Origin: Streptomyces sp. NBC_01707
GTDB lineage: Bacteria; Actinomycetota; Actinomycetes; Streptomycetales; Streptomycetaceae
NCBI RefSeq assembly: GCF_041438805.1
Contig: NZ_CP109190.1
Coordinates: 5,766,001-5,830,000 of the forward strand
DNA length: 64,000 bases
Direction: 5' to 3'
Within the stretch, counting starts at the first letter, position 1, and the number at the start of each line of letters is the position of its first letter. This document shows positions 1 through 64,000 of this stretch, piece by piece. Under the pieces are notes generated by a model. The model searched no databases. It was not told the DNA's origin and saw nothing but the letters and a program-made list of their open reading frames with translations. The position numbers were made by a program, and so were the translations under genes.

Positions 1-1032
1 GCCGACCTGGCGGGCTTCCGGCCCTCGTTCCTGCTGGCCATCCCGTACGTACTGGAGAAGGTCTACAACACCGGCCGGGCGACCGCCGAGAAGATGGGCC
101 GCGCCTCGTCGTTCGACCGCGCCGCGAGGATCGCCCAGCGGTACGGACAGGCCGTCGAGGCCGCCGAGCACGGCACCGGTCCCGGGCCGGGCTGGGGCCT
201 GCGGGCCGCCCGGGCCCTGTACGACCCGTTGGTCTACCGCCGCATCAGGGCGGCCCTCGGCGGACACGTCCGGTACGCGATCTGCGGTGGCTCCCCGCTG
301 GGCCGCCGACTCGCAGCTTTCTACGCGGGCGCGGGCATCGAGATCTTCGAGGGGTACGGCCTGACGGAGACCACGGCCGCCGCCACCGTCACCCCACCGC
401 TCAAACCGCGCCTCGGCACGGTCGGCTGGCCGCTGCCGGGCACCGCCGTGCGGATCGCGGAGGACGGTGAGGTGCTGCTCAGCGGCGGCCAGGTGTTCCG
501 CGGCTACTGGGACACCGAACGCGGCACGCCCGTCCCCGCACTGGACGGCGGGTGGTTCGCCACCGGCGACCTGGGCGCCCTCGACGAGGACGGCTACCTC
601 ACCATCACCGGTCGCAAGAAGGAAATCATCATGACGACGGGCGGCAAGAACGTCGCCCCGGCGCCGCTGGAGGACTGGCTGCGCGCGCACCCGCTGGTCG
701 GCCAGTGCATGGTGGTCGGCGACAACCGCCCGTTCATCACCGCCCTGATCACCCTGGAGCCGGACGGGCTCCTGCACTGGCGGCAGATGCGCAAGAAGCA
801 GGACGTGCCGATCCGGGACCTGGTGGCGGACCAGGAGCTGCGCGGCGCGCTCCAGCGCGCGGTCGACGAGGCCAACCGCCTGGTCTCGCGCGCCGAGTCG
901 ATCCGCAAATTCGTCGTGCTGCCGGTGGACTTCACGGAGGAGGGCGGACATCTGACGCCCTCGCTGAAACTGAAGCGGGACGCGATCCTGCGGGACTTCG
1001 AGGCGGAGATCGAGGAGCTGTACCGGAGGTAG
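1..1032 (+). CDS. Long-chain fatty-acid--CoA ligase (FadD15-like), 3' part only
   Basis: The gene runs in from the left edge; the frame is open from base 1, so the N-terminus is missing and 343 residues remain. It belongs to the AMP-forming adenylating family, which activates a fatty acid with ATP and CoA. Visible motifs are EGYGLTET (acyl-adenylate loop), GWFATGDLG with the ATP-ribose-binding Asp, and GRKKEIIMTTGGKNV, the hinge and C-terminal-domain signature of the long-chain (FAA1/FadD15) branch. The C-terminal Lys lies in LTPSLKLKR. It is the first gene of a stretch that continues with other oxidative and catabolic enzymes, so it may feed the same pathway, but 330 bases separate it from the next gene. 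The family is clear; substrate chain length is not. Confidence 0.93.
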   Translation, partial: ADLAGFRPSFLLAIPYVLEKVYNTGRATAEKMGRASSFDRAARIAQRYGQAVEAAEHGTGPGPGWGLRAARALYDPLVYRRIRAALGGHVRYAICGGSPLGRRLAAFYAGAGIEIFEGYGLTETTAAATVTPPLKPRLGTVGWPLPGTAVRIAEDGEVLLSGGQVFRGYWDTERGTPVPALDGGWFATGDLGALDEDGYLTITGRKKEIIMTTGGKNVAPAPLEDWLRAHPLVGQCMVVGDNRPFITALITLEPDGLLHWRQMRKKQDVPIRDLVADQELRGALQRAVDEANRLVSRAESIRKFVVLPVDFTEEGGHLTPSLKLKRDAILRDFEAEIEELYRR

Positions 1033-1362
1033 GCGGACGATCCCGGAGGGGCGGCCCGGCAGGCGGGGCGGCCGGGCCGGTACGAGGTGGAGCGGCCGCC
1101 GGGGCCCCGGCGGGGTACCGAGCCCGACGACGCGTCGGCGGCCGCGGAGAACGCCGAGAAAGCTGCGTGAGCGTGCCCGGGAATGCCGCCGTGACGGCCT
1201 TCGGCAGGGGCGTGGGAGACCGTGCGGGGCGGTCGGGGATGAGGTCGTCGCCGGGTCCGGACGAGTCGCCCGGCCGCCTCTTCGCGGCCTTTCCGCATGC
1301 CGCCTGAGCTGGGATTCTGTGTCGTGCGGCCCTACCGTGTCCCCATCGTGGAAGGGGATCCG
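1033..1362. other. 330-base non-coding gap
   Basis: This is very GC-rich sequence between the ligase stop and the methyltransferase start. Several GC-rich self-complementary stretches near 1060-1115 could act as a terminator for the ligase. I see no convincing coding frame: the frames open here are antisense or frame-shifted extensions of neighbours. No tRNA or riboswitch pattern is seen. Confidence 0.5.
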
Positions 1363-2124
1363 ATGGACCGGAACATACGCACGATCGACGACGTCCTGAA
1401 GCTGATGGACGGCCTGTTCGCGCCGGAGGCCGATCGCTGGACGACGGACGGGGCCGGCTGGTGGGACGGGTTCTACGGCGACCGCTCGAAGCCGGTGCCG
1501 TTCTTCGTGGCGAAACCGGACGAGAACCTGGTCTCGTACCTCGACCGATCCTTGATCACGCCGGGTCGGGCGCTCGACCTCGGGTGCGGCCCGGGCCGTA
1601 ACGCTCTCCATCTCGCCTCCCTGGGTTTCCAGGTGGACGCCGTCGACCTCTCCCCGGCCGCCATCTCCTGGGCCGAGGAGCGCGCTCGTGAGGCAGGGGC
1701 CGACATCCGGTTCCGTTGCGGTGACGCCTTCGCCCTCACCGAGGCCGAGTCGGACGGCCCGTACGACCTGATCCACGACTCCGGCTGCTTCCACCACCTG
1801 CCGCCGCACCGCCGCATCAGCTACCTGGCCCTGCTGGACCGCGTCCTCGCCCCCGGCGGCCACCTCGCGCTCACCTGCTTCGCAGCCGGAAGGATGGGCT
1901 CCGAACTCCCCGACGCGGAGTTCTACCGCGGGTCCGGCCTGCACGGCGGGCTCGCCTACACGCCGGAGTCCCTGCGCCGGATCTTCTCCGACCTGACGGA
2001 GGTCGAACTGCGCCGTATGCACGACGAGCCGCCCGAGTCCCCGTACTTCGGTGAGTCGTTCCTATGGACGGCCCTGTTCCGCCGTGACGCGCGGACGCCG
2101 CCCGGCGGATCAGCCACGCAGTGA
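1363..2124 (+). CDS. Class I SAM-dependent methyltransferase
   Basis: A 253-residue protein. The ATG at 1363 is chosen because GGAAGGGG sits just upstream and the earlier in-frame start would add a non-conserved leader. Motif I (LDLGCGPGRN) is at about residues 71-80, followed by the acidic post-I segment VDLSP and a motif-IV-like stretch DLIHDSGCFHHLPP at about 130-145. This is the Methyltransf_25/thiopurine-methyltransferase-like fold. WW and FF residues near the N-terminus resemble small cytosolic methyltransferases of the TehB/UbiE type. Substrate unknown. It is convergent with the VOC gene, with 11 bases between the stops. Confidence 0.87.
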   Translation: MDRNIRTIDDVLKLMDGLFAPEADRWTTDGAGWWDGFYGDRSKPVPFFVAKPDENLVSYLDRSLITPGRALDLGCGPGRNALHLASLGFQVDAVDLSPAAISWAEERAREAGADIRFRCGDAFALTEAESDGPYDLIHDSGCFHHLPPHRRISYLALLDRVLAPGGHLALTCFAAGRMGSELPDAEFYRGSGLHGGLAYTPESLRRIFSDLTEVELRRMHDEPPESPYFGESFLWTALFRRDARTPPGGSATQ

Positions 2125-2135
2125 CGGGGCCGGAG

Positions 2136-2573
2136 TCAGACCACGCAGAACTCGTTGCCCTCCGGGTCGGCCATCTCCACGTGATCGGGCCGGCCGTCCA
2201 TCTCGTACTCGCGCACCACGGTCGCGCCGGCGGCGGTCAGGCGGGTGACCGCCTCGGTCACGCGCGGCCACCGCACCTCCCACGGCGTCTCGCGGCCGCC
2301 ACCGGCCTGTACGTCCAGGTGCATGCGGTTCTTCGCCACCTTCGGCTCCGGCACCTTGAGGAAGGACAGCGTCGGCCCCACCCCCTCCGGATCGCTCAGG
2401 TACGCGCCGTCGTCCCACTCCTCCTCCGGGACGCCGTGGTGGGCGAACCACTCCTCCCAGCTCCCGAAACCGGCGGGCGGAGGCTTCGGCACGTAGCCGA
2501 GGGCGAGCGCCCAGAACTCCGCCAGCCTGGCCGGATGCGCACAGTCGAGCGTCACGGTCCACCTGGTCGACAT
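2136..2573 (-). CDS. VOC-superfamily (glyoxalase-like domain) protein
   Basis: 145 residues from ATG at 2573, preceded on the minus strand by GAGGAGT at a good distance; the longer frame to 2702 lacks this. The pattern is that of the Glyoxalase_6-type single-domain proteins common in Streptomyces: an N-terminal beta strand with a CAHPARLAEFWALALGY segment, a middle region with HLDVQAGG, and a C-terminal MADPEGNEFCVV carrying the usual metal-site Glu. These proteins form dimers with a betaalphabetabetabeta fold and range from dioxygenases to resistance proteins, so the reaction cannot be assigned. The gene faces away from the LLM gene, sharing a 277-base intergenic region with two palindromic operator-like sites. 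Confidence 0.85.
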   Translation of the reverse strand: MSTRWTVTLDCAHPARLAEFWALALGYVPKPPPAGFGSWEEWFAHHGVPEEEWDDGAYLSDPEGVGPTLSFLKVPEPKVAKNRMHLDVQAGGGRETPWEVRWPRVTEAVTRLTAAGATVVREYEMDGRPDHVEMADPEGNEFCVV

Positions 2574-2755
2574 GGTGGTTACTCCTCGGTCCGGGTCGAT
2601 GACAGGGACCGTATCGCGCGCCTCTGACACCCGTGCGGCAGCGGTCTCACGCCGGATGTGATCGACCGGCCGGGGGACGTACCGGCTCCAACCGCCGGAC
2701 ACGGCTGTCCGGCGACCGCCCGGGCGACGGAGCCGCTGTACTCCCTCCCTCTTGT

Positions 2756-2770
2756 CTGATGCACCGTCAG
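2756..2770. promoter_or_regulatory. Operator-like palindrome, site 1
   Basis: CTGATGCACCGTCAG fits the consensus CTGACGnnnCGTCAG with one mismatch. It lies 81 bases upstream of the LLM start at 2851, in the region divergent from the VOC gene. The same 15-mer pattern occurs at 2797, 4608, 4670 and 28899. Two 6-bp arms around 3 bases is the shape of a TetR-type operator; the regulator is not in this window. Confidence 0.6.
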
Positions 2771-2796
2771 GTACGACGATGGCACCCGCCTCGAAA

Positions 2797-2811
2797 ATGA
2801 CGGTACGTCAG
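2797..2811. promoter_or_regulatory. Operator-like palindrome, site 2
   Basis: ATGACGGTACGTCAG, one mismatch to CTGACGnnnCGTCAG, 40 bases before the GTG start of the LLM gene, so a bound protein would sit near the core promoter. It is paired with site 1, centre-to-centre 41 bp, about four helical turns. Confidence 0.65.
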
Positions 2812-2850
2812 ATTCGGTCGGGGCGGACACGGAGGAAGGGAGGCGACCCG

Positions 2851-3798
2851 GTGCCGATACTGCCCGCCGGGCGACTGTCGTACGGGATGCAGCTCCCGGT
2901 CCAGTCGCAGAGCACCATCTATACGGAAGCGTGGGAGGCCTCGGCCGGGCCCGGTGATCTCGCCGAGATCGCCCGCACCGCCGACCGCACCGGCTTCGCC
3001 TATCTGGCGAGCTGCGACCATGTCGCGATTCCTCGGCGGCTCGCCGAGGTCATGAGCACCGTCTGGTACGACCCGGTGGCCACCCTCGCCTTCCTCGCGG
3101 GGATCACCGAACGCGTTCTGCTGATGAGCCATGTCGCCGTCGTCGGGCTGCGTCACCCACTCGCCACCGCCAAGCAGTACGCCACCCTCGACCACCTGTC
3201 CGGCGGCCGGCTGATCCTCGGGGTCGGGGCCGGGCATGTGCGGGAGGAGTTCGAGGCGCTCGGGGCGGATTTCGACGGTCGCGGCGGCGTGCTCGACGAG
3301 ACGATCGACGCGCTGAAGGCCGCGCTCGGGCCGGAGGAGTACCCGGAGTTCGCCGGGGAACGGTTCTCGTTCAGCGGGCTGGGGCAGCGGCCGCGGCCCG
3401 CGCAGGAGCGGGTGCCCGTCTGGGTGGGCGGTTCCTCGCCCGCCGCCCTGCGCCGGGCCGCGCTGCGCGGGGACGGGTGGCTGCCGCAGGGCGACCCCAG
3501 GGACCGGCTGCCGCAGCAGATCGCCGGAGTCCGGGCGCTGCGGGAGGAGGCCGGTATCGAGGAGCCGCTGGTCGTCGGTGCCATCACCGAGCCGCTGTAC
3601 GTGGGGGAGCCGGCGTGGTCCGTGGGGCGGCGCACGCTCAGCGGGAAGCCGGAGGCCATGGCCGAGTCGCTGCGCGCGTACGGGGCGATGGGTGTGCACC
3701 AGATCCAGGTGCGGTTCCGCAGTCGCAGTCGTGGCGAACTGACCGATCAGATGGCGGCGTTCGCCGCCGATGTCGCTCCGTACCTCGACCAGCAGTAA
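2851..3798 (+). CDS. LLM-class flavin/F420-dependent oxidoreductase
   Basis: 315 residues from GTG at 2851, with GGAGG at 2839-2843; the frame is open further upstream but that region holds the palindromic sites. It is a bacterial luciferase-like TIM barrel: SGGRLILGVGAGHVREEFEALG is the diagnostic phosphate/cofactor-binding stretch of the F420-dependent LLM branch, and PVWVGGSSPAALRRAA is the second signature. Such enzymes transfer hydride between F420 or FMN and an organic substrate. It begins an apparent operon with the SDR gene 11 bases downstream and the second LLM gene beyond, flanked by shared operator-like palindromes. FbiC, which makes the F420 chromophore, lies at 22.1 kb. Cofactor choice is inferred; substrate unknown. 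Confidence 0.88.
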   Translation: MPILPAGRLSYGMQLPVQSQSTIYTEAWEASAGPGDLAEIARTADRTGFAYLASCDHVAIPRRLAEVMSTVWYDPVATLAFLAGITERVLLMSHVAVVGLRHPLATAKQYATLDHLSGGRLILGVGAGHVREEFEALGADFDGRGGVLDETIDALKAALGPEEYPEFAGERFSFSGLGQRPRPAQERVPVWVGGSSPAALRRAALRGDGWLPQGDPRDRLPQQIAGVRALREEAGIEEPLVVGAITEPLYVGEPAWSVGRRTLSGKPEAMAESLRAYGAMGVHQIQVRFRSRSRGELTDQMAAFAADVAPYLDQQ

Positions 3799-3809
3799 GG
3801 AGTAGGGAC

Positions 3810-4595
3810 ATGGGCAAGCTGGATGGGCGCACCGTTCTCATCAGCGGCGCGGCGCGCGGGCAGGGTGAGCAGGAGGCGCGGCTCTTCGTCGCCGAGGGCG
3901 CGCGGGTGGTGATCGCCGATGTGCTCGACGACCAGGGGGAGGCCCTGGCGAAGGAGCTGGGGGAGGGGGTCGCCCGGTTCGTGCATCTCGATGTGAGCCG
4001 GGAGGAGGAGTGGCAGCGCGCCGTGGCCACCGCCAAGGACGCCTTCGGGAGGATCGACGGGCTGGTCAACAACGCCGGGATCCTGCGGTTCAACGAGCTG
4101 GTGTCGACGCCTCTGGAGGAGTTTCGGCAGGTCGTGCAGGTCAACCAGGTCGGCGCGTTCCTGGGGATCAAGAACGTCGCCCCCGAGATAGAGGCCGCGG
4201 GTGGCGGGACCATCGTCAACACCGCCTCGTACACGGGGCTCACCGGGATGGCCTTCGTGGGGGCGTACGCGGCGACCAAGCATGCCGTGCTGGGGCTGAC
4301 CAGGGTCGCGGCGGTCGAGCTCGCGGCGAAGGGGATACGGGTCAACGCGGTCTGCCCCGGGGCCGTGGACACCGCGATGACCAATCCGGCCGCGCTGGAT
4401 CCGGCCGCGGACCCGGAGGAGTCAAGGGAGGCGGTGGCCGGGCTCTACAAGAAGCTCGTGCCGCTCGGGCGGATCGGACAACCGGAGGAGGTGGCGGCCC
4501 TCGCGCTCTTCCTGACCTCGGACGACTCCTCGTACATCACCGGTCAGCCGTTCGTCATCGACGGCGGGTGGCTGGCGGGCGTCAGTCTTTTCTGA
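3810..4595 (+). CDS. SDR-family NAD(P)-dependent oxidoreductase
   Basis: 261 residues from ATG at 3810, with AAGGAG overlapping the end of the preceding LLM gene; only 11 bases separate the two, so they are probably co-transcribed. It is a classical short-chain dehydrogenase: the nucleotide motif SGAARGQG (TGxxxGxG variant) is near residue 11, the conserved VNNAG near 85, the catalytic Ser in NTASYTG, and YAATK with the catalytic Tyr and Lys near 155. The end GQPFVIDGGWLAG is typical. The sequence resembles actinobacterial 3-alpha/20-beta-hydroxysteroid dehydrogenase-like SDRs, but that sub-assignment is only a resemblance. A perfect 15-bp inverted repeat begins 3 bases after the stop. Confidence 0.9.
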   Translation: MGKLDGRTVLISGAARGQGEQEARLFVAEGARVVIADVLDDQGEALAKELGEGVARFVHLDVSREEEWQRAVATAKDAFGRIDGLVNNAGILRFNELVSTPLEEFRQVVQVNQVGAFLGIKNVAPEIEAAGGGTIVNTASYTGLTGMAFVGAYAATKHAVLGLTRVAAVELAAKGIRVNAVCPGAVDTAMTNPAALDPAADPEESREAVAGLYKKLVPLGRIGQPEEVAALALFLTSDDSSYITGQPFVIDGGWLAGVSLF

Positions 4596-4598
4596 GGG

Positions 4599-4631
4599 CG
4601 TCAATAGCTGACGGAGCGTCAGCTATTGACG
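4599..4631. promoter_or_regulatory. Perfect 15-bp inverted repeat containing operator site 3
   Basis: Arms at 4599-4613 and 4617-4631 are exactly complementary around the 3-base centre GAG. The inner 15 bases (4608-4622, CTGACGGAGCGTCAG) match the operator consensus perfectly. The repeat starts 3 bases after the SDR stop and ends 78 bases before the next LLM start. It could be a regulator-binding site for the downstream gene, or a hairpin after the SDR gene, or both; no T-run follows on the + strand, which favours the operator. Confidence 0.65.
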
Positions 4632-4669
4632 GGTCGGACCGTCGGTGGAACAGTCGGTCGCATCACAAT

Positions 4670-4684
4670 CTGACGATGTGTCAG
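4670..4684. promoter_or_regulatory. Operator-like palindrome, site 4
   Basis: CTGACGATGTGTCAG, one mismatch to CTGACGnnnCGTCAG. It lies 25 bases before the start codon at 4710, where a repressor would block transcription of the second LLM gene. It follows site 3 with 62 bp between centres. Confidence 0.65.
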
Positions 4685-4709
4685 AAATGATTGAGGACGG
4701 TGAACCCCC

Positions 4710-5831
4710 TTGGAATTCGGGCTGTTTGTACAGGGGTACGTACCCGCCGCGCGCGCCGAGGTCGACCCCGAGGCGGAGCACAAGGCGCTGATCGAGGAGA
4801 CCGAGTACGTCATCCAGGCGGACAAGTCCGGCTTCAAGTACGCCTGGGCCTCGGAGCACCACTTCCTGGAGGAGTACTCGCATCTCTCGGCCAACGACGT
4901 GTACCTGGGGTACCTCGCGCACGCCACCGAACGGATCCACCTCGGCTCCGGCATCTTCAACCCCCTCGCCCCCGTCAACCACCCCGTGAAGGTGGCCGAG
5001 AAGGTCGCCATGCTCGACCATCTGTCGGAGGGGAGATTCGAGTTCGGCTCGGGGCGCGGGGCCGGCAGCCACGAGATCCTCGGGTTCATGCCGGGCATCA
5101 CCGACATGAACCACACCAAGGAACTCTGGGAAGAGACCATCGCCGAGTTCCCCAAGATGTGGCTCCAGGACGAGTACGTCGGCTTCCAGGGCAAGCACTG
5201 GTCGCTGCCGCCCCGCAAGATCCTGCCGAAGCCGTACGGGAAGTCGCACCCGGCGATGTGGTACGCGGCCGGGTCGCCGTCCTCGTACGCCATGGCCGCC
5301 AGGAAGGGGCTCGGCGTGCTGGGGTTCAGCGTGCAGAAGGTCTCCGACATGGAGTGGGTCGTCGATTCGTACAAGACGGCCGTCAAGGACGCGGAGCCGG
5401 TCGGCGGCTTCGTCAACGACAACGTCATGGTGACGTCGACGGCCATATGCGCCGAGACGCACGCCAAGGCCGTCGAGATCGCGGTCGGCGGCGGGCTGAA
5501 CTACCTGCAGTCGCTGCTGTTCCGCTACCACGACACGTTCCCGAGGCCCGAAGGCATTCCGGAGTGGCCGGAGCTGCTGCCCGAGTACAGCGAGGAGATC
5601 ATCGAGCTGCTGATCGCCGAGGAGCTGATGATCTGCGGTGATCCGGACGAGGTGCTGCGGCAGTGCCGGCGGTGGGAGCAGGCGGGGGCGGATCAGCTGA
5701 GCTTCGGGCTGCCGATCGGGATCAGCCGCGAGGACACGATGAACTCGATCCGGCTGATCGGTGAACATGTGATTCCGAAGATCGATACGGATCCGGTGCA
5801 CCGGACGACGCGGTTCCGCACGGCGGCGTAG
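4710..5831 (+). CDS. LLM-class flavin-dependent oxidoreductase (luciferase-like monooxygenase)
   Basis: 373 residues read from TTG at 4710, with GAGGACGG about 9 bases upstream; no ATG or GTG fits, and the N-terminus MEFGLFVQGY is the normal first beta strand of the family. Conserved LLM features are WASEHHFLEEYSH (the flavin-pocket EHH region), DHLSEGRFEFGSGRG, and HPAMWYAAGSP. This branch resembles FMN-dependent alkanal/long-chain alkane monooxygenase-like proteins more than the F420-dependent branch at 2851. Two operator-like palindromes precede it and a strong hairpin follows at 5918, so it may form its own transcription unit under the same regulator as 2851-4595. Substrate unknown. Confidence 0.87.
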   Translation: MEFGLFVQGYVPAARAEVDPEAEHKALIEETEYVIQADKSGFKYAWASEHHFLEEYSHLSANDVYLGYLAHATERIHLGSGIFNPLAPVNHPVKVAEKVAMLDHLSEGRFEFGSGRGAGSHEILGFMPGITDMNHTKELWEETIAEFPKMWLQDEYVGFQGKHWSLPPRKILPKPYGKSHPAMWYAAGSPSSYAMAARKGLGVLGFSVQKVSDMEWVVDSYKTAVKDAEPVGGFVNDNVMVTSTAICAETHAKAVEIAVGGGLNYLQSLLFRYHDTFPRPEGIPEWPELLPEYSEEIIELLIAEELMICGDPDEVLRQCRRWEQAGADQLSFGLPIGISREDTMNSIRLIGEHVIPKIDTDPVHRTTRFRTAA

Positions 5832-5917
5832 GCGGGGGAGCTGCCCCCGGATCCCCGCTCCTCGATCGCCGGAGCGGCATGAGCTGGAGCGGCGTCTTCC
5901 CGGACCGCCGCTCCGCG

Positions 5918-5954
5918 AGCCGGGGTGCGTACCGCGGTCGTACGCACCCCGGCT
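5918..5954 (+). terminator. 15-bp perfect hairpin after the LLM gene
   Basis: Arms 5918-5932 and 5940-5954 pair perfectly (AGCCGGGGTGCGTAC and its complement) around a 7-base loop. It sits 87 bases after the LLM stop and 32 bases before the amidohydrolase start. It may end the LLM transcript; there is no U-run, as is common in Streptomyces. Confidence 0.6.
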
Positions 5955-5985
5955 GCATCCCGTACAGATCAGAAGGGAACCCGAC

Positions 5986-7725
5986 ATGCTCGACCACCTC
6001 ATCCGCGGAGCGACCGTCGTGGACGGCACCGGTGCTCCCTCGTACATTGCCGACCTCGGTGTCCGCGACGGCCGCATCGCCGTCATCGCCGAGCCCGGCA
6101 CCCTCACCGAGGAGGCCGTGACCTCGGAGGACGCCACCGGATTCGTGCTCGCCCCCGGCTTCGTCGACCCCCACACCCACTACGACGCCCAGCTCTTCTG
6201 GGACCCGTACGCCACGCCGTCCATGAACCACGGCGTCACCACCGTCGCCGGTGGCAACTGCGGGTTCACCCTCGCCCCGCTCCACCCGGACCGGCCCGAC
6301 GACGCCGACTACACCCGCCGCATGATGTCCAAGGTCGAAGGGATGGCCCTCAAGGCCCTGGAGGAGGGCGTCGACTGGTCCTGGTCCACCTTCCGCGAGT
6401 ACCTCGACGCCCTCGAAGGGCGGATCGCCGTCAACGCCGGGTTCATGGTCGGCCACTGCGCCCTGCGCCGGCACGTCATGGGCGCCGACGCGGTCGGCGG
6501 ACAGCCCGGACCCGCCCAGCTCGACGCCATGCTGAGGCTCCTCCACGACGCCATGGACGCCGGTGCCTGGGGGCTCTCCACCACTCAGTCCGCCACGCAC
6601 TCCGACGGCGACGGCAAGCCCGTGGCCTCCCGGCACGCACTGCCCGAAGAGCTCCTCGCTCTCTCCCGCGCCGTCGGCGAACACGAGGGCACCCAGCTCG
6701 AAGCGATCGTCGCGGGCTGCCTCGACCAGTTCTCCGACGACGAGATCGACCTCCTCGTCGACATGACCGCCGCCGCCGGCCGCCCCCTCAACTGGAACGT
6801 CCTGACCGTCGACGCCGCCGTCCCCGAACGCGTACCGCGCCAGCTGGTCCCCAGCGAACTCGCCCGTCGGGCGGGCGGCCGGATCGTCGCCCTCACCATG
6901 CCGATCCTCACCCCCATGAACATGTCGCTCGGCACCTTCTGCGCCCTCAACCTCATCCCCGGCTGGGGCGAGATCCTCTCCCTCCCCGTCCCCGAACGGA
7001 TCGAGCGGCTCCGCGACAACGCCGTCCGCGCCGAGATGCTGCGCCGTGCCGACAGCAAGGAGGCAGGCGTCTTCCGGCGTCTCGCCGACTTCGGCAGGTA
7101 CGTCATCGGCGACACGTACAGCGCGGCGAACGAGGGCCTCAGCGGGCGCGTCGTACGCGACATCGCCGCCGAGCGCGGCCAGGACCCGTTCCACTGCCTC
7201 GTCGAGATCTGCGCCGCCGACGAGCTGCGTACGGTGCTGTGGCCCATGCCCACCGACAACGACCCGGACTCCTGGGCGCTGCGGCAGCGGACCTGGCAGC
7301 ACGAGGACGTCCTGCTCGGCGGTTCCGACGCGGGCGCCCATCTGGACCGGATGTGTGGCGCCCCGTACACCACCCGCTTCCTCGGTGACTGCCTGCGCGG
7401 CCGGAAACTCGTCCCCCTCGAACAGGCCGTCAAGATGCTCACCGACGACCCCGCCCAGCTCTTCGGGCTGCGCGACCGGGGCAGGATCCAGGAAGGCTTC
7501 CACGCCGACCTCGTGCTCTTCGACCCCGAGCGCATCGACGCCGGGCCCGCCACCCTCGTCCACGATCTGCCCGGCGACAGCCCACGCCTCGACTCCAAGG
7601 CCATCGGCATCGTGTCGGTCCGCGTCAACGGCGTCGAGACGCTGCGCGACGACAAGGTGACCGGCGCGGTCCCCGGTACCGTGCTCCGCTCCGGCCGCGA
7701 CACCCGGACGGTGAGCACCCGATGA
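5986..7725 (+). CDS. N-acyl-D-amino-acid deacylase-type amidohydrolase
   Basis: 579 residues, ATG at 5986 with AGAAGGGA upstream. It is a member of the metal-dependent amidohydrolase superfamily, D-aminoacylase branch: an N-terminal beta-sandwich part (LIRGATVVDGTG), then GFVDPHTHYDAQ with the metal-binding HxH, then NHGVTTVAGGNCGFTLAP, and near the C-terminus GGSDAGAHLD with the catalytic Asp, ending in HADLVLFDPERI. The family hydrolyses amide bonds of N-acylated D-amino acids, but relatives in catabolic clusters act on other amides and ring imides. It overlaps the aldehyde dehydrogenase start by 4 bases (ATGA), so the two are translationally coupled. Specific substrate unknown. Confidence 0.88.
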   Translation: MLDHLIRGATVVDGTGAPSYIADLGVRDGRIAVIAEPGTLTEEAVTSEDATGFVLAPGFVDPHTHYDAQLFWDPYATPSMNHGVTTVAGGNCGFTLAPLHPDRPDDADYTRRMMSKVEGMALKALEEGVDWSWSTFREYLDALEGRIAVNAGFMVGHCALRRHVMGADAVGGQPGPAQLDAMLRLLHDAMDAGAWGLSTTQSATHSDGDGKPVASRHALPEELLALSRAVGEHEGTQLEAIVAGCLDQFSDDEIDLLVDMTAAAGRPLNWNVLTVDAAVPERVPRQLVPSELARRAGGRIVALTMPILTPMNMSLGTFCALNLIPGWGEILSLPVPERIERLRDNAVRAEMLRRADSKEAGVFRRLADFGRYVIGDTYSAANEGLSGRVVRDIAAERGQDPFHCLVEICAADELRTVLWPMPTDNDPDSWALRQRTWQHEDVLLGGSDAGAHLDRMCGAPYTTRFLGDCLRGRKLVPLEQAVKMLTDDPAQLFGLRDRGRIQEGFHADLVLFDPERIDAGPATLVHDLPGDSPRLDSKAIGIVSVRVNGVETLRDDKVTGAVPGTVLRSGRDTRTVSTR

Positions 7726-9185
7726 CCACCGCACCCCAGCGCCTCTTCATCGGCGGAGAGTGGACCGAGCCCGACCACGGCCACTACGAGGTGATCGATC
7801 CGGCCACGGAGCAGACCGTCGGTCTCGCACCCGAGGCGAGCCGCGAGCAGGTGTACGCGGCGGCCGCCGCGGCCCGTGAGGCCTTCCCCGCCTGGTCCCG
7901 CACCCGCCCCGAGGAGCGGGCCACGATTCTCGACCGCGCCGCCGACCTGATGCACCGCGACCTCACCGCCAACGCCGCGCTCGCCCGGGCGGAGAGCGGC
8001 GCGACGACGGGAACGGCGCGGTCCATGCAGGTCGCCGTCGGCGCGGCCCGCTTCCGGCGGTACGCGAAGGGCGCCCTGGAGCCCGTCGAGGAGGCGATCG
8101 CGCCGCAGATCAACGAGGCAGGTCCGATGGGCCGGGCCGGTGTCTTCGGCGCGGTCGCCGTACGCCAGCCGGTCGGCGTCGTCACCTGCATCACCTCGTA
8201 CAACAATCCGTGGGCCAACCCGGCCGGCAAGGTCGCCCCCGCGCTCGCCATGGGCAACACGGTGGTCGTGAAGCCCGCCCCGCAGGACCCGCTCTCCGTC
8301 TACCGGATGGCTGAGGCCCTCGCCGAGGCGGGCGTGCCGTCGGGGGTCGTCAACGTCGTCACGGGTTCGGGCCCTGAGGCCGGCGAGGCGGCCGTCGACT
8401 CGCCGGACGTCGACATGGTCAGCTTCACCGGCTCCACGTCCGTCGGACGACGCATCGCCGAGGTGTGCGGGCGAGGGATGAAGCGGCAGTTGATGGAGCT
8501 GGGCGGCAAGGGCGCCGCAGTCGTCCTCGACGATGCCGATCTGGACGCGGCGGTGGCGGGCATCGGCACGACGTTCTCGTTCTACAGCGGACAGATCTGC
8601 ACGGCTCCGACGCGCGTCCTCGTGCAGCGCGGCAGCCACGACGCGCTGATCGAGAAGCTTGTCGCGTATGCGGGGCGTCTGGCGGTCGGCGACCCGGCGG
8701 CGCCGGGCACGGTCGTCGGGCCGGTCATCTCCGCCGCCCACCGCGACCGCATCGAGGCGTACGTCGATCTCGGCCGGAAGGAGGGTGCGCGGGTGGTCAC
8801 CGGCGGCGCGCGGCCGTCGCACGTCGACCGGGGCTTCTACGTCGCGCCGACGCTCCTCGCCGACTGCACCAACGACATGCGGGTCGTCCGGGAGGAGATC
8901 TTCGGCCCGGTCGTCGTGGTCGTCCCCTTCGACGACGAGGAGGAAGGCATCGCACTCGCCAACGACAGCGACTACGGACTGATCGACTACGTGTGGTCCG
9001 GGGACGTGGCCCGGGCCTTCCGGGTGGCGCGGCGGCTGCGCGCCGGCGGAGTCGGGGTGAACACGATCGGCCGGAACATGGAGGCCCCGTTCGGCGGGTT
9101 CAAGAGGAGCGGAGTCGGGCGCGACGTCGGCTCGTACGCGCTGCACGCGTACAGCGAACTGCAGGCGATCGTCTGGCCGGGCTGA
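7722..9185 (+). CDS. Aldehyde dehydrogenase family protein
   Basis: 487 residues; the ATG at 7722 overlaps the amidohydrolase stop. It is an NAD(P)-dependent aldehyde dehydrogenase: the general-base Glu is E259 in LMELGGKG and the nucleophile is C293 in GQICTAPTR. SFTGSTSVGRRIAE is the nucleotide-binding loop, and EEIFGPVVVVVPFDDEEE and PFGGFKRSG complete the family pattern. It oxidises an aldehyde to an acid (or CoA ester). Coupled to the amidohydrolase and followed by an APC permease, it suggests uptake and stepwise degradation of an amide or amine compound; that pathway is an inference. Confidence 0.93.
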   Translation: MTTAPQRLFIGGEWTEPDHGHYEVIDPATEQTVGLAPEASREQVYAAAAAAREAFPAWSRTRPEERATILDRAADLMHRDLTANAALARAESGATTGTARSMQVAVGAARFRRYAKGALEPVEEAIAPQINEAGPMGRAGVFGAVAVRQPVGVVTCITSYNNPWANPAGKVAPALAMGNTVVVKPAPQDPLSVYRMAEALAEAGVPSGVVNVVTGSGPEAGEAAVDSPDVDMVSFTGSTSVGRRIAEVCGRGMKRQLMELGGKGAAVVLDDADLDAAVAGIGTTFSFYSGQICTAPTRVLVQRGSHDALIEKLVAYAGRLAVGDPAAPGTVVGPVISAAHRDRIEAYVDLGRKEGARVVTGGARPSHVDRGFYVAPTLLADCTNDMRVVREEIFGPVVVVVPFDDEEEGIALANDSDYGLIDYVWSGDVARAFRVARRLRAGGVGVNTIGRNMEAPFGGFKRSGVGRDVGSYALHAYSELQAIVWPG

Positions 9186-9339
9186 GCACCGCTGCGGCGC
9201 GTCCGTCCGGTATGCGGACAGGCGCGGGAAAATTCTGAACCAGCACAAAGCGGACGGAGCTGCGGTTCTCGCACGGGATCCCGATCGAAGGTCGCCATTC
9301 ATCGGCAGGTCCCGTACTCGATTCTCCTTCAATTCATCG

Positions 9340-9355
9340 AATTACAGCTGCAATT
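9340..9355. promoter_or_regulatory. AT-rich imperfect palindrome upstream of the permease
   Basis: AATTACAGCTGCAATT reads the same on both strands except at one symmetric pair. It is the only AT-rich patch in the 246-base gap between the aldehyde dehydrogenase and the permease, 92 bases before the permease ATG. It may be an operator or part of the promoter. It does not match the CTGACG sites. Confidence 0.35.
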
Positions 9356-9431
9356 AAGGCGATGATTCAAGAGGGAGGTCTCGGAGTTCAGCCCTCCGGA
9401 TGTGGATATCGCAGCGCATACCGTCCCTTGT

Positions 9432-10997
9432 ATGACTCAGCTGGACGCGCGGCCCCGGGCCGGAGACGCGGTACCGGGCACCGCCCCGGCCGACGGCGGT
9501 GTACGCGGCAAGGGGCTCGGCGGGAACTCCGTCGGCCTGATGGGCAGCGCCGTCATCGGCATCTCGACCGTGGCGCCCGTCTACTGCCTGACGTCCACCC
9601 TCGGCTCCACCGCGGGCGAGGTCGGCGTCCAGATGCCCGCTGTCTTCCTGGCCGGCTTCCTGCCGATGCTGCTGGTCGCGTTCGCGTACCGCGAACTCAA
9701 CAAGGTCATGCCGGACTGCGGCACCTCCTTCACCTGGACGGTGAAGGCGTTCGGCCCGCGCATCGGCTGGATGTGCGGCTGGGGCCTGGTCATCGCGACG
9801 ATCATCGTCCTGTCGAACCTGGCAGGCGTGGCGACCTCGTACTTCTGGCTGCTCGCCGGCGAGATCACCGGTAGTGACTCGATCGCCGCGCTGGACGACA
9901 GCAAGCCCGTCCACATCCTCACCTGTCTCCTCCTGATCGCGGCCGCCACCGCGATCAGCTACCGGGGAATGACCACCACGAAGGGCCTCCAGTACGCGCT
10001 GGTGGGACTCCAACTCGTGGTCCTCGCCCTGTTCGTGGCGATGGCGGTACAGAAGGGAACGAGCGGCGACTTCGCGACGTCGGCCGACTTCTCGTGGTCG
10101 TGGCTGAACCCGTTCGCCGTGAAGTCCTTCGCGGCCTTCACCGCGGGTCTGTCTCTGTCGATCTTCATGTTCTGGGGCTGGGACACCTGCCTGACCGCCA
10201 ATGAGGAGACGATCGGCAGCGAGAAGACGCCCGGGCGTGCCGCCCTCATCGCCATGGTCGTCCTGGTGGGTTCCTACCTCGCCACTGCCGTCGCCGCCCA
10301 GATGGCCGTCGGCTCCGGCACCACCGGCCCGGGTCTGGCCGACCCGGACAGCTCCGACAACGTCTTCGCCGCGCTAGCCGGCCCGGTCATGGGCCCCGGC
10401 CTCGGCATCCTGCTCTTCGTCGCCGTCCTCGCCTCGGCCGCCGCGAGCCTGCAGACCACCTTCATCCCGGTGGCCCGCACGGTGCTGGCGATGTCCACGT
10501 ACGAGGCCCTGCCCGCCTCGTACGCCCGCGTCCACCCGCGCTTCAGGACCCCGGGGAAGGCGACCGTCACGGCGGGCGTCGCCACCGGTGTCTTCTACAC
10601 CGTCATGACCCTGGTCAGCGAGCACGTCCTGGTCGACACGATCTACGCGCTCGGCCTCATGATCTGCTTCTACTACGCGCTGACGGCCTTCGCCTGCGCC
10701 TGGTACTTCCGCGCCGAACTCACCCGTTCCGCCCGGGACCTTGTCTTCAAGGGCCTCTTCCCGGTCGCCGGCGGCATCCTGCTCACCGCGGTGTTCTCCA
10801 AGACCCTCTACGACATGTGGGATCCGTCCTACGGCTCCGGTTCGTCGGTCCTCGGCGTCGGCTCGGTGTTCGTGATCGGCGTCGGGCTGCTGCTTCTCGG
10901 TGTGGTCCTGATGCTGGTGATGCAGCGCAGGAGCCCTTCGTTCTTCCGTGGAGACGTGCTGACGAAGGAGACTCCCGCGCTGGTCGTGGAGGACTGA
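9432..10997 (+). CDS. APC-superfamily amino acid permease
   Basis: 521 residues if started at ATG 9432; a GTG at 9402 would add 10 residues, and GGAGG at 9374 is too far from either, so the start is uncertain. After a hydrophilic N-terminus come about 12 hydrophobic segments. The first holds the APC unwound-helix signature (GSAVIGISTVAPVYCLT), and FMFWGWDTCLTANEET lies in the middle. The family imports amino acids or amines by proton symport or exchange. It lies downstream of the amidohydrolase/aldehyde dehydrogenase pair in the same direction, but the 246-base gap suggests its own promoter. Confidence 0.87.
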   Translation: MTQLDARPRAGDAVPGTAPADGGVRGKGLGGNSVGLMGSAVIGISTVAPVYCLTSTLGSTAGEVGVQMPAVFLAGFLPMLLVAFAYRELNKVMPDCGTSFTWTVKAFGPRIGWMCGWGLVIATIIVLSNLAGVATSYFWLLAGEITGSDSIAALDDSKPVHILTCLLLIAAATAISYRGMTTTKGLQYALVGLQLVVLALFVAMAVQKGTSGDFATSADFSWSWLNPFAVKSFAAFTAGLSLSIFMFWGWDTCLTANEETIGSEKTPGRAALIAMVVLVGSYLATAVAAQMAVGSGTTGPGLADPDSSDNVFAALAGPVMGPGLGILLFVAVLASAAASLQTTFIPVARTVLAMSTYEALPASYARVHPRFRTPGKATVTAGVATGVFYTVMTLVSEHVLVDTIYALGLMICFYYALTAFACAWYFRAELTRSARDLVFKGLFPVAGGILLTAVFSKTLYDMWDPSYGSGSSVLGVGSVFVIGVGLLLLGVVLMLVMQRRSPSFFRGDVLTKETPALVVED

Positions 10998-11034
10998 GCG
11001 GCCACCCGCGGGTGCGTGGGGGGCGGGGCGGCGA

Positions 11035-11766
11035 TCAGGCGGCCGTGCGCCAGTAACCCAGCGCGTTCACCCGTTCCTTGGCGACGGCCAGTTCCTTGCG
11101 TACGTACGTGGCCAGCGAGCGCGTCGTGGCCGTGTCGCAGGCGATCCAGATGTACGCCTCCGAGGGGTCGCCGAGCAGCGCGGGCAGCGCGGCCCTCACC
11201 TCGTCGACCAGGTGGGCACCCGCGTCGCGGCGCGGCACCCTGTGCAGGGTGTGGCGGTCCGGGTCCAGCCGGAACGGCAGTTCCTCGTCGGAGTCGTGCG
11301 TCGTCTCGAACCAGATCGTCGCCGGGGTCCGCGGGGCCGCGTCCAGCAGGGAGTTGATGGCGGGCAGGGAGGCCGGGTCGCCGATCACGAAGAGCCGGGC
11401 GGGCCGTGGCTCGGGCAGGGTGAAGCCGGTGCCCTGGAGCGTCGCCTCGATGGTGTCGCCGGGCTGCGCCTTTCGTGCCCAGTCGCTCGCGGCGCCGTCG
11501 TGCAGGGCGAATTCGAGACTGAACGTCCCGGTGGCCGGGTCCGGGTCGACCAGGGTGTAGGCGCGCTGGTGCGGTCTGCCCGCCTGCTCGAACCAGATCC
11601 TGACCCACATCGTCGGGTGCGCGCCGCCGGTCGCGGCGAGCAGCCCGCCGTCGGTCAGATGCACCCGGCGGAAGTCGTCGGTGACCTGTTCGGCCCCGGT
11701 CACGGTGAACTCGAAGTCCTTCCCGCGCATGAGTTTGAGGACGACGCCCTCCCAGCCATGCCCCAC
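11035..11766 (-). CDS. Siderophore-interacting protein (FAD-dependent ferric-siderophore reductase)
   Basis: 243 residues from GTG at 11766, with GGGAGG on the minus strand upstream. It is a ViuB-type protein: an N-terminal FAD-binding domain with RAYTLVDPD (the RxYT/S FAD motif) and a C-terminal SIP domain beginning LFVIGDPASLPAI and ending in AYIWIACDTATTRSLATYVRKEL. These proteins reduce the iron of imported ferric siderophores so that it is released in the cytoplasm. The gene is divergent from the DesG-DesH gene across a perfect iron box, so both should be induced by iron starvation. That pairing supports a role in desferrioxamine-type siderophore use. Confidence 0.92.
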   Translation of the reverse strand: MGHGWEGVVLKLMRGKDFEFTVTGAEQVTDDFRRVHLTDGGLLAATGGAHPTMWVRIWFEQAGRPHQRAYTLVDPDPATGTFSLEFALHDGAASDWARKAQPGDTIEATLQGTGFTLPEPRPARLFVIGDPASLPAINSLLDAAPRTPATIWFETTHDSDEELPFRLDPDRHTLHRVPRRDAGAHLVDEVRAALPALLGDPSEAYIWIACDTATTRSLATYVRKELAVAKERVNALGYWRTAA

Positions 11767-11804
11767 AGCTGTCTCCCTCCCCGGAGATCCATCTCAGATC
11801 GCTT

Positions 11805-11823
11805 TTAGGTTAGGCTAACCTAA
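11805..11823. promoter_or_regulatory. Iron box (DmdR/IdeR operator)
   Basis: TTAGGTTAGGCTAACCTAA is a perfect 19-bp palindrome identical to the actinobacterial DtxR/IdeR/DmdR1 consensus. It lies 38 bases from the GTG of the siderophore-interacting gene and 39 bases from the likely ATG (11863) of the desG-desH gene, so one repressor dimer pair can shut both divergent promoters when iron is plentiful. Confidence 0.95.
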
Positions 11824-11862
11824 ATTATGGGGGCCCGGGAGTCGAGCGAGGGCGGGAACGGC

Positions 11863-14532
11863 ATGCACAACGAGGTCTACCGGGACGACTGGGGCATACC
11901 CCATCTGCGAGCGGCGGGCGCCCGCGAACTCGCCTATGCCCAGGGGCGCAACGCCGCCCTGGACCGCGCCTGGCAGATCGAGGTCGAACGGCACCGGGCG
12001 CAGGGCACGACGGCCGCCTTCCTCGGTGCGGAGGCCGTGGAGTGGGACCGGTTCGCCCGACGGGCCCGGCTGGACGACACCGCCCGCCGCTGCTTCGAGC
12101 GCCTCGCTCCGGAGACCGCCGACTGGGTGCGGGCGTACGTCGACGGCGTCAACGCGGGACTGGGCGAAGGGGCGGGGGGAGCTCCCGAGTTCGCCGCCGC
12201 CGGACTCGTGCCGGGCACCTGGCAGCCGTGGACCCCGCTGGGTGTCTGGCTCGCCACCCACATCCTGTTCGCGGGCTTCCCCACCAAGCTCTGGCGCGAG
12301 GAGGTCGCCCGCCTGCTGGGCGACGACGCGATCGAACTCTTCGCCACCGACGGTCCCGGCACCTCCGGCAGCAACGGCTGGCTCGTCACCGCCGAGCGCA
12401 CCACGACCGGGGCGCCGATCATCGCGGGCGACCCGCACCGGTTCATCGAGGACCCCGGCGTCTACCAGCAGATCCGGCTCGCCTGCCCCGAGTTCGACGT
12501 GGTGGGCCTCGCCGTCCCCGGCGTTCCCGGCATCGCGCACTTCGGGCACACCGGGGAGGTCGCCTGGGCGATCACCAATGCCATGGCCGACTACCAGGAC
12601 CTCTACCGGGAACGGCTGCGGCGTACACCGGCCGGCGGGGTGCAGGCGCTCGGTCCCGACGGCTGGGAGACGGCCGCCTCCCACATCGAGACCATCGAGG
12701 TGGCGGGCGCCGCCACGGTGACCGTCGAGGTCGTCGAGACCGGCCGCGGGCCGGTGATCAGCGGCGGACCGGACAGCGGCGAGGAAGCCGTCAGCCTCCG
12801 CCACCCGCCCCGCGTCACCGGCGAACTCGGCTTCGACGCCCTGCCCGCACTGCTCCGCGCCCGCACGGTCACCGACCTCGACGTCGCCCTGGACCGCTGG
12901 GTGGAGCCCGTCAATGTGGTCCTGGCTGCGGACACGGCGGGCGCGACGCTGCACCGGGTCGCCGGACACGTCCCCCTGCGCCCGCACACGAACCGGCTGC
13001 GTACCGTGCCCGCCTGGGACGCCGCGTACGCCTGGCAGACCCGCCGCGCACCGATGGTGCGCGCGGACGTCCACGGCGCGGCGGTGATGGCCAACCAGCG
13101 CGGGATCGCCGCCCCGCTCGGCGTCGAGTTCGCACCCCCGCACCGCGCCGACCGGATCCAGGAACTGCTCGACGAGTCCGCCCGCTGGACCGCCAAGGAC
13201 ATGGCGGCCGTTCACATGGACACCCATCTCGCCTCAGCCGAACCCCTGTTGAGGCTGCTGGAGGAGGTGACGGAGCTCAGCGGCCCGGAGGCCGCAAGGC
13301 AGCGCGATCGGCTGCTGCGCTGGGACCGGAGGATGGACGCCGACAGCACGGACGCCACGCTGTACGCGGCACTGCGCGCCGAGGTCGTGCACCGGCTGGC
13401 GGCCCACCCGGCGCTCGCTCCGCTGCACGGTTCGGCGCACTCGGATCCGTACCCGGATCTGTTCCTCCCGTGGCTGGCGACGGTGCCGAGGATCGCCTAC
13501 GCCCTTGAGGGCCTGCTGACGGGGGACGACGGGCCGCTGACGCACGCGGACCGGGTGGCGGTGGTCGCGGGCGCGATGGAGCGCGTCGCGGGCGCGGAAG
13601 TGACACGTCCCTGGGGTGAGTTGCACCGGCTCGCGCCCTGGCGGGCGCTGCCCGGTGCCGACTCCGACGAGAGCCGGCCGGGGCTCGCGGGTGACCACGA
13701 CTGTGTGCTGTCCACGTCCAGCGTCCCTGGCGTGACCGACCGCAGCGCCCGCGGTCCCGCCGCCCGCTACGTATGGGACCTGGCGCGGCGCGAGGACAGC
13801 CTGTGGGTGGTCCCGTTCGGGGCGTCCGGAGTCCCGGGGGGCGCGCACCACCGTGATCAACTTCCGCTGTGGGTACGGGGGGAGCTCGCCCCCGTCGTCA
13901 CGGACTGGAATCTGCTGCACCGAGAAGAGGAGAAGCGTGACGTGAGTGCCGAGACGAGCGCCGGGGCGCGAGCCGAGTCCGCCGTGTTCGAACGGAAGGT
14001 CGACGGCTTCGGCACGGTCTCCCTCGTCCCTGTCGATCCGGCCCGCGACCTCGACGTGCTCCACGCCTGGGTCACCGAGGACCGCGCCCGCTTCTGGGGC
14101 ATGGGCGGGTACAGCCGCGAACAGGTCCTGGAGACCTACGAGTTCCTGGACTCGCTCACCACGCACCACGCCTACCTCGCGTACTGCGGCGGCGTCCCGG
14201 TCGCGCTCTTCCAGACGTACGAGCCGGACGCCGACCCGCTCGGCGAGTGCTACGACGTACAGCCCGGCGACCACGGTGTCCATCTGCTGATCGGTCCCAC
14301 CGGCACCGGCGGACCCGTGGCGGGCTTCACCGGTGCGCTGCTCTCCGTACTCATCGACTACGTCTTCAGCGACCCCGCGCATCTGCGGGTCGTCGTCGAG
14401 CCCGACGCCCGTAACGCGAAGGGGGTCGCCCGGATGGTCCGGGCCGGCTTCGAGCTGGGTCCGGAGATCGACAAGCCGGAGAAGCGGGCCCGGCTGGCGT
14501 TCCTGAGCCGGGCGGCGGCCCTGGGCGCGTAG
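11863..14532 (+). CDS. DesG-DesH fusion: penicillin-acylase-like protein joined to a siderophore acyltransferase
   Basis: 889 residues from ATG at 11863 with GAGGGCGGG upstream; an ATG at 11827 is only 3 bases from the iron box and has no ribosome site. Residues 1 to about 690 are a penicillin-amidase-type Ntn hydrolase: SGSNGWLVTAERT supplies the Ser after Gly that becomes the N-terminal nucleophile after self-cleavage, and no secretion signal is seen. Residues about 694-889 are an AlcB/IucB-type N-acyltransferase (FWGMGGYSREQV, GDHGVHLLIGP, VVVEPDARNAKG). In other Streptomyces these are described as DesG, proposed to supply aryl-acetyl groups for arylated desferrioxamines, and an acyltransferase partner (DesH). 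Here no stop separates them. The iron box upstream implies derepression under iron limitation. Confidence 0.88.
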   Translation: MHNEVYRDDWGIPHLRAAGARELAYAQGRNAALDRAWQIEVERHRAQGTTAAFLGAEAVEWDRFARRARLDDTARRCFERLAPETADWVRAYVDGVNAGLGEGAGGAPEFAAAGLVPGTWQPWTPLGVWLATHILFAGFPTKLWREEVARLLGDDAIELFATDGPGTSGSNGWLVTAERTTTGAPIIAGDPHRFIEDPGVYQQIRLACPEFDVVGLAVPGVPGIAHFGHTGEVAWAITNAMADYQDLYRERLRRTPAGGVQALGPDGWETAASHIETIEVAGAATVTVEVVETGRGPVISGGPDSGEEAVSLRHPPRVTGELGFDALPALLRARTVTDLDVALDRWVEPVNVVLAADTAGATLHRVAGHVPLRPHTNRLRTVPAWDAAYAWQTRRAPMVRADVHGAAVMANQRGIAAPLGVEFAPPHRADRIQELLDESARWTAKDMAAVHMDTHLASAEPLLRLLEEVTELSGPEAARQRDRLLRWDRRMDADSTDATLYAALRAEVVHRLAAHPALAPLHGSAHSDPYPDLFLPWLATVPRIAYALEGLLTGDDGPLTHADRVAVVAGAMERVAGAEVTRPWGELHRLAPWRALPGADSDESRPGLAGDHDCVLSTSSVPGVTDRSARGPAARYVWDLARREDSLWVVPFGASGVPGGAHHRDQLPLWVRGELAPVVTDWNLLHREEEKRDVSAETSAGARAESAVFERKVDGFGTVSLVPVDPARDLDVLHAWVTEDRARFWGMGGYSREQVLETYEFLDSLTTHHAYLAYCGGVPVALFQTYEPDADPLGECYDVQPGDHGVHLLIGPTGTGGPVAGFTGALLSVLIDYVFSDPAHLRVVVEPDARNAKGVARMVRAGFELGPEIDKPEKRARLAFLSRAAALGA
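13927..13944 (+). promoter_or_regulatory. Internal ribosome site and GTG start at the DesG/DesH junction
   Basis: GAGGAGAAG (13927-13935) stands 6 bases before an in-frame GTG at 13942, exactly where the acyltransferase part begins. It allows DesH (196 residues) to be made separately as well as fused. A TGA in the +1 frame at 13938-13940 would end DesG here if the frame were shifted. Confidence 0.6.
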
Positions 14533-14539
14533 GGACGTA

Positions 14540-14572
14540 GGGGCCGACCGGCCGTGCCGGTCGGTCGGCCCC
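14540..14572. terminator. Bidirectional hairpin terminator
   Basis: GGGGCCGACC (14540-14549) pairs with GGTCGGCCCC (14563-14572), with further pairing inside the loop. It lies 7 bases after the desG-desH stop and 40 bases before the end of the convergent HhH gene. Confidence 0.7.
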
Positions 14573-14612
14573 GCCGGAAGCCGGTGCCGGGCCCGCGCCG
14601 ACGGGCCGCCCC

Positions 14613-15263
14613 TCAGGCCGGCGCTCCGACGTCCTCGACGACGTGCTTGTCCAGTGCGGCGCGCACCAGGGCCGCCGCGAGCACGGCCGGCCCGCGGTCG
14701 TCGGCCTGCTCCGCCAGCCGTGCGAGCTCGGCCGGCGAGGCGGGCAGCCCCAGTTTCTCCGCTCCCTGAAGAGCCTTCGCGTCCAGGAACGGCCCCGTCT
14801 CCGGCCACACGGCCTGCACTTCGCGCACGAAGATGTCCGCACCGGCCGGTCCCATGCCAGGGGTCCTGCGCAGTCCGTTCCGCAGGATGTCCAGGTCGCC
14901 GTCGGCCTCCTTGCGCAGCCGCCGCAGATCACCCCCGTACTCGACCAGCAGGAGCTCTGCACCGTCGCCGAGCTGTGTGGCGGTGCGTTCGTCGTAGCGT
15001 TGGTAGCCGCCCTCGCCCAGCGCGTCGACGCGCTGCTGCCGGGTCGCCCCGATCATCCGGTCCGGGGACCGCATGCCGTGGGCGAACAGCGCGCGTGCCG
15101 CCGCCACCGCCACGGACGCCCGGATGCGGGCGCTCAGCAGATCGCTGAGCACGAGGAGTTGGTACAGCGGCTGCGGCGTGTTCCGCAGCTGGATGCCGGC
15201 CTCGGCGGCATAGGTGGTGCCGTAGCGGCTGAGAAGGACCTCCACGGTCCCGCGGGCGGTCAT
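14613..15263 (-). CDS. Helix-hairpin-helix DNA glycosylase/endonuclease-like protein
   Basis: 216 residues; its ATG at 15263 overlaps the stop of the phosphoesterase gene by 4 bases (ATGA). Mostly helical. The segment DILRNGLRRTPGMGPAGADIFVREVQ at about 125-150 is an HhH motif of the endonuclease III/base-excision glycosylase type (LPGxGxxxA pattern). It lacks an iron-sulphur CxxC cluster, and the usual catalytic Lys is not obvious. Streptomyces genomes carry such proteins as 'endonuclease'. Coupling to a LigD-type phosphoesterase suggests shared work on damaged DNA ends. DNA binding is well supported; catalysis is not. Confidence 0.75.
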   Translation of the reverse strand: MTARGTVEVLLSRYGTTYAAEAGIQLRNTPQPLYQLLVLSDLLSARIRASVAVAAARALFAHGMRSPDRMIGATRQQRVDALGEGGYQRYDERTATQLGDGAELLLVEYGGDLRRLRKEADGDLDILRNGLRRTPGMGPAGADIFVREVQAVWPETGPFLDAKALQGAEKLGLPASPAELARLAEQADDRGPAVLAAALVRAALDKHVVEDVGAPA

Positions 15264-15898
15264 GAGGACCCGCCCCCTTCCTCGGCGGCGACCTGCTGCA
15301 GGGTGCGCCCCGTCCGGGCCGAGCGTGCCCGGTAGGGGTCGGGTGTGCCGGGCCCGTCATGGGTGGCGCGCCCGTCCCTGGCCTTGATCAGCAGCCATAT
15401 CTCCTCACCCGGGGCATCGCTCTCGCCGCCGCCCTTGAAGCGGGTGAGGGCGAACTCGCCGTGCAGCTTGGCGCCGTCGAGCCAGAAGGTCGCGTGCCCG
15501 TCCTCCAGGGACTGTTCGAACGGCACAGGTGCGCCCCAGCGGTCGTGACTGAGCGGCCGGTAGGTGCCCTGGTCCCAGACGATCACCGTGCCGCCGCCGT
15601 ACTCGCCCTTCGCGATGACTCCCTCGAACGTGCGGTACTCCAGCGGGTGGTCCTCCGTGGGGACGGCCAGCCGCTTCTCGCGCGGATTCTCCGAAGGACC
15701 GCGCGGCACCGCCCATGACTTCAATACGCCGTCGACCTCCAGGCGGAAGTCGAAGTGCATGCGCCGCGCCTGGTGGATCTGGACCACGAAACAGGGCGCC
15801 GCACCCGTCCGTCCGGCGTCGCCGCGTGGCTCGTCGGTCGTGTCGAAGTGCCGTTTGCCGCGGTAGTCCCGGAGCCGGTCGTCGTTTTCGCCGGTCAT
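15260..15898 (-). CDS. Stand-alone LigD-type DNA 3'-phosphoesterase
   Basis: 212 residues from ATG at 15898. It is the PE domain that, in multidomain LigD, trims 3'-ribonucleotides and 3'-phosphates at double-strand breaks for non-homologous end joining. The active-site set is complete and at the same numbering I recall for Pseudomonas LigD: H42, H48, D50, R52, H84 and Y88 (the MHFDFRLEVDG and EDHPLEYRTFEG motifs). There is no ligase or polymerase domain; those would be separate genes elsewhere, as is usual in actinomycetes. It is followed by the HhH protein with a 4-base overlap. The divergent MFS gene shares a 200-base upstream region. Confidence 0.92.
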   Translation of the reverse strand: MTGENDDRLRDYRGKRHFDTTDEPRGDAGRTGAAPCFVVQIHQARRMHFDFRLEVDGVLKSWAVPRGPSENPREKRLAVPTEDHPLEYRTFEGVIAKGEYGGGTVIVWDQGTYRPLSHDRWGAPVPFEQSLEDGHATFWLDGAKLHGEFALTRFKGGGESDAPGEEIWLLIKARDGRATHDGPGTPDPYRARSARTGRTLQQVAAEEGGGSS

Positions 15899-15999
15899 GT
15901 CCGGACGCCTCCTCCCGGCAGCCCCGCCCGGTGTCCCCCTTCCACTGTGTCGCGCCCGGCGGTGAAGCGCACAGGGAGGGTGGGACGCTGCGCAGGTAT

Positions 16000-16080
16000 G
16001 TTGACATCAAGTATCTTGACATCGAGACGATGCTCCCGCAGGCTCCTCTCTTGGCTCATTGATCTCTTGATGTCGAGACA
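16000..16080. promoter_or_regulatory. Cluster of TTGACATC/GATGTC repeats upstream of the MFS gene
   Basis: GTTGACATCAAG (16000-16011), TCTTGACATCGAGA (16014-16027) and TCTCTTGATGTCGAGACA (16063-16080) are variants of one motif, the last in opposite orientation. Their TCTTGAnnTCnAGA symmetry is the shape of MarR-family operators. They end 18 bases before the MFS start codon and lie about 100-180 bases from the divergent phosphoesterase gene, so the exporter is the likelier target. Confidence 0.6.
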
Positions 16081-16098
16081 TATCCGAGGGGGCATCCG

Positions 16099-17442
16099 AT
16101 GCGGCGCGGCAACGGGAGCGGGGAACCGGAGATCCGGAGAGGCCGGCAAAGTCTGCCGGCCCGGCTGCGCAATCCGCCGGGCGGCCGCAACGCGCGGGTC
16201 ATGCTGCTCGCTCTGGCCCTGGACCGGACCGGCTCGGGGCTGTGGGCCGCGTCCTCGGTCCTGTACCTCACCTTCGTGACACAACTGAGCGCCCGACAGA
16301 TCGGCGTCCTGCTGGGCGTGGCCGGAGTGGCGGGTATCGCCGGCTCACCGCTGGCCGGACGTCTGGCCGGCCGCTTCCCGGTGCGCCCGCTGCTGATCGG
16401 CTGCCACCTGCTCCGTCTGGTGACGCTCGTCCTGGTGCTGGTGTGCAGCGGCTTCGAGACGCTCCTGCCCGTCATCGCCGTCACGTACCTCGGCGACAGG
16501 GCGGCGAAGATGCTGGAGATGCTGTTCGCCACCAGGACGGCGGGCGAGCAGCGCGCGGCCTACCAGGCACTGTCCCGCAGCGTGGCCAACGGGGGATACG
16601 CCGTGGGAGCGGGGATCGCGGCCATGGGCCTGGCCGTGGGGACCAGCGACGCCTACCGGGCCCTGATCCTGGGCAACGCGCTGTCCTTCGTCGTCGCCGC
16701 TGCGCTGGTGTGGCGCACGAGCGAGCCGCGGGACAAGGCCGTCGAGGTGGCACGGTCCGACGGCTCGGCAGCCGTGGCCCCGGCCGGGAAGCGGTCGCCC
16801 GTCCGCAGGGCCGGCCCGTGGCGGGACCGTGGCTATCTCACGTTCGTGCTGCTGGACATCCCCATGAGCCTCGACGACTCCATCCTCAACGTCGGCCTGC
16901 CGCTGTGGCTGGTGAACCGCACCTCGGCGCCGCACGCCGTCGCCCCGGCCTTCCTGATCATCAACACCGTGACGGTCGTGGTGCTGCAGATCAGCGTGTC
17001 GGCGCGGGCCGAGGGTCCGCGCCGGGCCACCCGGGCGGTGCTGCTGTACGGGGCCATGATGTTCGTCTGCTGTGCGTTCCTGGCAGTGGCCACCCGTGGC
17101 GGGACCTGGGTGGCCACTGCGGTGCTGCTCGCCGCCGCTCTGGTGGTCACCATGGCGGAACTGATGCGCTCGGTGAGTTCCTGGGAGCTGGCGGTGCTCC
17201 TCGCACCCCAGGACGCCCGCGCCGCGTATCTGGGGGTGGCGGGGATGTCCCAGTCCATCCAGAAGTCCGCCGGGCCACCGCTGCTGACCGGTGTGGTGAT
17301 GGCTGCCGGGCCGGCTGGGTGGCTGGTGCTGGGCGCACTGGTCGCGGGCCTCTCGGTCGTGCAACGACGAGCCTGCACGCGACGGCTTCGGACTCTCCCA
17401 CCACCTGTCCCGAAGAGGGCCGCCCCCGCACCGACCCCCTGA
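16099..17442 (+). CDS. MFS transporter
   Basis: 447 residues, ATG at 16099 with GAGGGGG upstream. After a 30-residue basic N-terminus come about 12 hydrophobic helices, with a cytoplasmic loop near 205-240. GSPLAGRLAGRFPVRPL between helices 2 and 3 is the MFS motif-A region. It resembles the drug/unknown efflux branch (MFS_1). The cluster of MarR-type sites upstream fits an exporter induced by its own substrate, but no regulator gene adjoins it. Confidence 0.87.
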   Translation: MRRGNGSGEPEIRRGRQSLPARLRNPPGGRNARVMLLALALDRTGSGLWAASSVLYLTFVTQLSARQIGVLLGVAGVAGIAGSPLAGRLAGRFPVRPLLIGCHLLRLVTLVLVLVCSGFETLLPVIAVTYLGDRAAKMLEMLFATRTAGEQRAAYQALSRSVANGGYAVGAGIAAMGLAVGTSDAYRALILGNALSFVVAAALVWRTSEPRDKAVEVARSDGSAAVAPAGKRSPVRRAGPWRDRGYLTFVLLDIPMSLDDSILNVGLPLWLVNRTSAPHAVAPAFLIINTVTVVVLQISVSARAEGPRRATRAVLLYGAMMFVCCAFLAVATRGGTWVATAVLLAAALVVTMAELMRSVSSWELAVLLAPQDARAAYLGVAGMSQSIQKSAGPPLLTGVVMAAGPAGWLVLGALVAGLSVVQRRACTRRLRTLPPPVPKRAAPAPTP

Positions 17443-17474
17443 AGTCCGTCCGGCGGATCCGGGCCGGGCAGGCC

Positions 17475-19019
17475 CTACCCCTCCAGGAACACCGGGTTGG
17501 TGAGCGCCGCCGGTGCCCCCGGCAGTCCCGGCACGGTCGACGGGTGGCGGACTTCGGCGCGGACATAGGCGGCGTACGCCGGAGTCGTGCGCCACTCCAC
17601 CGTCCCCGCACCCGACTCCGGCAGCACGGTGGTGAACAGCGTGCCCTGGTCCGTGACGAAGTGGGCGGTGCAGCCGGGCACCCCGGTCACCTCCAGCCGT
17701 ACCGTGACCGGGCTGTCCGCGTCGGCCCGCAGCCGTTCACCGATCCCCGCGTGCCCGCCCCGCCCGCCCGAGGCGCCGAAGGAGAGGCTGACGGCGGACG
17801 ACTCGGCGATGTACGAGTGCCCGGACCGGATGCCCGCGACGATCGCGTCGCGCGAGAGCTCCTCGGCGAGGACGACGGTCTGCGGCAGTCCCACCTTGTC
17901 CGGCTCGCGGTGCGCGTCGCTGTTGCCCATCGCCGGGACCCACGGCTTCGACGCGCGGACGGCCGCCACGAGGGAGTTGTCCCACTCGGCGAGCGCGATC
18001 TCGTCCTCCGGGGTGTACGGCCCGTTCCACACCTCCACCGCGTCCGCCTCACCGAAGCCGAACTTCCAGTGGCAGCCGATGCAGGTGGCGTGCGGATGGG
18101 CGGGGACCACCAGACCGCCCGCCCGGCGGACGGCCCTCGCGTAATGCCCGAAGCGGTTGTCGCGGGCCCGGTAGCGCCAGTCGACGAAGGTGCCCGGGTC
18201 CGTGGCGAGCGCGATCACATGGCCGTTGCGGGTGGTGATCTCCTCGCCCGTCAGGATGAGCAGGTCGTCGCCCCACAGCCCCTGCCACGCGCTGTGCGCG
18301 GCGTGGGTGTTGTGCTCGCTGCTGTTGATGAAGTCGAGCCCGGCGGCGCGCGCGGCGGTGGCGATCTCGGCGGGGGTGCGCCTGCCGTCCGAGTGGACGG
18401 AGTGCAGATGGCAGTCGCCGCGGTACCAGGCGCGGCCCCGGCCCTTGGCGCGCTCGGGCGGGTACCCGGGGGTCGGCGTGGTGCCGGGCTCGCCGAAGCG
18501 GAGGGTGATCGTCACCTCGTACGGGAGCCCTTCGGGCGCGACGGTGTACGGGCCCAGCGCGATGTTCCAGATCCCGGCCCGTACCGGCCCCGCGACATAA
18601 CCGGGCGTCGCCGCGTCCGCCCGGATGAAGAAGTCGGCACGTGCTCCGCCGGACCAGCCACGGAACCCGCGACCGCCCAGCGCCGTGCCGCGCTCGTCGA
18701 AGATGCCGATGTCGAGGGCGTTGCCCTGGGTGCCGGCCGGGACGGGCGTCTTCTCGTAGGTGTACGAGACGGCGATCTCCCGTACCCCGCGCGGTACTTC
18801 GACCGGCAGATAGACGAAGTCGGGCGAACCGGTCGGCAGGATGCCGCGCACGGTCCTCGTCAGGTCGGCCTGGTCCGTACCGCCACCTTTGCCGTCGTCC
18901 TCGCCGGGCGCGGCGTTCGCGAAGCTCACAGTCGACAACGTTAGGGCGGTGGCGGCGGTCCCGACGAGCAGGCCGCGCCTGCCGAGCGGACCGTTCTGCG
19001 GGGTGTGCGATCCGGTCAT
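17475..19019 (-). CDS. Tat-exported PHP-domain metallohydrolase (CehA/McbA family)
   Basis: 514 residues from ATG at 19019. The N-terminus holds a twin-arginine signal (GRRGLLVG followed by a hydrophobic run and an Ala-rich cleavage region near residue 36), so the protein is exported folded. A beta-rich domain (about 50-185) precedes the PHP domain, which starts at WYRGDCHLHSVHSDGRRTP with the metal HxH. It continues with SSEHNTHAAH, LTGEEITTRNGHVIAL, PAHPHATC and MGNSDAHRE, all metal-ligand motifs of the CehA-like family. Members hydrolyse phosphate esters or carbamates such as carbaryl; the natural substrate here is unknown. It is convergent with the MFS gene. Confidence 0.88.
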   Translation of the reverse strand: MTGSHTPQNGPLGRRGLLVGTAATALTLSTVSFANAAPGEDDGKGGGTDQADLTRTVRGILPTGSPDFVYLPVEVPRGVREIAVSYTYEKTPVPAGTQGNALDIGIFDERGTALGGRGFRGWSGGARADFFIRADAATPGYVAGPVRAGIWNIALGPYTVAPEGLPYEVTITLRFGEPGTTPTPGYPPERAKGRGRAWYRGDCHLHSVHSDGRRTPAEIATAARAAGLDFINSSEHNTHAAHSAWQGLWGDDLLILTGEEITTRNGHVIALATDPGTFVDWRYRARDNRFGHYARAVRRAGGLVVPAHPHATCIGCHWKFGFGEADAVEVWNGPYTPEDEIALAEWDNSLVAAVRASKPWVPAMGNSDAHREPDKVGLPQTVVLAEELSRDAIVAGIRSGHSYIAESSAVSLSFGASGGRGGHAGIGERLRADADSPVTVRLEVTGVPGCTAHFVTDQGTLFTTVLPESGAGTVEWRTTPAYAAYVRAEVRHPSTVPGLPGAPAALTNPVFLEG

Positions 19020-19200
19020 GCGAGTGGCTCCCCGGGGTGTCGTGAGTGACGAGGGTGACGGACCCGAACCCTGCTATGGGGCCATGAACTCGCGGCAAAC
19101 GGAAGAAGGTTGACGGACAGGAACCGTGACCCGAGAGGCCCTGGGCGTCCTGACCGGCACCGCATAGGTTGGGGCCAGACGACGACGGAGGTGCCCTCGC

Positions 19201-20046
19201 ATGCGGATCGCCACAACGATCTTCCTCACCGACGAGACGATCGCGCCGGTACGGCTCGCGCGCGAACTCGAACAGCGTGGATTCGCCGGGCTCTATCTGC
19301 CCGAACACACCCACATCCCGGTGACCAGGGACACCCCGTACCCGGCGGGAGGCGAACTTCCGCCCGAGTACGGCCGCACCCTCGACCCGTTCGTCGCCCT
19401 CGGCCAGGCCGCCGCGGTCACGGAACACCTCGGGCTCGGCACCGGCATCACGCTGATCGCCCAGCACGACCCGATCGACCTGGCGAAGCAGATCGCCACG
19501 CTCGACCATCTCTCCGGCGGCAGGTTCACGCTCGGCCTCGGCTTCGGCTGGAACGTCGAGGAGGCCGCGGACCACGGGGTCACCTGGTCGACGCGGCGGG
19601 AGCTGGGCCGCGACCGAATGGCGTTGATGCGCGCCCTGTGGGCGGACGAACCCACGGGGTACGCGGGGGAGTTCGGCTCGGTCCGGGCCAGTCATGCGTA
19701 CCCGAAGCCGGTCCAGGAACCGCGTGGCCCGGTGTCCGGCCCGCGTACCCTGATCGGCGGCGCGGCCGGCCCCAAGCTGTTCGCCCACATCGCGGAGTAC
19801 GCGGACGGCTGGCTGCCGATCGGCGGCCGGGGGCTCACGGAGTCGGTGCCCGTGCTGCGCGCGGCCTGGGAGTCGGCGGGCCGCGACCCGAAGCAGCTCC
19901 AGGTGGTGCCGTACGCGGTGCTGCCGAGCGCGGGGAAGCTGGCGCACTACGCGGAGCTGGGCATCGAGGAGGTCGTGCTGCAGCTGCCTCCGGCCGGGGA
20001 GGCTGAGGTCCTGCGCACGCTGGACGACTACGCGCAGTATCTGTGA
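19201..20046 (+). CDS. LLM-class F420-dependent oxidoreductase
   Basis: 281 residues, ATG at 19201 with GGAGG 8 bases before. Luciferase-like TIM barrel: GLYLPEHTHIPVTRDTPYPAGGELP near the N-terminus, then DHLSGGRFTLGLGFGWNVEEAADHG, the signature of the F420-binding TIGR03619-type subfamily, and RTLIGGAAGPKLFAHIAEYADGW. It is a monocistronic gene, divergent from the PHP hydrolase, and ends before a hairpin shared with the convergent glycosidase gene. The reaction is probably F420-dependent reduction or oxidation of an unknown metabolite. Confidence 0.87.
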   Translation: MRIATTIFLTDETIAPVRLARELEQRGFAGLYLPEHTHIPVTRDTPYPAGGELPPEYGRTLDPFVALGQAAAVTEHLGLGTGITLIAQHDPIDLAKQIATLDHLSGGRFTLGLGFGWNVEEAADHGVTWSTRRELGRDRMALMRALWADEPTGYAGEFGSVRASHAYPKPVQEPRGPVSGPRTLIGGAAGPKLFAHIAEYADGWLPIGGRGLTESVPVLRAAWESAGRDPKQLQVVPYAVLPSAGKLAHYAELGIEEVVLQLPPAGEAEVLRTLDDYAQYL

Positions 20047-20178
20047 CCTGGGGCCCACGCGGACGATCTGCGCCTCGACGCGCATGCCCGGGAGGAAGCT
20101 GTCGACGCCTTCGGGGGTCGCTGCCCAACTGGCGTCGGCAGCCGGCCGGGCAGGGGAAGCGGTAGCGGTACGTATGCG

Positions 20179-20213
20179 GAAGGGGCGGCCCACCGGTGGT
20201 GGGGCGCCCCTTC
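20179..20213. terminator. Bidirectional hairpin terminator
   Basis: GAAGGGGCG at 20179 pairs with CGCCCCTTC ending at 20213, with CCCACC/GGTGGG pairing inside. It lies between convergent genes ending at 20046 and 20258. Confidence 0.65.
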
Positions 20214-20257
20214 GCGTCAGGTCGGCGAGACCGGACCCGCCGTCGGCCGCCGCTCGG

Positions 20258-21850
20258 TCAGGGCAGCACCAGGATCGCGTCGCCGACCGGGCGTTCGCCC
20301 GTCGCGTCGGACGGGTGGTTGATCACCTTGTCGTCGACGACCATCGTCGTCGAGCCGCCGCCGTCCAGGTTGACGGCGCTCTCCATGCCGAGGGAGTCGG
20401 CCACCGCGGCGCTCTCCGCGATGGACAGGCCGAGGCTGTCGACCGCGCGGCCGTCGACCGTGGCCAGCATGATCCGGCCGTGTCCGTCCACGCCGGCGAT
20501 CGTGCGTGGATTCCGCTTGGCCGCCCAGCCGTAGTAGAAGCTCGGGTCGCCGGGCCGGACCATGCCGTCCGCCTGCGGCGTCACATGGGGACGGCCGTCG
20601 CGGACGAGCTCCGGGCCGCCGTTGGCGGCCATCTGCGGGATGCGGGCCGGTCGCCCCCGCTCGTCGGTCAGGTGGCCGCTGACGGCGAGGCGGGCGCCCG
20701 GCACGGCCATCGCGCGCAGGGCGGCGGCGTCGGTGCCGGTGCCCTGGACCGAGCGGGCGCCGGCCGGGAGCGCGCCGCCGCGCGGCTCGCGGACCTCGGT
20801 GACCCGGCCCTGCCGGTCGATGACCGCTTCCACACCGGGTCCGGACGGGGTTTCGGTGCCGTAGTCCGCGGTGAAGGCGACGAGTTCGTCGGGATCCGTG
20901 CAGGTCGTGTCGTGGAGCGGATGACTGGTGGGCCGGTCGTCGTGGGTGCCGCCGCAGTTGCGGACGAGGCCCGGGACGCGGTTGATGCCGTCGAGCGGCA
21001 GCGTGGTGCCGCGCCCGCTGACCTTGCCGGTCCAGCTGTACCGGTCGACGCCCGCGTGCCGCGCGTCGGCGGTGAACGTGAACACCGGCCGGCCGTTGGT
21101 GGACTCGCTCAGCAGCCTTCCGTCGTAGACACCCAGACCTGCCGGGTCGCCGGGCGCGCCGGCGGCGGGGTCGAGCACGAAGAACCCGGCGTTGACTCCC
21201 GCAGTCGCGTTCCGGGCCCTGGCGAGCACGCTGGTGGTCTCGCGCCGCTCGATGTCCGGCCCGAAGTCGCCGACGAGATCACCGCGGAACTTCTTGGGGT
21301 CGATGGTGAGTACCTGAACGCGCCAGGGACCGCGGTCGGTCGAGGCGCCGTCCCACCCGGTGAAGACGGCGGAGGCGGTGAAACCCGCTGCCCGCACCCG
21401 CGTGAGGAGGGTGTTGGCGGCTGCCTTGTCGGCGTCGAGCCCGATCCGCACCCGGAAGCCGATGCTGCCGCCGGCGAAGTCGGCCACGGCAGGGGTCGTG
21501 ACGTCCTCGACGCGAGCGGCGAATCCCTTGCCGGACAGGGCACCGGCGAGAGCGTCGGCATGCGCCCGGTCGGCGACGGCGGTGGGCGGCGCGTCGGGGT
21601 CGGGGTCTTCGCCGCCACCGGGGACGGCGACCTCGACGGTCCAGCCGTCGGCCGGATCGGACTCGCCACGAACAATCGTGGTCAGCGTGACGCCGGGCTG
21701 AAGCGTCTCGACAGTACGTGTCTCGGGGAGGCCGCGCGGTCCGAGCGGCAGCCCGTGGTCCCGATCGGCGGCCGCGGAAGGCCCGCCGACGGTCCCGGCC
21801 ACGAGGGCTATCGCTGCTACGACGGCGAACTTCCTGGGTCCGAACCGCAT
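20258..21850 (-). CDS. Secreted phosphodiester glycosidase-family protein (NAGPA domain)
   Basis: 530 residues from ATG at 21850, preceded by GACGAGGTG on the minus strand; the frame is open upstream without a better start. A Sec-type signal peptide covers about 1-28 (MRFGPRKF, hydrophobic core, PSAAA). The C-terminal half carries the phosphodiester glycosidase domain related to human uncovering enzyme: RTIAGVDGHGRIMLATVDGR, then MESAVNLDGGGSTTMVV near the end. The N-terminal half contains SPOR-like or propeptide-like alpha/beta segments. Such bacterial proteins are thought to act on cell-wall glycans or exopolysaccharides. It is divergent from fbiC by 244 bases. Confidence 0.88.
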   Translation of the reverse strand: MRFGPRKFAVVAAIALVAGTVGGPSAAADRDHGLPLGPRGLPETRTVETLQPGVTLTTIVRGESDPADGWTVEVAVPGGGEDPDPDAPPTAVADRAHADALAGALSGKGFAARVEDVTTPAVADFAGGSIGFRVRIGLDADKAAANTLLTRVRAAGFTASAVFTGWDGASTDRGPWRVQVLTIDPKKFRGDLVGDFGPDIERRETTSVLARARNATAGVNAGFFVLDPAAGAPGDPAGLGVYDGRLLSESTNGRPVFTFTADARHAGVDRYSWTGKVSGRGTTLPLDGINRVPGLVRNCGGTHDDRPTSHPLHDTTCTDPDELVAFTADYGTETPSGPGVEAVIDRQGRVTEVREPRGGALPAGARSVQGTGTDAAALRAMAVPGARLAVSGHLTDERGRPARIPQMAANGGPELVRDGRPHVTPQADGMVRPGDPSFYYGWAAKRNPRTIAGVDGHGRIMLATVDGRAVDSLGLSIAESAAVADSLGMESAVNLDGGGSTTMVVDDKVINHPSDATGERPVGDAILVLP

Positions 21851-22094
21851 ATGACACCTCGTCCTTGATCCGGTGATGGCGGCCTCACCTAAACACGGGA
21901 GCCCACGGCGTGTAAGCCCTTTCCGGGATCGGACGGGCGCCGAGCCGGGTCCGGTCGGGTCGGCGACGGCTTCGGCCATGGTCCGGTCCTCGGCCCGGCC
22001 GCGCCGGACGCGAGCGGCCGTCACGGGAGGCAGGGGTCCTGGCCGCACTGGAGGCGTCCCGCCCGCTCGCCCGCATCGCTCGTATGCTCGGTTC

Positions 22095-24677
22095 ATGACC
22101 GATCTTCAGCGCGGACGCCCGACCACCAACTCCATGCGGCGCGCTCTCAAGCGGGCCCGTGACGGGGTCGCTCTCGATGTGACCGAGGCCGCCGTCCTGC
22201 TCCAGGCGCGCGGCGACGATCTGACGGACCTCGCCGCGTCCGCCGCCCGGGTGCGGGACGCGGGCCTCGAAGCCGCGGGCCGGCCGGGCGTCATCACGTA
22301 CTCGCGCAAGGTCTTCATCCCGCTGACCCGGCTGTGCCGCGACAAGTGCCACTACTGCACCTTCGTCACCGTCCCCGGCAAGCTCCGCAAGGCAGGGCAC
22401 GGGATGTTCCTGTCGCCCGACGAGGTACTGGACATCGCCCGCAAGGGCGCCGCGATGGGCTGCAAGGAAGCGCTGTTCACGCTCGGCGACCGGCCCGAGG
22501 ACCGCTGGCCCGAGGCGCGGGAGTGGCTGGAGGCCGAGGGTTACGACGACACCCTGGCGTACGTACGGGCCATGGCGATCCGGGTCCTGGAGGAGACCGG
22601 ACTCCTCCCGCACCTCAACCCCGGAGTGCTGACCTGGACCGATCTGCAGCGGCTCAAGCCCGTCGCCCCCTCCATGGGCATGATGCTGGAGACCACCGCG
22701 ACCCGCCTGTGGTCCGAGCCGGGCGGCCCGCACCACGGCTCCCCGGACAAGGAGCCCGCGGTGCGGCTGCGGGTGCTGGAGGACGCGGGCCGTTCCAACG
22801 TCCCGTTCACCACCGGGATCCTGATCGGGATCGGTGAGTCGTACGAGGAACGCGCCGACTCCCTCTTCGAGATCCGCAAGACCGCCCGCGCCTACCACGG
22901 CATCCAGGAGGTCATCGTCCAGAACTTCCGCGCCAAGCCCGACACGGCGATGCGTGGAATGCCGGACGCCGAACTGGAGGAGCTGGCCGCGGCCGTCGCC
23001 GTCGCCCGGCACATCCTCGGCCCGTCCGCCCGCATCCAGGCCCCGCCGAACCTCGTCGACGCCGAGTACGCGCTGCTCATCGGCGCCGGGATCGACGACT
23101 GGGGCGGTGTCTCGCCGCTCACCCCGGACCATGTGAACCCCGAACGCCCCTGGCCGCACATCGACGAGCTCGCGGCCAGGACCGCCGCGTCGGGTTTCAC
23201 GCTGCGCGAACGGCTGACCATCTACCCGGAGTTCATCCAGCGCGGCGAGCCGTGGCTCGACCCCCGCCTCCTCCCGCACGTCCGGGCGCTCGCCGACCCG
23301 GAGACGGGTCTCGCGAGGGAGGGGGCGATCCCGGCGGGGCTGCCCTGGCAGGAACCCGACGAGGGATTCAACGCCTCCGGCCGCACCGATCTGCACCGCA
23401 CCATCGACACCGAGGGCCGTACCGGAGACCGCCGCGACGACTTCGACGAGGTGTACGGGGACTGGGAGGCGTTGCGCGAGGCAGCCGCGCCCGGCATGGT
23501 CCCGTCCCGGATCGACACGGATGTGAAGGCCGCACTGGCCACGGCCGCCGACGATCCGACGAAGCTCACCGACGACGAGGCACTCGCCCTGCTCCACGCC
23601 GACGGGCCGGCTCTCGACGCACTGTGCCGGATCGCCGACGAGCTGCGACGGGACGTGGTCGGAGACGACGTCACCTACATCGTCACGCGGAACATCAACT
23701 TCACCAACGTCTGCTACACGGGCTGCCGCTTCTGCGCCTTCGCCCAGCGGCGCACGGACGCCGACGCGTACACCCTGTCGCTGGACCAGGTCGCCGACCG
23801 GGCCGCGCAGGCGTGGGACGTCGGCGCCGTCGAGGTGTGCATGCAGGGCGGCATCCACCCCGACCTCCCCGGCACCGCGTACTTCGACATCGCACGCGCG
23901 GTGAAGGAGCGCGTGCCCGGCATGCATGTGCACGCCTTCTCGCCGATGGAGGTCGTCAACGGCGCCACCCGCACCGGGATGTCCATCCGGGACTGGCTGA
24001 CCGCCGCGAAGGAGGCCGGGCTCGACTCCATCCCCGGCACCGCCGCCGAAATCCTCGACGACGAGGTCCGCTGGGTCCTCACGAAGGGGAAACTGCCGAC
24101 GGCCACCTGGCTCGACGTCATCAGGACCGCCCATGAGGTGGGGCTGCGATCGTCGTCGACGATGATGTACGGCCACGTCGACCAGCCCCGCCACTGGCTC
24201 GGCCATCTGAGGACCCTGGCCCGCCTTCAGCAGGAGACCGGTGGTTTCACGGAGTTCGTGACACTCCCGTTCATCCACACCAACGCCCCCGTCTATCTCG
24301 CGGGCATCGCCCGCCCGGGCCCGACCGACCGCGACAACCGGGCCGTCACCGCCATGGCGCGGCTCCTCCTGCACCCGCACATCACCAACATCCAGACCAG
24401 CTGGGTCAAGCTCGGTACGGAGGGCGCGGCCGAGATGCTGCGCTCGGGCGCGAACGACCTGGGGGGCACGCTGATGGAGGAGACCATCTCCCGCATGGCA
24501 GGGTCGAGTTACGGCTCGTACCGGTCGGTCCAGGACCTGGTCGCCATCGCGGAGCTGGCGGGCCGGCCGGCGAAGCCGCGCACCACGCTGTACGGGGAGG
24601 TGCCGCAGGAGCGGGTGACGGCCGCCGCGGCCTCGGACGGGCACCTGCCGGAACTGCTGCCGGTGCTGCCGAGCTGA
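22095..24677 (+). CDS. fbiC: FO synthase (CofG/CofH fusion) for coenzyme F420
   Basis: 860 residues from ATG at 22095; the open frame extends back to 21873 but without a ribosome site, and the length from 22095 equals the usual FbiC. Two radical-SAM domains are fused: the CofG half with C81xxxC85xxC88 (CRDKCHYC) and the CofH half with C540xxxC544xxC547 (CYTGCRFC), each binding a 4Fe-4S cluster. The enzyme joins tyrosine to the flavin precursor 5-amino-6-ribitylaminouracil to make FO, the deazaflavin core of F420. Three LLM oxidoreductases in the window, two of them of the F420 type, are potential users of the cofactor. Confidence 0.97.
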
Positions 24678-24948
24678 TCCGGACGGCCGCGGCCCGGCCG
24701 CCGATGCGACCGGGCCACGGTCTGATCCGGGGAAGGCCCCGAGGGGAGGGGCCGACGGCCGGCGGGGACCACGCCCCATGGGCGACTGATGCCCCGAGGT
24801 CCGGAAATCCCCGGAGATTGCCGCTCAAAGGTGACCGCGAGAGCCACTCCGTACATAGCGTTCGGGTCCTCAACCGGCCGTTCCCCGTTCGATTACAGTG
24901 CTGCGCAGTCGAAGCTGCGCAGCCGTACGAGGACGGGGAAGGGGCACG

Positions 24949-26064
24949 GTGAGCACAGGAGCCACAGCTGTCTGGGGCCGTGTCGAACAGCAGGACTTCC
25001 GCAGCCGGGTACGTGGCTGTCTGCTGGGCGGTGCCATCGGCGACGCGCTCGGTGCGGCCGTCGCCGGTCTCTCGCTCGAAGAGATCCGTGCGGCCCACGG
25101 AGCCGACGCCGTCACCGACTTCGTCCCGGTCCACGGCAGACGCGGCGCGGTCACCGCGGTCACCCAGCTCAACCTGTTCACCGTCGACGGGCTGATCCGC
25201 GCCCAGGTCCGCCGCGACACCGGCGCCTGGCACCCGCCCACCGATGTGTACCGTGCCCATCTGCGCTGGGCCGCCACCCAGCACGAGTGGGGGCCCGACG
25301 AACGCCGCCCGGAGAACGGCTGGCTCGCCCAGGAGGAGTGGCTGTACGCCCGCCGCGCCCCCACCCGGGAATGCCTCACCGGGTTCGGCGACGCCACGAT
25401 GGGCACCCTCGAGCGGCCCAAGAACCCCGTCGCACGCGACTCGGCGGCCCTCACCCGGTCCGCCCCGTTCGGACTGCTGGTCGGGTGGGAGCCGCAGCTG
25501 GTCCTCCAGCTGGCCGTCGAATGCGCCGCACAGACCCACGGACACCCCACCGCCCTGCTCTCCGCGGGTGCCCTCGCCGTCATGGTGCACGGCCTGGCCC
25601 GCGGCGAGACCCTGGACGGCTCCGTGCAGCACGCCCTCGCGCTGCTCGCCGAGCGCCCCGGCCACGAACAGGTCACCGAGGCGCTCAAGCAGGCCCTCGG
25701 CTCCGTACGCCAGGGGATCCCGGGCCCGGCCCTCATCGAGGCGCTGGGCGACACGGACTCGGCCGAGGAGGTGCTGGCCGTCGCCGTGTACTGCGCGCTG
25801 GTGGGCGAGGACGTGCGGCACGGGCTGCGGCTCGCCGTGAACCACGGCGGCCCTTCCGCGGCCAGTGGGGCCCTGTGCGGGGCCCTGCTCGGCGCGCTGC
25901 ACGGCGAGACCGCGCTGCCGCCGGCCTGGCTCGCCGAACTGGAGGGCAGGGCCACCCTCCTCGAACTCGCCGACGACTTCGCCATGGAGATGACCCAGGG
26001 CCCGGCCCTGCACAGCCCGTCGGCCGCCGCACCGGGCTGGCTGACCCGCTACCCGCGCGGCTGA
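24949..26064 (+). CDS. ADP-ribosylglycohydrolase family protein
   Basis: 371 residues from GTG at 24949, with GGGGAAGGGG upstream. The N-terminal RVRGCLLGGAIGDALGAAV is the hallmark of the ARH/DraG fold, whose acidic residues bind magnesium and ADP-ribose. Further helical repeats and DTDSAEEVLAVAVYCAL near 265 match the family, although the second metal motif is less typical than DDT in DraG itself. It would remove ADP-ribose from a protein or small molecule. Two copies of CTGCGCAG (24901-24908 and 24915-24922) lie just upstream and may be regulatory. Confidence 0.88.
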   Translation: MSTGATAVWGRVEQQDFRSRVRGCLLGGAIGDALGAAVAGLSLEEIRAAHGADAVTDFVPVHGRRGAVTAVTQLNLFTVDGLIRAQVRRDTGAWHPPTDVYRAHLRWAATQHEWGPDERRPENGWLAQEEWLYARRAPTRECLTGFGDATMGTLERPKNPVARDSAALTRSAPFGLLVGWEPQLVLQLAVECAAQTHGHPTALLSAGALAVMVHGLARGETLDGSVQHALALLAERPGHEQVTEALKQALGSVRQGIPGPALIEALGDTDSAEEVLAVAVYCALVGEDVRHGLRLAVNHGGPSAASGALCGALLGALHGETALPPAWLAELEGRATLLELADDFAMEMTQGPALHSPSAAAPGWLTRYPRG

Positions 26065-26100
26065 CCACCGCCCGTGCGGGCCGACCCGCGCAGGACGTAC

Positions 26101-26144
26101 GAGGGGCGGGGTACGGACACCGCCGTGTCCCTACCCCGCCCCTC
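26101..26144. terminator. Bidirectional hairpin terminator
   Basis: GAGGGGCGGGGTA and TACCCCGCCCCTC form the outer arms, with GGACAC/GTGTCC continuing the stem to a CGCC loop. It is centred between the convergent ADP-ribosylglycohydrolase (ends 26064) and symporter (ends 26162). Confidence 0.85.
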
Positions 26145-26161
26145 GGCTCCGGGTGGGCGGA

Positions 26162-27736
26162 TCAGTCCTTCACGCCCTCCGCGACGGTGGTGTCGCCGGC
26201 ACCGGCCTGCGCCGGAACGGTCGCGCCGGCGGCCGACGGACCGTCGCCGTCCGTGTTGATCTGCTCGATCAGCGCGTCGCGCTCCGGGGTGTCCTCCGGC
26301 TTGATGAAGCCGATCGCGATGTAGAGCACCAGCGAGATCGCCAGCGGTAGCGCGACCTGGTACTGGAGCGCGACGTTCGTCTTCACCGAACCGTCGAAGT
26401 TGTAGTTGGTGAAGTAGAACGCCAGCAGACCCGCGGCCCAGCTGACGAGCGCCGCCGTCGGACCCGACTTACGGAACCTGCGCAGCAGGCCCAGCATGAA
26501 CGGGATCGCGATCGGACCCATCAGACCGGCCACCCACTTGATGACGACGGAGATGATGTCCTTGAACGTCGGCGAGTTGATCTGGGTGGCGAGCGCCATC
26601 GACAGACCGAGGAAGCCGAGCGTGGACACGCGGGCCGCCAGCAGACCGGTGCGGCTGCTCCAGGTGCGGGCCGCCTTCGAGAGGACCGGGGCGATGTCCC
26701 GGGTGAAGACCGCCGCGATGGCGTTGGCGTCCGAGGAGCACATGGCCATCGTGTGCGAGAAGAAGCCGACGACGACCAGACCCAGCAGGCCGTGCGGCAG
26801 CAGCTGCTCGGTCATCAGGGCGTAGCTGTCGGAGGCGTCCGGCTTCTGCGCGTGGACCAGCAGCGGGGCGCACCACATCGGGAAGAACAGGACCGTCGGC
26901 CAGACCAGCCACAGAATGGCGGAGAGCCGGGCGGAACGGGTTGCGGAGGCGGCGGAGTCCGTGGCCATGTAGCGCTGCGCCTGGTTCCACATGCCGCCGT
27001 TGTACTCGAACGTCTTGATGAACAGGTACGCCAGCAGGAAGGTCACCGTGTACGGGCCCGCCGTGGGGTCGGTGTGGCCCTCGGGCAGCTTGTCCCAGAC
27101 CGTCCACAGCGTGCTGATGCCGTCCAGCTTGGCCATGGCGGTGACGAGCATCGCGATACCGGCGAAGAGCTGGATGATGAACTGCCCGAGTTCCGTGAGC
27201 GCGTCGGCCCACAGTCCGCCGACCGTGCAGTAGACGGCGGTGATGCAGCCGGTGATGAAGATGCCCTGGGTGATCGAGATGCCGGTGAAGACCGAGAGCA
27301 GGGTGGCGATGGCCGCCCACTTGGCGCCGACGTCCACGATCTTCAGCAGCAGGCCCGACCAGGCGAGCGCCTGCTGCGTCTGGATGTTGTAGCGGTTCTT
27401 GAGGTACTCGAGCGGCGAGGCGACGTGCAGTTTCGAGCGCAGCCGGTTGAGCCGCGGTGCGAAGAGCTGGGCGCCGATGCCGATGCCGATGGCGATCGGC
27501 AGCGACCAGGTCACGAACGACGTGACGCCGAACTGGTACGCGATGCCGGCGTACCCGGTGAACATCACCGCGCTGTAGCCGGACATGTGGTGCGAGATGC
27601 CGGACAGCCACCACGGCATCTTGCCGCCGGCCGTGAAGAAGTCGCTGACGTTGTCCACACGCTTGTGGGACCAGAGTCCGATCGCGATCATCACGCCGAA
27701 GTAGCCGATGAGCACGACCCAGTCGAGACTGTTCAT
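26162..27736 (-). CDS. Sodium:solute symporter (SSS family)
   Basis: 524 residues from ATG at 27736, with AGGAGGGGG upstream on the minus strand; the longer frame to 27892 starts without a ribosome site. About 13 transmembrane segments begin MNSLDWVVLIGYFGVMIAIGLW. Hallmarks of the SSS fold are the N-terminal FFTAGGKMPWWLSGISHHMSGYSAV stretch and the long amphipathic loop after it. The sequence is closest in style to sugar/inositol or carboxylate symporters; the solute is not determinable here. The C-terminal tail is acidic and Ala/Gly-rich. Confidence 0.9.
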   Translation of the reverse strand: MNSLDWVVLIGYFGVMIAIGLWSHKRVDNVSDFFTAGGKMPWWLSGISHHMSGYSAVMFTGYAGIAYQFGVTSFVTWSLPIAIGIGIGAQLFAPRLNRLRSKLHVASPLEYLKNRYNIQTQQALAWSGLLLKIVDVGAKWAAIATLLSVFTGISITQGIFITGCITAVYCTVGGLWADALTELGQFIIQLFAGIAMLVTAMAKLDGISTLWTVWDKLPEGHTDPTAGPYTVTFLLAYLFIKTFEYNGGMWNQAQRYMATDSAASATRSARLSAILWLVWPTVLFFPMWCAPLLVHAQKPDASDSYALMTEQLLPHGLLGLVVVGFFSHTMAMCSSDANAIAAVFTRDIAPVLSKAARTWSSRTGLLAARVSTLGFLGLSMALATQINSPTFKDIISVVIKWVAGLMGPIAIPFMLGLLRRFRKSGPTAALVSWAAGLLAFYFTNYNFDGSVKTNVALQYQVALPLAISLVLYIAIGFIKPEDTPERDALIEQINTDGDGPSAAGATVPAQAGAGDTTVAEGVKD

Positions 27737-28087
27737 GTGCCCCCTCCTGGGGTCCGCCTTATGAACGGGGTTACGCACTTCGTCAGTACGGCCGCCCAGC
27801 GGGGCCCCGTGCGGGAGCGGGGACATCGGGGATTGAACCGCCTGTTCGGTACCTCGGTCAAGGTTTTTGGCGATCAGGGATGTGAACGCCAATCAGTAAG
27901 TCGAACGATTTTACTTGTTCTTGACCCACGGGGGCGTTGTCGTGAACGTGACGGCGGCCACACGATGAGCAGGCACTTCGTCAGGCTGTGCAGAGCAACC
28001 ACAAGCACTGGAGAGCGCAGAAAGACCGCACGGGATGCGGGTCCCGTGCGGCCGAGAAGGAGGAGAACTGCCCTTAAGGACAGCGGA
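27737..28087. other. Upstream region of the symporter, with one inverted repeat
   Basis: 351 bases without a gene. It contains TTGGCG (27867-27872) and CGCCAA (27887-27892), an inverted repeat with a 14-base spacer, next to an AT-rich patch (27893-27930) likely to hold the symporter promoter on the minus strand. Nothing coding is convincing. Confidence 0.45.
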
Positions 28088-28870
28088 TCATCGCATCAGC
28101 TCGCCGGCGTTGACCAGCAGGGACTGCCCGGTGATCGACCGGGCGCGGTCGGAGGCCAGGAACACCGCGGCCTCCGCCACGTCACCGTCCGTGGCCAGCT
28201 CGGGCAGTGCCATCCGTTCGGTGAGTCTGCCGAGCACGTCGGCCTCCGGCAGGCCCTCGGAGTGTGCGGTGAACCGGACGTACGCCTGCACCGGCGGTCC
28301 CCACATCCAGCCGGGCAGCACCGTGTTGACCCGGATCCGGTGCGGGCCGAATTCCCGCGCCATGGAGTACATCGCCGAGGTGAGCGCGCCCTTCGACGCC
28401 GCGTATGCGGCCTGTCGCACCTGGGACGGCGCGGCGACCGACGACTGCGTGCCGATGACGACCACGGAGCCTCCTCGCTCCTTGAGGGCGGGCAGGCAGG
28501 CGCGCGTCATCCGCAGTGTGCCGAGCAGATTGACGTCGATCACCGACTGCCAGGTGGCGAGGTCGGCGTCCTCGACGCCGCCGAAGTAGCTGTCCCAGGC
28601 GGCGACATGGACCACCGCGTCGATCCGCCCGAACCGCTCCAGCGCCAGCGCGGCCAGCGCCTCGCACTGCGCCTCGTCGGTGATGTCGGTGGCCAGATGT
28701 GCGGTGTGCCGTCCTGCGGGGTCGATCTCGGCGGCCGATTTGGCGAGCCGCTCCGCGGTGCGCGCCCCGAGGACCGCGCTGCCGCCGTCCCGTACCACCG
28801 TCTCCGCGATCCGGTGCCCCAGTCCGGCCCCGACCCCGGACACCACGACGGTCTTCCCCGCGAGCAACAT
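28088..28870 (-). CDS. SDR-family oxidoreductase
   Basis: 260 residues from ATG at 28870 with GGGAGGCACCG upstream on the minus strand. The nucleotide-binding motif is SGVGAGLG near residue 11. The usual NNAG is replaced by VHVAAWDS. Catalytic residues lie in GTQSSVAAPSQ (Ser) and YAASK (Tyr, Lys). The end (GQSLLVNAGELMR) departs from the common DGG tail. It is divergent from the 28951 gene by 80 bases, with a perfect CTGACGGGGCGTCAG site between them, so it probably belongs to the regulon of the 2.8-5.8 kb LLM/SDR genes. Confidence 0.88.
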   Translation of the reverse strand: MLLAGKTVVVSGVGAGLGHRIAETVVRDGGSAVLGARTAERLAKSAAEIDPAGRHTAHLATDITDEAQCEALAALALERFGRIDAVVHVAAWDSYFGGVEDADLATWQSVIDVNLLGTLRMTRACLPALKERGGSVVVIGTQSSVAAPSQVRQAAYAASKGALTSAMYSMAREFGPHRIRVNTVLPGWMWGPPVQAYVRFTAHSEGLPEADVLGRLTERMALPELATDGDVAEAAVFLASDRARSITGQSLLVNAGELMR

Positions 28871-28898
28871 CGGTGCCTCCCGGCCCCTGGCAGTTTTT

Positions 28899-28913
28899 CT
28901 GACGGGGCGTCAG
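28899..28913. promoter_or_regulatory. Operator-like palindrome, site 5
   Basis: CTGACGGGGCGTCAG, a perfect match to CTGACGnnnCGTCAG. It lies 29 bases before the SDR start (minus strand) and 38 bases before the ATG at 28951, in place to control both divergent genes. Confidence 0.7.
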
Positions 28914-28950
28914 AGTAGGACGCTGTGGCGGAGTGCGGAAGGGGAATGGC

Positions 28951-29790
28951 ATGAGCGACGGGACGCGCAGCGACACGTACGCCGAACTGGCCGCGCTGGG
29001 GCCGTACGGAGTCCATCCCGGCCACGCGCTGATCACCATGGTGGAACCACGCCCAGGCCATGAATACGCGTACAACCGCTGGTATGAGGACGACCACTAC
29101 TACGCCGGTGCGATGGCGATGCCCTGGATGTTCGCCGGGCGGCGCTGGGTGGCCACCCGGGAGCTCCAGGAGCTGCGCTACCCGGAGAAGTCCGCGGTCG
29201 CGCAGCCGGTCGGCGCCGGGTGCTACCTGTCCACGTACTGGGTGACGGACGGGCGCTACGACGACCACATGAAGTGGACCGTCGGGATCAACAAGCGGCT
29301 GAACCGGGACGGCCGGGTCTACCAGGACCGTACCCATGTGTTCACCGCGTTCCAGGACCACGAGGCGACGGTCTACCGGGACGGCGCCGCAGGCCCCAGG
29401 GATTACCACGCCCTCGACCACCCGTACCGCGGACTGGTGCTCCAGGTGATCGACGCCGAAGGCGCCGGGCAGCGGGCCGAACTGCTGGAGTGGCTGCGCT
29501 CCCGGCATCTGCCGAAGCGGCTCGGCGGCTCACCGGCGGCGATGGTGACCGTCTTCCGCCCCACGCCGCTGCCGGGCGACCGGATGACCTATGTGAAGCA
29601 GGTCGAGGGCGTCGACACCCGGCTGACCCTGCTCTGGTTCCTCCAGGAGGACCCACGGGACTGCTGGGCGGAGCACTTCACCGGGCTCGACGCGGCGGTC
29701 GCGGAATCAGGCCTGGGCCGGGTCGAGCTGGTGGCGCCGTTCATTCCGACCGTGCCCGGCACGGATCGGTATGTGGACCAACTGCGTTGA
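28951..29790 (+). CDS. Conserved protein, possible EthD-like alpha/beta-barrel
   Basis: 279 residues, ATG at 28951 with AAGGGG upstream. I do not recognise a named family with certainty. ALITMVEPRPGHEYAYNRWYEDDHYY near residue 28 recalls the stress-responsive/EthD dimeric alpha-beta barrel (YNxWYxxxH), and a second similar stretch may follow (GLVLQVIDAEG...LLEWLRSRHLP at about 155-180). This would fit two ferredoxin-like repeats. Such proteins often accompany SDR and LLM enzymes in degradative clusters of actinobacteria. Its divergent SDR neighbour and shared operator-like site support a catabolic role, substrate unknown. Confidence 0.75.
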   Translation: MSDGTRSDTYAELAALGPYGVHPGHALITMVEPRPGHEYAYNRWYEDDHYYAGAMAMPWMFAGRRWVATRELQELRYPEKSAVAQPVGAGCYLSTYWVTDGRYDDHMKWTVGINKRLNRDGRVYQDRTHVFTAFQDHEATVYRDGAAGPRDYHALDHPYRGLVLQVIDAEGAGQRAELLEWLRSRHLPKRLGGSPAAMVTVFRPTPLPGDRMTYVKQVEGVDTRLTLLWFLQEDPRDCWAEHFTGLDAAVAESGLGRVELVAPFIPTVPGTDRYVDQLR

Positions 29791-29896
29791 CCGGATCTGC
29801 TGGAGGAGCCCCCTCGGCCAGGACGGCGGACCAGTCGAGAGGGCTTCCGGCGGCACCGGTGTCGGTGCCGCACCCCGGTCTGTGGAAGGGCACGGG

Positions 29897-30103
29897 TCAG
29901 GCGCCGACGGAGCCCTTCGCGATGTCGGAGACGAAGGCGTTCCACGCGCCGGGTACGAACGTGATCGAGGGGCCCTCGGGCGCCTTCGAGTCACGCACCG
30001 CGATCGCCTGGGCGAGAGGGGACCTGACCTCGACGCAAGCGCCGTTGCCCCCGGAATACGACGACTTCGTCCAATTGTCCGTAGCACCCTGACGAATAGC
30101 CAT
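29897..30103 (-). CDS. DUF397 domain-containing protein
   Basis: 68 residues from ATG at 30103 with CGGAGT upstream; a GTG at 30109 would overlap the ribosome site. The pattern WTKSSYSGGNGACVEVR, then VRDSKAPEGPSITF and WNAFVSDI is the DUF397 signature. DUF397 genes in Streptomyces usually pair with an XRE/DUF5753 regulator (the WhiJ-like arrangement), as here with the gene at 30393-31262 upstream in the same direction. The pairs affect development and may work like toxin-antitoxin or regulator-partner modules. Confidence 0.93.
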   Translation of the reverse strand: MAIRQGATDNWTKSSYSGGNGACVEVRSPLAQAIAVRDSKAPEGPSITFVPGAWNAFVSDIAKGSVGA

Positions 30104-30392
30104 GTTCACTCCGGTTCAGAGAGTTGTGTGAGAGGTGCCAACCGCACAACCTGTTGGCGTGATCGACGCTACTCGCCAACATCGTTGCGTGAAGGCGTCG
30201 TTCACTCGACCGGATGGCATATTCCATTCGGGCCTTCCACTTTGAGGTGGCGACGGTGTACCGTGCCGTCGCCCCACCCGTAACATCGCTCCTTTTCCCG
30301 CATATCGGACTTTGCGGAATACTGGCTCCGGGCTGCCGTCGCCTGCCGTCCGCTCGGCATTCGGCCGGTGTTCGCCCGGCGTTCGGCGGCTC

Positions 30393-31262
30393 TCAGTCGG
30401 TGCTCAGCCGGGCGTACTTCTTCGCGATGTCGGCGATGAAGTGCCGGGTCTGCTCCACATTCAGCGCCTGCGCCCGCAAGTGCTCATACATGACGCTGTA
30501 TCGCTGCACATCATTCGCTTTCTCCAGATAGAGATCGCTGGTGACGCCCTCGATATAGACCACGCTGGAGTCCGCGGCGTCCGGGAATTCCAAAATGGCG
30601 TACTGCCCGTTGATGCCCGGATGTGCACCCATCTCGAAAGGCAGTACCTGCACGGTCACATGCGGCAGGTGCGACAGCTCGACGAGCTGCTCCAGCTGCT
30701 CGATCATCACCTGCCGGCCGCCGACCAGCCGGCTCAGCGCGGCCTCGTCGATGACCGCCCAGAGCCGCAGCGGATGTTCCTGGTCGGTGATCCGGTCCTG
30801 GCGTCGCGCACGGACGCTGACGCGCTTGTCGATGTCGTTCGGCGGCGCCTCCGGAAGCGCACCGTTGATCAGCGCCTCGGCGTAGCTCCGGGTCTGCAAC
30901 AGGCCCGGGACGACCTGGGGTTCGTACACCCGCAGCGACTCGGCGTCGGTCTCCAGGCCGATATAGACGCTGTAGGGGATGTCGCCGAAGGCGTGCCACC
31001 AGCCCTGCTGGCGGGAGTCCTTGGCCATCTGCATGAGCGAGTCGACGATCCGGTGGTCCTCGACCTCGTACACCCCGCAGAGGTCTCGGACGTCGCGCTG
31101 GCTGATGGACCGGCGGCCGTTCTCCAGGCGGCTGATCTTCGACTGCGAGACCAGCAGTCGCTCCGCCACCTCCTCGGCGGTCATGCCCTTGAGCTCGCGC
31201 AGGCGGCGCAATTCCTGGCCCAACCGGCGTCGCCTGACGGTGGGATTGACGTTGGTCGGCAC
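30393..31262 (-). CDS. XRE-family regulator with DUF5753 (WhiJ-like)
   Basis: 289 residues from GTG at 31262, with GGAGG about 11 bases upstream. An N-terminal helix-turn-helix (ELRRLRELKGMTAEEVAERLLVSQSKISRLENGRR, about 17-52) is followed by the DUF5753 domain (about 100-280), with the typical YEPQVVPGLLQTRSYAEAL and QVLPFEMGAHPG. It is a cytosolic DNA-binding protein partnered with the DUF397 gene about 290 bases downstream. CTGCTCAGCAG at about 31301 is a short palindrome upstream that could be an autoregulatory site. Confidence 0.93.
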   Translation of the reverse strand: MPTNVNPTVRRRRLGQELRRLRELKGMTAEEVAERLLVSQSKISRLENGRRSISQRDVRDLCGVYEVEDHRIVDSLMQMAKDSRQQGWWHAFGDIPYSVYIGLETDAESLRVYEPQVVPGLLQTRSYAEALINGALPEAPPNDIDKRVSVRARRQDRITDQEHPLRLWAVIDEAALSRLVGGRQVMIEQLEQLVELSHLPHVTVQVLPFEMGAHPGINGQYAILEFPDAADSSVVYIEGVTSDLYLEKANDVQRYSVMYEHLRAQALNVEQTRHFIADIAKKYARLSTD

Positions 31263-31638
31263 GGAAACGGCACCTCCGGCTGTGTAGCTGTGCGTATCTA
31301 CTGCTCAGCAGATTGCCACCCAGGGGCCGGGTTGCGCTGGGAAATGGCCACACGCAGGCGCGCGGGGCAGCCGGTGGACCGGCTGCCCCGCGCGTGGTGC
31401 GGCTCCCGAACCGGGTCTTGGGGACGTCGGTGCGGCGGTATTCGGTTGTCCCGTCGGTGCGGTGCGGTCCGCCGCCCCAGGGCCTCTCGTGTGGATCATG
31501 CTGGGCTCGCGGAGTCCGGCACGCACATCTGCCGCGTTGTCGTCAGTCGCCGACGCTCCGCGTGGGCTTCTTCCTCCGCCTTGCAGCTGCGCGCACCGGA
31601 CCTCGCTCCCTGGTCCAGCCTGATCCGAACGAAAGACC
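31263..31638. other. 376-base gap with a 16-bp perfect hairpin (31359-31394)
   Basis: Arms 31359-31374 and 31379-31394 are exactly complementary around TGGA. GPP34 transcription comes from the right, so the hairpin could terminate it 245 bases after its stop, insulating the XRE promoter to the left. The stretch between 31395 and 31638 shows no coding frame I trust. Confidence 0.6.
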
Positions 31639-32361
31639 CTAGTGGGCCGCGGTGTGCACCATGCTGTCGCGGCGTGACTGCGACTGCACCTGCGGTTGCA
31701 ATGGCGCTCCCGCCGCCTGGTTGCGGCGGGGTTGTGCGACCGCCCCGTTCTGGACGTCCATCACGGCGTGCGCCACGAGACCGCCCATCGGGTCGTGTCT
31801 GATCAGGTCCCGGAGCCGGGAGCGCGATGAGCGCCCCTCGTTCCCGGGGTAGAGGTGCTTGCCGAGTCCGACCGCGTGGGCCAGTGCGGCGAGCGCCGCG
31901 GTCCGCGGGTCCGGCGGTACACCGGTGCGGATCGCACTGTCCAGCCGGGATCTGATCTCCCGGCTGATTGCCGTGTCCGTCGCCTGGTAGCGAGTCGTCG
32001 GCAGCACCCCGCACATCTGTCCCGCCACGGCATGCACCATGCCGCACCGCTCCAGATGCGAGAGATAGGTCTGACGCAGCCCCAGCCGGGGCCCGCCAAT
32101 CCAGTGGACGGCCCGGACCGGGCTGCCGCGTCGGCGCAGCAGTTCCAGTGCGGAGTCCAGTGTCGGATCTCCTGTCGGCCGTGGCATCACCACGGCGATA
32201 CGATCCCCGTCAGGGGCTATCCGTCCTGCCAGAGCCAGCTCCACTAGCTGAGCTCCGGCGAGGCCGAGGTCGAGCGACTGCGGCTGCGCTGTGGTACCCG
32301 TGGTCGGGTCCAGAGCGAGCAGCAGAAGCTCCTCCGGAATTGTTCTGCGGCTCCTGCCCAT
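31639..32361 (-). CDS. GPP34 (Golgi phosphoprotein 3-like) family protein
   Basis: 240 residues from ATG at 32361. The N-terminus TIPEELLLLALDPTTG and LAGAQLVELALAGRI, followed by DSALELLRRRGSPV and YLSHLERCGMV, is the GPP34 pattern. In eukaryotes the family binds phosphatidylinositol-4-phosphate; in Streptomyces it is abundant and of unknown role, often next to XRE/DUF397 genes, as here. The C-terminal 40 residues are Gln/Ala-rich and not conserved-looking. Confidence 0.87.
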   Translation of the reverse strand: MGRSRRTIPEELLLLALDPTTGTTAQPQSLDLGLAGAQLVELALAGRIAPDGDRIAVVMPRPTGDPTLDSALELLRRRGSPVRAVHWIGGPRLGLRQTYLSHLERCGMVHAVAGQMCGVLPTTRYQATDTAISREIRSRLDSAIRTGVPPDPRTAALAALAHAVGLGKHLYPGNEGRSSRSRLRDLIRHDPMGGLVAHAVMDVQNGAVAQPRRNQAAGAPLQPQVQSQSRRDSMVHTAAH

Positions 32362-32453
32362 CCATGCCTCCCCGCGTGGATGAATGACAGGGTGACCCCT
32401 CTCACATTGGTCTGTCGAGGGCGCCTGGGTGCTTCGTACGGGAACCAGTAGGT

Positions 32454-35051
32454 ATGTCGTTCTCGTCTAGCAGCCCGGCCGGGGGTTCACACAGGACACT
32501 GGTAGCTGGTTCGGACAGTGCGGGGGCGTCCCCGCGGCGCATGGAGGAGGCATCGGTGGCGGGCGAGTCCCCCGACAGGTCGGAGCAGCAGAAGTCGTCG
32601 GGCGCGGCTCGGAGCGAAAGCGATCCGCGACTCGCCGTCTTCCGTGACACGGCAGCCGCGGCGGATGCCGGAACCGGAACCGCGACTGGAACCCGCGGCA
32701 ATCCGGATACGGCGACGGCGGTTTTCCGTACGAAGCCTGCGGAGTCCGGCGAGGGCGAGCGGCAGGGCTCTCGCGAAGGCCTCGGCGAGGTCCTCGACGG
32801 GTCGCGGAACGGCTCTCACGGCTCCCACGGTCCCGAGCGGGCCGAGAAGGCCCCTGAGGCCCGGGAGGGGGCCTCTGGGCCCGAGGAGCCGGAGGAGTCC
32901 GAGGAGGGCGCCCGGGCCGCGGAGGCGGCCGGGTCGGCCGACGAGGCGGGAACCGGGACCGCACCCGAGGAGAGCGATGCGCGGCTGCGTGCCGCGGTCG
33001 CCGCGTGGGTGGGGAAGGGCACGGCCGGCGCGAAGGCGGCCGAGCAGGACGAGAAGGACGAGAAGCCCGACGCGGTCGCGGTCGCCGGGAGCGACGACGT
33101 CACGGGGAGCGACACGCCCGAGATCGTCGACGGGACGGGTGACGGCGGGACGACGTCCGCCGACGCGACCGGGGACGGGTCCGACGGGTCCGACGGGTCG
33201 GGCGAGCCGGCCGCGTCGGACGCGGTTGATGCCGACGCCGCGGACGGGGACGAAGCCGACGAGGCGCGTGCCGAGGGCGCCGGGAAGCCAGCGGCATCCG
33301 ACGACGCCGAAGCCGAGGGTCCGGGCGAGGCCGAGGACGAGGGAACCGACGGCGCTGCCGACGAGGCCCGGGTCTCCGATGCACCCGAGGAGAGCGCCGA
33401 GGGTGCGGAGACCGTCGAGGTGTCCGAGGACTCGGAGGCCGCCGAGTCCTCCGAGCCTGCCGAGGGCAAGCGCGCGATCGATCAGCCCACGGCTGTCTTC
33501 AGGACGGTCCGGCCGGACCGGGTCGACCAGCCGACGACCGCGCTGAAGATCACCCCGCCCGCGTCGAAGACGGAGCAGAAGTCTCAGCAGAAGCCGGAGG
33601 CCGAGGCCGAGAGTGCCGCCGAGCGCACCAGTCGGTTCGTGCCGCTGCGCCGCGACGAGGCGCCGCCCGCCCCCGCCGTCCGCAAGCCCGAGACACCCGC
33701 GGCCCCACCCGCTTCGGCCGCCGCCCCGTCGCTCAGTGGCGCCGAGCGGACCCGGCAGCAGCCGATGCCGCCGCGGCCGCCGCTCGATCTGCTGGCCGAG
33801 CTGACGAACACGCCTCCGCCGCCGGAGACGCCCGTCCGTACGGCCGTGCGCCGGGTCAAGATCTGGACCCCGCTCGTGATCCTCCTGCTGATCGTCTTTG
33901 CGATCGTGCAGGCGGTGCGCCCGCTGCCGACGCCCGAGCTCCGGCTGACGGCGCAGTCGACGTACACCTTCGAGGGCAGCAAGCCGTCACTGCCGTGGCC
34001 GAACGAGGGCCAGGGCTACATGGCGGCGACCGGCCTCGGCACGGTGGATTCGTTCGGGGATCAGAAGGCCGTGCCGATCGGCAGTGTGGCCAAGGCGATG
34101 ACCGCGTACGTCGTGCTCAAGGACCACCCGCTCAAGAAGGGCGAAGCCGGTCCGTCCATCACGGTCGACGCCAAGGGGGAGTCGGACGGCAGGCTGGACA
34201 CCGCGGGCGAGTCGACGCTCAACACCGTGAAGGCCGGGGACAAGCTCACCGAGCAGGAGGCCCTCGCGGCCATAATGATCCCGTCCGCGAACAACATCGC
34301 GCGGCTGCTGGCGCGCTGGGACGCCGGCTCCGAGGAAGCGTTCGTCAAGAAGATGAACGACACCGCCAAGTCCCTCGGCATGAAGAACACCACGTACACC
34401 GACCCGTCCGGACTCACCGCGACCACGGTGAGTTCGGCCGAGGACCAGGTGAAGCTCGGCCAGAAGCTGGTGGAGATCCCGGCTCTGATGGCGATCACGA
34501 AGCTGCCGTCGTGGACCGACCCGTCGGGCAAGGAGTGGCGCAACTACAACACCCTCGTGCCGTACGACGGCGCCCTCGGCATCAAGACCGGCTCCACGAC
34601 CAAGGCGGGCGGCAACCTGCTCTTTGCCGCGCACAAGATGGTCGGCGACACCGACCAGCTGATCGTCGGTGCGGTGCTGGGTCAGCACAAGCCGGCCATC
34701 ATCGACACGGTCAACGCGGTCAGCAAGGACGTGATGCTCGCGACCGAGAGCCTGCTGAAGAGCGGGAAGGTGGTCAGGAAGGGCGATGTCGTCGGCATGG
34801 TCGACAACGGGTTCGGCGGTACCACCCCGGTCGTCGCGACCGAGGACGTGGCGGCGGTCGGCTGGCCCGGTCTGACGGTCAAGCTCGAACTGACCGACGA
34901 CGGGAAGACGCTGCCGCACGAGGCTGCCGCCGGAACCCACGTCGGCACGCTCACCGTGGGTGAGGGGTCCAGCCAGGTGGAGGTGGCGGTGGCGCTGCAG
35001 AGCGATCTGACGAACCCGTCCTTCGGCCAGAAGCTGACCCGCGTCAGCTGA
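32454..35051 (+). CDS. D-alanyl-D-alanine carboxypeptidase (S11 serine hydrolase) with a long acidic N-terminal tail
   Basis: 865 residues, ATG at 32454. Residues 1 to about 345 are a low-complexity, Glu/Asp/Ala/Gly-rich disordered region, followed by two similar Ala/Val-Phe-Arg repeats (QPTAVFR, QPTTALK) and a Pro-rich stretch. One transmembrane helix is at about 470-490, so the long N-terminus is cytoplasmic and the enzyme faces outside. The penicillin-binding catalytic set is complete: S544xxK547 (SVAK), S611-A612-N613 and K711-T-G. The S11 domain trims D-Ala from peptidoglycan stems. The usual DacC-type protein is about 400 residues; the 470-residue cytoplasmic tail is unusual and may bind partners or be phosphorylated. 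Confidence 0.9.
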   Translation: MSFSSSSPAGGSHRTLVAGSDSAGASPRRMEEASVAGESPDRSEQQKSSGAARSESDPRLAVFRDTAAAADAGTGTATGTRGNPDTATAVFRTKPAESGEGERQGSREGLGEVLDGSRNGSHGSHGPERAEKAPEAREGASGPEEPEESEEGARAAEAAGSADEAGTGTAPEESDARLRAAVAAWVGKGTAGAKAAEQDEKDEKPDAVAVAGSDDVTGSDTPEIVDGTGDGGTTSADATGDGSDGSDGSGEPAASDAVDADAADGDEADEARAEGAGKPAASDDAEAEGPGEAEDEGTDGAADEARVSDAPEESAEGAETVEVSEDSEAAESSEPAEGKRAIDQPTAVFRTVRPDRVDQPTTALKITPPASKTEQKSQQKPEAEAESAAERTSRFVPLRRDEAPPAPAVRKPETPAAPPASAAAPSLSGAERTRQQPMPPRPPLDLLAELTNTPPPPETPVRTAVRRVKIWTPLVILLLIVFAIVQAVRPLPTPELRLTAQSTYTFEGSKPSLPWPNEGQGYMAATGLGTVDSFGDQKAVPIGSVAKAMTAYVVLKDHPLKKGEAGPSITVDAKGESDGRLDTAGESTLNTVKAGDKLTEQEALAAIMIPSANNIARLLARWDAGSEEAFVKKMNDTAKSLGMKNTTYTDPSGLTATTVSSAEDQVKLGQKLVEIPALMAITKLPSWTDPSGKEWRNYNTLVPYDGALGIKTGSTTKAGGNLLFAAHKMVGDTDQLIVGAVLGQHKPAIIDTVNAVSKDVMLATESLLKSGKVVRKGDVVGMVDNGFGGTTPVVATEDVAAVGWPGLTVKLELTDDGKTLPHEAAAGTHVGTLTVGEGSSQVEVAVALQSDLTNPSFGQKLTRVS

Positions 35052-35058
35052 CGCGGAC

Positions 35059-35097
35059 GGGGGAGGGGGTGCCGGTCCCGGCATCCCCTCCCCTTTT
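35059..35097 (+). terminator. Intrinsic terminator of the carboxypeptidase gene
   Basis: GGGGAGGGG and CCCCTCCCC pair, with TGCC/GGCA inside and a run of five T after the stem, starting 8 bases after the stop. It is one of the few classical rho-independent terminators in the window. Confidence 0.88.
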
Positions 35098-35233
35098 TCC
35101 GTGCCGATACCGGCACCCTCTTCCTCTTTGCGTACGTGTTAGCGTCCCCGGACAACCGGGGAGCGCCGGACGGCGTCCTCACAGGTGATACGGAGACGGG
35201 GAACGGGACCGGCGGAGACGGGGAGAAGCCGTA

Positions 35234-37126
35234 GTGACCACCGCGGAGCCGAGACCCGGCCGTGAGGCGGCCGGGAACACTGATGTGCGAGGCGACGTGA
35301 CGAGCGGCAGTGGTGGCAGCATGAATGTCCGGCTGCCTGCTCCGCGTACCCCGGAACCGTCGGCGACGGCCACCGAAGCGCCGGGACCGCCCGGGCAGGC
35401 CCGCAGCCGGCAGGCCCGTACCCGGCAGCTGCTGCGTCACCCCGTCACCATTGCTACGGCGGCTGCCGCGGTCACCCACATCCTCTGGTTCTTCCTCTTC
35501 GCGAACAGCGGCGGCGATCTCGCGGCGCAGGACGCCTGGGCCGAGTTCGTCGGCCGGTATCCCGGTACCGCGTACAACCTTGCCTGGTACGGGGGCATGC
35601 ACCCCGTCTCGTACAGCGTGGTCTCGCCGTATCTGATGTCCGTGCTCGGCGTCCGCACGACGATGATGATCGCCGGGACGGTGTCGGCGGGGCTGACCGC
35701 GTTGATCGTGGTGCGGGTCCGGGCCGTCCGCAACCCGCTCGCCTGCTCGCTCGCCGGAGTGTTCGCGTACCTGTGCAACGCGCTGTCCGGGCGGGTGACG
35801 TTCGGGCTCGGAATGATGTTCGCGCTGGGTGCGGTGGCCGCGGTGTTCTGCTGGCCGTACCGGTGGCGCCACAAGCGCTGGGCGAAGGCGGCCGTCGCCG
35901 CGCCGCTCGCCGGGCTTGCCACGGCGGGCAGCCCCGTCGCGGGGCTGTTCCTCGGTGTGGTGGCCGCCGCGCTGTTCCTGAACAAGCGGCGCCCCGGCGC
36001 GTACGCACTGGGCCTGGCGCCGGTCGTCGTCGTCGCGCTGTCGGCGTGGCTGTTCCCGTTCTCCGGTACGCAGCCGATGTCGATCGCGACGCTGTCCCTG
36101 CCGTTCCTCTTCGCCGTTCTCACCTTCGTCCTCGTGCCGAGGGAATGGCGCACGGTCCGCACCGCTGCCGCCGTCTACGGGACCGGGACGCTGCTGACCT
36201 ATGTGGTCGACTCGCAGATCGGCTCCAACGTCACACGGATGGCGATGCTGTTCGCCGGGGTGGTGCTGCTCGCCGCGCTGCCGTACGCCGTGCCGCGCTC
36301 GCGGCGCTGGTACGCGCTGATCCTGGCGTTCGTCGGCATGAACATCTGGGTCGGCGTCAAGGGCGTGGACGACATCGTCCGTACCGCCCCCGCCGCCTCC
36401 TGGACTCGGGAACTGGCCCCGCTGGTCAACGAGCTCCAGGAGGTCGGCGCGGAACGCGGCAGGGTCGAGGTGGTGCCCGCCAGCAGCCACCGCGAGGCCT
36501 CCGCGCTCGCCCCGTACGTCAATCTGGCCCGCGGCTGGAACCGGCAGGCCGACATGGAGCGCAACCCGCTCTTCTACGACGACACCCTGAACCCCGTGAA
36601 CTACCGCCAGTGGCTCGATCGCTGGGCGGTGCACTACGTGGTGCTGCCCACGGGGGAGCCTGACTCCACCGGTGCGATGCAGGAGGCGGTGCTGGTCCAG
36701 AAGGGCCAGCCGTACCTGAAGGCCATCTGGGCCGACTCCAACTGGCAGCTCTTCGAGGTCGACAGCCCGGTGCCGCTGGCCGACCCGCCGGCGACGGTGG
36801 ACCGGGCCGGTGCGGGTGAGCTGACCATCCATGTGAAGCGGGCCGGCCGGGTGCTGATCCGGATCCCGTATTCGCGCTGGCTCGCCCTGGTCGACGACGA
36901 GGGCAAGAGTGTGGAGCGGCCGCAGGAGACCGAGGCGTCCAAGCGGCGTGTGGACCAGGACAGCCCGCGGACCTTCGTCAACACGAACGGCTGCCTGCTC
37001 AAGGTGGACGAGGACGAGGACGGCGACGAGTGGACGGAACTGCTCGCGCCGCGCCCCGGGGTGTACCGGCTGGCAGCCCCGTACCAGCTGTCGCCCGGTA
37101 CACCGTGCCCGGAGGAGCTGCGCTGA
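35234..37126 (+). CDS. Polytopic membrane protein, GT-C glycosyltransferase-like
   Basis: 630 residues from GTG at 35234 with GGGGAGAAG upstream. After a 70-residue disordered N-terminus come about 11 membrane segments to about residue 380, then a 240-residue extracytoplasmic domain. The first outside loop, NSGGDLAAQDAWAEFVGRYPG, has an acidic pair where GT-C transferases keep their metal-binding Asp/Glu. The C-terminal part (DTLNPVNYRQWLDRWAVHYVVLP...WQLFEVDSPVPL) looks like the soluble domain of bacterial oligosaccharide or mannosyl transferases. Automated pipelines may call such proteins MFS transporters; the topology fits a transferase better. Not proven. It could act on cell-wall glycans. 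Confidence 0.7.
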   Translation: MTTAEPRPGREAAGNTDVRGDVTSGSGGSMNVRLPAPRTPEPSATATEAPGPPGQARSRQARTRQLLRHPVTIATAAAAVTHILWFFLFANSGGDLAAQDAWAEFVGRYPGTAYNLAWYGGMHPVSYSVVSPYLMSVLGVRTTMMIAGTVSAGLTALIVVRVRAVRNPLACSLAGVFAYLCNALSGRVTFGLGMMFALGAVAAVFCWPYRWRHKRWAKAAVAAPLAGLATAGSPVAGLFLGVVAAALFLNKRRPGAYALGLAPVVVVALSAWLFPFSGTQPMSIATLSLPFLFAVLTFVLVPREWRTVRTAAAVYGTGTLLTYVVDSQIGSNVTRMAMLFAGVVLLAALPYAVPRSRRWYALILAFVGMNIWVGVKGVDDIVRTAPAASWTRELAPLVNELQEVGAERGRVEVVPASSHREASALAPYVNLARGWNRQADMERNPLFYDDTLNPVNYRQWLDRWAVHYVVLPTGEPDSTGAMQEAVLVQKGQPYLKAIWADSNWQLFEVDSPVPLADPPATVDRAGAGELTIHVKRAGRVLIRIPYSRWLALVDDEGKSVERPQETEASKRRVDQDSPRTFVNTNGCLLKVDEDEDGDEWTELLAPRPGVYRLAAPYQLSPGTPCPEELR

Positions 37127-37222
37127 GGAGGGCGCAGGCAGGGAGCCGCAGGTGAGGAGAGAGCGAGCGAATCGTGCACGGTCTCTCCCTCCGGGCGCGT
37201 TGCCCTGGCATGGTGTGCTGCC

Positions 37223-38173
37223 ATGAGGTGCCAACGGTGTGGCAGTGAACAGCGAGGTGCGCTGCCGGGATTGGTCTGTCCGGACTGCGGATCGGTGGCC
37301 CGGTCGGCCGGCGGGGACGGTTCCTGGATCGCCCGTGAGACGCTCGCGGGCCGGCTTTCCACGCTGCCGCGGAGCAGAAAGGCCCTGCTGGCGGCGGGAG
37401 TCGTGGTGGTGGCCGGGTCGCTGGTCACGGGCGCCTCGCTGCTCGCTTCGGGCGGCGACGACAGCGGTCGGCGTACGGGGGCGGTGGGGCGCGCGGGTAT
37501 CCCGCCGGACGGCATCGGGGGCGGCGCCCCGACCCGGATCGGCCCGTCCGGAACCGAGAGCCCGGACCCGGCACCCACCTCTTCGAAGTCGCCGTCACCA
37601 CCGCCGTCGCCCCGAGATCCCAGCCCGTCCCGTACTCTCAAGTACCCGCCCGGCAAGGGCGGTTACGCCTACACAGCCTGGGCCGGGCCAGGCTGCTCGA
37701 CAGGTGAGTACCGTGAGCACGGCCGGTTCGAGGACGGTGACGACGGCTGGTACACGGTCGACTCCGGTGGCTACCGGGGCAGTACGTGCGACGGGCGGTT
37801 CAGCGCCGTGCCGATGTCGGGCAGCACGACCCAGGACCGGGGCAACACCGCCACCTGGTCCTGGCACCTGGGCAGCGGCTACCGCGAGTGCGCGCTGACC
37901 GTCTTCGTACCGGACAGCGGCCGCGACCGCGACGTGGCGGGGAACCCCACCGTGTACCGGGTGCTCTCGAATCCGGATGACGCCGACTCCGCGTATACGG
38001 GCTTCGCGGTACGCCAGACCGTGCATCGCGGCACCCCCGTCGATGTGAGCAGCTACCCGGTGAAGGGCGACACGTTCGCGGTGCAGCTGATCGACCGGGG
38101 GCGCGACTGGGGTGACGAGGAACTGGTGGGCGCGCATCACGCAGCGGCGCAGCTGAGGGTGGACTGCCGCTGA
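37223..38173 (+). CDS. Zinc-ribbon membrane-anchored protein of unknown function
   Basis: 316 residues, ATG at 37223. It begins with a zinc ribbon (C3xxC6 and C19xxC22), has one membrane helix at about 53-75, a Pro/Ser-rich linker at about 110-137, and an extracellular beta-rich domain of about 170 residues with several Cys (GPGCSTGEYREHGRF, STCDGRFSA, YRECALTVFVPD, RVDCR). The layout, an inside zinc ribbon and an outside domain, suggests an envelope sensor or adaptor. No named family is recognised. It follows the GT-C-like gene by 96 bases, possibly in one transcript. Confidence 0.78.
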   Translation: MRCQRCGSEQRGALPGLVCPDCGSVARSAGGDGSWIARETLAGRLSTLPRSRKALLAAGVVVVAGSLVTGASLLASGGDDSGRRTGAVGRAGIPPDGIGGGAPTRIGPSGTESPDPAPTSSKSPSPPPSPRDPSPSRTLKYPPGKGGYAYTAWAGPGCSTGEYREHGRFEDGDDGWYTVDSGGYRGSTCDGRFSAVPMSGSTTQDRGNTATWSWHLGSGYRECALTVFVPDSGRDRDVAGNPTVYRVLSNPDDADSAYTGFAVRQTVHRGTPVDVSSYPVKGDTFAVQLIDRGRDWGDEELVGAHHAAAQLRVDCR

Positions 38174-38239
38174 GGCCGACCGCCGAGGTGCCGGGCGGAA
38201 CGGCAGGTATCCGTCCGGCTGGGGGGTCATAGTGGACGC

Positions 38240-38521
38240 ATGAGCCTGACCACCGACGGAGAGCCACCCGGCCCTGTGCGGTTCTGCCTTCTGTGCGATC
38301 GTCGGGGTTGCCAGGCGCGGGCCGTGTTCGACATGGTCATCGCGGACCCGCCACCGGACATCGAGTCGGACCTGTTCGGCCACTTCCTCCACAGCGCGAC
38401 CCTCGCCTCCCCGCACATCGAGGAGCTCGGCTGGAAGTACGTCCAGCAGGAGGGCTACTGGTGCCCGGCATGCGCCGCCCCGGGCCGTCGGCCGAGGCAG
38501 AGGGGCGTCACATCGTCCTAG
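38240..38521 (+). CDS. Small Cys-rich hypothetical protein
   Basis: 93 residues from ATG at 38240. CLLCDRRGC near residue 16 and CPAC near 75 would form a split zinc site. The middle (DIESDLFGHFLHSATLASPHIEELGW) looks helical. No family recognised and no strong ribosome site. Codon use is typical of the genome, so it is likely real. Confidence 0.6.
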   Translation: MSLTTDGEPPGPVRFCLLCDRRGCQARAVFDMVIADPPPDIESDLFGHFLHSATLASPHIEELGWKYVQQEGYWCPACAAPGRRPRQRGVTSS

Positions 38522-38577
38522 GCGCATCGCGGCACGGTTCGGTGACCACCGAAGAGTCCCGCCTCTAGCGTCGAACC

Positions 38578-39123
38578 ATGACGACAACGACCCGCTCCAC
38601 CTCCGGCACCGCACCCGGCTCCGTCCCGGCGACCGACGACCGCGACCCCGCCGGGATCGTCGCGGACATGGTCGACCACGTCCTGGCCCTCGCCGCGACC
38701 TGGGCGGCCTGGGACGGGCGCCCCGTCCCGGCCGACGACCGTGTCCATACGCCGCACAAGGCGATCCGCCGCGTCGCCGACCATCTGGTCGACCACCTCG
38801 CCGAGATGGAGGCGCGGCTCGTGGGGGAGGAGACGCAACCGGACCACTGGCACGCCTCGGCGACCACCACCGGGGCGGACCTCGCCCCGTTCACCGGGGC
38901 CGATCTCGACGAGGCCCGCAGCCGGCTGACCCGACTGGCCAGGATCTGGGCGAACCGTCTCGACGCGCTGACGCCCGAGCAGCTGGACCGTTCTCCCGGC
39001 ATCGGCTGGACGTTCCGGCAACTCGCCTTCCACGTAGCGGAATCGACCTACTACGCGGATGCCGTAGGAGACCTCTCACCCACCCGCATGCCCGAGCGCG
39101 CCGAACGGATCCCGACACCATGA
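38578..39123 (+). CDS. DinB-superfamily-like protein
   Basis: 181 residues, ATG at 38578. It looks like a four-helix bundle: VDHVLALAATWAAWD, PHKAIRRVADHLVDHLAEMEARL with His at the metal positions, and a last helix FRQLAFHVAESTYYADAVG that supplies the third His. This is the DinB/YfiT pattern, found in mycothiol- or bacillithiol-dependent transferases and many uncharacterised proteins. Its stop overlaps the next start by 4 bases (ATGA), so the two genes are coupled. Function unknown. Confidence 0.75.
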   Translation: MTTTTRSTSGTAPGSVPATDDRDPAGIVADMVDHVLALAATWAAWDGRPVPADDRVHTPHKAIRRVADHLVDHLAEMEARLVGEETQPDHWHASATTTGADLAPFTGADLDEARSRLTRLARIWANRLDALTPEQLDRSPGIGWTFRQLAFHVAESTYYADAVGDLSPTRMPERAERIPTP

Positions 39124-39947
39124 CCTCCCTGGTCGCCTTCACGGCGTTCAGTTCCCTGCACCGCGCGACGACCACGTCACCGCTGCTGCTCCCCAACGCC
39201 TGGGACCACGCCTCGGCGACGGCCCTGAGCGAGCAGGGCTTCCCCGCCATCGGCACCACAAGCCTCGCGGTGGCCGCGGCGGCCGGACTGCCCGACGGTA
39301 CGGGAGCGACCCGCGAGGAGACCGTGCTTCTGACCCGGCGACTGGGCGCCGGGCCGTATCTGCTCTCGGTGGATGCCGAGGGCGGGTTCAGCGACGACCC
39401 GGCCGAGGTGGCCGAGCTGGCCCGTGAACTGGCGGCGGCGGGGGCGGTCGGCATCAACCTGGAGGACGGCAGGGGCGACGGCACCCTCACCCCTGTGGAG
39501 CTGCACGCGGCGAAGATCGCGGCGGTGAAGGCCGCCGTCCCGCATCTCTTCGTGAACGCCCGCACCGACACGCACTGGCTCGGTGGCCGGGAGGCGGCGA
39601 CGGCCGCGACGATGGGCCGGCTCGACGCGTATCGGCAGGCGGGCGCGGACGGTGTGTTCGTCCCCGGCCTGACCGACCCCACCGCGATCGCCGCGCTGGT
39701 GAAGAGCCTGGACGCGCCCCTCAACATCCTCTACTCGCCGTCCGGGCCCACGGTCGCCCAGCTCGGCGAGCTGGGCGTGCGCAGGATGAGCCTCGGCTCG
39801 CTGCTGTACCGGGCGGCACTCGGGGAGGCGATGGCCGTGGCGGCGAACATCCGGGCGGGTCGGCCGGTGGGCGGGGACACACCGACGTACGCACAGGTGC
39901 AGAACCTGAGCGTACGCGGGCACGCCCCGGGCCCGGGCTCCGGCTGA
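39120..39947 (+). CDS. Isocitrate lyase/PEP mutase-superfamily protein
   Basis: 275 residues starting at ATG 39120 inside the previous stop. TIM-barrel pattern: LLLPNAWDHASATALSEQGFPAIGTTS at the start, LLSVDAEGGFSDDPAEVAELA with the metal-binding Asp, VGINLEDGR, and LFVNARTDTHWL. The lyase Cys motif (KKCGH) of true isocitrate/methylisocitrate lyases is absent, so it belongs to the PEP-mutase/oxaloacetate-decarboxylase-like group whose members cleave or rearrange small 2-oxo or phosphono acids. Real substrate unknown. Confidence 0.88.
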   Translation: MTSLVAFTAFSSLHRATTTSPLLLPNAWDHASATALSEQGFPAIGTTSLAVAAAAGLPDGTGATREETVLLTRRLGAGPYLLSVDAEGGFSDDPAEVAELARELAAAGAVGINLEDGRGDGTLTPVELHAAKIAAVKAAVPHLFVNARTDTHWLGGREAATAATMGRLDAYRQAGADGVFVPGLTDPTAIAALVKSLDAPLNILYSPSGPTVAQLGELGVRRMSLGSLLYRAALGEAMAVAANIRAGRPVGGDTPTYAQVQNLSVRGHAPGPGSG

Positions 39948-40097
39948 GCCCGTGCGATCAGTCGGTGAATCCGTCGCCGAAGCAGGAGGGTCCGGCAGGC
40001 CCACCGACCGGACGATCCGGTCGCCGTGATACCGCCGGTCCCCGTCGTGAACAGCTGAACCGACGCCGTCGTTCTCGTCCGTTCGTGGCATGACCCT

Positions 40098-43034
40098 CTA
40101 CCGGGGCTCGCGGCCCTCGGGCCCTTCAGCCGCCGGTGCACGGCCGGCGCGGTGTGCACGGGCGCCGTGCACGTCGAGCACGGTCCGGAACTGCTCGCGC
40201 GCCTCGCGGAGGCGGCCGGTCGCCAGGTAGGCGCGGCCCAGACGGCTACGGATGTCCATCTCCAGCCAGTCGCAGCTGGGATCGGTGAGCGGGTTCAGCA
40301 ACTGGTGCTGAACCAGGGCCTGGTGATGGAGGGCGATGGCCGCGGCCGGGTTTCCCTCGCCCTGCTCCGCCGTGCCCAGCCGGGTCAGGCTGCGCGCGCA
40401 GAGAAAGATGTCCCCGACCTGCTCGACCAGGCGGATCGCTTCGCGGTACAGGCTCTTGGCTTCACCGTAGTGGCCGAGGCGGAGGTGGACGTCGGCGGCG
40501 CAGCTCAGGGGCCTGCCGAGCATGCGCGGTCTGCCGTCCGTCTCGGCACGGGTGCGGGCTTCGGCGAAGCAGGCCAGCGCTTCCTCGTTCCGTCCCCCGA
40601 ACTGGTGGGTGAGGCCGAGGATGACGAGTGCCGTCGAGGCTACCCAGTCGTTGCGCAGTCGCCCGGCCAGGTCCACCGCCGCGGTGACGTGGCGAATCGC
40701 CCCGTCGCCGTCACCCACACTCAGGTCGAGAGCGCCCAGCCCGGCGAGAGTACGGACCTCTTCGCCCGGGTCGGGGCGTCGTCGGACGAGGTCCAGCGCC
40801 TCGGTGAAGCAGGTGCGCGCCTGCGTGTACCTGCGTTGGTGTACGGCGGTGTAGCCCAAGCAGTTGCGCAGTGCGGGGGCCATCCGCTCGTCGGTTGCCT
40901 CGTCCACGTGGTCGAGCGCGATCTCAAGTGCTGTCTGGCACTCGTGGTAGCGGCCCTGCCGTACGAAGTAGTCGACCAGCGCCTCGGCGATCCAGCAGGC
41001 GTAGTCGGCTTCGCCGAGGGCCGCGGCGTGTCCGACGACGTCGGCGAGCTCTCCACCGGCCGCGTCCAGCCAGGCTGCCGCCTCCTGCCAGGTCGTGAAA
41101 GGTGCTCCATCCGGCGGAGGTCCGGTGGGGAAGCTGCGGGAGCCCCAGTCACTGGCGATCCGGGCCGCGTCCAGATAAAGGCGGAGCGCGGCTGTGCGTG
41201 CGGCGGAGGCCTCGGCGGGCGCGGCCTCCGCGAGGTGTCTTGCGTGCACGCGCACCAGGTCGTGCAATCGATAGCGGCCCGGACGCGGCTGCTGCAGAAG
41301 ACTCGTGTCGACCAGGCTCTCCAGGATCTGCTCGGTGGCGTGGGACGGCCCATGGAGCATGGTCGCCGACGTCAGCACGTCGAACTCGACCGTCGGTGCC
41401 AGACCCAGGGCACGGAATCCGCGCTGCTGCTCGGGTGCGAGATGTTCGTACGACAGGGTGAAGGCCGCCTCCACGCTGCGATCCCCGACGCTCAGTTCGC
41501 CGAGCCTGTGCTCATCGCCTGCCATGCGGCCCGCCAGGTACTCCACCGTCCAGGTGCTGCGGTTCTGCAGCCGCGACCCGGCGATGCGCAGTGCCAGCGG
41601 CAGTCCGTCGCAGAGCCCGACCAGCTGATGGGTCGCCTCCGGCTCCCTGCCCGCGCGCTCCTCTCCGATGATGTGCGTGAGCAGGGACACCGCGTCCCCG
41701 CTGTCCAGGGGCTCCAGGGTGACCCGTCGGTCGGCGTCGAGTTCGGCCAGCCGGCGTCGGCCGGCCACCAGTACCCTGCTTCCCGCCCCTGCCGGCAGCA
41801 GCGGCCGTATCTGGTCGGCGTCCAGGGCGTCGTCCAGCACGAGGAGCAGTCGAAGCGGGCTCGTCGCCGCCCGCCAGACCGCGGTGAGCTCTTCGAGGTC
41901 GCTCGGCAGTTCGCCTTTGGCCGCGCCGAGCGATCGCAGCAGCCGCTGCAGCGCCTGCTCCGGCGATTGCCGCCGCTGCGTGCTGTGCGCTCGCAGGTCC
42001 GCGAACAGGCAGCCGTCCGGGTAATCGGCGCTGAGCTCCCGGGCCGCGCGCACGACGAGCGCGGTCTTGCCGACGCCGGCCGTACCGTCCACCGTCACGA
42101 TCGATACGGATCCGGGCGCGGAAGGCGCGATCAGCTGAGCCAGCTCGGCCTCCCGCCCGATCAGGTGGCCGGCGTCGCCCGGCAGTTCGTTGACGGTGCG
42201 GCCGGGCCGGGGCCGGGTGGAAGGAGCGGCGGAGCGCGCCGTGGCCCGGCCGAGGAGGAGTTCGTCGTCCCGGCGCAGCACCGCTTCATGTACCCGACGG
42301 AGCTCATCGCCGGGATCGACCCCGAGCTCGTCGCGCAGTCGCTCGCACATGTCCTGATGGACGGCGAGGGCCTCCGCCTGGCGTCCGTTGCCGTACAGGG
42401 CGCGCATGCGCAACGCCGCGAGCGACTCGTCGTACGGACCGGACGCCGACAGGGCGCCGAGACCGTCCAGGGCATCGGCGAACCGGCCGAGCAGAACCAG
42501 GCACTCGAGCCGTTCCACCCGAACCCCGAGGAGGCGCTCCAGCAGTCGCTGCCGTTCGACGTCGGCGAACGGTCCGGGCAGCCCGGCCAGCGGCTCGCCG
42601 TCGAACAGGTCGAGTGCGGCCGACAACCGGTCCACCGCGGTGGCCGGATCCCCGGACGCCTTCGCGCGCCGAGCGCCCTCGATGTGCTCGGCCAGGTCCG
42701 CCGCATCGAGCTGGACGTCGTCGACGACGAGGCGGTAACCGCCCCCTTCCCCGCGGATCATCGAATCCGCCGGCCCGGTGCCCTCCGCGTCGAGGGTCTG
42801 CCGCAACCCGTAGATGTAGCTGGGCAGTACCTTGCGGCCGGTTCTCGGTGGCTCGGCCCCCCAGACCCCGTCGAGCAACTGTTCGTGGCTCACCAGGAAG
42901 CCCGGACGCAGCGCCAGCGCGGCCAGCACGGCTTGTCGCCGGACGGGCCCCAGGGGCAGCTGGACCCCGCCACGCCAGGCCCGCACCGGCCCGAGCACGG
43001 CAAGCCGGAGCCGTCGACAAGAACCCGCGCCCAC
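40098..43034 (-). CDS. AfsR-like SARP transcriptional regulator (BTAD, NB-ARC, TPR)
   Basis: 978 residues if the GTG at 43034 is used; GGAGG stands 6 bases before it, whereas the ATG pair at 43061-43064 has no ribosome site. Domain order: winged helix of the OmpR type (about 8-90, LRLAVLGPVRAWRGG), BTAD domain (about 95-240), NB-ARC ATPase with Walker A GTAGVGKTALV at about 320, then winged-helix linker and tetratricopeptide repeats to the C-terminus. This is the AfsR/large-SARP layout that activates secondary-metabolite or other operons in response to nucleotide state. No biosynthetic cluster adjoins it here, so the target is elsewhere or is the divergent gene at 43223. Confidence 0.9.
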   Translation of the reverse strand: MGAGSCRRLRLAVLGPVRAWRGGVQLPLGPVRRQAVLAALALRPGFLVSHEQLLDGVWGAEPPRTGRKVLPSYIYGLRQTLDAEGTGPADSMIRGEGGGYRLVVDDVQLDAADLAEHIEGARRAKASGDPATAVDRLSAALDLFDGEPLAGLPGPFADVERQRLLERLLGVRVERLECLVLLGRFADALDGLGALSASGPYDESLAALRMRALYGNGRQAEALAVHQDMCERLRDELGVDPGDELRRVHEAVLRRDDELLLGRATARSAAPSTRPRPGRTVNELPGDAGHLIGREAELAQLIAPSAPGSVSIVTVDGTAGVGKTALVVRAARELSADYPDGCLFADLRAHSTQRRQSPEQALQRLLRSLGAAKGELPSDLEELTAVWRAATSPLRLLLVLDDALDADQIRPLLPAGAGSRVLVAGRRRLAELDADRRVTLEPLDSGDAVSLLTHIIGEERAGREPEATHQLVGLCDGLPLALRIAGSRLQNRSTWTVEYLAGRMAGDEHRLGELSVGDRSVEAAFTLSYEHLAPEQQRGFRALGLAPTVEFDVLTSATMLHGPSHATEQILESLVDTSLLQQPRPGRYRLHDLVRVHARHLAEAAPAEASAARTAALRLYLDAARIASDWGSRSFPTGPPPDGAPFTTWQEAAAWLDAAGGELADVVGHAAALGEADYACWIAEALVDYFVRQGRYHECQTALEIALDHVDEATDERMAPALRNCLGYTAVHQRRYTQARTCFTEALDLVRRRPDPGEEVRTLAGLGALDLSVGDGDGAIRHVTAAVDLAGRLRNDWVASTALVILGLTHQFGGRNEEALACFAEARTRAETDGRPRMLGRPLSCAADVHLRLGHYGEAKSLYREAIRLVEQVGDIFLCARSLTRLGTAEQGEGNPAAAIALHHQALVQHQLLNPLTDPSCDWLEMDIRSRLGRAYLATGRLREAREQFRTVLDVHGARAHRAGRAPAAEGPEGREPR

Positions 43035-43222
43035 CCGAAGCCTCCGCCCCGCTCCGCGCATCATCAGAATTTCATTGGCATTGCAGCGTGTGCCGCCATG
43101 GTTTGCAAGTGCCCGTCGAAACCACGGTGTTCGACCGCGGGAAGCACCGGAGGGCGCGCTGTGCCGGGCGGCGGCCGTTGGCGGGGGGAACGGCCGCCGC
43201 CCCCCGAGGAAGGAACACGGAC

Positions 43223-43798
43223 GTGACCGTCATCGACGGGTCTCTCACGAGATTGCTGAAACAGCGGAGGCTCTTCCTCACACGTGAGCGGAGCGATGCC
43301 GCGGAGATCGTGTACGTATGCGTGGACGACGGGCTCCCCGGTGGCTATCCGGTCGGGTACGTCATCCCGTCCCGTACGGGGACCTGGTTCGCGTACGCCC
43401 GAGCCCGCCCCGGCCGTGTCTTCGCCAACGACCAGGTGGACGCCGGCCTGTCGAGTGTCGAGGAGGCCGTGCGCGCCGTCCTCGATCACGCCCGCTACGG
43501 GGACGTCCTGTTCGCCCTGGAACAGCGGGCAGGCTCCGACGCCACGTACACCGCCGAGGTGAGCCGGGCCCATGCCACCTGGCTTGCCGCGCTCGCCGAG
43601 CCCGAAGGCATCACCCACCTCGGCAACGGCAGGGTGCGATTCACCGGCCCCGCCGTCGCGTATCTGCGCGGCCTTCCGGCACGCCTCGGCTGCCACGTGG
43701 ACGACGACGACCGGATCCGGATGGGCAGGGAGTCGTACCGGTTGGTCCGCGAGACCCGACGCACCGTCGAAGCACGCCCTGAAGGAGGAACGGGCTGA
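43223..43798 (+). CDS. Hypothetical protein
   Basis: 191 residues from GTG at 43223 with GAGGAAGGA upstream; the frame is open to 42614 only as antisense of the SARP gene. I recognise no domain. SVEEAVRAVLDHARYGDVLFALEQ looks helical, and the C-terminal part ends FTGPAVAYLRGLPARLGCHVDDDD. Cytosolic by composition. It is divergent from the AfsR-like gene by about 190 bases, so it may be its target. It is the last intact gene before the first tRNA-like repeat. Confidence 0.6.
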   Translation: MTVIDGSLTRLLKQRRLFLTRERSDAAEIVYVCVDDGLPGGYPVGYVIPSRTGTWFAYARARPGRVFANDQVDAGLSSVEEAVRAVLDHARYGDVLFALEQRAGSDATYTAEVSRAHATWLAALAEPEGITHLGNGRVRFTGPAVAYLRGLPARLGCHVDDDDRIRMGRESYRLVRETRRTVEARPEGGTG

Positions 43799-43857
43799 CC
43801 GACGCCGAGTTGGTGGCCGCGGCCGCCCGCTTCCTGCGGGACGAGGTCATGTCCTGA
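43795..43857 (+). CDS. Possible 20-residue ORF with CTG start, or gene remnant
   Basis: A GAAGGAGGA ribosome site (43781-43789) precedes CTG at 43795, which overlaps the stop of the previous gene (CTGA). The 20 codons read LTDAELVAAAARFLRDEVMS. The composition looks coding and ends 75 bases before the first tRNA-like repeat. It could be a coupled micropeptide or the start of a gene cut off when the island formed. Confidence 0.3.
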   Translation: MTDAELVAAAARFLRDEVMS

Positions 43858-43932
43858 CCACCATGCAGCGGGCGGCGGTCACGAGGATGTCGAAGACGCC
43901 GGACCGTGTTCGGTCCGGGGCCATCCGGCTCG

Positions 43933-43975
43933 TGCCCCCGACAGGATTCGAACCGGCGACACCCGCTTCAGAATG
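43933..43975 (-). repeat. att-like tRNA-Arg 3'-half repeat a (most diverged)
   Basis: Minus strand reads the tRNA T-arm and acceptor end with a few changes: GACAGG in place of GGCAGG, CGGCG in place of CTGCG, and CAGAATG at the anticodon end. GGTCCGGGGCC just left (43910-43920) recalls the tRNA terminator seen at repeat d. It marks the left border of the island and is probably no longer recombinogenic. Confidence 0.75.
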
Positions 43976-44149
43976 TGCATCATTCTCGATCTCGTACCCC
44001 GGTTGAGTGACGGCCACCGTGTGGTGGGGTGCGGCGTGGGCGAGCAGGGTGACGTGAGAGAGCGGGGCGTGCGGGTCGACAGCCAAGGGCTGTCCCGACA
44101 GCCCTTAGCCTGAGCTGGCCAGGAGCCCAGTCGACGTCGGGAGCAACAC
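43976..44149. other. Non-coding stretch with hairpin 44085-44106
   Basis: AAGGGCTGTC (44085-44094) and GACAGCCCTT (44097-44106) pair around two bases, 44 bases before the next gene. With so tight a loop it may be an operator rather than a terminator. No coding frame is convincing. Confidence 0.4.
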
Positions 44150-45259
44150 GTGGCAAGGCTGGGAGTGTGGAAGTGGGCGGGAAAGCGGAGCCGCCTGCTG
44201 CCCGCCGTCCTGCTTCTCTTCGCCGTGTCGATGGACCTCGCCACACCGCGCACCGTCAGCGCTGCGGCCCTCTACGCGGCCGCGATCCTGACGGCCGCCC
44301 CCCTGCTGTCCCTGCGCGGCACCATCATCACCGGCGTGAGTGCGTTCCTCCTCGACTGGGCCATGTTCCGGATCTTCGGCTACCGCCGGAGTCCGGTCGA
44401 GTTCAGCGAGCTGGCCATGGTTGCGACAGTGACCGTGATCGCGGCCTTCCTGAATCGCCTCCTGGCCAACCGAGAGATGCAGCTGCAGTCCGTACGCGAT
44501 ATCGCCGCCGCTGCTCAGCGTGCAGTTCTGCCACACCCGCCGGAGAGAATCGGCCCGCTGCGCTTCGCCGCACACTACGAGGCCGCTCAGACGGATGCGC
44601 AGATCGGCGGGGACCTCTACGCGGTGGTCGACACTCCGTTCGGTGTGCGCTGCGTGATCGGTGATGTGCGTGGCAAGGGGATGGAAGCAGTCAGGGCGGT
44701 CGCGGTCTGCGTCGGGACTTTTCGAGAGGCGGCCCTGCAGGAGCCCAGCCTGGCCGGCCTCGTGCAACGGCTGGAGCGGGCCGTCACCCTCGATGCTCGG
44801 CAGGCAGGGAGCCTGTTCGAGAGCGAAGGGTTCATCACAGGCGTGTTCGTGGAATTCCCGCAGCGAGGAAACGAATTCCGGTTGGTCAACCGCGGGCACC
44901 CGGCGCCTCTGCTGTTCCTGGGAGACACAGTGCAGTACGTCGAGCCCGGTCGGCCGGATCTGCCTCTGGGCCTGGCTGCCCTCGGTGCCGGCCCCGAGTG
45001 CGTCGACACGGTGACGTTCCCCGAAGGAGCCAGTCTGCTGCTGTACACCGACGGGCTGACCGAGGCCCGGGACGAGACGGGCACCTTCTACGACCCGGTC
45101 GGCAGGTTCACGGGACATCGCCATCCCGGCCCGGACGCCCTCGTCGACGACCTGCTCGCCGACGTGCACAGGCACACGGGTGGTACGAGAACCGACGACA
45201 TGGCGCTGCTGGCCATCACCCGTACACCCGACGACGCACGACCGACGAGCCCTCGATAG
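44150..45259 (+). CDS. Membrane-anchored PP2C/SpoIIE-family serine phosphatase
   Basis: 369 residues from GTG at 44150 with GGGAG upstream. About four membrane helices occupy residues 14-110, followed by the SpoIIE/RsbU-type phosphatase domain. Metal-binding motifs are visible: QIGGDLYAVV and VIGDVRGKGMEA (Asp residues), NRGHPAPLLF, LLYTDGLTEARDE and TDDMALLAI. Such enzymes dephosphorylate anti-anti-sigma factors in partner-switching stress pathways. There is no GAF or PAS sensor, so the membrane part is the likely input. No sigma-factor genes adjoin it. It is the first gene inside the island. Confidence 0.92.
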   Translation: MARLGVWKWAGKRSRLLPAVLLLFAVSMDLATPRTVSAAALYAAAILTAAPLLSLRGTIITGVSAFLLDWAMFRIFGYRRSPVEFSELAMVATVTVIAAFLNRLLANREMQLQSVRDIAAAAQRAVLPHPPERIGPLRFAAHYEAAQTDAQIGGDLYAVVDTPFGVRCVIGDVRGKGMEAVRAVAVCVGTFREAALQEPSLAGLVQRLERAVTLDARQAGSLFESEGFITGVFVEFPQRGNEFRLVNRGHPAPLLFLGDTVQYVEPGRPDLPLGLAALGAGPECVDTVTFPEGASLLLYTDGLTEARDETGTFYDPVGRFTGHRHPGPDALVDDLLADVHRHTGGTRTDDMALLAITRTPDDARPTSPR

Positions 45260-45360
45260 TGACGCTCCCGGCTCCGGGGGTATCGCCGTCTCGGTGACGG
45301 CGGTGACGGATGCGCGCCTCATGGGCGCAAGCGCGAGTGCGGACGTCACGGCATCCGGGC

Positions 45361-45391
45361 TTGACGTTCACACTAATGTCAACCTTTAGCT
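45361..45391 (+). promoter_or_regulatory. MerR-type promoter/operator of the SDR gene
   Basis: TTGACG (45361) and TTAGCT (45386) are spaced 19 bp apart, the over-long spacing typical of MerR-activated promoters. Between them lies TTGAC-N12-GTCAA. The centre TTCACACTAATG is nearly the same as TTCACACTACTG in the merR upstream operator at 46889. Confidence 0.65.
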
Positions 45392-45439
45392 TCGGTTCAG
45401 TAGCTGAAAGCCAGCTGAACGGCGCAAGGAGACATTGCC

Positions 45440-46195
45440 ATGTCCAAGGCTCTGACAGGACGGACTGCGCTCGTGACCGGAGGGTCGCGGGGTATCGGTG
45501 CGGGGATCGCTCGTGAACTGGCACGCGAGGGTGCAAACGTTGTCATCACCTACCGAAAGTCGCGCGAGCAGGCGGAAGAGGTTGTCGCGGACCTGGCCGC
45601 TCTGGGGGCGAAGGCGCTTGCCGTGCAGGCGGATCAGTCCGTTCCCCACGAGGCGTCGACCGCTGTCGAACAGGCTGCCGAGTTCCTGGGCGGCCGGATC
45701 GATGTGCTGGTGAATTCTGCCGGAGTCGCCGTCATGGGAACCGTCGACCAGTTGGACCTGGACCTTCTCGAAGGAGTCCAGCAGATGATGGCCACCAATG
45801 TGATGGGGACCGTCGTCACCACGCATTCCGCATCGCGCTATCTGCCCGACGGCGGGCGTGTCATCTTGGTGGGAAGCAATGTCGCCCACCGCATTCCTGT
45901 CCCTGGCGTTGCCGAATACGCGGCAAGCAAGGCAGCGATCGACCAGCTCGGCCGCGGGTGGGCGCGCGACTTCGGCCCGCGCGGCATCACCGTCAATGTC
46001 GTACAGCCCGGGGCGACCGACACGGACATGAACCCTGCGGACGGGCCGAATGCTGCCCCGCAGGTGGCCATGACACCCCTGGGGCGCATGGGCACCACCG
46101 AGGACGTTGCCAAGGCGGTCGTCTTCCTCGCCGGTGAGAACGCTGCGTACATCACAGGCGCACGGTTGACCGTCGATGGCGGATTCAGCATCTGA
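45440..46195 (+). CDS. SDR-family oxidoreductase, MerR-controlled
   Basis: 251 residues from ATG at 45440 with AAGGAGAC upstream. Classical SDR: TGGSRGIG at about 14-21, VNSAG near 90, catalytic VGSN and YAASK near 155, and a GARLTVDGG end. It resembles FabG-like reductases that act on small carbonyl compounds. The MerR-type promoter before it and the convergent MerR gene just downstream suggest induction by the regulator's ligand, perhaps a reactive aldehyde or quinone. Confidence 0.92.
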   Translation: MSKALTGRTALVTGGSRGIGAGIARELAREGANVVITYRKSREQAEEVVADLAALGAKALAVQADQSVPHEASTAVEQAAEFLGGRIDVLVNSAGVAVMGTVDQLDLDLLEGVQQMMATNVMGTVVTTHSASRYLPDGGRVILVGSNVAHRIPVPGVAEYAASKAAIDQLGRGWARDFGPRGITVNVVQPGATDTDMNPADGPNAAPQVAMTPLGRMGTTEDVAKAVVFLAGENAAYITGARLTVDGGFSI

Positions 46196-46218
46196 TTTGG
46201 GAGCAGCACCCGTAGCGT

Positions 46219-46265
46219 GCGGTGCTCCGGTGCCAGGACGGCAGTCGACGGCACCGGAGCACCGC
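46219..46265. terminator. Bidirectional 16-bp hairpin terminator
   Basis: Arms 46219-46234 and 46250-46265 are perfectly complementary (GCGGTGCTCCGGTGCC on the left) around a 15-base loop, between the convergent SDR and MerR genes. Confidence 0.8.
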
Positions 46266-46391
46266 CACTGGGGAATCGGCCCGTCGCGACGTCCTCGAGC
46301 CCGCCTCCGTCACACCGGCAGCGTCAGCCCTGCGCCTCATCGATGGCGCCTTCCGGCAGGTGAGCGCTCGGCCGCGTGAGTCTCGCCGCTG

Positions 46392-46808
46392 TCACTCCGC
46401 AACCAGGACCAGGACTCCGTCCGCGGTCGTGGGCGTGGGGACCGTGGCGTCCTCGCGGAGGCGCAGGTAGGCCTCGATCGCGCGCTGGTTGCGTTGCAGC
46501 ACGTCGATGCGCCGTTTGATGCTGCTGAGTTGACGTCGCAGACCGTCCAGGTCCTTTGCGTCGGGACACTCCCGGGCGTGCGCATCGCCCTCGGCGGACC
46601 CGAGGCAGGGCAGGACCTCGCGGATCATCTCCGTCGTCAGACCGGCTTCGAGGAGTTCGCGGATCTGCAGTACACGGTCGATGGCCGGCTCGCCGTACGT
46701 GCGGTATCCGTTGGGACTCCGGAACGGCGTCAGGATGCCGACCTCTTCGTAGTAACGAAGCAGCCGCGGCGCGACACCGGTCTTCGCGGCCAGTTCTCCG
46801 ATCTTCAT
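46392..46808 (-). CDS. MerR-family transcriptional regulator
   Basis: 138 residues from ATG at 46808 with GGGAGGG upstream on the minus strand. The N-terminal winged helix-turn-helix MKIGELAAKTGVAPRLLRYYEEVGIL and the wing NGYRTYGE are textbook MerR. A coiled-coil dimer helix follows (LDGLRRQLSSIKRRIDVLQRNQRAIEAYL). Cys residues at about 68 and 81 lie in the loop region but not in a metal-site arrangement, so a metal ligand is doubtful. It is convergent with the SDR, shares its operator pattern, and probably regulates itself. Confidence 0.93.
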   Translation of the reverse strand: MKIGELAAKTGVAPRLLRYYEEVGILTPFRSPNGYRTYGEPAIDRVLQIRELLEAGLTTEMIREVLPCLGSAEGDAHARECPDAKDLDGLRRQLSSIKRRIDVLQRNQRAIEAYLRLREDATVPTPTTADGVLVLVAE

Positions 46809-46888
46809 ATTGCCCTCCCTTGTCGGGTATTCGTGCGGACGGTACGCCTCGTCCTCGCACAGGCAGGCGATCTTGCCTTCGACCGCTG

Positions 46889-46914
46889 AACCTTCACACT
46901 ACTGGAAAGGTTCG
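46889..46914 (-). promoter_or_regulatory. MerR operator upstream of its own gene
   Basis: GAACCTT-N12-AAGGTTC, a 7-bp inverted repeat 81 bases before the merR start. The spacer begins CACACTACTGG, close to the spacer of the SDR promoter site. Confidence 0.65.
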
Positions 46915-47213
46915 GCTTCTTCCGCAGTCCGGAATGTGAGATCGAACCGCCCGCGCCACGACTCGGTGACAGCCGGACAGCGCCGGACCCTCCCCCGCCA
47001 TGACCTGGGAGGGTCCAGCGCTTATGCGTTCTCTGCGGCACCCTCGCCACGGTGCTGTGACCTGGACGAACGGGAGCGTAGGCGCACCCAGGGTGGTGGG
47101 AGAAGATCTCTCCCACTCTCCCCTCGTTGCCCTGCCCGTCGGGGAGCTACTGGTTCGCTGGGGGACCTTGCGGAGTCCACCGGTCCGTGCCCGGTCGGAG
47201 ACGTCCGCCTGGC
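46915..47213. other. Gap with terminator hairpin 47096-47116
   Basis: GTGGGAGA (47096-47103) pairs with TCTCCCAC (47109-47116) around AGATC, about 100 bases after the stop of the minus-strand FG-GAP gene and likely its terminator. No coding frame in the gap is supported. Confidence 0.5.
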
Positions 47214-48638
47214 TCAGTCGAGCAGCGTCTCACCGAGCCGTGATCCGCTCGCGAGGCCGAAGTCGGCCGAGCTGAGGGACTTGGAACCGGAACCGGTGAG
47301 GCCGGACGAAGTACCCGGGAGGGTCCACAGGCCTCCGCTGCGGTCGTTCTCGAAGGAGGCGGTCACCGCCAGGTCTGCCTTGCCGTTGTTGTTGTAGTCG
47401 GTGAGCCGGACCTGGGCGCCGAAGAGGTCATCGGTCTCCGCGACGCCCGGAACGCCGGCGGTGTCCTGGGAAATGCGCACGACTCCGGATTGCGAGACAC
47501 CGGAGGCGGAGCCGCGGAACACTGTCACGTCACCGGCGTTCTCCAGATTGCCGAGCCATTCGCCGTTGGCGCCGACCACCAGTTCGGCCTTGCCGTCGCC
47601 GGTGATGTCGCCGATCGCCACCGAGGATCCCCAGCCGTCGCCGTCCTCGTCGGCGCCGGGCACACCGGTGCTGTTCTGGTGCAGGGTCACCGGGTCGCCG
47701 AAGCCCGTCAGGCTGCCGTACCGGACGGTCACGTAACCGGAGCCGTTGCTGGGGTCGTCGACGTAGTAGGTGTCGGGCCAGGTGAGGGAGGTGGCCATGT
47801 CGTCGAAGCCGTCGCCGTTGATGTCGCCGAGGGCGACCGCGGTGCTCCCGTCGTCCACGCGCTGTATCCGGTTCGGACGGCCTTCCTGACCTGTGTAGAT
47901 GTCGGTGCCCGGGCGTCCGGTGCCGGGATTGCCGGTCACGGCCAGGTCGTGCTTGCCGTCTCCGTTGACGTCGCCCACGGCTGCTTCCCAATTGAGGAGC
48001 TGGGCACCCGGGACCGCCATGGTGTACGCGGGGGTTGTCTGGCTCTCCCGGGAGTGGCCGCCCTTGTATACGACGACCGCGTCCGGCTCGATCACGGCGA
48101 GGTCCGCGCCGCTGTCACCGGTGAAGTCCCCCACCGCCACGTCCAGGCCATGACTCTGCCACTGGTGTGGGTTGTCCACCGTGGTCGTGGTGCTGCTGGT
48201 GAACGGCTTGGCGCCGCCCCAGAGGATGGTCACGCTGCCCTGGCCCTCGTACGCGCCCACGTCCTCACCGTCGGCGCCCACAACCAGGTCCGCGTATCCG
48301 TCCGAGTCCAGGTCTCCGCTGGCGATCGACATACCGAAGCGGTCGCCCTCTTCCGGTGTGCCCGGCACCCCTGCGGAACTCTGGTTGAGCCCGATCTTCT
48401 GCGTGGTCAGTCCGGTGGCCGATCCGAGAGACACGACCACACCACCCGCAGCAGAGGCGCCGTTGATGGACTTGTACGGCGCGCCGATCGCGATGTCCCG
48501 GTGTCCGTCGCCATTGAAGTCGTCGGCGTATCTGGCGGGGGCGGCGGACGCCGGTGCCGCGGTCACAGCGGTGAACAGGCCACCAGCCAGCGCGGTTACG
48601 GTCGCGGCGGCGACAACGGTGCGGAAGGGCAGAGACAT
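47214..48638 (-). CDS. Secreted FG-GAP/VCBS repeat protein (integrin-alpha-like beta-propeller)
   Basis: 474 residues from ATG at 48638 with AAGGAGAAG upstream; the frame stays open back through repeat b without a real start. A Sec signal covers about 1-32 (ending PASAAPA). Then come seven FG-GAP blades, each with a calcium-type DxNxDGxxD loop: DFNGDGHRD, DLDSDGYAD, DFTGDSGAD, DVNGDGKHD, DINGDGFDD, DITGDGKAE and DYNNNGKAD. The fold is a seven-bladed propeller displayed outside the cell for binding or adhesion. No catalytic module is attached. Confidence 0.9.
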   Translation of the reverse strand: MSLPFRTVVAAATVTALAGGLFTAVTAAPASAAPARYADDFNGDGHRDIAIGAPYKSINGASAAGGVVVSLGSATGLTTQKIGLNQSSAGVPGTPEEGDRFGMSIASGDLDSDGYADLVVGADGEDVGAYEGQGSVTILWGGAKPFTSSTTTTVDNPHQWQSHGLDVAVGDFTGDSGADLAVIEPDAVVVYKGGHSRESQTTPAYTMAVPGAQLLNWEAAVGDVNGDGKHDLAVTGNPGTGRPGTDIYTGQEGRPNRIQRVDDGSTAVALGDINGDGFDDMATSLTWPDTYYVDDPSNGSGYVTVRYGSLTGFGDPVTLHQNSTGVPGADEDGDGWGSSVAIGDITGDGKAELVVGANGEWLGNLENAGDVTVFRGSASGVSQSGVVRISQDTAGVPGVAETDDLFGAQVRLTDYNNNGKADLAVTASFENDRSGGLWTLPGTSSGLTGSGSKSLSSADFGLASGSRLGETLLD

Positions 48639-48942
48639 GACGGTCTTCTCCTTGGAGCAGTGTGGGGCGATGCCGTAGACGACCCAAGTGGTTGAAGGGT
48701 TGTACGAGGCAGGCCGTACGTTTGCGCAACCCGACTGATTCGTCCGAGTGCGCCGCCTCGCGGCGGAATCGGCCGGCAGCCTCGGCCGGCGCATCCGAAA
48801 CCGGGTACGTCCGGCATCAGGCCCGGTGGCGGCGCCCTCTACGACGACGAGACCGAGGACCGCCACCGTCGCGCCCTGCCCCTCCCAGCCGCGCGGATGT
48901 CGAAGACCTCCGGCTGTGATCGGCTGGGGGTCTTTTCGCTTG
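48639..48942. other. Upstream region of the FG-GAP gene
   Basis: 304 bases between the FG-GAP start and repeat b. It presumably holds the minus-strand promoter. GC-rich repeats of CGGCCGGC occur near 48770-48792. No gene seen. Confidence 0.4.
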
Positions 48943-48985
48943 TGCCCCCGACAGGATTCGAACCTGCGACACCCGCTTAAGGGGT
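48943..48985 (-). repeat. att-like tRNA-Arg 3'-half repeat b
   Basis: The minus strand carries the T-arm and acceptor end. It shares the GACAGG variant with repeat a, has the normal AACCTGCG, and reads CTTAAGGGG at the anticodon end. No tRNA 5' half follows. Confidence 0.82.
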
Positions 48986-49506
48986 TCGACCGACCGGACA
49001 CGGGATCACGGCCACACGCCTCCGGCGTCGGAACGGGATGCCGCCCTGCACTCTCGGATCCGGTGTTGCGCGCTGACGTTGCCGTCGACCGCTGCCGTCA
49101 CGACCTCCAGCCGAAGCTGCTCGGCCCCGGCCCCGGCCATGGCCCCGGCCACCGTGGCGCCGGCCGCCCCTGGGATGCCGGCGAGCTTCGCCTCACAAGT
49201 TGTCCGATCGCCGTCCGGGGTGTCCACGGGCATCCGCCACATGGGCCCAGCTGCTGGTCAGGGCGCCTGCCGGACATCATGTTCGCAGTCGTCCGCCTGT
49301 GCTCGTCGGCGTTGTCACGCGGTGGGACACCCAGCCGCGCCGGTGACTGATCGCCTTGTCTCGTTGGCAACTCGACGCGGTGGGCGCAGACATCCATGTG
49401 ACGGCGTCCGTCGTCCGGGTAGTCGGCGAAGGCGCACCGATGAGTTCCGCCGGCCGGGCCGGTCTACCAGTACGTACGCCATCGACTCACCGACTGGAGA
49501 CCCACC
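48986..49506. other. 521-base stretch with possible gene debris
   Basis: A minus-strand frame at 49006-49242 (78 codons) has coding-like composition (CEAKLAGIPGAAGATVAGAM) but no good ribosome site and no family I know; it may be the tail of a decayed gene. The rest appears non-coding up to the VOC gene. Confidence 0.3.
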
Positions 49507-49977
49507 ATGACGAATCCCGCACACCCGGGCCGCACGCTGTTCGTGAACATCCCCGTGGCGGACCTCGAGCTCAGCAAGGCGTTCTTCGCCAAGCTCGGGT
49601 TCGGCTTCAACCCGATGTTCACCGACGAGACCGCCGCCTGCATGCTGGTCGGCGAGCATGCCTTCGTCATGCTGCTCAGCCGCGAGAAGTTCGCGGAGTT
49701 CGCGAAACTGCCGATGGCCGATCCCACCACGCACACGCTGGCCCTGTACTGCTTCAGCGTGTCGTCCCGCGATGAGGTCGATTCGGTCAGCGCCGCTGCA
49801 GTCGCGGCGGGCGGCTGCGAGGTGGATGGCGCCGAGGACCATGGCTTCATGTACTCACGCAGCTTCTACGACCTCGACGGCCACGGCTGGCAAGTCATGT
49901 GGATGGACCCGGCAGCGGCGGAGCAGGGCCCCGAGGCGTTCGCGGCCTCCGCGCAGGGCGCCGATACCCCGGCCTGA
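49507..49977 (+). CDS. VOC-superfamily/glyoxalase-like protein
   Basis: 156 residues, ATG at 49507 with GGAGACC upstream. TLFVNIPVADLELSKAFFAKLGFGFNPMF is the first VOC repeat of the bleomycin-resistance/YkgJ-like lactoylglutathione-lyase group, and FMYSRSFYDLDGHGWQVMWMDP closes it. The last 20 residues are an Ala-rich tail. Such proteins bind or act on small toxic molecules. Function undetermined; cargo of the second island segment. Confidence 0.9.
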   Translation: MTNPAHPGRTLFVNIPVADLELSKAFFAKLGFGFNPMFTDETAACMLVGEHAFVMLLSREKFAEFAKLPMADPTTHTLALYCFSVSSRDEVDSVSAAAVAAGGCEVDGAEDHGFMYSRSFYDLDGHGWQVMWMDPAAAEQGPEAFAASAQGADTPA

Positions 49978-50494
49978 CCCACCACGCGTAAGGCACGTGG
50001 CAAAGCGGTCGTCAACGGCTGCCCCACCGCCTGAAGGCCTCGGACCAACTGCGCGGGTGTCGGCGAGCTGCCGCGGGCGTACCGGACGCAGCAGTGTGCG
50101 GGCGGCGCCGATGACCTGTGCCCGCCGGGGCAGCTGAACTCCCGCCCGTGTCGCGGCGGGGGAACAGAAGGCCGGGCACATGTTCGCAAGACCGTCCACT
50201 GCCACCTGTGGCATATGCGCGAGCGCATGGATCCTTCGCTCGGTCGGCCGGGCGGAACTTTAGGCATCGACCGGACCGTCTTTACTCTGGTCGATCCGCT
50301 GCCATTGCGGCTACCTCAGACCACTCGGCGCCGCTGCTGCTCACCATTGCGTCTCCTGCGACGCCTACGCGCCTTCGCATCGTGCTCAACAGACTTTCGT
50401 CCGGAGCGCGCCGGTATGCGAGCAGCCATTCCAGAGCCCCAGGATCCATGGGGCGCGGGCATGGCGCACGGTGACACTGTGTAGAGTCCCGCGC
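49978..50494. other. 517-base gap, no supported gene
   Basis: Several short frames overlap but none has both a ribosome site and a recognisable product. The sequence is less GC-biased near 50290-50400. It may contain decayed coding sequence. Confidence 0.35.
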
Positions 50495-51073
50495 ATGCCC
50501 GCACCCGTCATCGTTCGTGATGTTTTCCACCGGCTACAGGAAGAGCTGGGGGAGGAGGACGCCGGCATCACCTTCGAAAACGGCCCCGGCCCTCTCGACC
50601 GGATCGACGTCATGGTCCACAGGGCGGCGGATTCGTCGGGCGTCACCGTCTTCACCACGGTCGGGATGTCGGTCGAATCCATGCCCTCCCGTGACGGCCG
50701 AACAGGCGGCCGGGCGGAACTTCGTCTGTTCCGTCGTGGGCACGTGGAGCCGCAGGACGAAGGCCTCATCGCAATGTGCCTGGCAAACCTGGCGGCGTAT
50801 CCGTGGACGCTTGGGCGGGCTCTTGGCTGGGGAGAGGTCGTCACCTTTCCTGACGACGTGCCGACCTACCCGGGGTGCCGCCGCGCCTTCCTGGCGGGCC
50901 CTTGGACCGACGAGCAAACCGACTCCATACAGACCAGCACCGAAGCCGTTCGGGTGGTGAACGTTGTCCCGATCAGCGAATCGGAACGGGTTCAGGCCCT
51001 GGCGCTACGTCCCAAGGCGTTCTTCAGGGATCTGCTCGATGCGCGGGACGTGTTTACGCCGCCCCACCCATGA
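50495..51073 (+). CDS. Suppressor-of-fused (SUFU)-domain protein
   Basis: 192 residues from ATG at 50495. GRAELRLFRR, MCLANLAAYPWTLGRALGWGEVVTFPDDVPTYPGC and VNVVPISESERVQAL form the bacterial SUFU domain. In bacteria such proteins are common as immunity proteins next to polymorphic or contact-dependent toxins. No toxin gene adjoins it here, so it may be an orphan immunity gene brought in as island cargo. Confidence 0.83.
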   Translation: MPAPVIVRDVFHRLQEELGEEDAGITFENGPGPLDRIDVMVHRAADSSGVTVFTTVGMSVESMPSRDGRTGGRAELRLFRRGHVEPQDEGLIAMCLANLAAYPWTLGRALGWGEVVTFPDDVPTYPGCRRAFLAGPWTDEQTDSIQTSTEAVRVVNVVPISESERVQALALRPKAFFRDLLDARDVFTPPHP

Positions 51074-51282
51074 GTTCGTCGTCCGTGACTTTGCCGAGCC
51101 GTCCCGACGCAGCGACCAGGGGAACAGGAACGTAGCCCCTGAATACTTCGGTCAGTTGACCTCGCGCCTTCCTTGGGCGGGATCTGTGGGGACTGCACCC
51201 CAACTTTTGCCCCGTCCGTTCAGGTCGCGATGGTCTCCGTCGGTGAATAGTCACCGCGGATGTCGCCGGTCTCCTCGTCGAG
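51074..51282. other. Non-coding stretch after the SUFU gene
   Basis: No supported gene. The region may carry a promoter for the following broken frame. Confidence 0.35.
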
Positions 51283-51632
51283 TTGGTGCGCCGTCAGAGG
51301 CCGACGGCTGCCCGGGGCGTTCGCCGTGGCGGCGCCGGCCTCCGGGCTGGAACTCCTGTCGTACTGGTGTTGGCTGCGGTATCGACCACGCCGAAGGGGG
51401 CCACCCAGCCCTGGGAGTCCATCGCCGGGCTCGTGGCGGGCTTGGCTCTCGCGCTCGGCGGCTGCCCGATAGTGCTGATGGAGCCTGACGACGGGGACGG
51501 GAGGCGAGCCTCAAGCTGATGGCCTGGGCCACCGTCCCGGTCCTGCTGCTGTTCGTCCTGGGGAGCTGGTGGCCGGTGCGCCGGGGCGTGTCGAAGGTCG
51601 CCAGGGTCGCCCCACCGAGCGACAGTGCCTGA
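51283..51632 (+). pseudogene. Frameshifted small membrane protein
   Basis: Frame 1 (51283-51519) ends at a TGA that overlaps ATG 51519 of a second frame (to 51632). Frame 1 has a hydrophobic stretch (ESIAGLVAGLALALGG) and frame 2 has another (TVPVLLLFVLGSWWPVRRG). Read across a one-base shift near 51500 they make one two-helix membrane protein with a charged loop. It could also be two coupled small genes. No family known. Confidence 0.4.
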
Positions 51633-51847
51633 GAGCGGTGGTGCACGGGACGCGCCCTGCACGGGGCCGGGCCGTTCTACCTCACTCTCGACTGGAGCTC
51701 GGGCAGTGTCGAAGGCGCCGTGATCCGCGTCAAGAAGATGAAGCGGCAGCTCTGCGGCCGAGCCGGATTGAAATCACTCCGAAAAATGATCTCGCTTCGG
51801 CAGCTTGCGCAACAGCGTTGGTCTGTCACTGGTCGGCACGTCAGGGC
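51633..51847. other. Probable decayed coding sequence
   Basis: The + strand here reads FYLTLDWSSGSVEGAVIRVK in a frame without a start, which looks like a protein fragment. Nothing intact. Confidence 0.3.
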
Positions 51848-52396
51848 TCAGAGTTCCGTCGTCCAGACCCCGACAGGGTGCTCCTTCGGCGGCAGCCACA
51901 ACTGAGGCTGCGACTCCCGATGTCTCTCCTCAGCCTGATCTTTCCAGTGGAAACGGCCGTCCATGTCGGGCCACGCAACTTGCAGCACAGGCAACGGAGG
52001 CCGCCGGTAGAACCCCATGGCCCGCCCGAAGAAGGTTCGGTACCAGCGGAGATCGACCTGCCTGAGCGCGACTTGGTGACCGTCGACAACCTCAGGATGC
52101 CTCTGGCCTTCAGCCAAAACAGCACCCGCGGCGGACTTCGCTCCGAGCCTGTTGAGCATGCGGTGCATGGCGTGGACATCGAGTCCGAACATGGAGAGTT
52201 CAGGCCCGCCGTGAGTGTGCGCGAGGCCGATCGTGTAGGCGAATCCAGGACCGATCTCGTCTTCGGGAACCATCTGGACGTGCCATCCGTGCTGCTGCAC
52301 ATTCTCGATGATCGTCAGATCCGCGCGGTCGGCCTCGTCTCGGTCACCGTAGTCATGGCAGAGCACACAGCGGCACTGGAACGAATCATCGGTCAT
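51848..52396 (-). CDS. DUF4262 domain-containing protein
   Basis: 182 residues, ATG at 52396. The N-terminus has CRCVLC, a possible metal site. The DUF4262 core follows: IENVQQHGWHVQMVPEDEIGPGFAYTIGLAHTHGGPELSMFGL, then the RWYRTFFGRAMGFYRRPPLPVLQVAWPD stretch. The family is cytosolic, common in actinobacteria and of unknown biochemical role; its members often sit in mobile regions. The start has no strong ribosome site. Confidence 0.88.
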   Translation of the reverse strand: MTDDSFQCRCVLCHDYGDRDEADRADLTIIENVQQHGWHVQMVPEDEIGPGFAYTIGLAHTHGGPELSMFGLDVHAMHRMLNRLGAKSAAGAVLAEGQRHPEVVDGHQVALRQVDLRWYRTFFGRAMGFYRRPPLPVLQVAWPDMDGRFHWKDQAEERHRESQPQLWLPPKEHPVGVWTTEL

Positions 52397-52733
52397 GTGC
52401 GGAGGCTACGAGGTGAGCGGCTGAATCCGGCAGTCGGGGTTCGTGACCACCCTTTCATCGAACAACATCGTCACCCTCCGCGACCGCTCCCCAAGATCTG
52501 TGCCGGAGCCCGAGTCGTGAAGGCAGTTGTTCACGAGTTCTGGGGGCATGCGAACCTGGGGCCGGGTGAGGTTCATGAGAGCGCGGGGTACCACCCTGCG
52601 GCTGGCCTCTCCCGAAGGCCTCTCCCGAACGAGGGGCGGAGGAGCCTTCCGGCGAACGGGGGGTTCACGCGCTGCCGACGCCTGCTGTTCCCCCGTGGCT
52701 CCCCGTAGGTTCTGGCACGGCTGTCGCGCGGCC
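52397..52733. other. 337-base gap with a possible 56-codon minus-strand ORF
   Basis: 52406-52576 (minus) reads MNLTRPQVRMPPELVNNCLH and on to a stop, with protein-like composition but no ribosome site. It may be a small gene or a fragment. No family recognised. Confidence 0.3.
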
Positions 52734-53081
52734 TCAGTCTCCCTGGAACCACAGATAGCTGCCCGGGGTGTCAGCGCACTGCCCGAGCATCGCTGCAAGG
52801 TCATCCAGCGCAGCGAGCTGATGCACATCACTGCACCGCTGCTTCAGCTCGGGGATCTCCCGAAGAGCGGTGGCGGACTCCTGCTCGTTCATCAGCGTGT
52901 CTTTGTACGGATCGACAGAGGTGAGCCGTCCGGTGATGCCGAGGCGTTGGAGTGAGTCGAGCGCATCGGCCAATGCATCGCCGTGTCCGTAAGAGCTCTG
53001 CAGGAACGTTGCGCGGGACTTGCGCGAGTTACGTGCCGGCCGCGCCGAGTGCAGCTCCAGTTCAATGCCCATGCCCTCCAT
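52734..53081 (-). CDS. Conserved small hypothetical protein
   Basis: 115 residues from ATG at 53081 (or ATG at 53072, MGIELELHS). A helical protein with SYGHGDALADALDSLQRLGITGRLTSVDPYKDTL and a charged middle. No domain name known to me, but the even composition and clear start support a real gene. Island cargo with no linked partner. Confidence 0.65.
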   Translation of the reverse strand: MEGMGIELELHSARPARNSRKSRATFLQSSYGHGDALADALDSLQRLGITGRLTSVDPYKDTLMNEQESATALREIPELKQRCSDVHQLAALDDLAAMLGQCADTPGSYLWFQGD

Positions 53082-53602
53082 GATGCCGCTCGAGCTGGGA
53101 CGCGGTGCCGCAGGGCCTGGACCTCGATGAGATCACTGCACCACGCATCCGCACCTGGCGTACCGAGCGGCTGTCGTCCACAGCCCTGCCGTGATTCCTC
53201 GGCAGGACCTGCAGAGCAGGCAACGGGGCCCCGCACCGTCACCACCCGACTGTACGAACGGCCTTGACGCCCTGGGCCGCGAGTGTGCGGATGCTTCCAG
53301 CCGGACGGCGGCGCGCGCCCCCGCTGCCGTCAACAGCTGCCGTCAGCGGCTCGTTCGGTGGCGCGTGAACGGGGGACCTTGCTGATGCGGTAGACCCCCT
53401 CCTCGCAAAGCGGCGCCCCCCGCTACTGGCCAGAACCCGGCGGCGGAAAAGTGATTGCCGCATATCCGTTCGCGACCGCTCACGCACCTCGGCAAACACC
53501 CGGCAAACGCCCGTCCAACACTCGCTTTGGTTGTCCCTACAACCTTCCAGCCCTTCCAGAGGTCTGGCGGCTGATCAGATCTTGATTCCCTGGGGGGAAC
53601 AC
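53082..53602. other. 521-base gap with a dispersed-repeat fragment
   Basis: 53252-53281 is nearly identical to 59196-59225 (GTACGAACGGCCTTGACGCC against GTACGAACGACCTTGACGCC, then CTGGGCCGCGA). Near 53494-53512, GGCAAACACCCGGCAAACGC contains a short tandem repeat. No gene supported. The gene promoter for 53603 should lie near 53520-53580. Confidence 0.45.
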
Positions 53603-55255
53603 ATGAGAAAACGCACCCTCTCGGCGCTGTGCACACTCGGCGCACTCGGTGGCGTGCTCGCGGCTCCGACGGCGGCACAGGCGGCCGACCCGCACCCGGC
53701 GGGCCCCTCGGTCCGGACCGACGAGACCCGGATCTACGTGGACTTCGGTACGCGCACGCTGCCGAAGGACCTGAAGGTGCTCCTGCGCAAGACGGGCACC
53801 GACACCCCGGTGGCGACCATCGATGAGTTCGGCTTCCTGGAGGACATGGACCCCTGCATGCCGTCCTGCCAGGACGACCCCGGTGAGACCGCCGTCGAGA
53901 CCACCCCGCTGCGCCTGGCGGACCTGGGCCGGTACGCGGTGGACGTCGAGTACGACGGCACCGAGGGTGAAACGATCCTCCACAAGGACGAGGCGATCTT
54001 CGACTACCACCTGATCCCGCAGGTCAAGACGTTCGAGGTGAGCGGGAAACCGGACCTGGAGCACAGGACGGTGACCGTCAAGGCGGACGCGACGCTGCGC
54101 GACCCGCGCGACGGCGCCGAGACGCCGATGGCGAACGGCCGGCTGGTGCTGGAGACGACGGCGACGAAGACGGGACTGACCACCGACGCCGCGGGTCATG
54201 TCGAGACGCCCTTCACTTTCACGGGCACGGAGAAGCACGACACGACGACGCGGCAGAACGACGTCAGGATGGTCCTCCGGCCGGCCGGCGCGAACGCCGC
54301 GCACGGTCTGACCCGCCAGGTCGAGGTCGGCTACACCACGACCGACATCACGCTGGACTCGCCCACGGTGAGGGGCGCGGACGGGACAGACGCCCCGTTG
54401 ACCGGCCGGGCCACCTACCGCGACAGCAACGGCGTCTCCAAGCCGGTCCCCGTCGGCACGCCCATGTCGGTGTACACCGTACGGACCTTCAAGACCGGGG
54501 AGGACGGGCGCTTCACCACCCAGGTCCCTGTCGACGGCACCCGACGGCAGACGATCGCCCTCCTCGGCACGCCATGGCTGTCCAACTCGTACGCGTACGT
54601 CAGCTCCGACCCGACGACGAGCGCGGGCTTCCACAGGCTCCCCACGGTCACTGTCAGCCGGTACAAGAAGGTCTCGGTGGCAGGCGTCTTCGACCGCTAC
54701 GACCTTCCGGCTTACACGACCCTGAAGGTGAACCTCCAGTTCAAGGCGAAGGGCACCACGACCTGGGTCACCAAGAAGACCATCGACAGCCCCGCCATCG
54801 CGGGCGACAGTTCCCGCACGGTCACGGCCGCGGACCTGCCCTACCAGGGCGTGGGCGTCTGGCGGTTCCAGTTCCCCGGCACCAAGCAGATCCCGGCCGG
54901 CCCCGCCCCGGAGTCGTACACGGTGTACCGCCAGATGACGGCCTTCCCGGAGTTCAACGCGAACCCCGAGCCGGTCAAGGCGGGCGCCCCCCTCACGATC
55001 ACCGGCAAGCTCAACACGAAGAACGAGGACAACGGGCAGTGGTCCGCGTTCGCCGGCGCGCGGATCGACATCTACTTCCGCGCGAAGGGCACGACCACCT
55101 GGCGCGGGGCCGGCGTCGCCGTGACGGGCAATGACGGCAAGTTCACGAAGACCTTCACGGCGGCCAAGGACGGCGACTGGCAGGCCAAGTACGAGGGCGA
55201 CGAATGGAGTCACTTCTACAGCTACAGCCGCCTGGACTTCGTGGACGTCCAGTGA
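53603..55255 (+). CDS. Secreted protein with Ig-like repeats
   Basis: 550 residues from ATG at 53603 with GGGGGG upstream. Signal peptide about 1-28 (ends AAQAA). The mature part is all beta: strands such as TVTVSRYKKVSVAGVFDRY, TTLKVNLQFKAKGTTTWVTKKT and GAPLTITGKLNTKNED, with a repeated KGTTTW block near 390 and 500, describe tandem Ig/YXWGXW-type domains. Common in Streptomyces surface proteins. No enzyme motif. It could bind a ligand or coat the cell. It ends before a hairpin at 55344. Confidence 0.83.
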   Translation: MRKRTLSALCTLGALGGVLAAPTAAQAADPHPAGPSVRTDETRIYVDFGTRTLPKDLKVLLRKTGTDTPVATIDEFGFLEDMDPCMPSCQDDPGETAVETTPLRLADLGRYAVDVEYDGTEGETILHKDEAIFDYHLIPQVKTFEVSGKPDLEHRTVTVKADATLRDPRDGAETPMANGRLVLETTATKTGLTTDAAGHVETPFTFTGTEKHDTTTRQNDVRMVLRPAGANAAHGLTRQVEVGYTTTDITLDSPTVRGADGTDAPLTGRATYRDSNGVSKPVPVGTPMSVYTVRTFKTGEDGRFTTQVPVDGTRRQTIALLGTPWLSNSYAYVSSDPTTSAGFHRLPTVTVSRYKKVSVAGVFDRYDLPAYTTLKVNLQFKAKGTTTWVTKKTIDSPAIAGDSSRTVTAADLPYQGVGVWRFQFPGTKQIPAGPAPESYTVYRQMTAFPEFNANPEPVKAGAPLTITGKLNTKNEDNGQWSAFAGARIDIYFRAKGTTTWRGAGVAVTGNDGKFTKTFTAAKDGDWQAKYEGDEWSHFYSYSRLDFVDVQ

Positions 55256-55343
55256 GCACGGCCCGCGTGGGGTGACCGCACCCGCCCGCTCGCGTCCCGG
55301 GGCTCTTCCGGCCAGCGGGCGGGCGGAGCCGCAGTGCGGCGAG

Positions 55344-55377
55344 GACGCCGCGCGGCCCTGATGCGACGCGCGGCGTC
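55344..55377 (+). terminator. 11-bp perfect hairpin after the Ig-like gene
   Basis: GACGCCGCGCG (55344-55354) pairs with CGCGCGGCGTC (55367-55377) around a 12-base loop, 88 bases after the stop. Confidence 0.6.
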
Positions 55378-55487
55378 ACGAGGGTGACAGCACCCCGACG
55401 ACCCCCAGCGCCGGGAGCAGCGCCATCGGTGCCCCGGCCGACCGGGTCTCCCGCACACCCGCGTGCGGTCCGGGGCCTTTTGCCTGG

Positions 55488-55529
55488 TGCCCCGGCAGGA
55501 TTCGAACCTGCGACACCCGCTTTGGGAGC
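55488..55529 (-). repeat. att-like tRNA-Arg 3'-half repeat c
   Basis: It matches repeats d and e except for one missing C in the acceptor run (TGCCCCGG) and GGGAGC in place of AGGAGT at the anticodon end. Left of it, GGTCCGGGGCCTTTTGCC (55467-55484) is the same as left of repeat d. Confidence 0.85.
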
Positions 55530-55665
55530 GAGGTGGGGCGAGTTGAGGTCTGACCTGCGGAACGCGGACTTCGGCGGCTGCTGGCTGTGGCCTCCGCCGG
55601 CAGCCGCTGTTCCCCGTGAGTTCCCGCCCGATCTGGCGCGGTTGTGGCACGAGGGAACTTCTGAA
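55530..55665. other. Short gap after repeat c
   Basis: 136 bases with no gene, ending in the stop of the minus-strand membrane protein. Confidence 0.35.
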
Positions 55666-56493
55666 CTATCGCGAACTCACTCGCGAGTCCTGTTGCCACC
55701 TCGGCCGCCGCACCCTCGCCGAGGACGCCGCCGCGCGCCGCTGCTGGCGCAGGAGTCGCGCCATCACTGCGCACACCACGACCGGCACGGTCACGAGCAC
55801 GGTCCACCATGGGATGCCGAGCCACCCCGACGCGGCCCCCACACCCACGCCGACGCAGATGTTGGTGAAGGCCAGCCACCTGCCGTACGGCTCCCAGACG
55901 AAGGGCGCGTAGGCGGTCGGCCTGGCCAGGCGGACCGCGCCGAATACCAGCGACTGGGCCGCGAGGAGTGCGACGAGGACGCCCATGGCAGCGTTCCCCT
56001 GGTGCTCGTCGCGAGGTGCGTCGGAGGTGTTCTGGCGGACGCCGTCCTTGCTGAGGACAACGATGTCGCGGCGCCAGCCGGTCGCGATGACCTCGTCACC
56101 CCGATGCAGCTCGTCGAAGAGCGGCCCGGAGTCGCTGAACCGCACGACCCTCTGCCAGGAGTCGTCGCCCTTGTCCTTGAGAGTTGCCTCGTAGTTCCTG
56201 GCCTTTCCTGCGAACGTGGACTCGGTCTTCGCGACGGTGAAGTGCCAGGTAGTGAGGCAGTCCTTCGCAGCCACCTCCTGCGGGGTCGCCTGCGCGGGGC
56301 ACGGCTCGGCTGCCCGGTAGTGCTCGTAGCGCTCCTGTTGGCCCGGCACCCACACCGTGAACGCCAGGTAGCTCAGCACCGCCCACAGCAGAGACAACAC
56401 GATCAGCGCCACGCCCGTGAGCCGCGGCCGGCCCGGCGACTTCCGGTCGGGACTGGCCTTCTTGCCCGCCGTGGCCCACGCCCGCTCTGCCAT
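55666..56493 (-). CDS. Four-helix membrane protein of unknown function
   Basis: 275 residues from ATG at 56493 with GGAGGGGG upstream on the minus strand. One membrane helix at about 27-50, a 110-residue extracytoplasmic domain with paired Cys (AEPCPAQ, KDCLTTW) and GDDSWQRVVRFSDSGPLFDELHRGDEV, then three more helices near 170-255 and a basic tail. This resembles Streptomyces envelope proteins with a DUF3592-like outer domain, but the match is not certain. It is the only gene of the 1.3-kb segment between repeats c and d. Confidence 0.7.
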   Translation of the reverse strand: MAERAWATAGKKASPDRKSPGRPRLTGVALIVLSLLWAVLSYLAFTVWVPGQQERYEHYRAAEPCPAQATPQEVAAKDCLTTWHFTVAKTESTFAGKARNYEATLKDKGDDSWQRVVRFSDSGPLFDELHRGDEVIATGWRRDIVVLSKDGVRQNTSDAPRDEHQGNAAMGVLVALLAAQSLVFGAVRLARPTAYAPFVWEPYGRWLAFTNICVGVGVGAASGWLGIPWWTVLVTVPVVVCAVMARLLRQQRRAAASSARVRRPRWQQDSRVSSR

Positions 56494-56569
56494 CGCTGAC
56501 CCCCTCCACCCGGTTTTCATGAGCTGGAGCAGGCATAGCACCGCTTGCCTGCTCCATCAACCAACCATT

Positions 56570-56657
56570 CACCCCAGCTCCCATCCCGTACGCCGTCGAC
56601 CCACACACCGTGGAGCGGGCCTGGTTCAGGGCGTCAAGGTGGAGCGCGCCACTGCAC
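56570..56657. repeat. Dispersed repeat, copy 1
   Basis: It matches 59111-59199 at roughly 85-90% by eye; shared pieces include ACCCCAGCTCCCATCCCGT, GTGGAGCGGG and TTCAGGGCGTCAAGGTGGAG. The second hairpin arm seen in copy 2 is lost here. It lies 170 bases left of repeat d. Confidence 0.7.
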
Positions 56658-56782
56658 GAACGACTGTGAGGATTGGTCATCGCACCGCTCGGCGGCCTCG
56701 TCGCACTGGGGCACGTCATGAAGCCCGCGCGATGAGTCGGCCTGCTCGCATTGAGACGCGACTGTCGTCAAATGGTGCCGTC

Positions 56783-56818
56783 AAAAGGCCCCGGACCATG
56801 ATCGGTCCGGGGCCTTTT
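56783..56818 (-). terminator. 15-bp perfect terminator hairpin next to repeat d
   Basis: AAAAGGCCCCGGACC (56783-56797) and its exact complement (56804-56818) flank ATGATC. Transcription leftwards through the tRNA 3' end would meet it 7 bases after the acceptor, so it is most simply the native tRNA terminator. Halves of it also sit by repeats a and c. Confidence 0.85.
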
Positions 56819-56824
56819 GCCTGG

Positions 56825-56867
56825 TGCCCCCGGCAGGATTCGAACCTGCGACACCCGCTTTAGGAGT
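56825..56867 (-). repeat. att-like tRNA-Arg 3'-half repeat d (left end of the Int element)
   Basis: On the minus strand it reads ACTCCTAAAGCGG (anticodon loop with CCU), the variable arm, GCAGGTTCGAATCCTGC (T-arm) and CGGGGGCA (acceptor end). Identical to repeat e. Confidence 0.9.
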
Positions 56868-57317
56868 TCGATCCACCCGCTGCCTGTCGGGCTCCACCCG
56901 TGCACGCTCTGACCATTCGCGACCGCTGAACGCTGCGGCTGTCCGTAGTCGTTGATGTCAACGCTGGATGTCAGCGGAACAGCTCCGGCATTGGGCAGAC
57001 CTCCACCGGTGGATCCGGGCTCATTCGCAGCGCGGTGAGGATCGGCCGTGCCGCCTCCTTCTTCCCACACGAGGATGTCAGAGTGCTTACCAGCCACCGG
57101 CCACAACTATGGGTGACGGCGCCAGGATCAGCGACCCACGGTGAGATATTGCCGCAATGTAAACAAATCAGACGTTCCAGGATGCAGAAATATCCAGACA
57201 GGGCCCACAGATCAGACAGACGGGCTTTCAGCCAACCGGTTTCACCACGCTTTACAGCCAGGCATATGCCATTCGATGATCCCAGTCCCCACACGGGGAA
57301 TCACTGGGAGGGGTTTC
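56868..57317. other. 450-base gap; AT-richer promoter region of the Lcn972-like gene
   Basis: No gene supported. From about 57130 to 57300 the sequence is clearly poorer in GC (GCAATGTAAACAAATCAG) than the genome, consistent with acquired DNA and with the promoter of the secreted peptide gene. Confidence 0.5.
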
Positions 57318-57815
57318 ATGAAGATCACCGGTAGATCCGTCGCTTTCACCATCGCTGGCGCAGCTCTGGCTGTTGGCGGCCTCGTGGCGCCGGCCACCGC
57401 GGACAGTTCTCAGCTCAGCGCGTCTGCGATCGCGAGCACCCCCGGAGCTACCGTCACCGTCCACCATCGTGGGGACGGCACCCAGCCGCCCGCAGAGCTG
57501 GGTAACCCCTCTGAGTGGGGTGTGGTGACGATCAAGATGGACGCTGCGGCGGGCTCCGTTAGCCCGCTGTCTGAGGCCTGCGTCAGTGCCAGTGGCGGCA
57601 ACTGGTGTTACGGCTGGTACACCACGGAAGTCAGCACCGGGGTATTCAATAAGTACTGCTACTCGAACTACTACCATTACACGAAGAGCCACGCGTCCAC
57701 GGTGAAGATCGCTGGCGGCACGAGGAAAGATACCGCTCCAGCCAACGCCACCTCTAACGCCCACCTCACTGCGGGTCTCGCCTACACCTGCTCTACGTAC
57801 TACAGCATCGATTAG
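57318..57815 (+). CDS. Lactococcin 972-family bacteriocin-like secreted protein
   Basis: 165 residues from ATG at 57318 with GGGAGGGG upstream. Signal peptide about 1-29 (hydrophobic core, APATA/DS). The mature C-terminal half has the Lcn972 layout: GGNWCYGW, then YSNYYHYTKSHASTV, a short polar linker, and a final AYTCSTYY. Lactococcin 972 itself is a lipid II-binding inhibitor of septum formation in lactococci. This protein is longer and has four Cys residues. Active Lcn972 systems also have a large membrane immunity protein and an ABC transporter; here only a small membrane protein follows. Base composition is lower in GC than its neighbours. Confidence 0.75.
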   Translation: MKITGRSVAFTIAGAALAVGGLVAPATADSSQLSASAIASTPGATVTVHHRGDGTQPPAELGNPSEWGVVTIKMDAAAGSVSPLSEACVSASGGNWCYGWYTTEVSTGVFNKYCYSNYYHYTKSHASTVKIAGGTRKDTAPANATSNAHLTAGLAYTCSTYYSID

Positions 57816-57958
57816 GCTCTGATCCCCGCACCGATCAGTAACTCCATGCAGGGTGCGGTCGGTTGGTGTGCCGCTCGGGGGCTGGTCCGTTGCCCGCGCA
57901 GTCCCCGAGTAGTACCACCTCCACCTCTGGCTTAATCACGGAACGGGGAAGAGGGATC

Positions 57959-58600
57959 ATGCGCTTTCCGCGCACTAGTGTTGCACCGATCGCTGTGTCT
58001 ATCGGGACGGGTTTGCTACTTGGCCTAGCGGGTCCCGTTGCCGGAAAGTTGGACAACGCCGTTTGTGTCACCCTAAGTGTGGTCCTTTCCGGAGGGTGGC
58101 CGTGGGCCTGTTATGCATTCTTGGTGGGCTATTTCCGCCGATCCAAAATTGAGTCAGCACTGCTGTCATCTTTGGGGTTGGCTATCGGTGTGGTTGCATA
58201 CTACCTCTTTAAGGACATGTACCCCGCTATCCCGGCCGGGCTGGAATCGGGCGCCTCCGGCGAAGGGCTTTCCTCTCGGATTCTCGTGTGGGGAATAGCG
58301 GCGTTCATTTTCGGTGCCCCCGTGGGGCTCGTGGGAAATCTGGCACGGACTCCCGGAATTGGCGGCCTATTTTTCCGCCTCCTTATTCCGCTGACCGCCT
58401 ACATTGAGACCTCTCAGCGCTTGCACACAGAAGCGGACTCGCAGGGTGCGATTGTCGGAATTACCTGGACCGTGATCCGCGTCACCGCATGCGTTGTCGG
58501 CGTGTCTCTTGTGGGGCACACGGTATGGAGCTGGTGGCGTGATCGGCGCAACCGACCCGAAGACCGGCAAGGAGTCGGCGTGCCAGTCAATCACCCCTGA
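57959..58600 (+). CDS. Membrane protein with foreign codon use, next to the Lcn972-like gene
   Basis: 213 residues, ATG at 57959 with GGGGAAGAGGG upstream. About five or six membrane helices and a short basic tail (WWRDRRNRPEDRQ). Codon use is unlike the genome: CTA, TCT, ATT, GTT and AAT are frequent. This indicates recent transfer from a lower-GC source. It resembles no transporter I know. Position, 144 bases after the bacteriocin-like gene in the same direction, makes immunity to the peptide a testable idea. Confidence 0.72.
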   Translation: MRFPRTSVAPIAVSIGTGLLLGLAGPVAGKLDNAVCVTLSVVLSGGWPWACYAFLVGYFRRSKIESALLSSLGLAIGVVAYYLFKDMYPAIPAGLESGASGEGLSSRILVWGIAAFIFGAPVGLVGNLARTPGIGGLFFRLLIPLTAYIETSQRLHTEADSQGAIVGITWTVIRVTACVVGVSLVGHTVWSWWRDRRNRPEDRQGVGVPVNHP

Positions 58601-58730
58601 CGCATCGTCCGTGCGTGGTGATGCCCCAATGGGGTCCCGTGGCGTCTACATGCCGGGCAAATCCGCCAGGATTCGCCGACGATCGGTCCCGTTGGTGTCA
58701 GCCGCTGATGTCATCGCCAGATGGACCCGT

Positions 58731-59000
58731 TCAGGAGGCCGGGCCGGTGTCCGTACGTACGTACCCGATGGCGACGAGTCCCGCTCCGATGACAGCGGCA
58801 GTCGGAGACCAGAATGCGCCCCATACAAGCAGGAGGGCGCCTGCCCCCCACACCCTTGGCCGCCTGACGTGCCGCTGTAGCCAGCGGCCGGGGACTCGTC
58901 CGAGGAACAGGGCATGGATGCCGAGTACGGCACCCGTCAGTGCAAGCGCGATCGCTACGAACAGCGCGCCGAGCACCATAGCCCCAAAAGCCAATCCCAC
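58731..59000 (-). CDS. Small membrane protein
   Basis: 89 residues from GTG at 59000 with TAAGGGGGT upstream on the minus strand. Two or three membrane helices: MVLGALFVAIALALTGAVLGIHALFLG, then VWGAGALLLVWGAFW and AAVIGAGLVAIGYV. Basic loop between them. Similar small membrane proteins occur in actinomycete integrative elements, where some (Spd) help plasmid spread; that role is only a guess here. Confidence 0.7.
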   Translation of the reverse strand: MGLAFGAMVLGALFVAIALALTGAVLGIHALFLGRVPGRWLQRHVRRPRVWGAGALLLVWGAFWSPTAAVIGAGLVAIGYVRTDTGPAS

Positions 59001-59576
59001 GGCCTACCCCCTTAACGCCACCCTTCGGCGGCTGGCCCAGTGTGGCAGAGGGAGCGACCGCCCGAGAGTGGTTGAGGCGGCAGCGTTCGCCGCTCTGCTC
59101 AACCCACCACTCACCCCAGCTCCCATCCCGTCCGCCTTCGGCCAACACACTGTGGAGCGGGCGTGGTTCAGGGCGTCAAGGTGGAGCGCGCCACCGTACG
59201 AACGACCTTGACGCCCTGGGCCGCGACTGCTCGGCTCTGCCTGGGGCGAAGGTGGTCGGGATGGGAGCCCACCACGCTCACCACGAATCTGCCGGTACCC
59301 GCGAACGGCGTCCCGACCCATCCCGGAGTCTGAGCGCCCCGCCGGAGGCATGTCCCTGAGCCGCGGACGACTTCCTCGCTCCCACCCGCAGCACGTAGCG
59401 CGCCGCCTGGCGCGGCCAGCCGGGGCGAAGACAGAGGCGGGCCGCGCCGCTGAGGCGGCGCGCACCCGCGCCGTGCGCGGGTCTTGATGAAGTAGGGAAA
59501 CTCTTACCGCGCTCATGGCCCGTGGGGCTCCATGAGAGCTGTCTGCAGACCAACCACCTGAGCTACGGTGCGATTC
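59001..59576. other. Gap holding dispersed repeat copy 2 and a 14-bp hairpin
   Basis: 59111-59199 repeats 56570-56657. Inside, CAGGGCGTCAAGGT (59169-59182) and ACCTTGACGCCCTG (59205-59218) form a perfect 14-bp stem with a 22-base loop, a likely terminator in either direction. From 59220 to 59576 no gene is supported, although short frames on the minus strand are Arg/Ala-rich. Confidence 0.6.
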
Positions 59577-60134
59577 ATGCCTTCCGTATTGGACACACCC
59601 CAGGGAGCGGCCGAGCTGGCCGAGTCGCTGTTGCCGCCGCTTGGGAATCGCTGGCTTCACACGCAAGCTGTCGCGCAACGTGCTCGCCAGGCATCGGCGG
59701 CTGTGCCAGCGGATGAGCGGGATCTGCTCGTTGCCGCTGCGTGGCTCCATGACATCGGATACGCCCCAGAGCTGCGGGATACCGGCTTCCACCCCATCGA
59801 TGGTGCTCGTTACCTGGAAACCCTCGGGGCGCCGTCACGCCTCGTGCGACTGGTCGCCCATCACTCCGGCGCCGTCTACGAGGCAGAGCAACGCGGGCTC
59901 TCCGCTGAGCTGGACGTGTACGAGCGGGAGGACTCCCCGCTTCTGGACGCGCTCATCTACGCCGACATGACGACGGGGCCCGCTGGCCAGCCCTTCGACT
60001 TCGGCCGGCGGATTGATGAAATCTTGGTCCGCTACGAGCCGGGCGGCGAGGTGCACACCGCGATCAGCAAGGCGCGGCCGTACCTGGGTGCCGCTGTAGA
60101 GCGGACCCGTACGCGGCTCTCCGCTGGTTCGTGA
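59577..60134 (+). CDS. HD-domain phosphohydrolase
   Basis: 185 residues from ATG at 59577 (a GTG at 59568 would add three). The metal-site residues of the HD superfamily are all present: H28 in WLHTQAV, H58-D59 in AAWLHDIGY, and D130 in ALIYADM. The nearby RLVAHHSGA adds two more His. Small HD proteins hydrolyse phosphate esters of nucleotides, including dNTPs and signalling nucleotides. Its place in a mobile element, near a Nudix gene, hints at control of nucleotides during element transfer or phage attack, unproven. Confidence 0.87.
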   Translation: MPSVLDTPQGAAELAESLLPPLGNRWLHTQAVAQRARQASAAVPADERDLLVAAAWLHDIGYAPELRDTGFHPIDGARYLETLGAPSRLVRLVAHHSGAVYEAEQRGLSAELDVYEREDSPLLDALIYADMTTGPAGQPFDFGRRIDEILVRYEPGGEVHTAISKARPYLGAAVERTRTRLSAGS

Positions 60135-60143
60135 GGACTCCGC

Positions 60144-60476
60144 ATGTCTGATCAAGTCCGATCCCCCGCGCACCATGCAGTCGAGCATGAGGACGTGGAG
60201 ACTTTGGCCCAGCTGCTCGACGCCGGGGCAGACCCTAACGAGGTCGACGGCAGTTTGACGCTGCTTACCCATGCCATCGACATCGAGGGGGATGGAGCCC
60301 AGCAGCAGGGGGAGCCTCTCACCGTGCACACCACGGCAGTGCTCTTGGCCTACGGCGCAGATCCTCAATTGGTCGATCCCCAAGGGAATACGCCCATGTC
60401 GATCGCTGAGGAATACGGGCATGAACTCGCGATCCGTCTCCTACGCAGGTACCTGGCTGGCAACCTCTTGCGTTAG
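60144..60476 (+). CDS. Ankyrin-repeat protein
   Basis: 110 residues, ATG at 60144. Two recognisable repeats: PAHHAVEHEDVETLAQLLDAGADPNEVDG (about 8-36) and LTVHTTAVLLAYGADPQLVDPQGNTPMSIAEEYGHELAIRLL (about 59-100). Ankyrin stacks bind partner proteins. It starts 9 bases after the HD gene, so the two are probably one transcript and may form a complex. It overlaps the convergent Nudix gene by 4 bases. Confidence 0.85.
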   Translation: MSDQVRSPAHHAVEHEDVETLAQLLDAGADPNEVDGSLTLLTHAIDIEGDGAQQQGEPLTVHTTAVLLAYGADPQLVDPQGNTPMSIAEEYGHELAIRLLRRYLAGNLLR

Positions 60477-60943
60477 CCGATGTAAGGCTCGGATCGGCGC
60501 GCTTGGCCGTGCTCGATCCGCATCTGCATGGACGGATGGATGTTCAGCCCGTCCAACCTGTCGGGGGCGACGAAGGCGACTTCTTTGCTCTCGCTGCTTG
60601 TCCGTAGCTCGCCGCCGACGATGCGGGCCGTGAAGCAGATCGAGAACTGTTGTCGTACCTCGCCGTCGTCATACGCCATAACGTGCGCGGGGTTGGTGTA
60701 GAGGCCGACCAGTCCGGTCACCTCTACGTCGAACCCCGTCTCTTCCTTCGTCTCGCGTACCGCGGCATCGGCAACCGACTCGCCGACGTCGACCCCGCCG
60801 CCCGGCAAGGCCCACAGATCGTTGTCGGTCTTGTGGATCAGTAGGACTTCCCCGGCCTCGTTCAGGGCCACGACCGTCACCGAAGGGACGATGCTGTTCG
60901 CCTTCGGAGCGTTCGGATCGTTGATGTAGTCGACGCGGGCCAT
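60473..60943 (-). CDS. Nudix hydrolase, possible Pif-like immunity factor
   Basis: 156 residues from ATG at 60943. The Nudix box is complete: G49-x5-E55-x7-R63-E64-T65-x-E67-E68-x-G70-F71. It hydrolyses nucleoside diphosphates linked to another group. In pSAM2, the Nudix protein Pif blocks redundant conjugation between element-bearing cells, and genes of this type travel with RepSA-type elements. The Xis, Int and RepSA remnant beside it make a Pif-like role plausible; house-cleaning of damaged nucleotides is the alternative. Confidence 0.9.
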   Translation of the reverse strand: MARVDYINDPNAPKANSIVPSVTVVALNEAGEVLLIHKTDNDLWALPGGGVDVGESVADAAVRETKEETGFDVEVTGLVGLYTNPAHVMAYDDGEVRQQFSICFTARIVGGELRTSSESKEVAFVAPDRLDGLNIHPSMQMRIEHGQARRSEPYIG

Positions 60944-60977
60944 GTCTCCAGCGTCGCACGTCCGTCGTCCGGCCTCC

Positions 60978-61385
60978 CTAGGCGGGGCGACCTCGCTCCC
61001 ATGCGTAGTCGAAGCTCCGCATGTAGTGGCGGAAAGTGCGGGCGCCGGGGATGTAGCGGAAGTGCAGCACCGGGTTCTGCCCTGCGGGTGCTCCGAGGAC
61101 GTGCGGATTCACCAACACGTCGTCGTCGAAGCGGTAGATGGAGTTGTACAAGATCGTGTCGTGCAACCGGACCTCGATGCCTGGCGTCGTGGCCACCGGT
61201 TTGAGGTAACGGCCGGTGATCCGGGCGCGGGCGGCAAGGTCGTCGCCGATGCCTTCTTCCTCGCCTCGCTGGCGCAACATCGCCGAGTCCGGATCGCCGA
61301 GCAATATCCGCACTTCAGCCCCGCTCTTGGCCTTGTCGGCCAATTGGCTGGGAAGGTCCTCGCCGTGCCAGGCGTGTGGGGTCGC
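60978..61385 (-). pseudogene. Truncated XRE/DUF5919-type regulator (C-terminal part)
   Basis: The coding-like part reads SQLADKAKSGAEVRILLGDPDS, then RFDDDVLVNPHVLGAPAG and FRHYMRSFDYAWERG, the C-terminal (DUF5919) domain of helix-turn-helix regulators common beside Nudix genes in Streptomyces elements. The N-terminal DNA-binding part is missing: upstream of about 61385 the sequence switches to the RepSA gene on the other strand. It is a gene broken by deletion, probably the element's own regulator. Confidence 0.75.
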
Positions 61386-62212
61386 CGGTGGCCGGACTGA
61401 CGCAGGCGGCCTGCAAGGAAGAGGCGCGGGTCTCGTTCGGGAAGGTCGCCGAGTTCCAAAAGCGCGGCGCGGTCCACTTCCACGCGGTCGTCCGCATCGA
61501 CGGACCGGACGGGCCCGACACCCCGGCCCCGGCCTGGGCCACCGTCGAACTCCTCGACGACGCGATCCGGGCCGCCGCCACACGCGCCACGGTTCCCGTC
61601 CCTTCCGCCGGCCGATTCCCCGCCCGGACGCTGCGCTGGGGAACACAGATCGACGTGCAGCCCATCGGCGCCCTTGAAGGCCAGGCCGACGTCAGCGAAC
61701 AGGCCGTGGGGGCCTACGTCGCCAAATACGCCACCAAGGCAGCAGAGACCACCGGCACCCTCGACCGCCGCATCGGCGAACTCCGCGAACTCGACCTCCA
61801 CCCCCACCTGCCCGACCACACCCGACGTCTGATCGAGGCCTGCTGGGACCTGGACACCGCCTACCCGGAACGACTGCTCGCCCACTGGTCCCACATGCTC
61901 GGCTTCCGCGGCCACTTCTCCACCAAAACACCCCGCTACTCGACCACCCTCGGAGCCCTGCGCGGAGCACGCGCCGACTGGCGGGCCCAGCAAGAACGCC
62001 GGGAACGCGGCCTCGGACCCCTCGACCAGGACGACGACCAGACAGAGGACACCACCCTGGTCATCGCCCACTGGGAGTACGCCGGACAGGGCCACACCCC
62101 CGGCGAATCCTGGCTCGCCCAATCCATCGCCAACGAGATCAGGCAAAACCGCGAACTTGCCCGAGAGAACCGCACCGAACTGGAAGCCTTCGACACCGCG
62201 GGGGAGTGGTGA
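61376..62212 (+). pseudogene. Truncated RepSA-type replication initiator
   Basis: About 270 residues of the C-terminal part remain, from LTQAACKEEARVSFGKVAEFQKRG on. The HUH-type motif VHFHAVVR (His at frame positions 34 and 36) and GAYVAKYATKAAETTG with the nucleophilic Tyr region are kept. Full RepSA proteins of pSAM2-type elements are considerably longer, so the front is lost where it meets the truncated regulator. RepSA starts rolling-circle replication of the excised element; this copy should be inactive. Its stop is 2 bases before the xis ATG. Confidence 0.85.
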
Positions 62213-62214
62213 CC

Positions 62215-62424
62215 ATGGAACGGCTGCTCACTGTTGACCAGGTCGCCGAACTTCTCGGCACCACCGTCCGGTTCCCCCGGCGGCTCATCGAGGAACGCCG
62301 AATCACCTTCGTGAAGGTAGGCCGACACGTCCGCATCCCCGAGAGAGCCGTCACCGCCTTCATCGACGCCCACACCTTCGAGCCGGTCGCTCGTCGCTCG
62401 GCTGGCCTTCGGAGGGTCGCCTGA
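62215..62424 (+). CDS. xis: Excisionase (Xis), winged-helix DNA-binding protein
   Basis: 69 residues from ATG at 62215 with GGGGGAG upstream. LLTVDQVAELLGTTVRFPRRLIEERRITFVKVGRHVRIPE is the MerR-like/excisionase winged helix. It directs the integrase toward excision. It follows the RepSA remnant by 2 bases, and its stop overlaps the int start (TGATG), the normal pSAM2 order. Confidence 0.92.
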   Translation: MERLLTVDQVAELLGTTVRFPRRLIEERRITFVKVGRHVRIPERAVTAFIDAHTFEPVARRSAGLRRVA

Positions 62425-63551
62425 TGGCGAACAGGAAGGGCAACCGTCGGCGTTTTGGTTCGGTCCGGCAACTCAAGTCAGGTCGTTGGCAGGCTCGGTA
62501 CCGCGACCCTGTGACCGGGCAGCTTCGCAGTGCCGAGCAGACCTACGCGACGAAGACGGACGCGGAAGTCGCGCTGACGCACATTGAGGCGGACATCTCG
62601 CGCGGCCAGTGGGAAGTCCCGGACAAGCGGGCCGTTCCGTTCGCCGAGTACGCCGATGCGTGGCTGCGGGACCGAAAGCTGGCTGCCCGCAGCAGGGAAC
62701 GGAACGAGGCAGTGATCCGGCTGCACATCAGGCCGACGTTTGGTTCGGGATCTCTGGCCGACGTCACCACGTCCCGTGTCCGGGCCTGGCGTGGCCAGCT
62801 GCTCGCGGCCGGGGTGGGGGAGCCGACCGTCGTCAAGGCGTATCAGGTCCTTCGAGCCATCATGAACACGGCTGTTGACGATGAACTCGTTCGTCGTAAC
62901 CCCTGCCGGGTCAAGGGGGCCGATCGGTACGACGTGCCCGAGCGCCCGGTGTTGACCGTGGCCGAGGTGTACGCGGTGGCCGAGGCCATGGCGCCGCGCT
63001 ACCGGCTGCTCGTCCTGCTCGCGGCCTTCACCACACTGCGGTTCGGTGAGCTGGCGTCGCTGCGCCGCCGGGACATCGACACCGCCGGGCGGGTGGTCCT
63101 GGTGCAGCGCGCCCAGGCCGAGATGCAGGACGGCAAGCTGTTCGACAAGGCTCCGAAGTCGGCGGCCGGCGTCCGTCCCGTCGCCTTCCCGGACGAGATC
63201 CTGGCCGACGTCATTGAGCACCTGGAGCGCTACGCGGGGGCGGGCCGTGACGGCCACGTCTTCCTTGGCCCCCAGGGCGGACAGCTGCGGCGCAGCAACT
63301 TCCGGGACGACTGGATCAAGGCGCGCATGGATGCGGGCATCGCTGCCGATGTCCACTTCCACGATCTGCGGCACACGGGAAACACCCTGGCTGCTGCCGG
63401 GGCGAGCACGCGTGAGCTGATGACGCGCATGGGGCACAGCACCGCCCGTGCCGCGTTGATCTATCAGCACATGACTGCCGACCGGGACCGTGCGATCGCC
63501 GATCGGCTGGGGTCGATGATCCGCCAGCGGCAGGGAGACGCCGGGACGTAG
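62424..63551 (+). CDS. int: Tyrosine-recombinase integrase (Int)
   Basis: 375 residues starting at ATG 62424 inside the xis stop. N-terminal arm-binding domain (GSVRQLKSGRWQARYRDP), core-binding SAM-like domain (about 72-160), and catalytic domain with the full set: R206 (TTLRFGEL), K245, H313-x-x-R316 (HDLRH), H338 (GHST) and Y347 (IYQH). It recombines attP and attB at the tRNA-Arg 3' end. Its gene ends 82 bases before repeat e, the usual place for Int beside attP. All catalytic residues are present, so it may be active. Confidence 0.96.
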   Translation: MANRKGNRRRFGSVRQLKSGRWQARYRDPVTGQLRSAEQTYATKTDAEVALTHIEADISRGQWEVPDKRAVPFAEYADAWLRDRKLAARSRERNEAVIRLHIRPTFGSGSLADVTTSRVRAWRGQLLAAGVGEPTVVKAYQVLRAIMNTAVDDELVRRNPCRVKGADRYDVPERPVLTVAEVYAVAEAMAPRYRLLVLLAAFTTLRFGELASLRRRDIDTAGRVVLVQRAQAEMQDGKLFDKAPKSAAGVRPVAFPDEILADVIEHLERYAGAGRDGHVFLGPQGGQLRRSNFRDDWIKARMDAGIAADVHFHDLRHTGNTLAAAGASTRELMTRMGHSTARAALIYQHMTADRDRAIADRLGSMIRQRQGDAGT

Positions 63552-63584
63552 TGGCACGTGTGTGGCACGGACGCGATCATGCGA

Positions 63585-63625
63585 AAGGGCCAGTTCGAGA
63601 GGATCAACCCTCTGAACTGGCCCTT
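63585..63625 (+). terminator. Terminator of int
   Basis: AAGGGCCAGTTC (63585-63596) pairs with GAACTGGCCCTT (63614-63625), and AGAGG with CCTCT inside, with one bulged G and a 6-base loop. It stands 34 bases after the int stop and 7 bases before repeat e. Confidence 0.85.
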
Positions 63626-63632
63626 AATGCTG

Positions 63633-63675
63633 TGCCCCCGGCAGGATTCGAACCTGCGACACCCGCTTTAGGAGT
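63633..63675 (-). repeat. att-like tRNA-Arg 3'-half repeat e (right end of the Int element)
   Basis: Identical to repeat d over all 43 nt. Right of it (from 63676) the sequence is TGGGAT..., not the AGCGG expected if the tRNA anticodon stem continued, so the tRNA is still incomplete here and the array should continue beyond the window. Confidence 0.9.
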
Positions 63676-63888
63676 GGGATTGGATCCTTGCCGGGGGATG
63701 CTCGATGATGACGGGTGGTGCTGTCTTACCTGGTCAGCGTCACCCGACATCGTGGACGATCCCGCTCATGACGTCTCGTGCCGAGCTATCCGCTCACGCA
63801 TCGCTCACGCACTTCGCGGCCACAGGCAGTCTGCGGTGGTTGCCTCCACTCGACGCGCCGCGCGCGGCCGTCACTCCTGACCCACCCC

Positions 63889-64000
63889 TCAGGACCGAGG
63901 GCGCACACCGTCGTCACACCCCGGACAGTCCTCTGTGTCGAGGGCCTGGACCGTCCGGCAGTGGTTGCAACTCCAGTGCGTCGGGCCAGGCGTCGCTTGA
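63889..64000 (-). CDS. Partial zinc-ribbon protein (C-terminal end) at the window edge
   Basis: The minus strand reads WSCNHCRTVQALDTEDCPGC, then about ten more residues and a stop at 63889-63891. CxxC-x11-CxxC is a zinc ribbon. The start lies beyond the window. Small zinc-ribbon proteins are frequent in Streptomyces integrative elements. It would belong to the next segment of the array. Confidence 0.45.
   Translation of the reverse strand, partial: QATPGPTHWSCNHCRTVQALDTEDCPGCDDGVRPRS

Follow-up and report, generated by a model that had tools for sequence, protein, structure and literature searches.

The 3′ half of a tRNA-Arg(CCU) gene recurs five times within the window (the 64,000-nucleotide stretch of Streptomyces sp. 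NBC_01707 DNA analysed here), which raises the question of how this arrangement arose and whether the segments between the copies that carry no recombinase could still move. The initial annotation had proposed that elements inserted one after another at one tRNA gene and each left a core, with the recombinase-less segments open to mobilisation by an integrase at 62.4 kb. All five of the direct copies it described are present, one or two bases from the starts it gave, and its variant groups hold as well: GACAGG is common to copies a and b, one base is missing from c, and d and e have the same core. The copies and the hairpin next to the outermost one are as follows.

43893-43931, minus strand: 382-type terminator-like hairpin, outward of core a
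43932-43972, minus strand: core a, the outermost displaced 3′ half of tRNA-Arg(CCU), with 4 of 41 nt mismatched
48942-48982, minus strand: core b, 2 mismatches
55486-55526, minus strand: core c, one G missing from the acceptor-stem G run
56824-56864, minus strand: core d, identical to the gene
63632-63672, minus strand: core e, identical to the gene

Alignment of these cores with the strain's own tRNA-Arg(CCU) gene upheld the link. The intact gene, with anticodon CCT, was found on the minus strand at G000:C1:5859476-5859549 (window coordinate 93476-93549), beyond the window edge and 29.8 kb past copy e, so that the complete array comprises six copies and five segments over 49.6 kb. Ungapped mismatches to the 41-nt core of the gene number 4, 2, 4, 0 and 0 in a to e, the four in c reflecting a single deleted G (one C on the plus strand). 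A 37-nt core with at most three mismatches occurs six times in the 9.9-Mb genome, and six such places lie within the array; the reversed control pattern had no match across the 392 tabled genomes. On these counts chance can be excluded as the source of the repeats. A tRNA-Phe called by ARAGORN at 63634-63697 was rejected as a misread core e.

Decay of the cores grows with distance from the tRNA gene, and across 23 arrays core mismatches rise outward (p 0.006). This outward decay, the common gene and orientation, and a conserved flank support the proposed succession of insertions at one tRNA gene. Hairpins follow the core, and the 382-type arms show compensatory changes. A segmental duplication that copied the tRNA 3′ end along with its terminator, with no part for mobile elements, would account for the similar core-adjacent sequence of copies a to d, but it is very improbable, as integrases, an excisionase and a RepSA gene lie inside the array and complete elements end at the same cores in relatives. 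Nor does the locus resemble an integron-type cassette array, as its cores are tRNA 3′ halves and its integrases match Phage_integrase and the AICE panel. The locus is an array built by accretion of actinomycete integrative elements (AICEs).

The best explanation, to which we assign a probability of roughly 0.84, is layered accretion at tRNA-Arg(CCU) followed by deletion and fusion, with the array probably remaining partly mobile through the integrase of an inner element. An incoming element would recombine with the 3′ half of the gene, bringing a new 3′ half and its own terminator-like hairpin, and the old 3′ half would be pushed outward; inner layers would be new and outer layers old. Deletions after insertion would remove int, xis and rep and sometimes a core, leaving cargo between mismatched arms. 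A piece that kept its right end could then leave with any inner element whose integrase fits.

Three integrase families (375, 382 and 557) are represented, each with family-specific arms, and these arms allow the origin of the segments to be traced. The region from core d inward contains the following features.

56865-63631: segment d-e, left end of an Int375 AICE fused to a 382-type right end
57141-57815, plus strand: lactococcin-972-like protein
59568-60134, plus strand: HD-domain protein
60144-60476, plus strand: ankyrin protein
60473-60943, minus strand: NUDIX protein
61376-62212, plus strand: RepSA-type replication initiator without its N-terminal part (Pfam profile positions 191-437 of 438)
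62206-62424, plus strand: excisionase, 72 aa (HTH_17 / excise)
62424-63551, plus strand: tyrosine integrase Int375, 375 aa, 91% identity to the integrase of the tRNA-adjacent element in genome G030
63583-63631, minus strand: 375-type attL arm with hairpin, GGGCCAGTTC...GAACTGGCCC
63673-64000: first part of E1, the innermost element, which extends as far as the tRNA gene at 93476

E1 (G000:C1:5829673-5859475) has its own Int557 adjoining the tRNA gene, and the right arm of core e, CAATCCCACT, is a 557-type attR. As in an AICE, int, xis and rep lie in d-e next to one att site. However, rep is truncated (about 190 N-terminal positions are missing, so that a circle might not replicate or transfer), no transfer family, TraB/FtsK-type included, was found among the nine scanned frames, and the two arms belong to different families, 375-type on the left and 382-type on the right, where core d has a right arm ending in GATCGAACT, a 382-type attR. 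Segment d-e is best read as a deletion fusion of elements of different integrase families.

Segment c-d shows the converse pairing.

55486-63672, minus strand: composite e-c, predicted to be excisable; it has Int375, Xis and a 375-type attL at the e end and a 375-type attR at the c end
55523-56823, minus strand: segment c-d, a recombinase-less unit with one gene
55523-55651, minus strand: 375-type attR arm (Rd) at core c
55666-56541, minus strand: gene of c-d, 291 aa
56752-56823, minus strand: 382-type attL arm of core d, with terminator-like hairpin

Over 115 bp, core d with its left arm shares 99% identity with the attL of a complete Int382 element in G094, and this match stops at the stop codon of that element's int; at core d, the loss of int starts at the int stop codon. 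Reading core d as a native 3′ end with its native terminator, suggested by the same match, was dropped, as complete Int382 elements carry this arm. On the other side, the core-c arm together with part of the core matches the right ends of complete Int375 elements (84.6% over 162 bp in G076, 75.8% over 178 bp in G242). Judged by these ends, c-d is evidently a deletion fusion of a 382-type left arm and a 375-type right arm. It has att-type cores at both ends, no recombinase, and in the G094 match the mark of a deletion origin from an integrative element, as CIMEs do. If both d-e and c-d are fusions, about seven insertions would stand behind the five displaced cores, and the earlier equation of each segment with one insertion fails on the same arms.

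An Int375-type left end at e and a matching right end at c make e-c (8.2 kb) a predicted excisable composite, which Int375 and Xis (62.2-63.6 kb) would excise with c-d on board. The proposed mobilisation by the integrase at 62.4 kb is therefore plausible for e-c, whose ends match the two complete Int375 elements elsewhere, but it is not indicated for a-b and b-c, with their 382-type or decayed arms. Core c, the predicted right site of e-c, carries the one-base deletion, which speaks against this excision.

The remaining segments between displaced cores are these.

43973-48941: segment a-b
44150-45259, plus strand: SpoIIE phosphatase
45440-46195, plus strand: SDR oxidoreductase
46392-46808, minus strand: MerR regulator
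47214-49001, minus strand: FG-GAP protein, start probably further in
48983-55485: segment b-c
49507-49977, plus strand: glyoxalase-like protein
50471-51073, plus strand: SUFU-like protein
51848-52396, minus strand: DUF4262 protein
53531-55255, plus strand: 574-aa protein without a family

Segment b-c has 382-type arms at both ends, the left one truncated after 22 nt. The right arm of core b ends in GGTCGAACC, a 382-type attR, and its left arm holds a decayed 382-type hairpin (48903-48941). In agreement with the initial annotation, no recombinase was found in a-b, b-c or c-d when their ten ORFs were compared with Pfam and ORFs of at least 60 aa with a tyrosine-integrase profile; a tblastn search (E 0.01) detected no Int382 fragment within a-d. 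Judged by their arms, the recombinase-less segments to all appearance descend from integrase-bearing elements. In the stretch of genome G140 that was read, which has a single core, the gene for the 574-aa protein of b-c sits between that core and the native flank, an arrangement that fits poorly with a simple layer order.

Taken literally, the earlier proposal would make the four segments four insertions, three of them excised separately by Int375 as cis-mobilisable elements. The perfect cores d and e and the missing recombinases agree with this, but it is improbable, as d-e and c-d each have arms of different families and a-b and b-c have no 375-type arm on either side. Slightly less probable still is a nested insertion, in which a circular 382-type element entered a single Int375 element by homology through a dispersed repeat (59095-59366, 56552-56664). 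In its favour, core d has the attP arm order (382 attR, core, 382 attL) and is flanked on either side by a direct copy of the repeat, and the 375 arms of e-c form a matched pair. However, in Streptomyces sp. JH14, c-d occurs with the repeat inside it and no Int375-type left arm at the next inward core, so c-d need not depend on e. An Rfam mir-4776 match inside the dispersed repeat was below the gathering score.

Comparison with relatives drew on the outer flank of the array.

22065-38173: native chromosomal block, on this side of the gene in G015, G076 and JH14
40098-43064, minus strand: SARP-like regulator, also present at the JH14 locus and, in G089 and G146, close to the same native block

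JH14 has the same locus with flanks of 86-92% identity but a different set of segments between them, and in G015 the 19.9 kb read contains no displaced core, a native-block gene lying 3 kb from the tRNA gene. Among six relatives, tRNA-Arg(CCU) cores within the flanks were seen in JH14 only; complete elements with intact int adjoin the tRNA-Arg(CCU) gene in relatives. A single ancestral block, which would have spoken against the initial annotation, is not what JH14 shows: it has other segments and shares only c-d as a unit. Core to core, c-d is 96.0% identical in JH14 against 91.0% for the native block, a modest excess given that 2 of 93 overlapping native windows are equally similar, and its neighbours on both sides are unrelated to those here.

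These observations bear on the possibility that the array is only a graveyard, its recombinase-less segments being inert relics, inherited vertically and shrinking by deletion, with c-d in JH14 by descent. We consider this a serious contender at somewhat less than even odds. JH14 is a close relative with the same locus, and outward of its c-like core 205 bp are 72% similar to the SpoIIE gene of a-b. Furthermore, the outermost core of JH14 is 6.3 kb away from the shared flank, whereas core a here lies 144 bp from the end of that flank (43788). Given these two features, the outer layers may have a distant common origin. Integrase remains of varying length beside cores in other arrays, and mismatched arms in 28 of the 47 classifiable segments without int, also fit such decay. 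However, inert relics predict older outer layers shared at about flank identity, and the neighbours of c-d are unrelated in the two species. Elsewhere, seven species share another recombinase-less unit, about 2.6 kb long, at 97-98% identity, against 83-92% for native DNA in the six compared.

The survey covered 392 species. In genomes G093 and G220 the 2.6-kb unit and the integrase-bearing element next to it recur as a single composite, with 96-99% identity where aligned against 83.6% for native DNA. The c-d unit was absent from all other genomes of the 392; genes related to its own occur in 11 genomes besides its own (69-92%), and the roughly 3-4 kb fetched around each contained no core, although the one in G154 (72%) lies within a 13.5-kb segment of that genome's array. 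None of this favours mobility. The recurring families F4 and F7, not or hardly more similar than native DNA, and F5, less similar than native DNA in one of six pairs, were not counted as evidence of transfer. A plasmid search returned short matches only (best cover 4%).

Arm pairing was compared in 43 arrays chosen for many cores or kinship, not at random, with arm classes and patterns defined after inspecting the same arrays. Among classifiable segments, the arms matched in 12 of 13 whose int was intact (at least 290 aa and at least 300 bits to the integrase panel) and in 19 of 47 without int (Fisher p 0.001). Segments with unclassified arms were excluded: 1 of the 14 carrying an intact int, 2 of the 14 carrying a fragment and 26 of the 73 lacking int. 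Three long, distant integrases (G073, G220 and G394; one matched, two mismatched) were placed in the fragment class.

Collectively, these results suggest that integrase-less pieces may still travel by riding on a neighbour; mobilisation of units like c-d would thereby have partial support. A more tentative view, a little less probable than the graveyard, takes the tRNA-Arg(CCU) gene as the fixed end of an open cassette array, in which small units without a recombinase pass from species to species, since an inner AICE could take them along when it excises via their right end. Each unit would consist of a core, a left arm with a hairpin, one or two cargo genes, and a right arm. Segment c-d would be a cassette and e-c a loaded carrier. 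Under layered accretion, recombination between two cores can be predicted from their arm types, for e-c but not for a-b or b-c, and there are natural examples of a recombinase-less unit common to distant species, once with an integrase-bearing neighbour. If this holds, elements would continue to circulate after decaying, and their cargo genes would spread with no recombinase belonging to them.

Accretion at tRNA genes is already known. In pSAM2, a RepSA-type initiator, Xis and Int stand in a row next to the tRNA-side att; d-e has the same row, matched to the RepSA family, but its RepSA is truncated and the element is fused to another. In Streptococcus thermophilus, Pavlovic et al. (2004) reportedly described CIMEs as ICE derivatives that keep att ends without int and arise by deletion and accretion, and are said to have shown their mobility experimentally. 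The present case differs in phylum, target and transfer system, with mobility judged from comparison only.

Tandem AICEs at tRNA genes, as here, are described in PMC3218068: Sav3708/Sav3728 at tRNA-Arg in S. avermitilis, and Fean5518/Fean5534 and Fean6303 in Frankia. For excision, Fean6303 can pair its attR with one or the other of two attL sites, and the Fean5518/5534 pair excises singly and jointly. Excision was shown in Frankia, whereas the present array is known from sequence alone, with three of five segments recombinase-less and a fourth fused. The closest likeness is to rhizosphere Streptomyces, in which, according to PMC9513070, one tRNA-Arg gene holds between one and three elements, either AICEs or defective AICEs, that belong to different integrase families, with a shared remnant and int loss, and cis-mobilisation of defective neighbours was proposed. 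Both are cases of AICE accretion at tRNA-Arg, compared irrespective of the anticodon in that paper; compared with that description, the present locus adds six gene-end copies, arms that reveal fusions, one cross-species unit and a survey of 392 species.

The five repeats named in the initial annotation all lie on the minus strand and proved to be 3′ halves of tRNA-Arg(CCU) displaced from the strain's own intact gene, which was found at G000:C1:5859476-5859549 (G000, this genome), which is window coordinate 93476-93549. A search with a 37-nt core allowing up to three mismatches returned six sites genome-wide, and six such sites lie within the array; a reversed control pattern gave 0 matches in 392 Streptomyces genomes. 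A stretch 3.4 Mb off (G000:C1:2363835-2363913, L007) matches the region of core a at 78% and holds no core within 11 ungapped mismatches.

Table. Layers of the array, from the intact gene outward. Arms are the sequences beside the cores typical of integrase families Int375, Int382 and Int557 (left, attL side; right, attR side); L009 is a fetched stretch.
93476-93549: intact tRNA-Arg(CCU) gene
Element E1, 29.8 kb, core e to the intact gene: own 557-aa integrase adjoining the tRNA gene; arms matched, 557 left and 557 right at e
74966-80000 (L009 12966-18000, beyond the window), in E1: FxLD-family lanthipeptide precursor, lantibiotic dehydratase, LanC-like cyclase, thiopeptide-type protein
L009 7148-7930, in E1 next to core e: DUF5131 protein
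L009 5921-7093, in E1 next to core e: GMT-wHTH protein (match below cut-off)
63889 onward (L009 1889-5452), in E1 next to core e: NACHT NTPase, 1187 aa
63632, minus strand: core e
Segment d-e: 375-aa integrase, excisionase, truncated RepSA; arms 375 left, 382 right
57141-57815, in d-e: protein with C-terminal lactococcin-972-like domain (Pfam above cut-off, NCBIfam below)
56824, minus strand: core d
Segment c-d: arms 382 left, 375 right
55486, minus strand: core c
Segment b-c: arms 382 at both ends, the left cut after 22 nt
48942, minus strand: core b
Segment a-b: left arm decayed 382-type, right none recognisable
43932, minus strand: core a

Decay grows with distance from the gene: e and d show 0 mismatches, c lacks one base, b has 2 mismatches and a has 4. 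With the innermost copy excluded, this outward trend was also found in 23 arrays of at least three copies (permutation p 0.006; 0.009 minus this genome). Loss of a single base from the run of G in the acceptor stem was seen at 55486 and in displaced cores of G148, G132, G196, G303 and Streptomyces sp. JH14; most of these cores carry 382-type arms, and either slippage once a core had been displaced or common descent may explain the loss.

Core a appears to form the array's outer edge in this genome, judging by the native block (conserved flanking chromosomal DNA), a SARP-like regulator and homology with JH14. Proteins adjoining the tRNA gene in G015 have counterparts at window 22065-37123, and comparison with G076 stretches the native block to 38173. 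G089 and G146 have the regulator (40.1-43.1 kb) close to this block too, and it is also present at the JH14 locus; JH14 homology ends at 43788, 144 bp short of core a.

In relatives, elements with intact integrases adjoin the same tRNA gene. Three families are well sampled: Int557 (found in E1), Int375 (found at 62.4 kb) and Int382. Their int genes end approximately 45-80 bp from the core, and every family shows a distinctive left arm directly after the core and a distinctive right arm directly before the next core. Among 101 segments, sorted into arm classes that we defined from the very data tested, left and right arms belonged to the same family in 12 of 13 classifiable segments with an intact integrase (14 in all), 5 of 12 with an integrase fragment (14 in all) and 19 of 47 with no integrase hit (73 in all; Fisher p 0.001, intact versus none). 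The sole mismatch in the first group is segment d-e of the window.

The initial annotation had suggested successive insertions, one per segment, a view not supported for d-e and c-d, in which the two arms come from different families. In G094, a complete Int382 element is 99% identical to core d plus its left arm over 115 bp, as far as the int stop codon of that element. Given the mismatched arms and this limit of the match, d-e and c-d are most readily explained as deletion fusions. If one element equals one matched pair, the five displaced cores would need at least seven insertions, with two more cores deleted.

The proposal that the integrase at 62.4 kb could mobilise the segments was supported in part. 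Int375 and its excisionase have matched ends at e and c, enclosing d and c-d: in G076 and G242, complete Int375 elements match the window around e at 83 and 79% over 2.3 kb, and match the c right arm plus part of the core at 85 and 76%. We give the predicted 8.2-kb composite between e and c an even chance, about 0.5, of being able to excise; nothing indicates that a-b or b-c is mobile.

A core-to-core copy of segment c-d was found in JH14, 96.0% identical over 1298 bp and bordered on either side by unrelated neighbours. The native flanks of the two genomes are 86-92% identical (yardstick block, 91.0%), and 2 of 93 overlapping native 1.4-kb windows are as similar as c-d. Both genomes have the same deletion at the int stop, so the segment arose once. 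Either it came down by inheritance and both lineages exchanged the surrounding layers, or it moved. Under accretion alone, older, outer layers should remain common to both genomes; these are not common, bar a 205-bp stretch with 72% similarity to the a-b SpoIIE gene. We put movement of c-d as a unit slightly short of even odds. A relative of the c-d protein (91% identical) lies in Streptomyces sp. NBC_01549 (L138 10001-10699), approximately 4.4 kb outward of an apparent displaced tRNA-Arg(CCG) 3′ half (L138 5588), perhaps another accretion site.

In an all-versus-all comparison of 106 segments, several small units with no integrase hit recur core to core. The clearest, F3, spans approximately 2.6 kb and carries a 570-aa gene. 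At its left end, 124 nt are 91% identical to the left end of an Int610-type element (G025); a frame in this region resembles, by eye, a tyrosine integrase C-terminus. F3 occurs at 97-98% identity in 7 of 392 genomes, and six more hold a 72-75% relative. Cores flank it on both sides in six of the seven, the left one decayed or truncated in G007 and G357; the seventh, G138, has a partial match with no core seen. In G148, F3 lies at the tRNA gene itself, with a 375-type arm in place of its first 210 bp. Among the six genomes, F3 is more similar than native DNA in all 15 pairs (97.1-98.2% versus 83.2-91.6%). F1 likewise exceeds native identity (92.2 versus 85.3), as does F6 in every one of 15 pairs (87.8-94.3 versus 82.9-89.3); F4, F7 and part of F5 show no such excess.

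G093 and G220 have in common F3 together with an integrase-bearing element on its inner side. Four stretches (0.76, 13.7, 1.96 and 3.25 kb) align collinearly at 96.0-99.4%, from that element's inner core through to F3's outer core, compared with 83.6% for the native block; three unaligned pieces (1.7-4.6 kb in G093) lie between them, and no alignment was found beyond either end. Most probably this was a single composite, excised with the inner element's left end and F3's right end as its boundaries, that later gained or lost pieces; this would amount to cis-mobilisation.

The 60 nt after the core fold much better than shuffled sequence does: the median z is -4.7 in 36 gene-adjacent copies and -3.9 in 108 displaced ones, but 0.1 in 129 random stretches from the same arrays. 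Both sides change in 12 of 14 consensus-stem pairs of the 382-type arm cluster (42 distinct) and in 3 of 11 for 375-type arms (31); 34 Int557-type arms gave no good stem consensus. On the simplest reading, an element separating the tRNA gene from its terminator would supply a replacement terminator.

With regard to cargo, the lanthipeptide genes are a biosynthetic cluster carried by E1, and the NACHT NTPase, GMT-wHTH and DUF5131 genes are possibly a defence module. A dispersed palindromic MITE-like repeat (59095-59366 and 56552-56664) has 15 distinct genome sites including itself, many partial, on the chromosome and contig C2, and also occurs in arrays of G076 and G140 (91% identity).

Across 392 species, 16 genomes hold no core copy, 172 one, 115 two, 51 three, 18 four, 8 five and 12 six or more, the copies not necessarily at one locus, as several genomes hold some elsewhere. 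The window's array is large, not unique. Dense arrays in G303:C20 (L112), G154:C83 (L115/L084/L116) and G166:C35 (L113/L114) have six, nine and seven cores (0-6 mismatches) spaced 0.7-13.5 kb; the stretches read hold no intact integrase (two weak fragment hits in G166), and some segments carry genes resembling, by eye, PIN-domain toxins.

Judged by titles, no further work on accretion at Streptomyces tRNA-Arg was found beyond two papers. One describes tandem actinomycete integrative elements (AICEs) at tRNA-Arg in S. avermitilis (PMC3218068); the other describes up to three AICEs or defective AICEs accreted at Streptomyces tRNA-Arg plus a remnant, and proposes cis-mobilisation (PMC9513070). 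The array is a new, deep case of this described accretion, to which the present analysis adds the examination of arms, the c-d unit common with JH14 and the G093/G220 composite.
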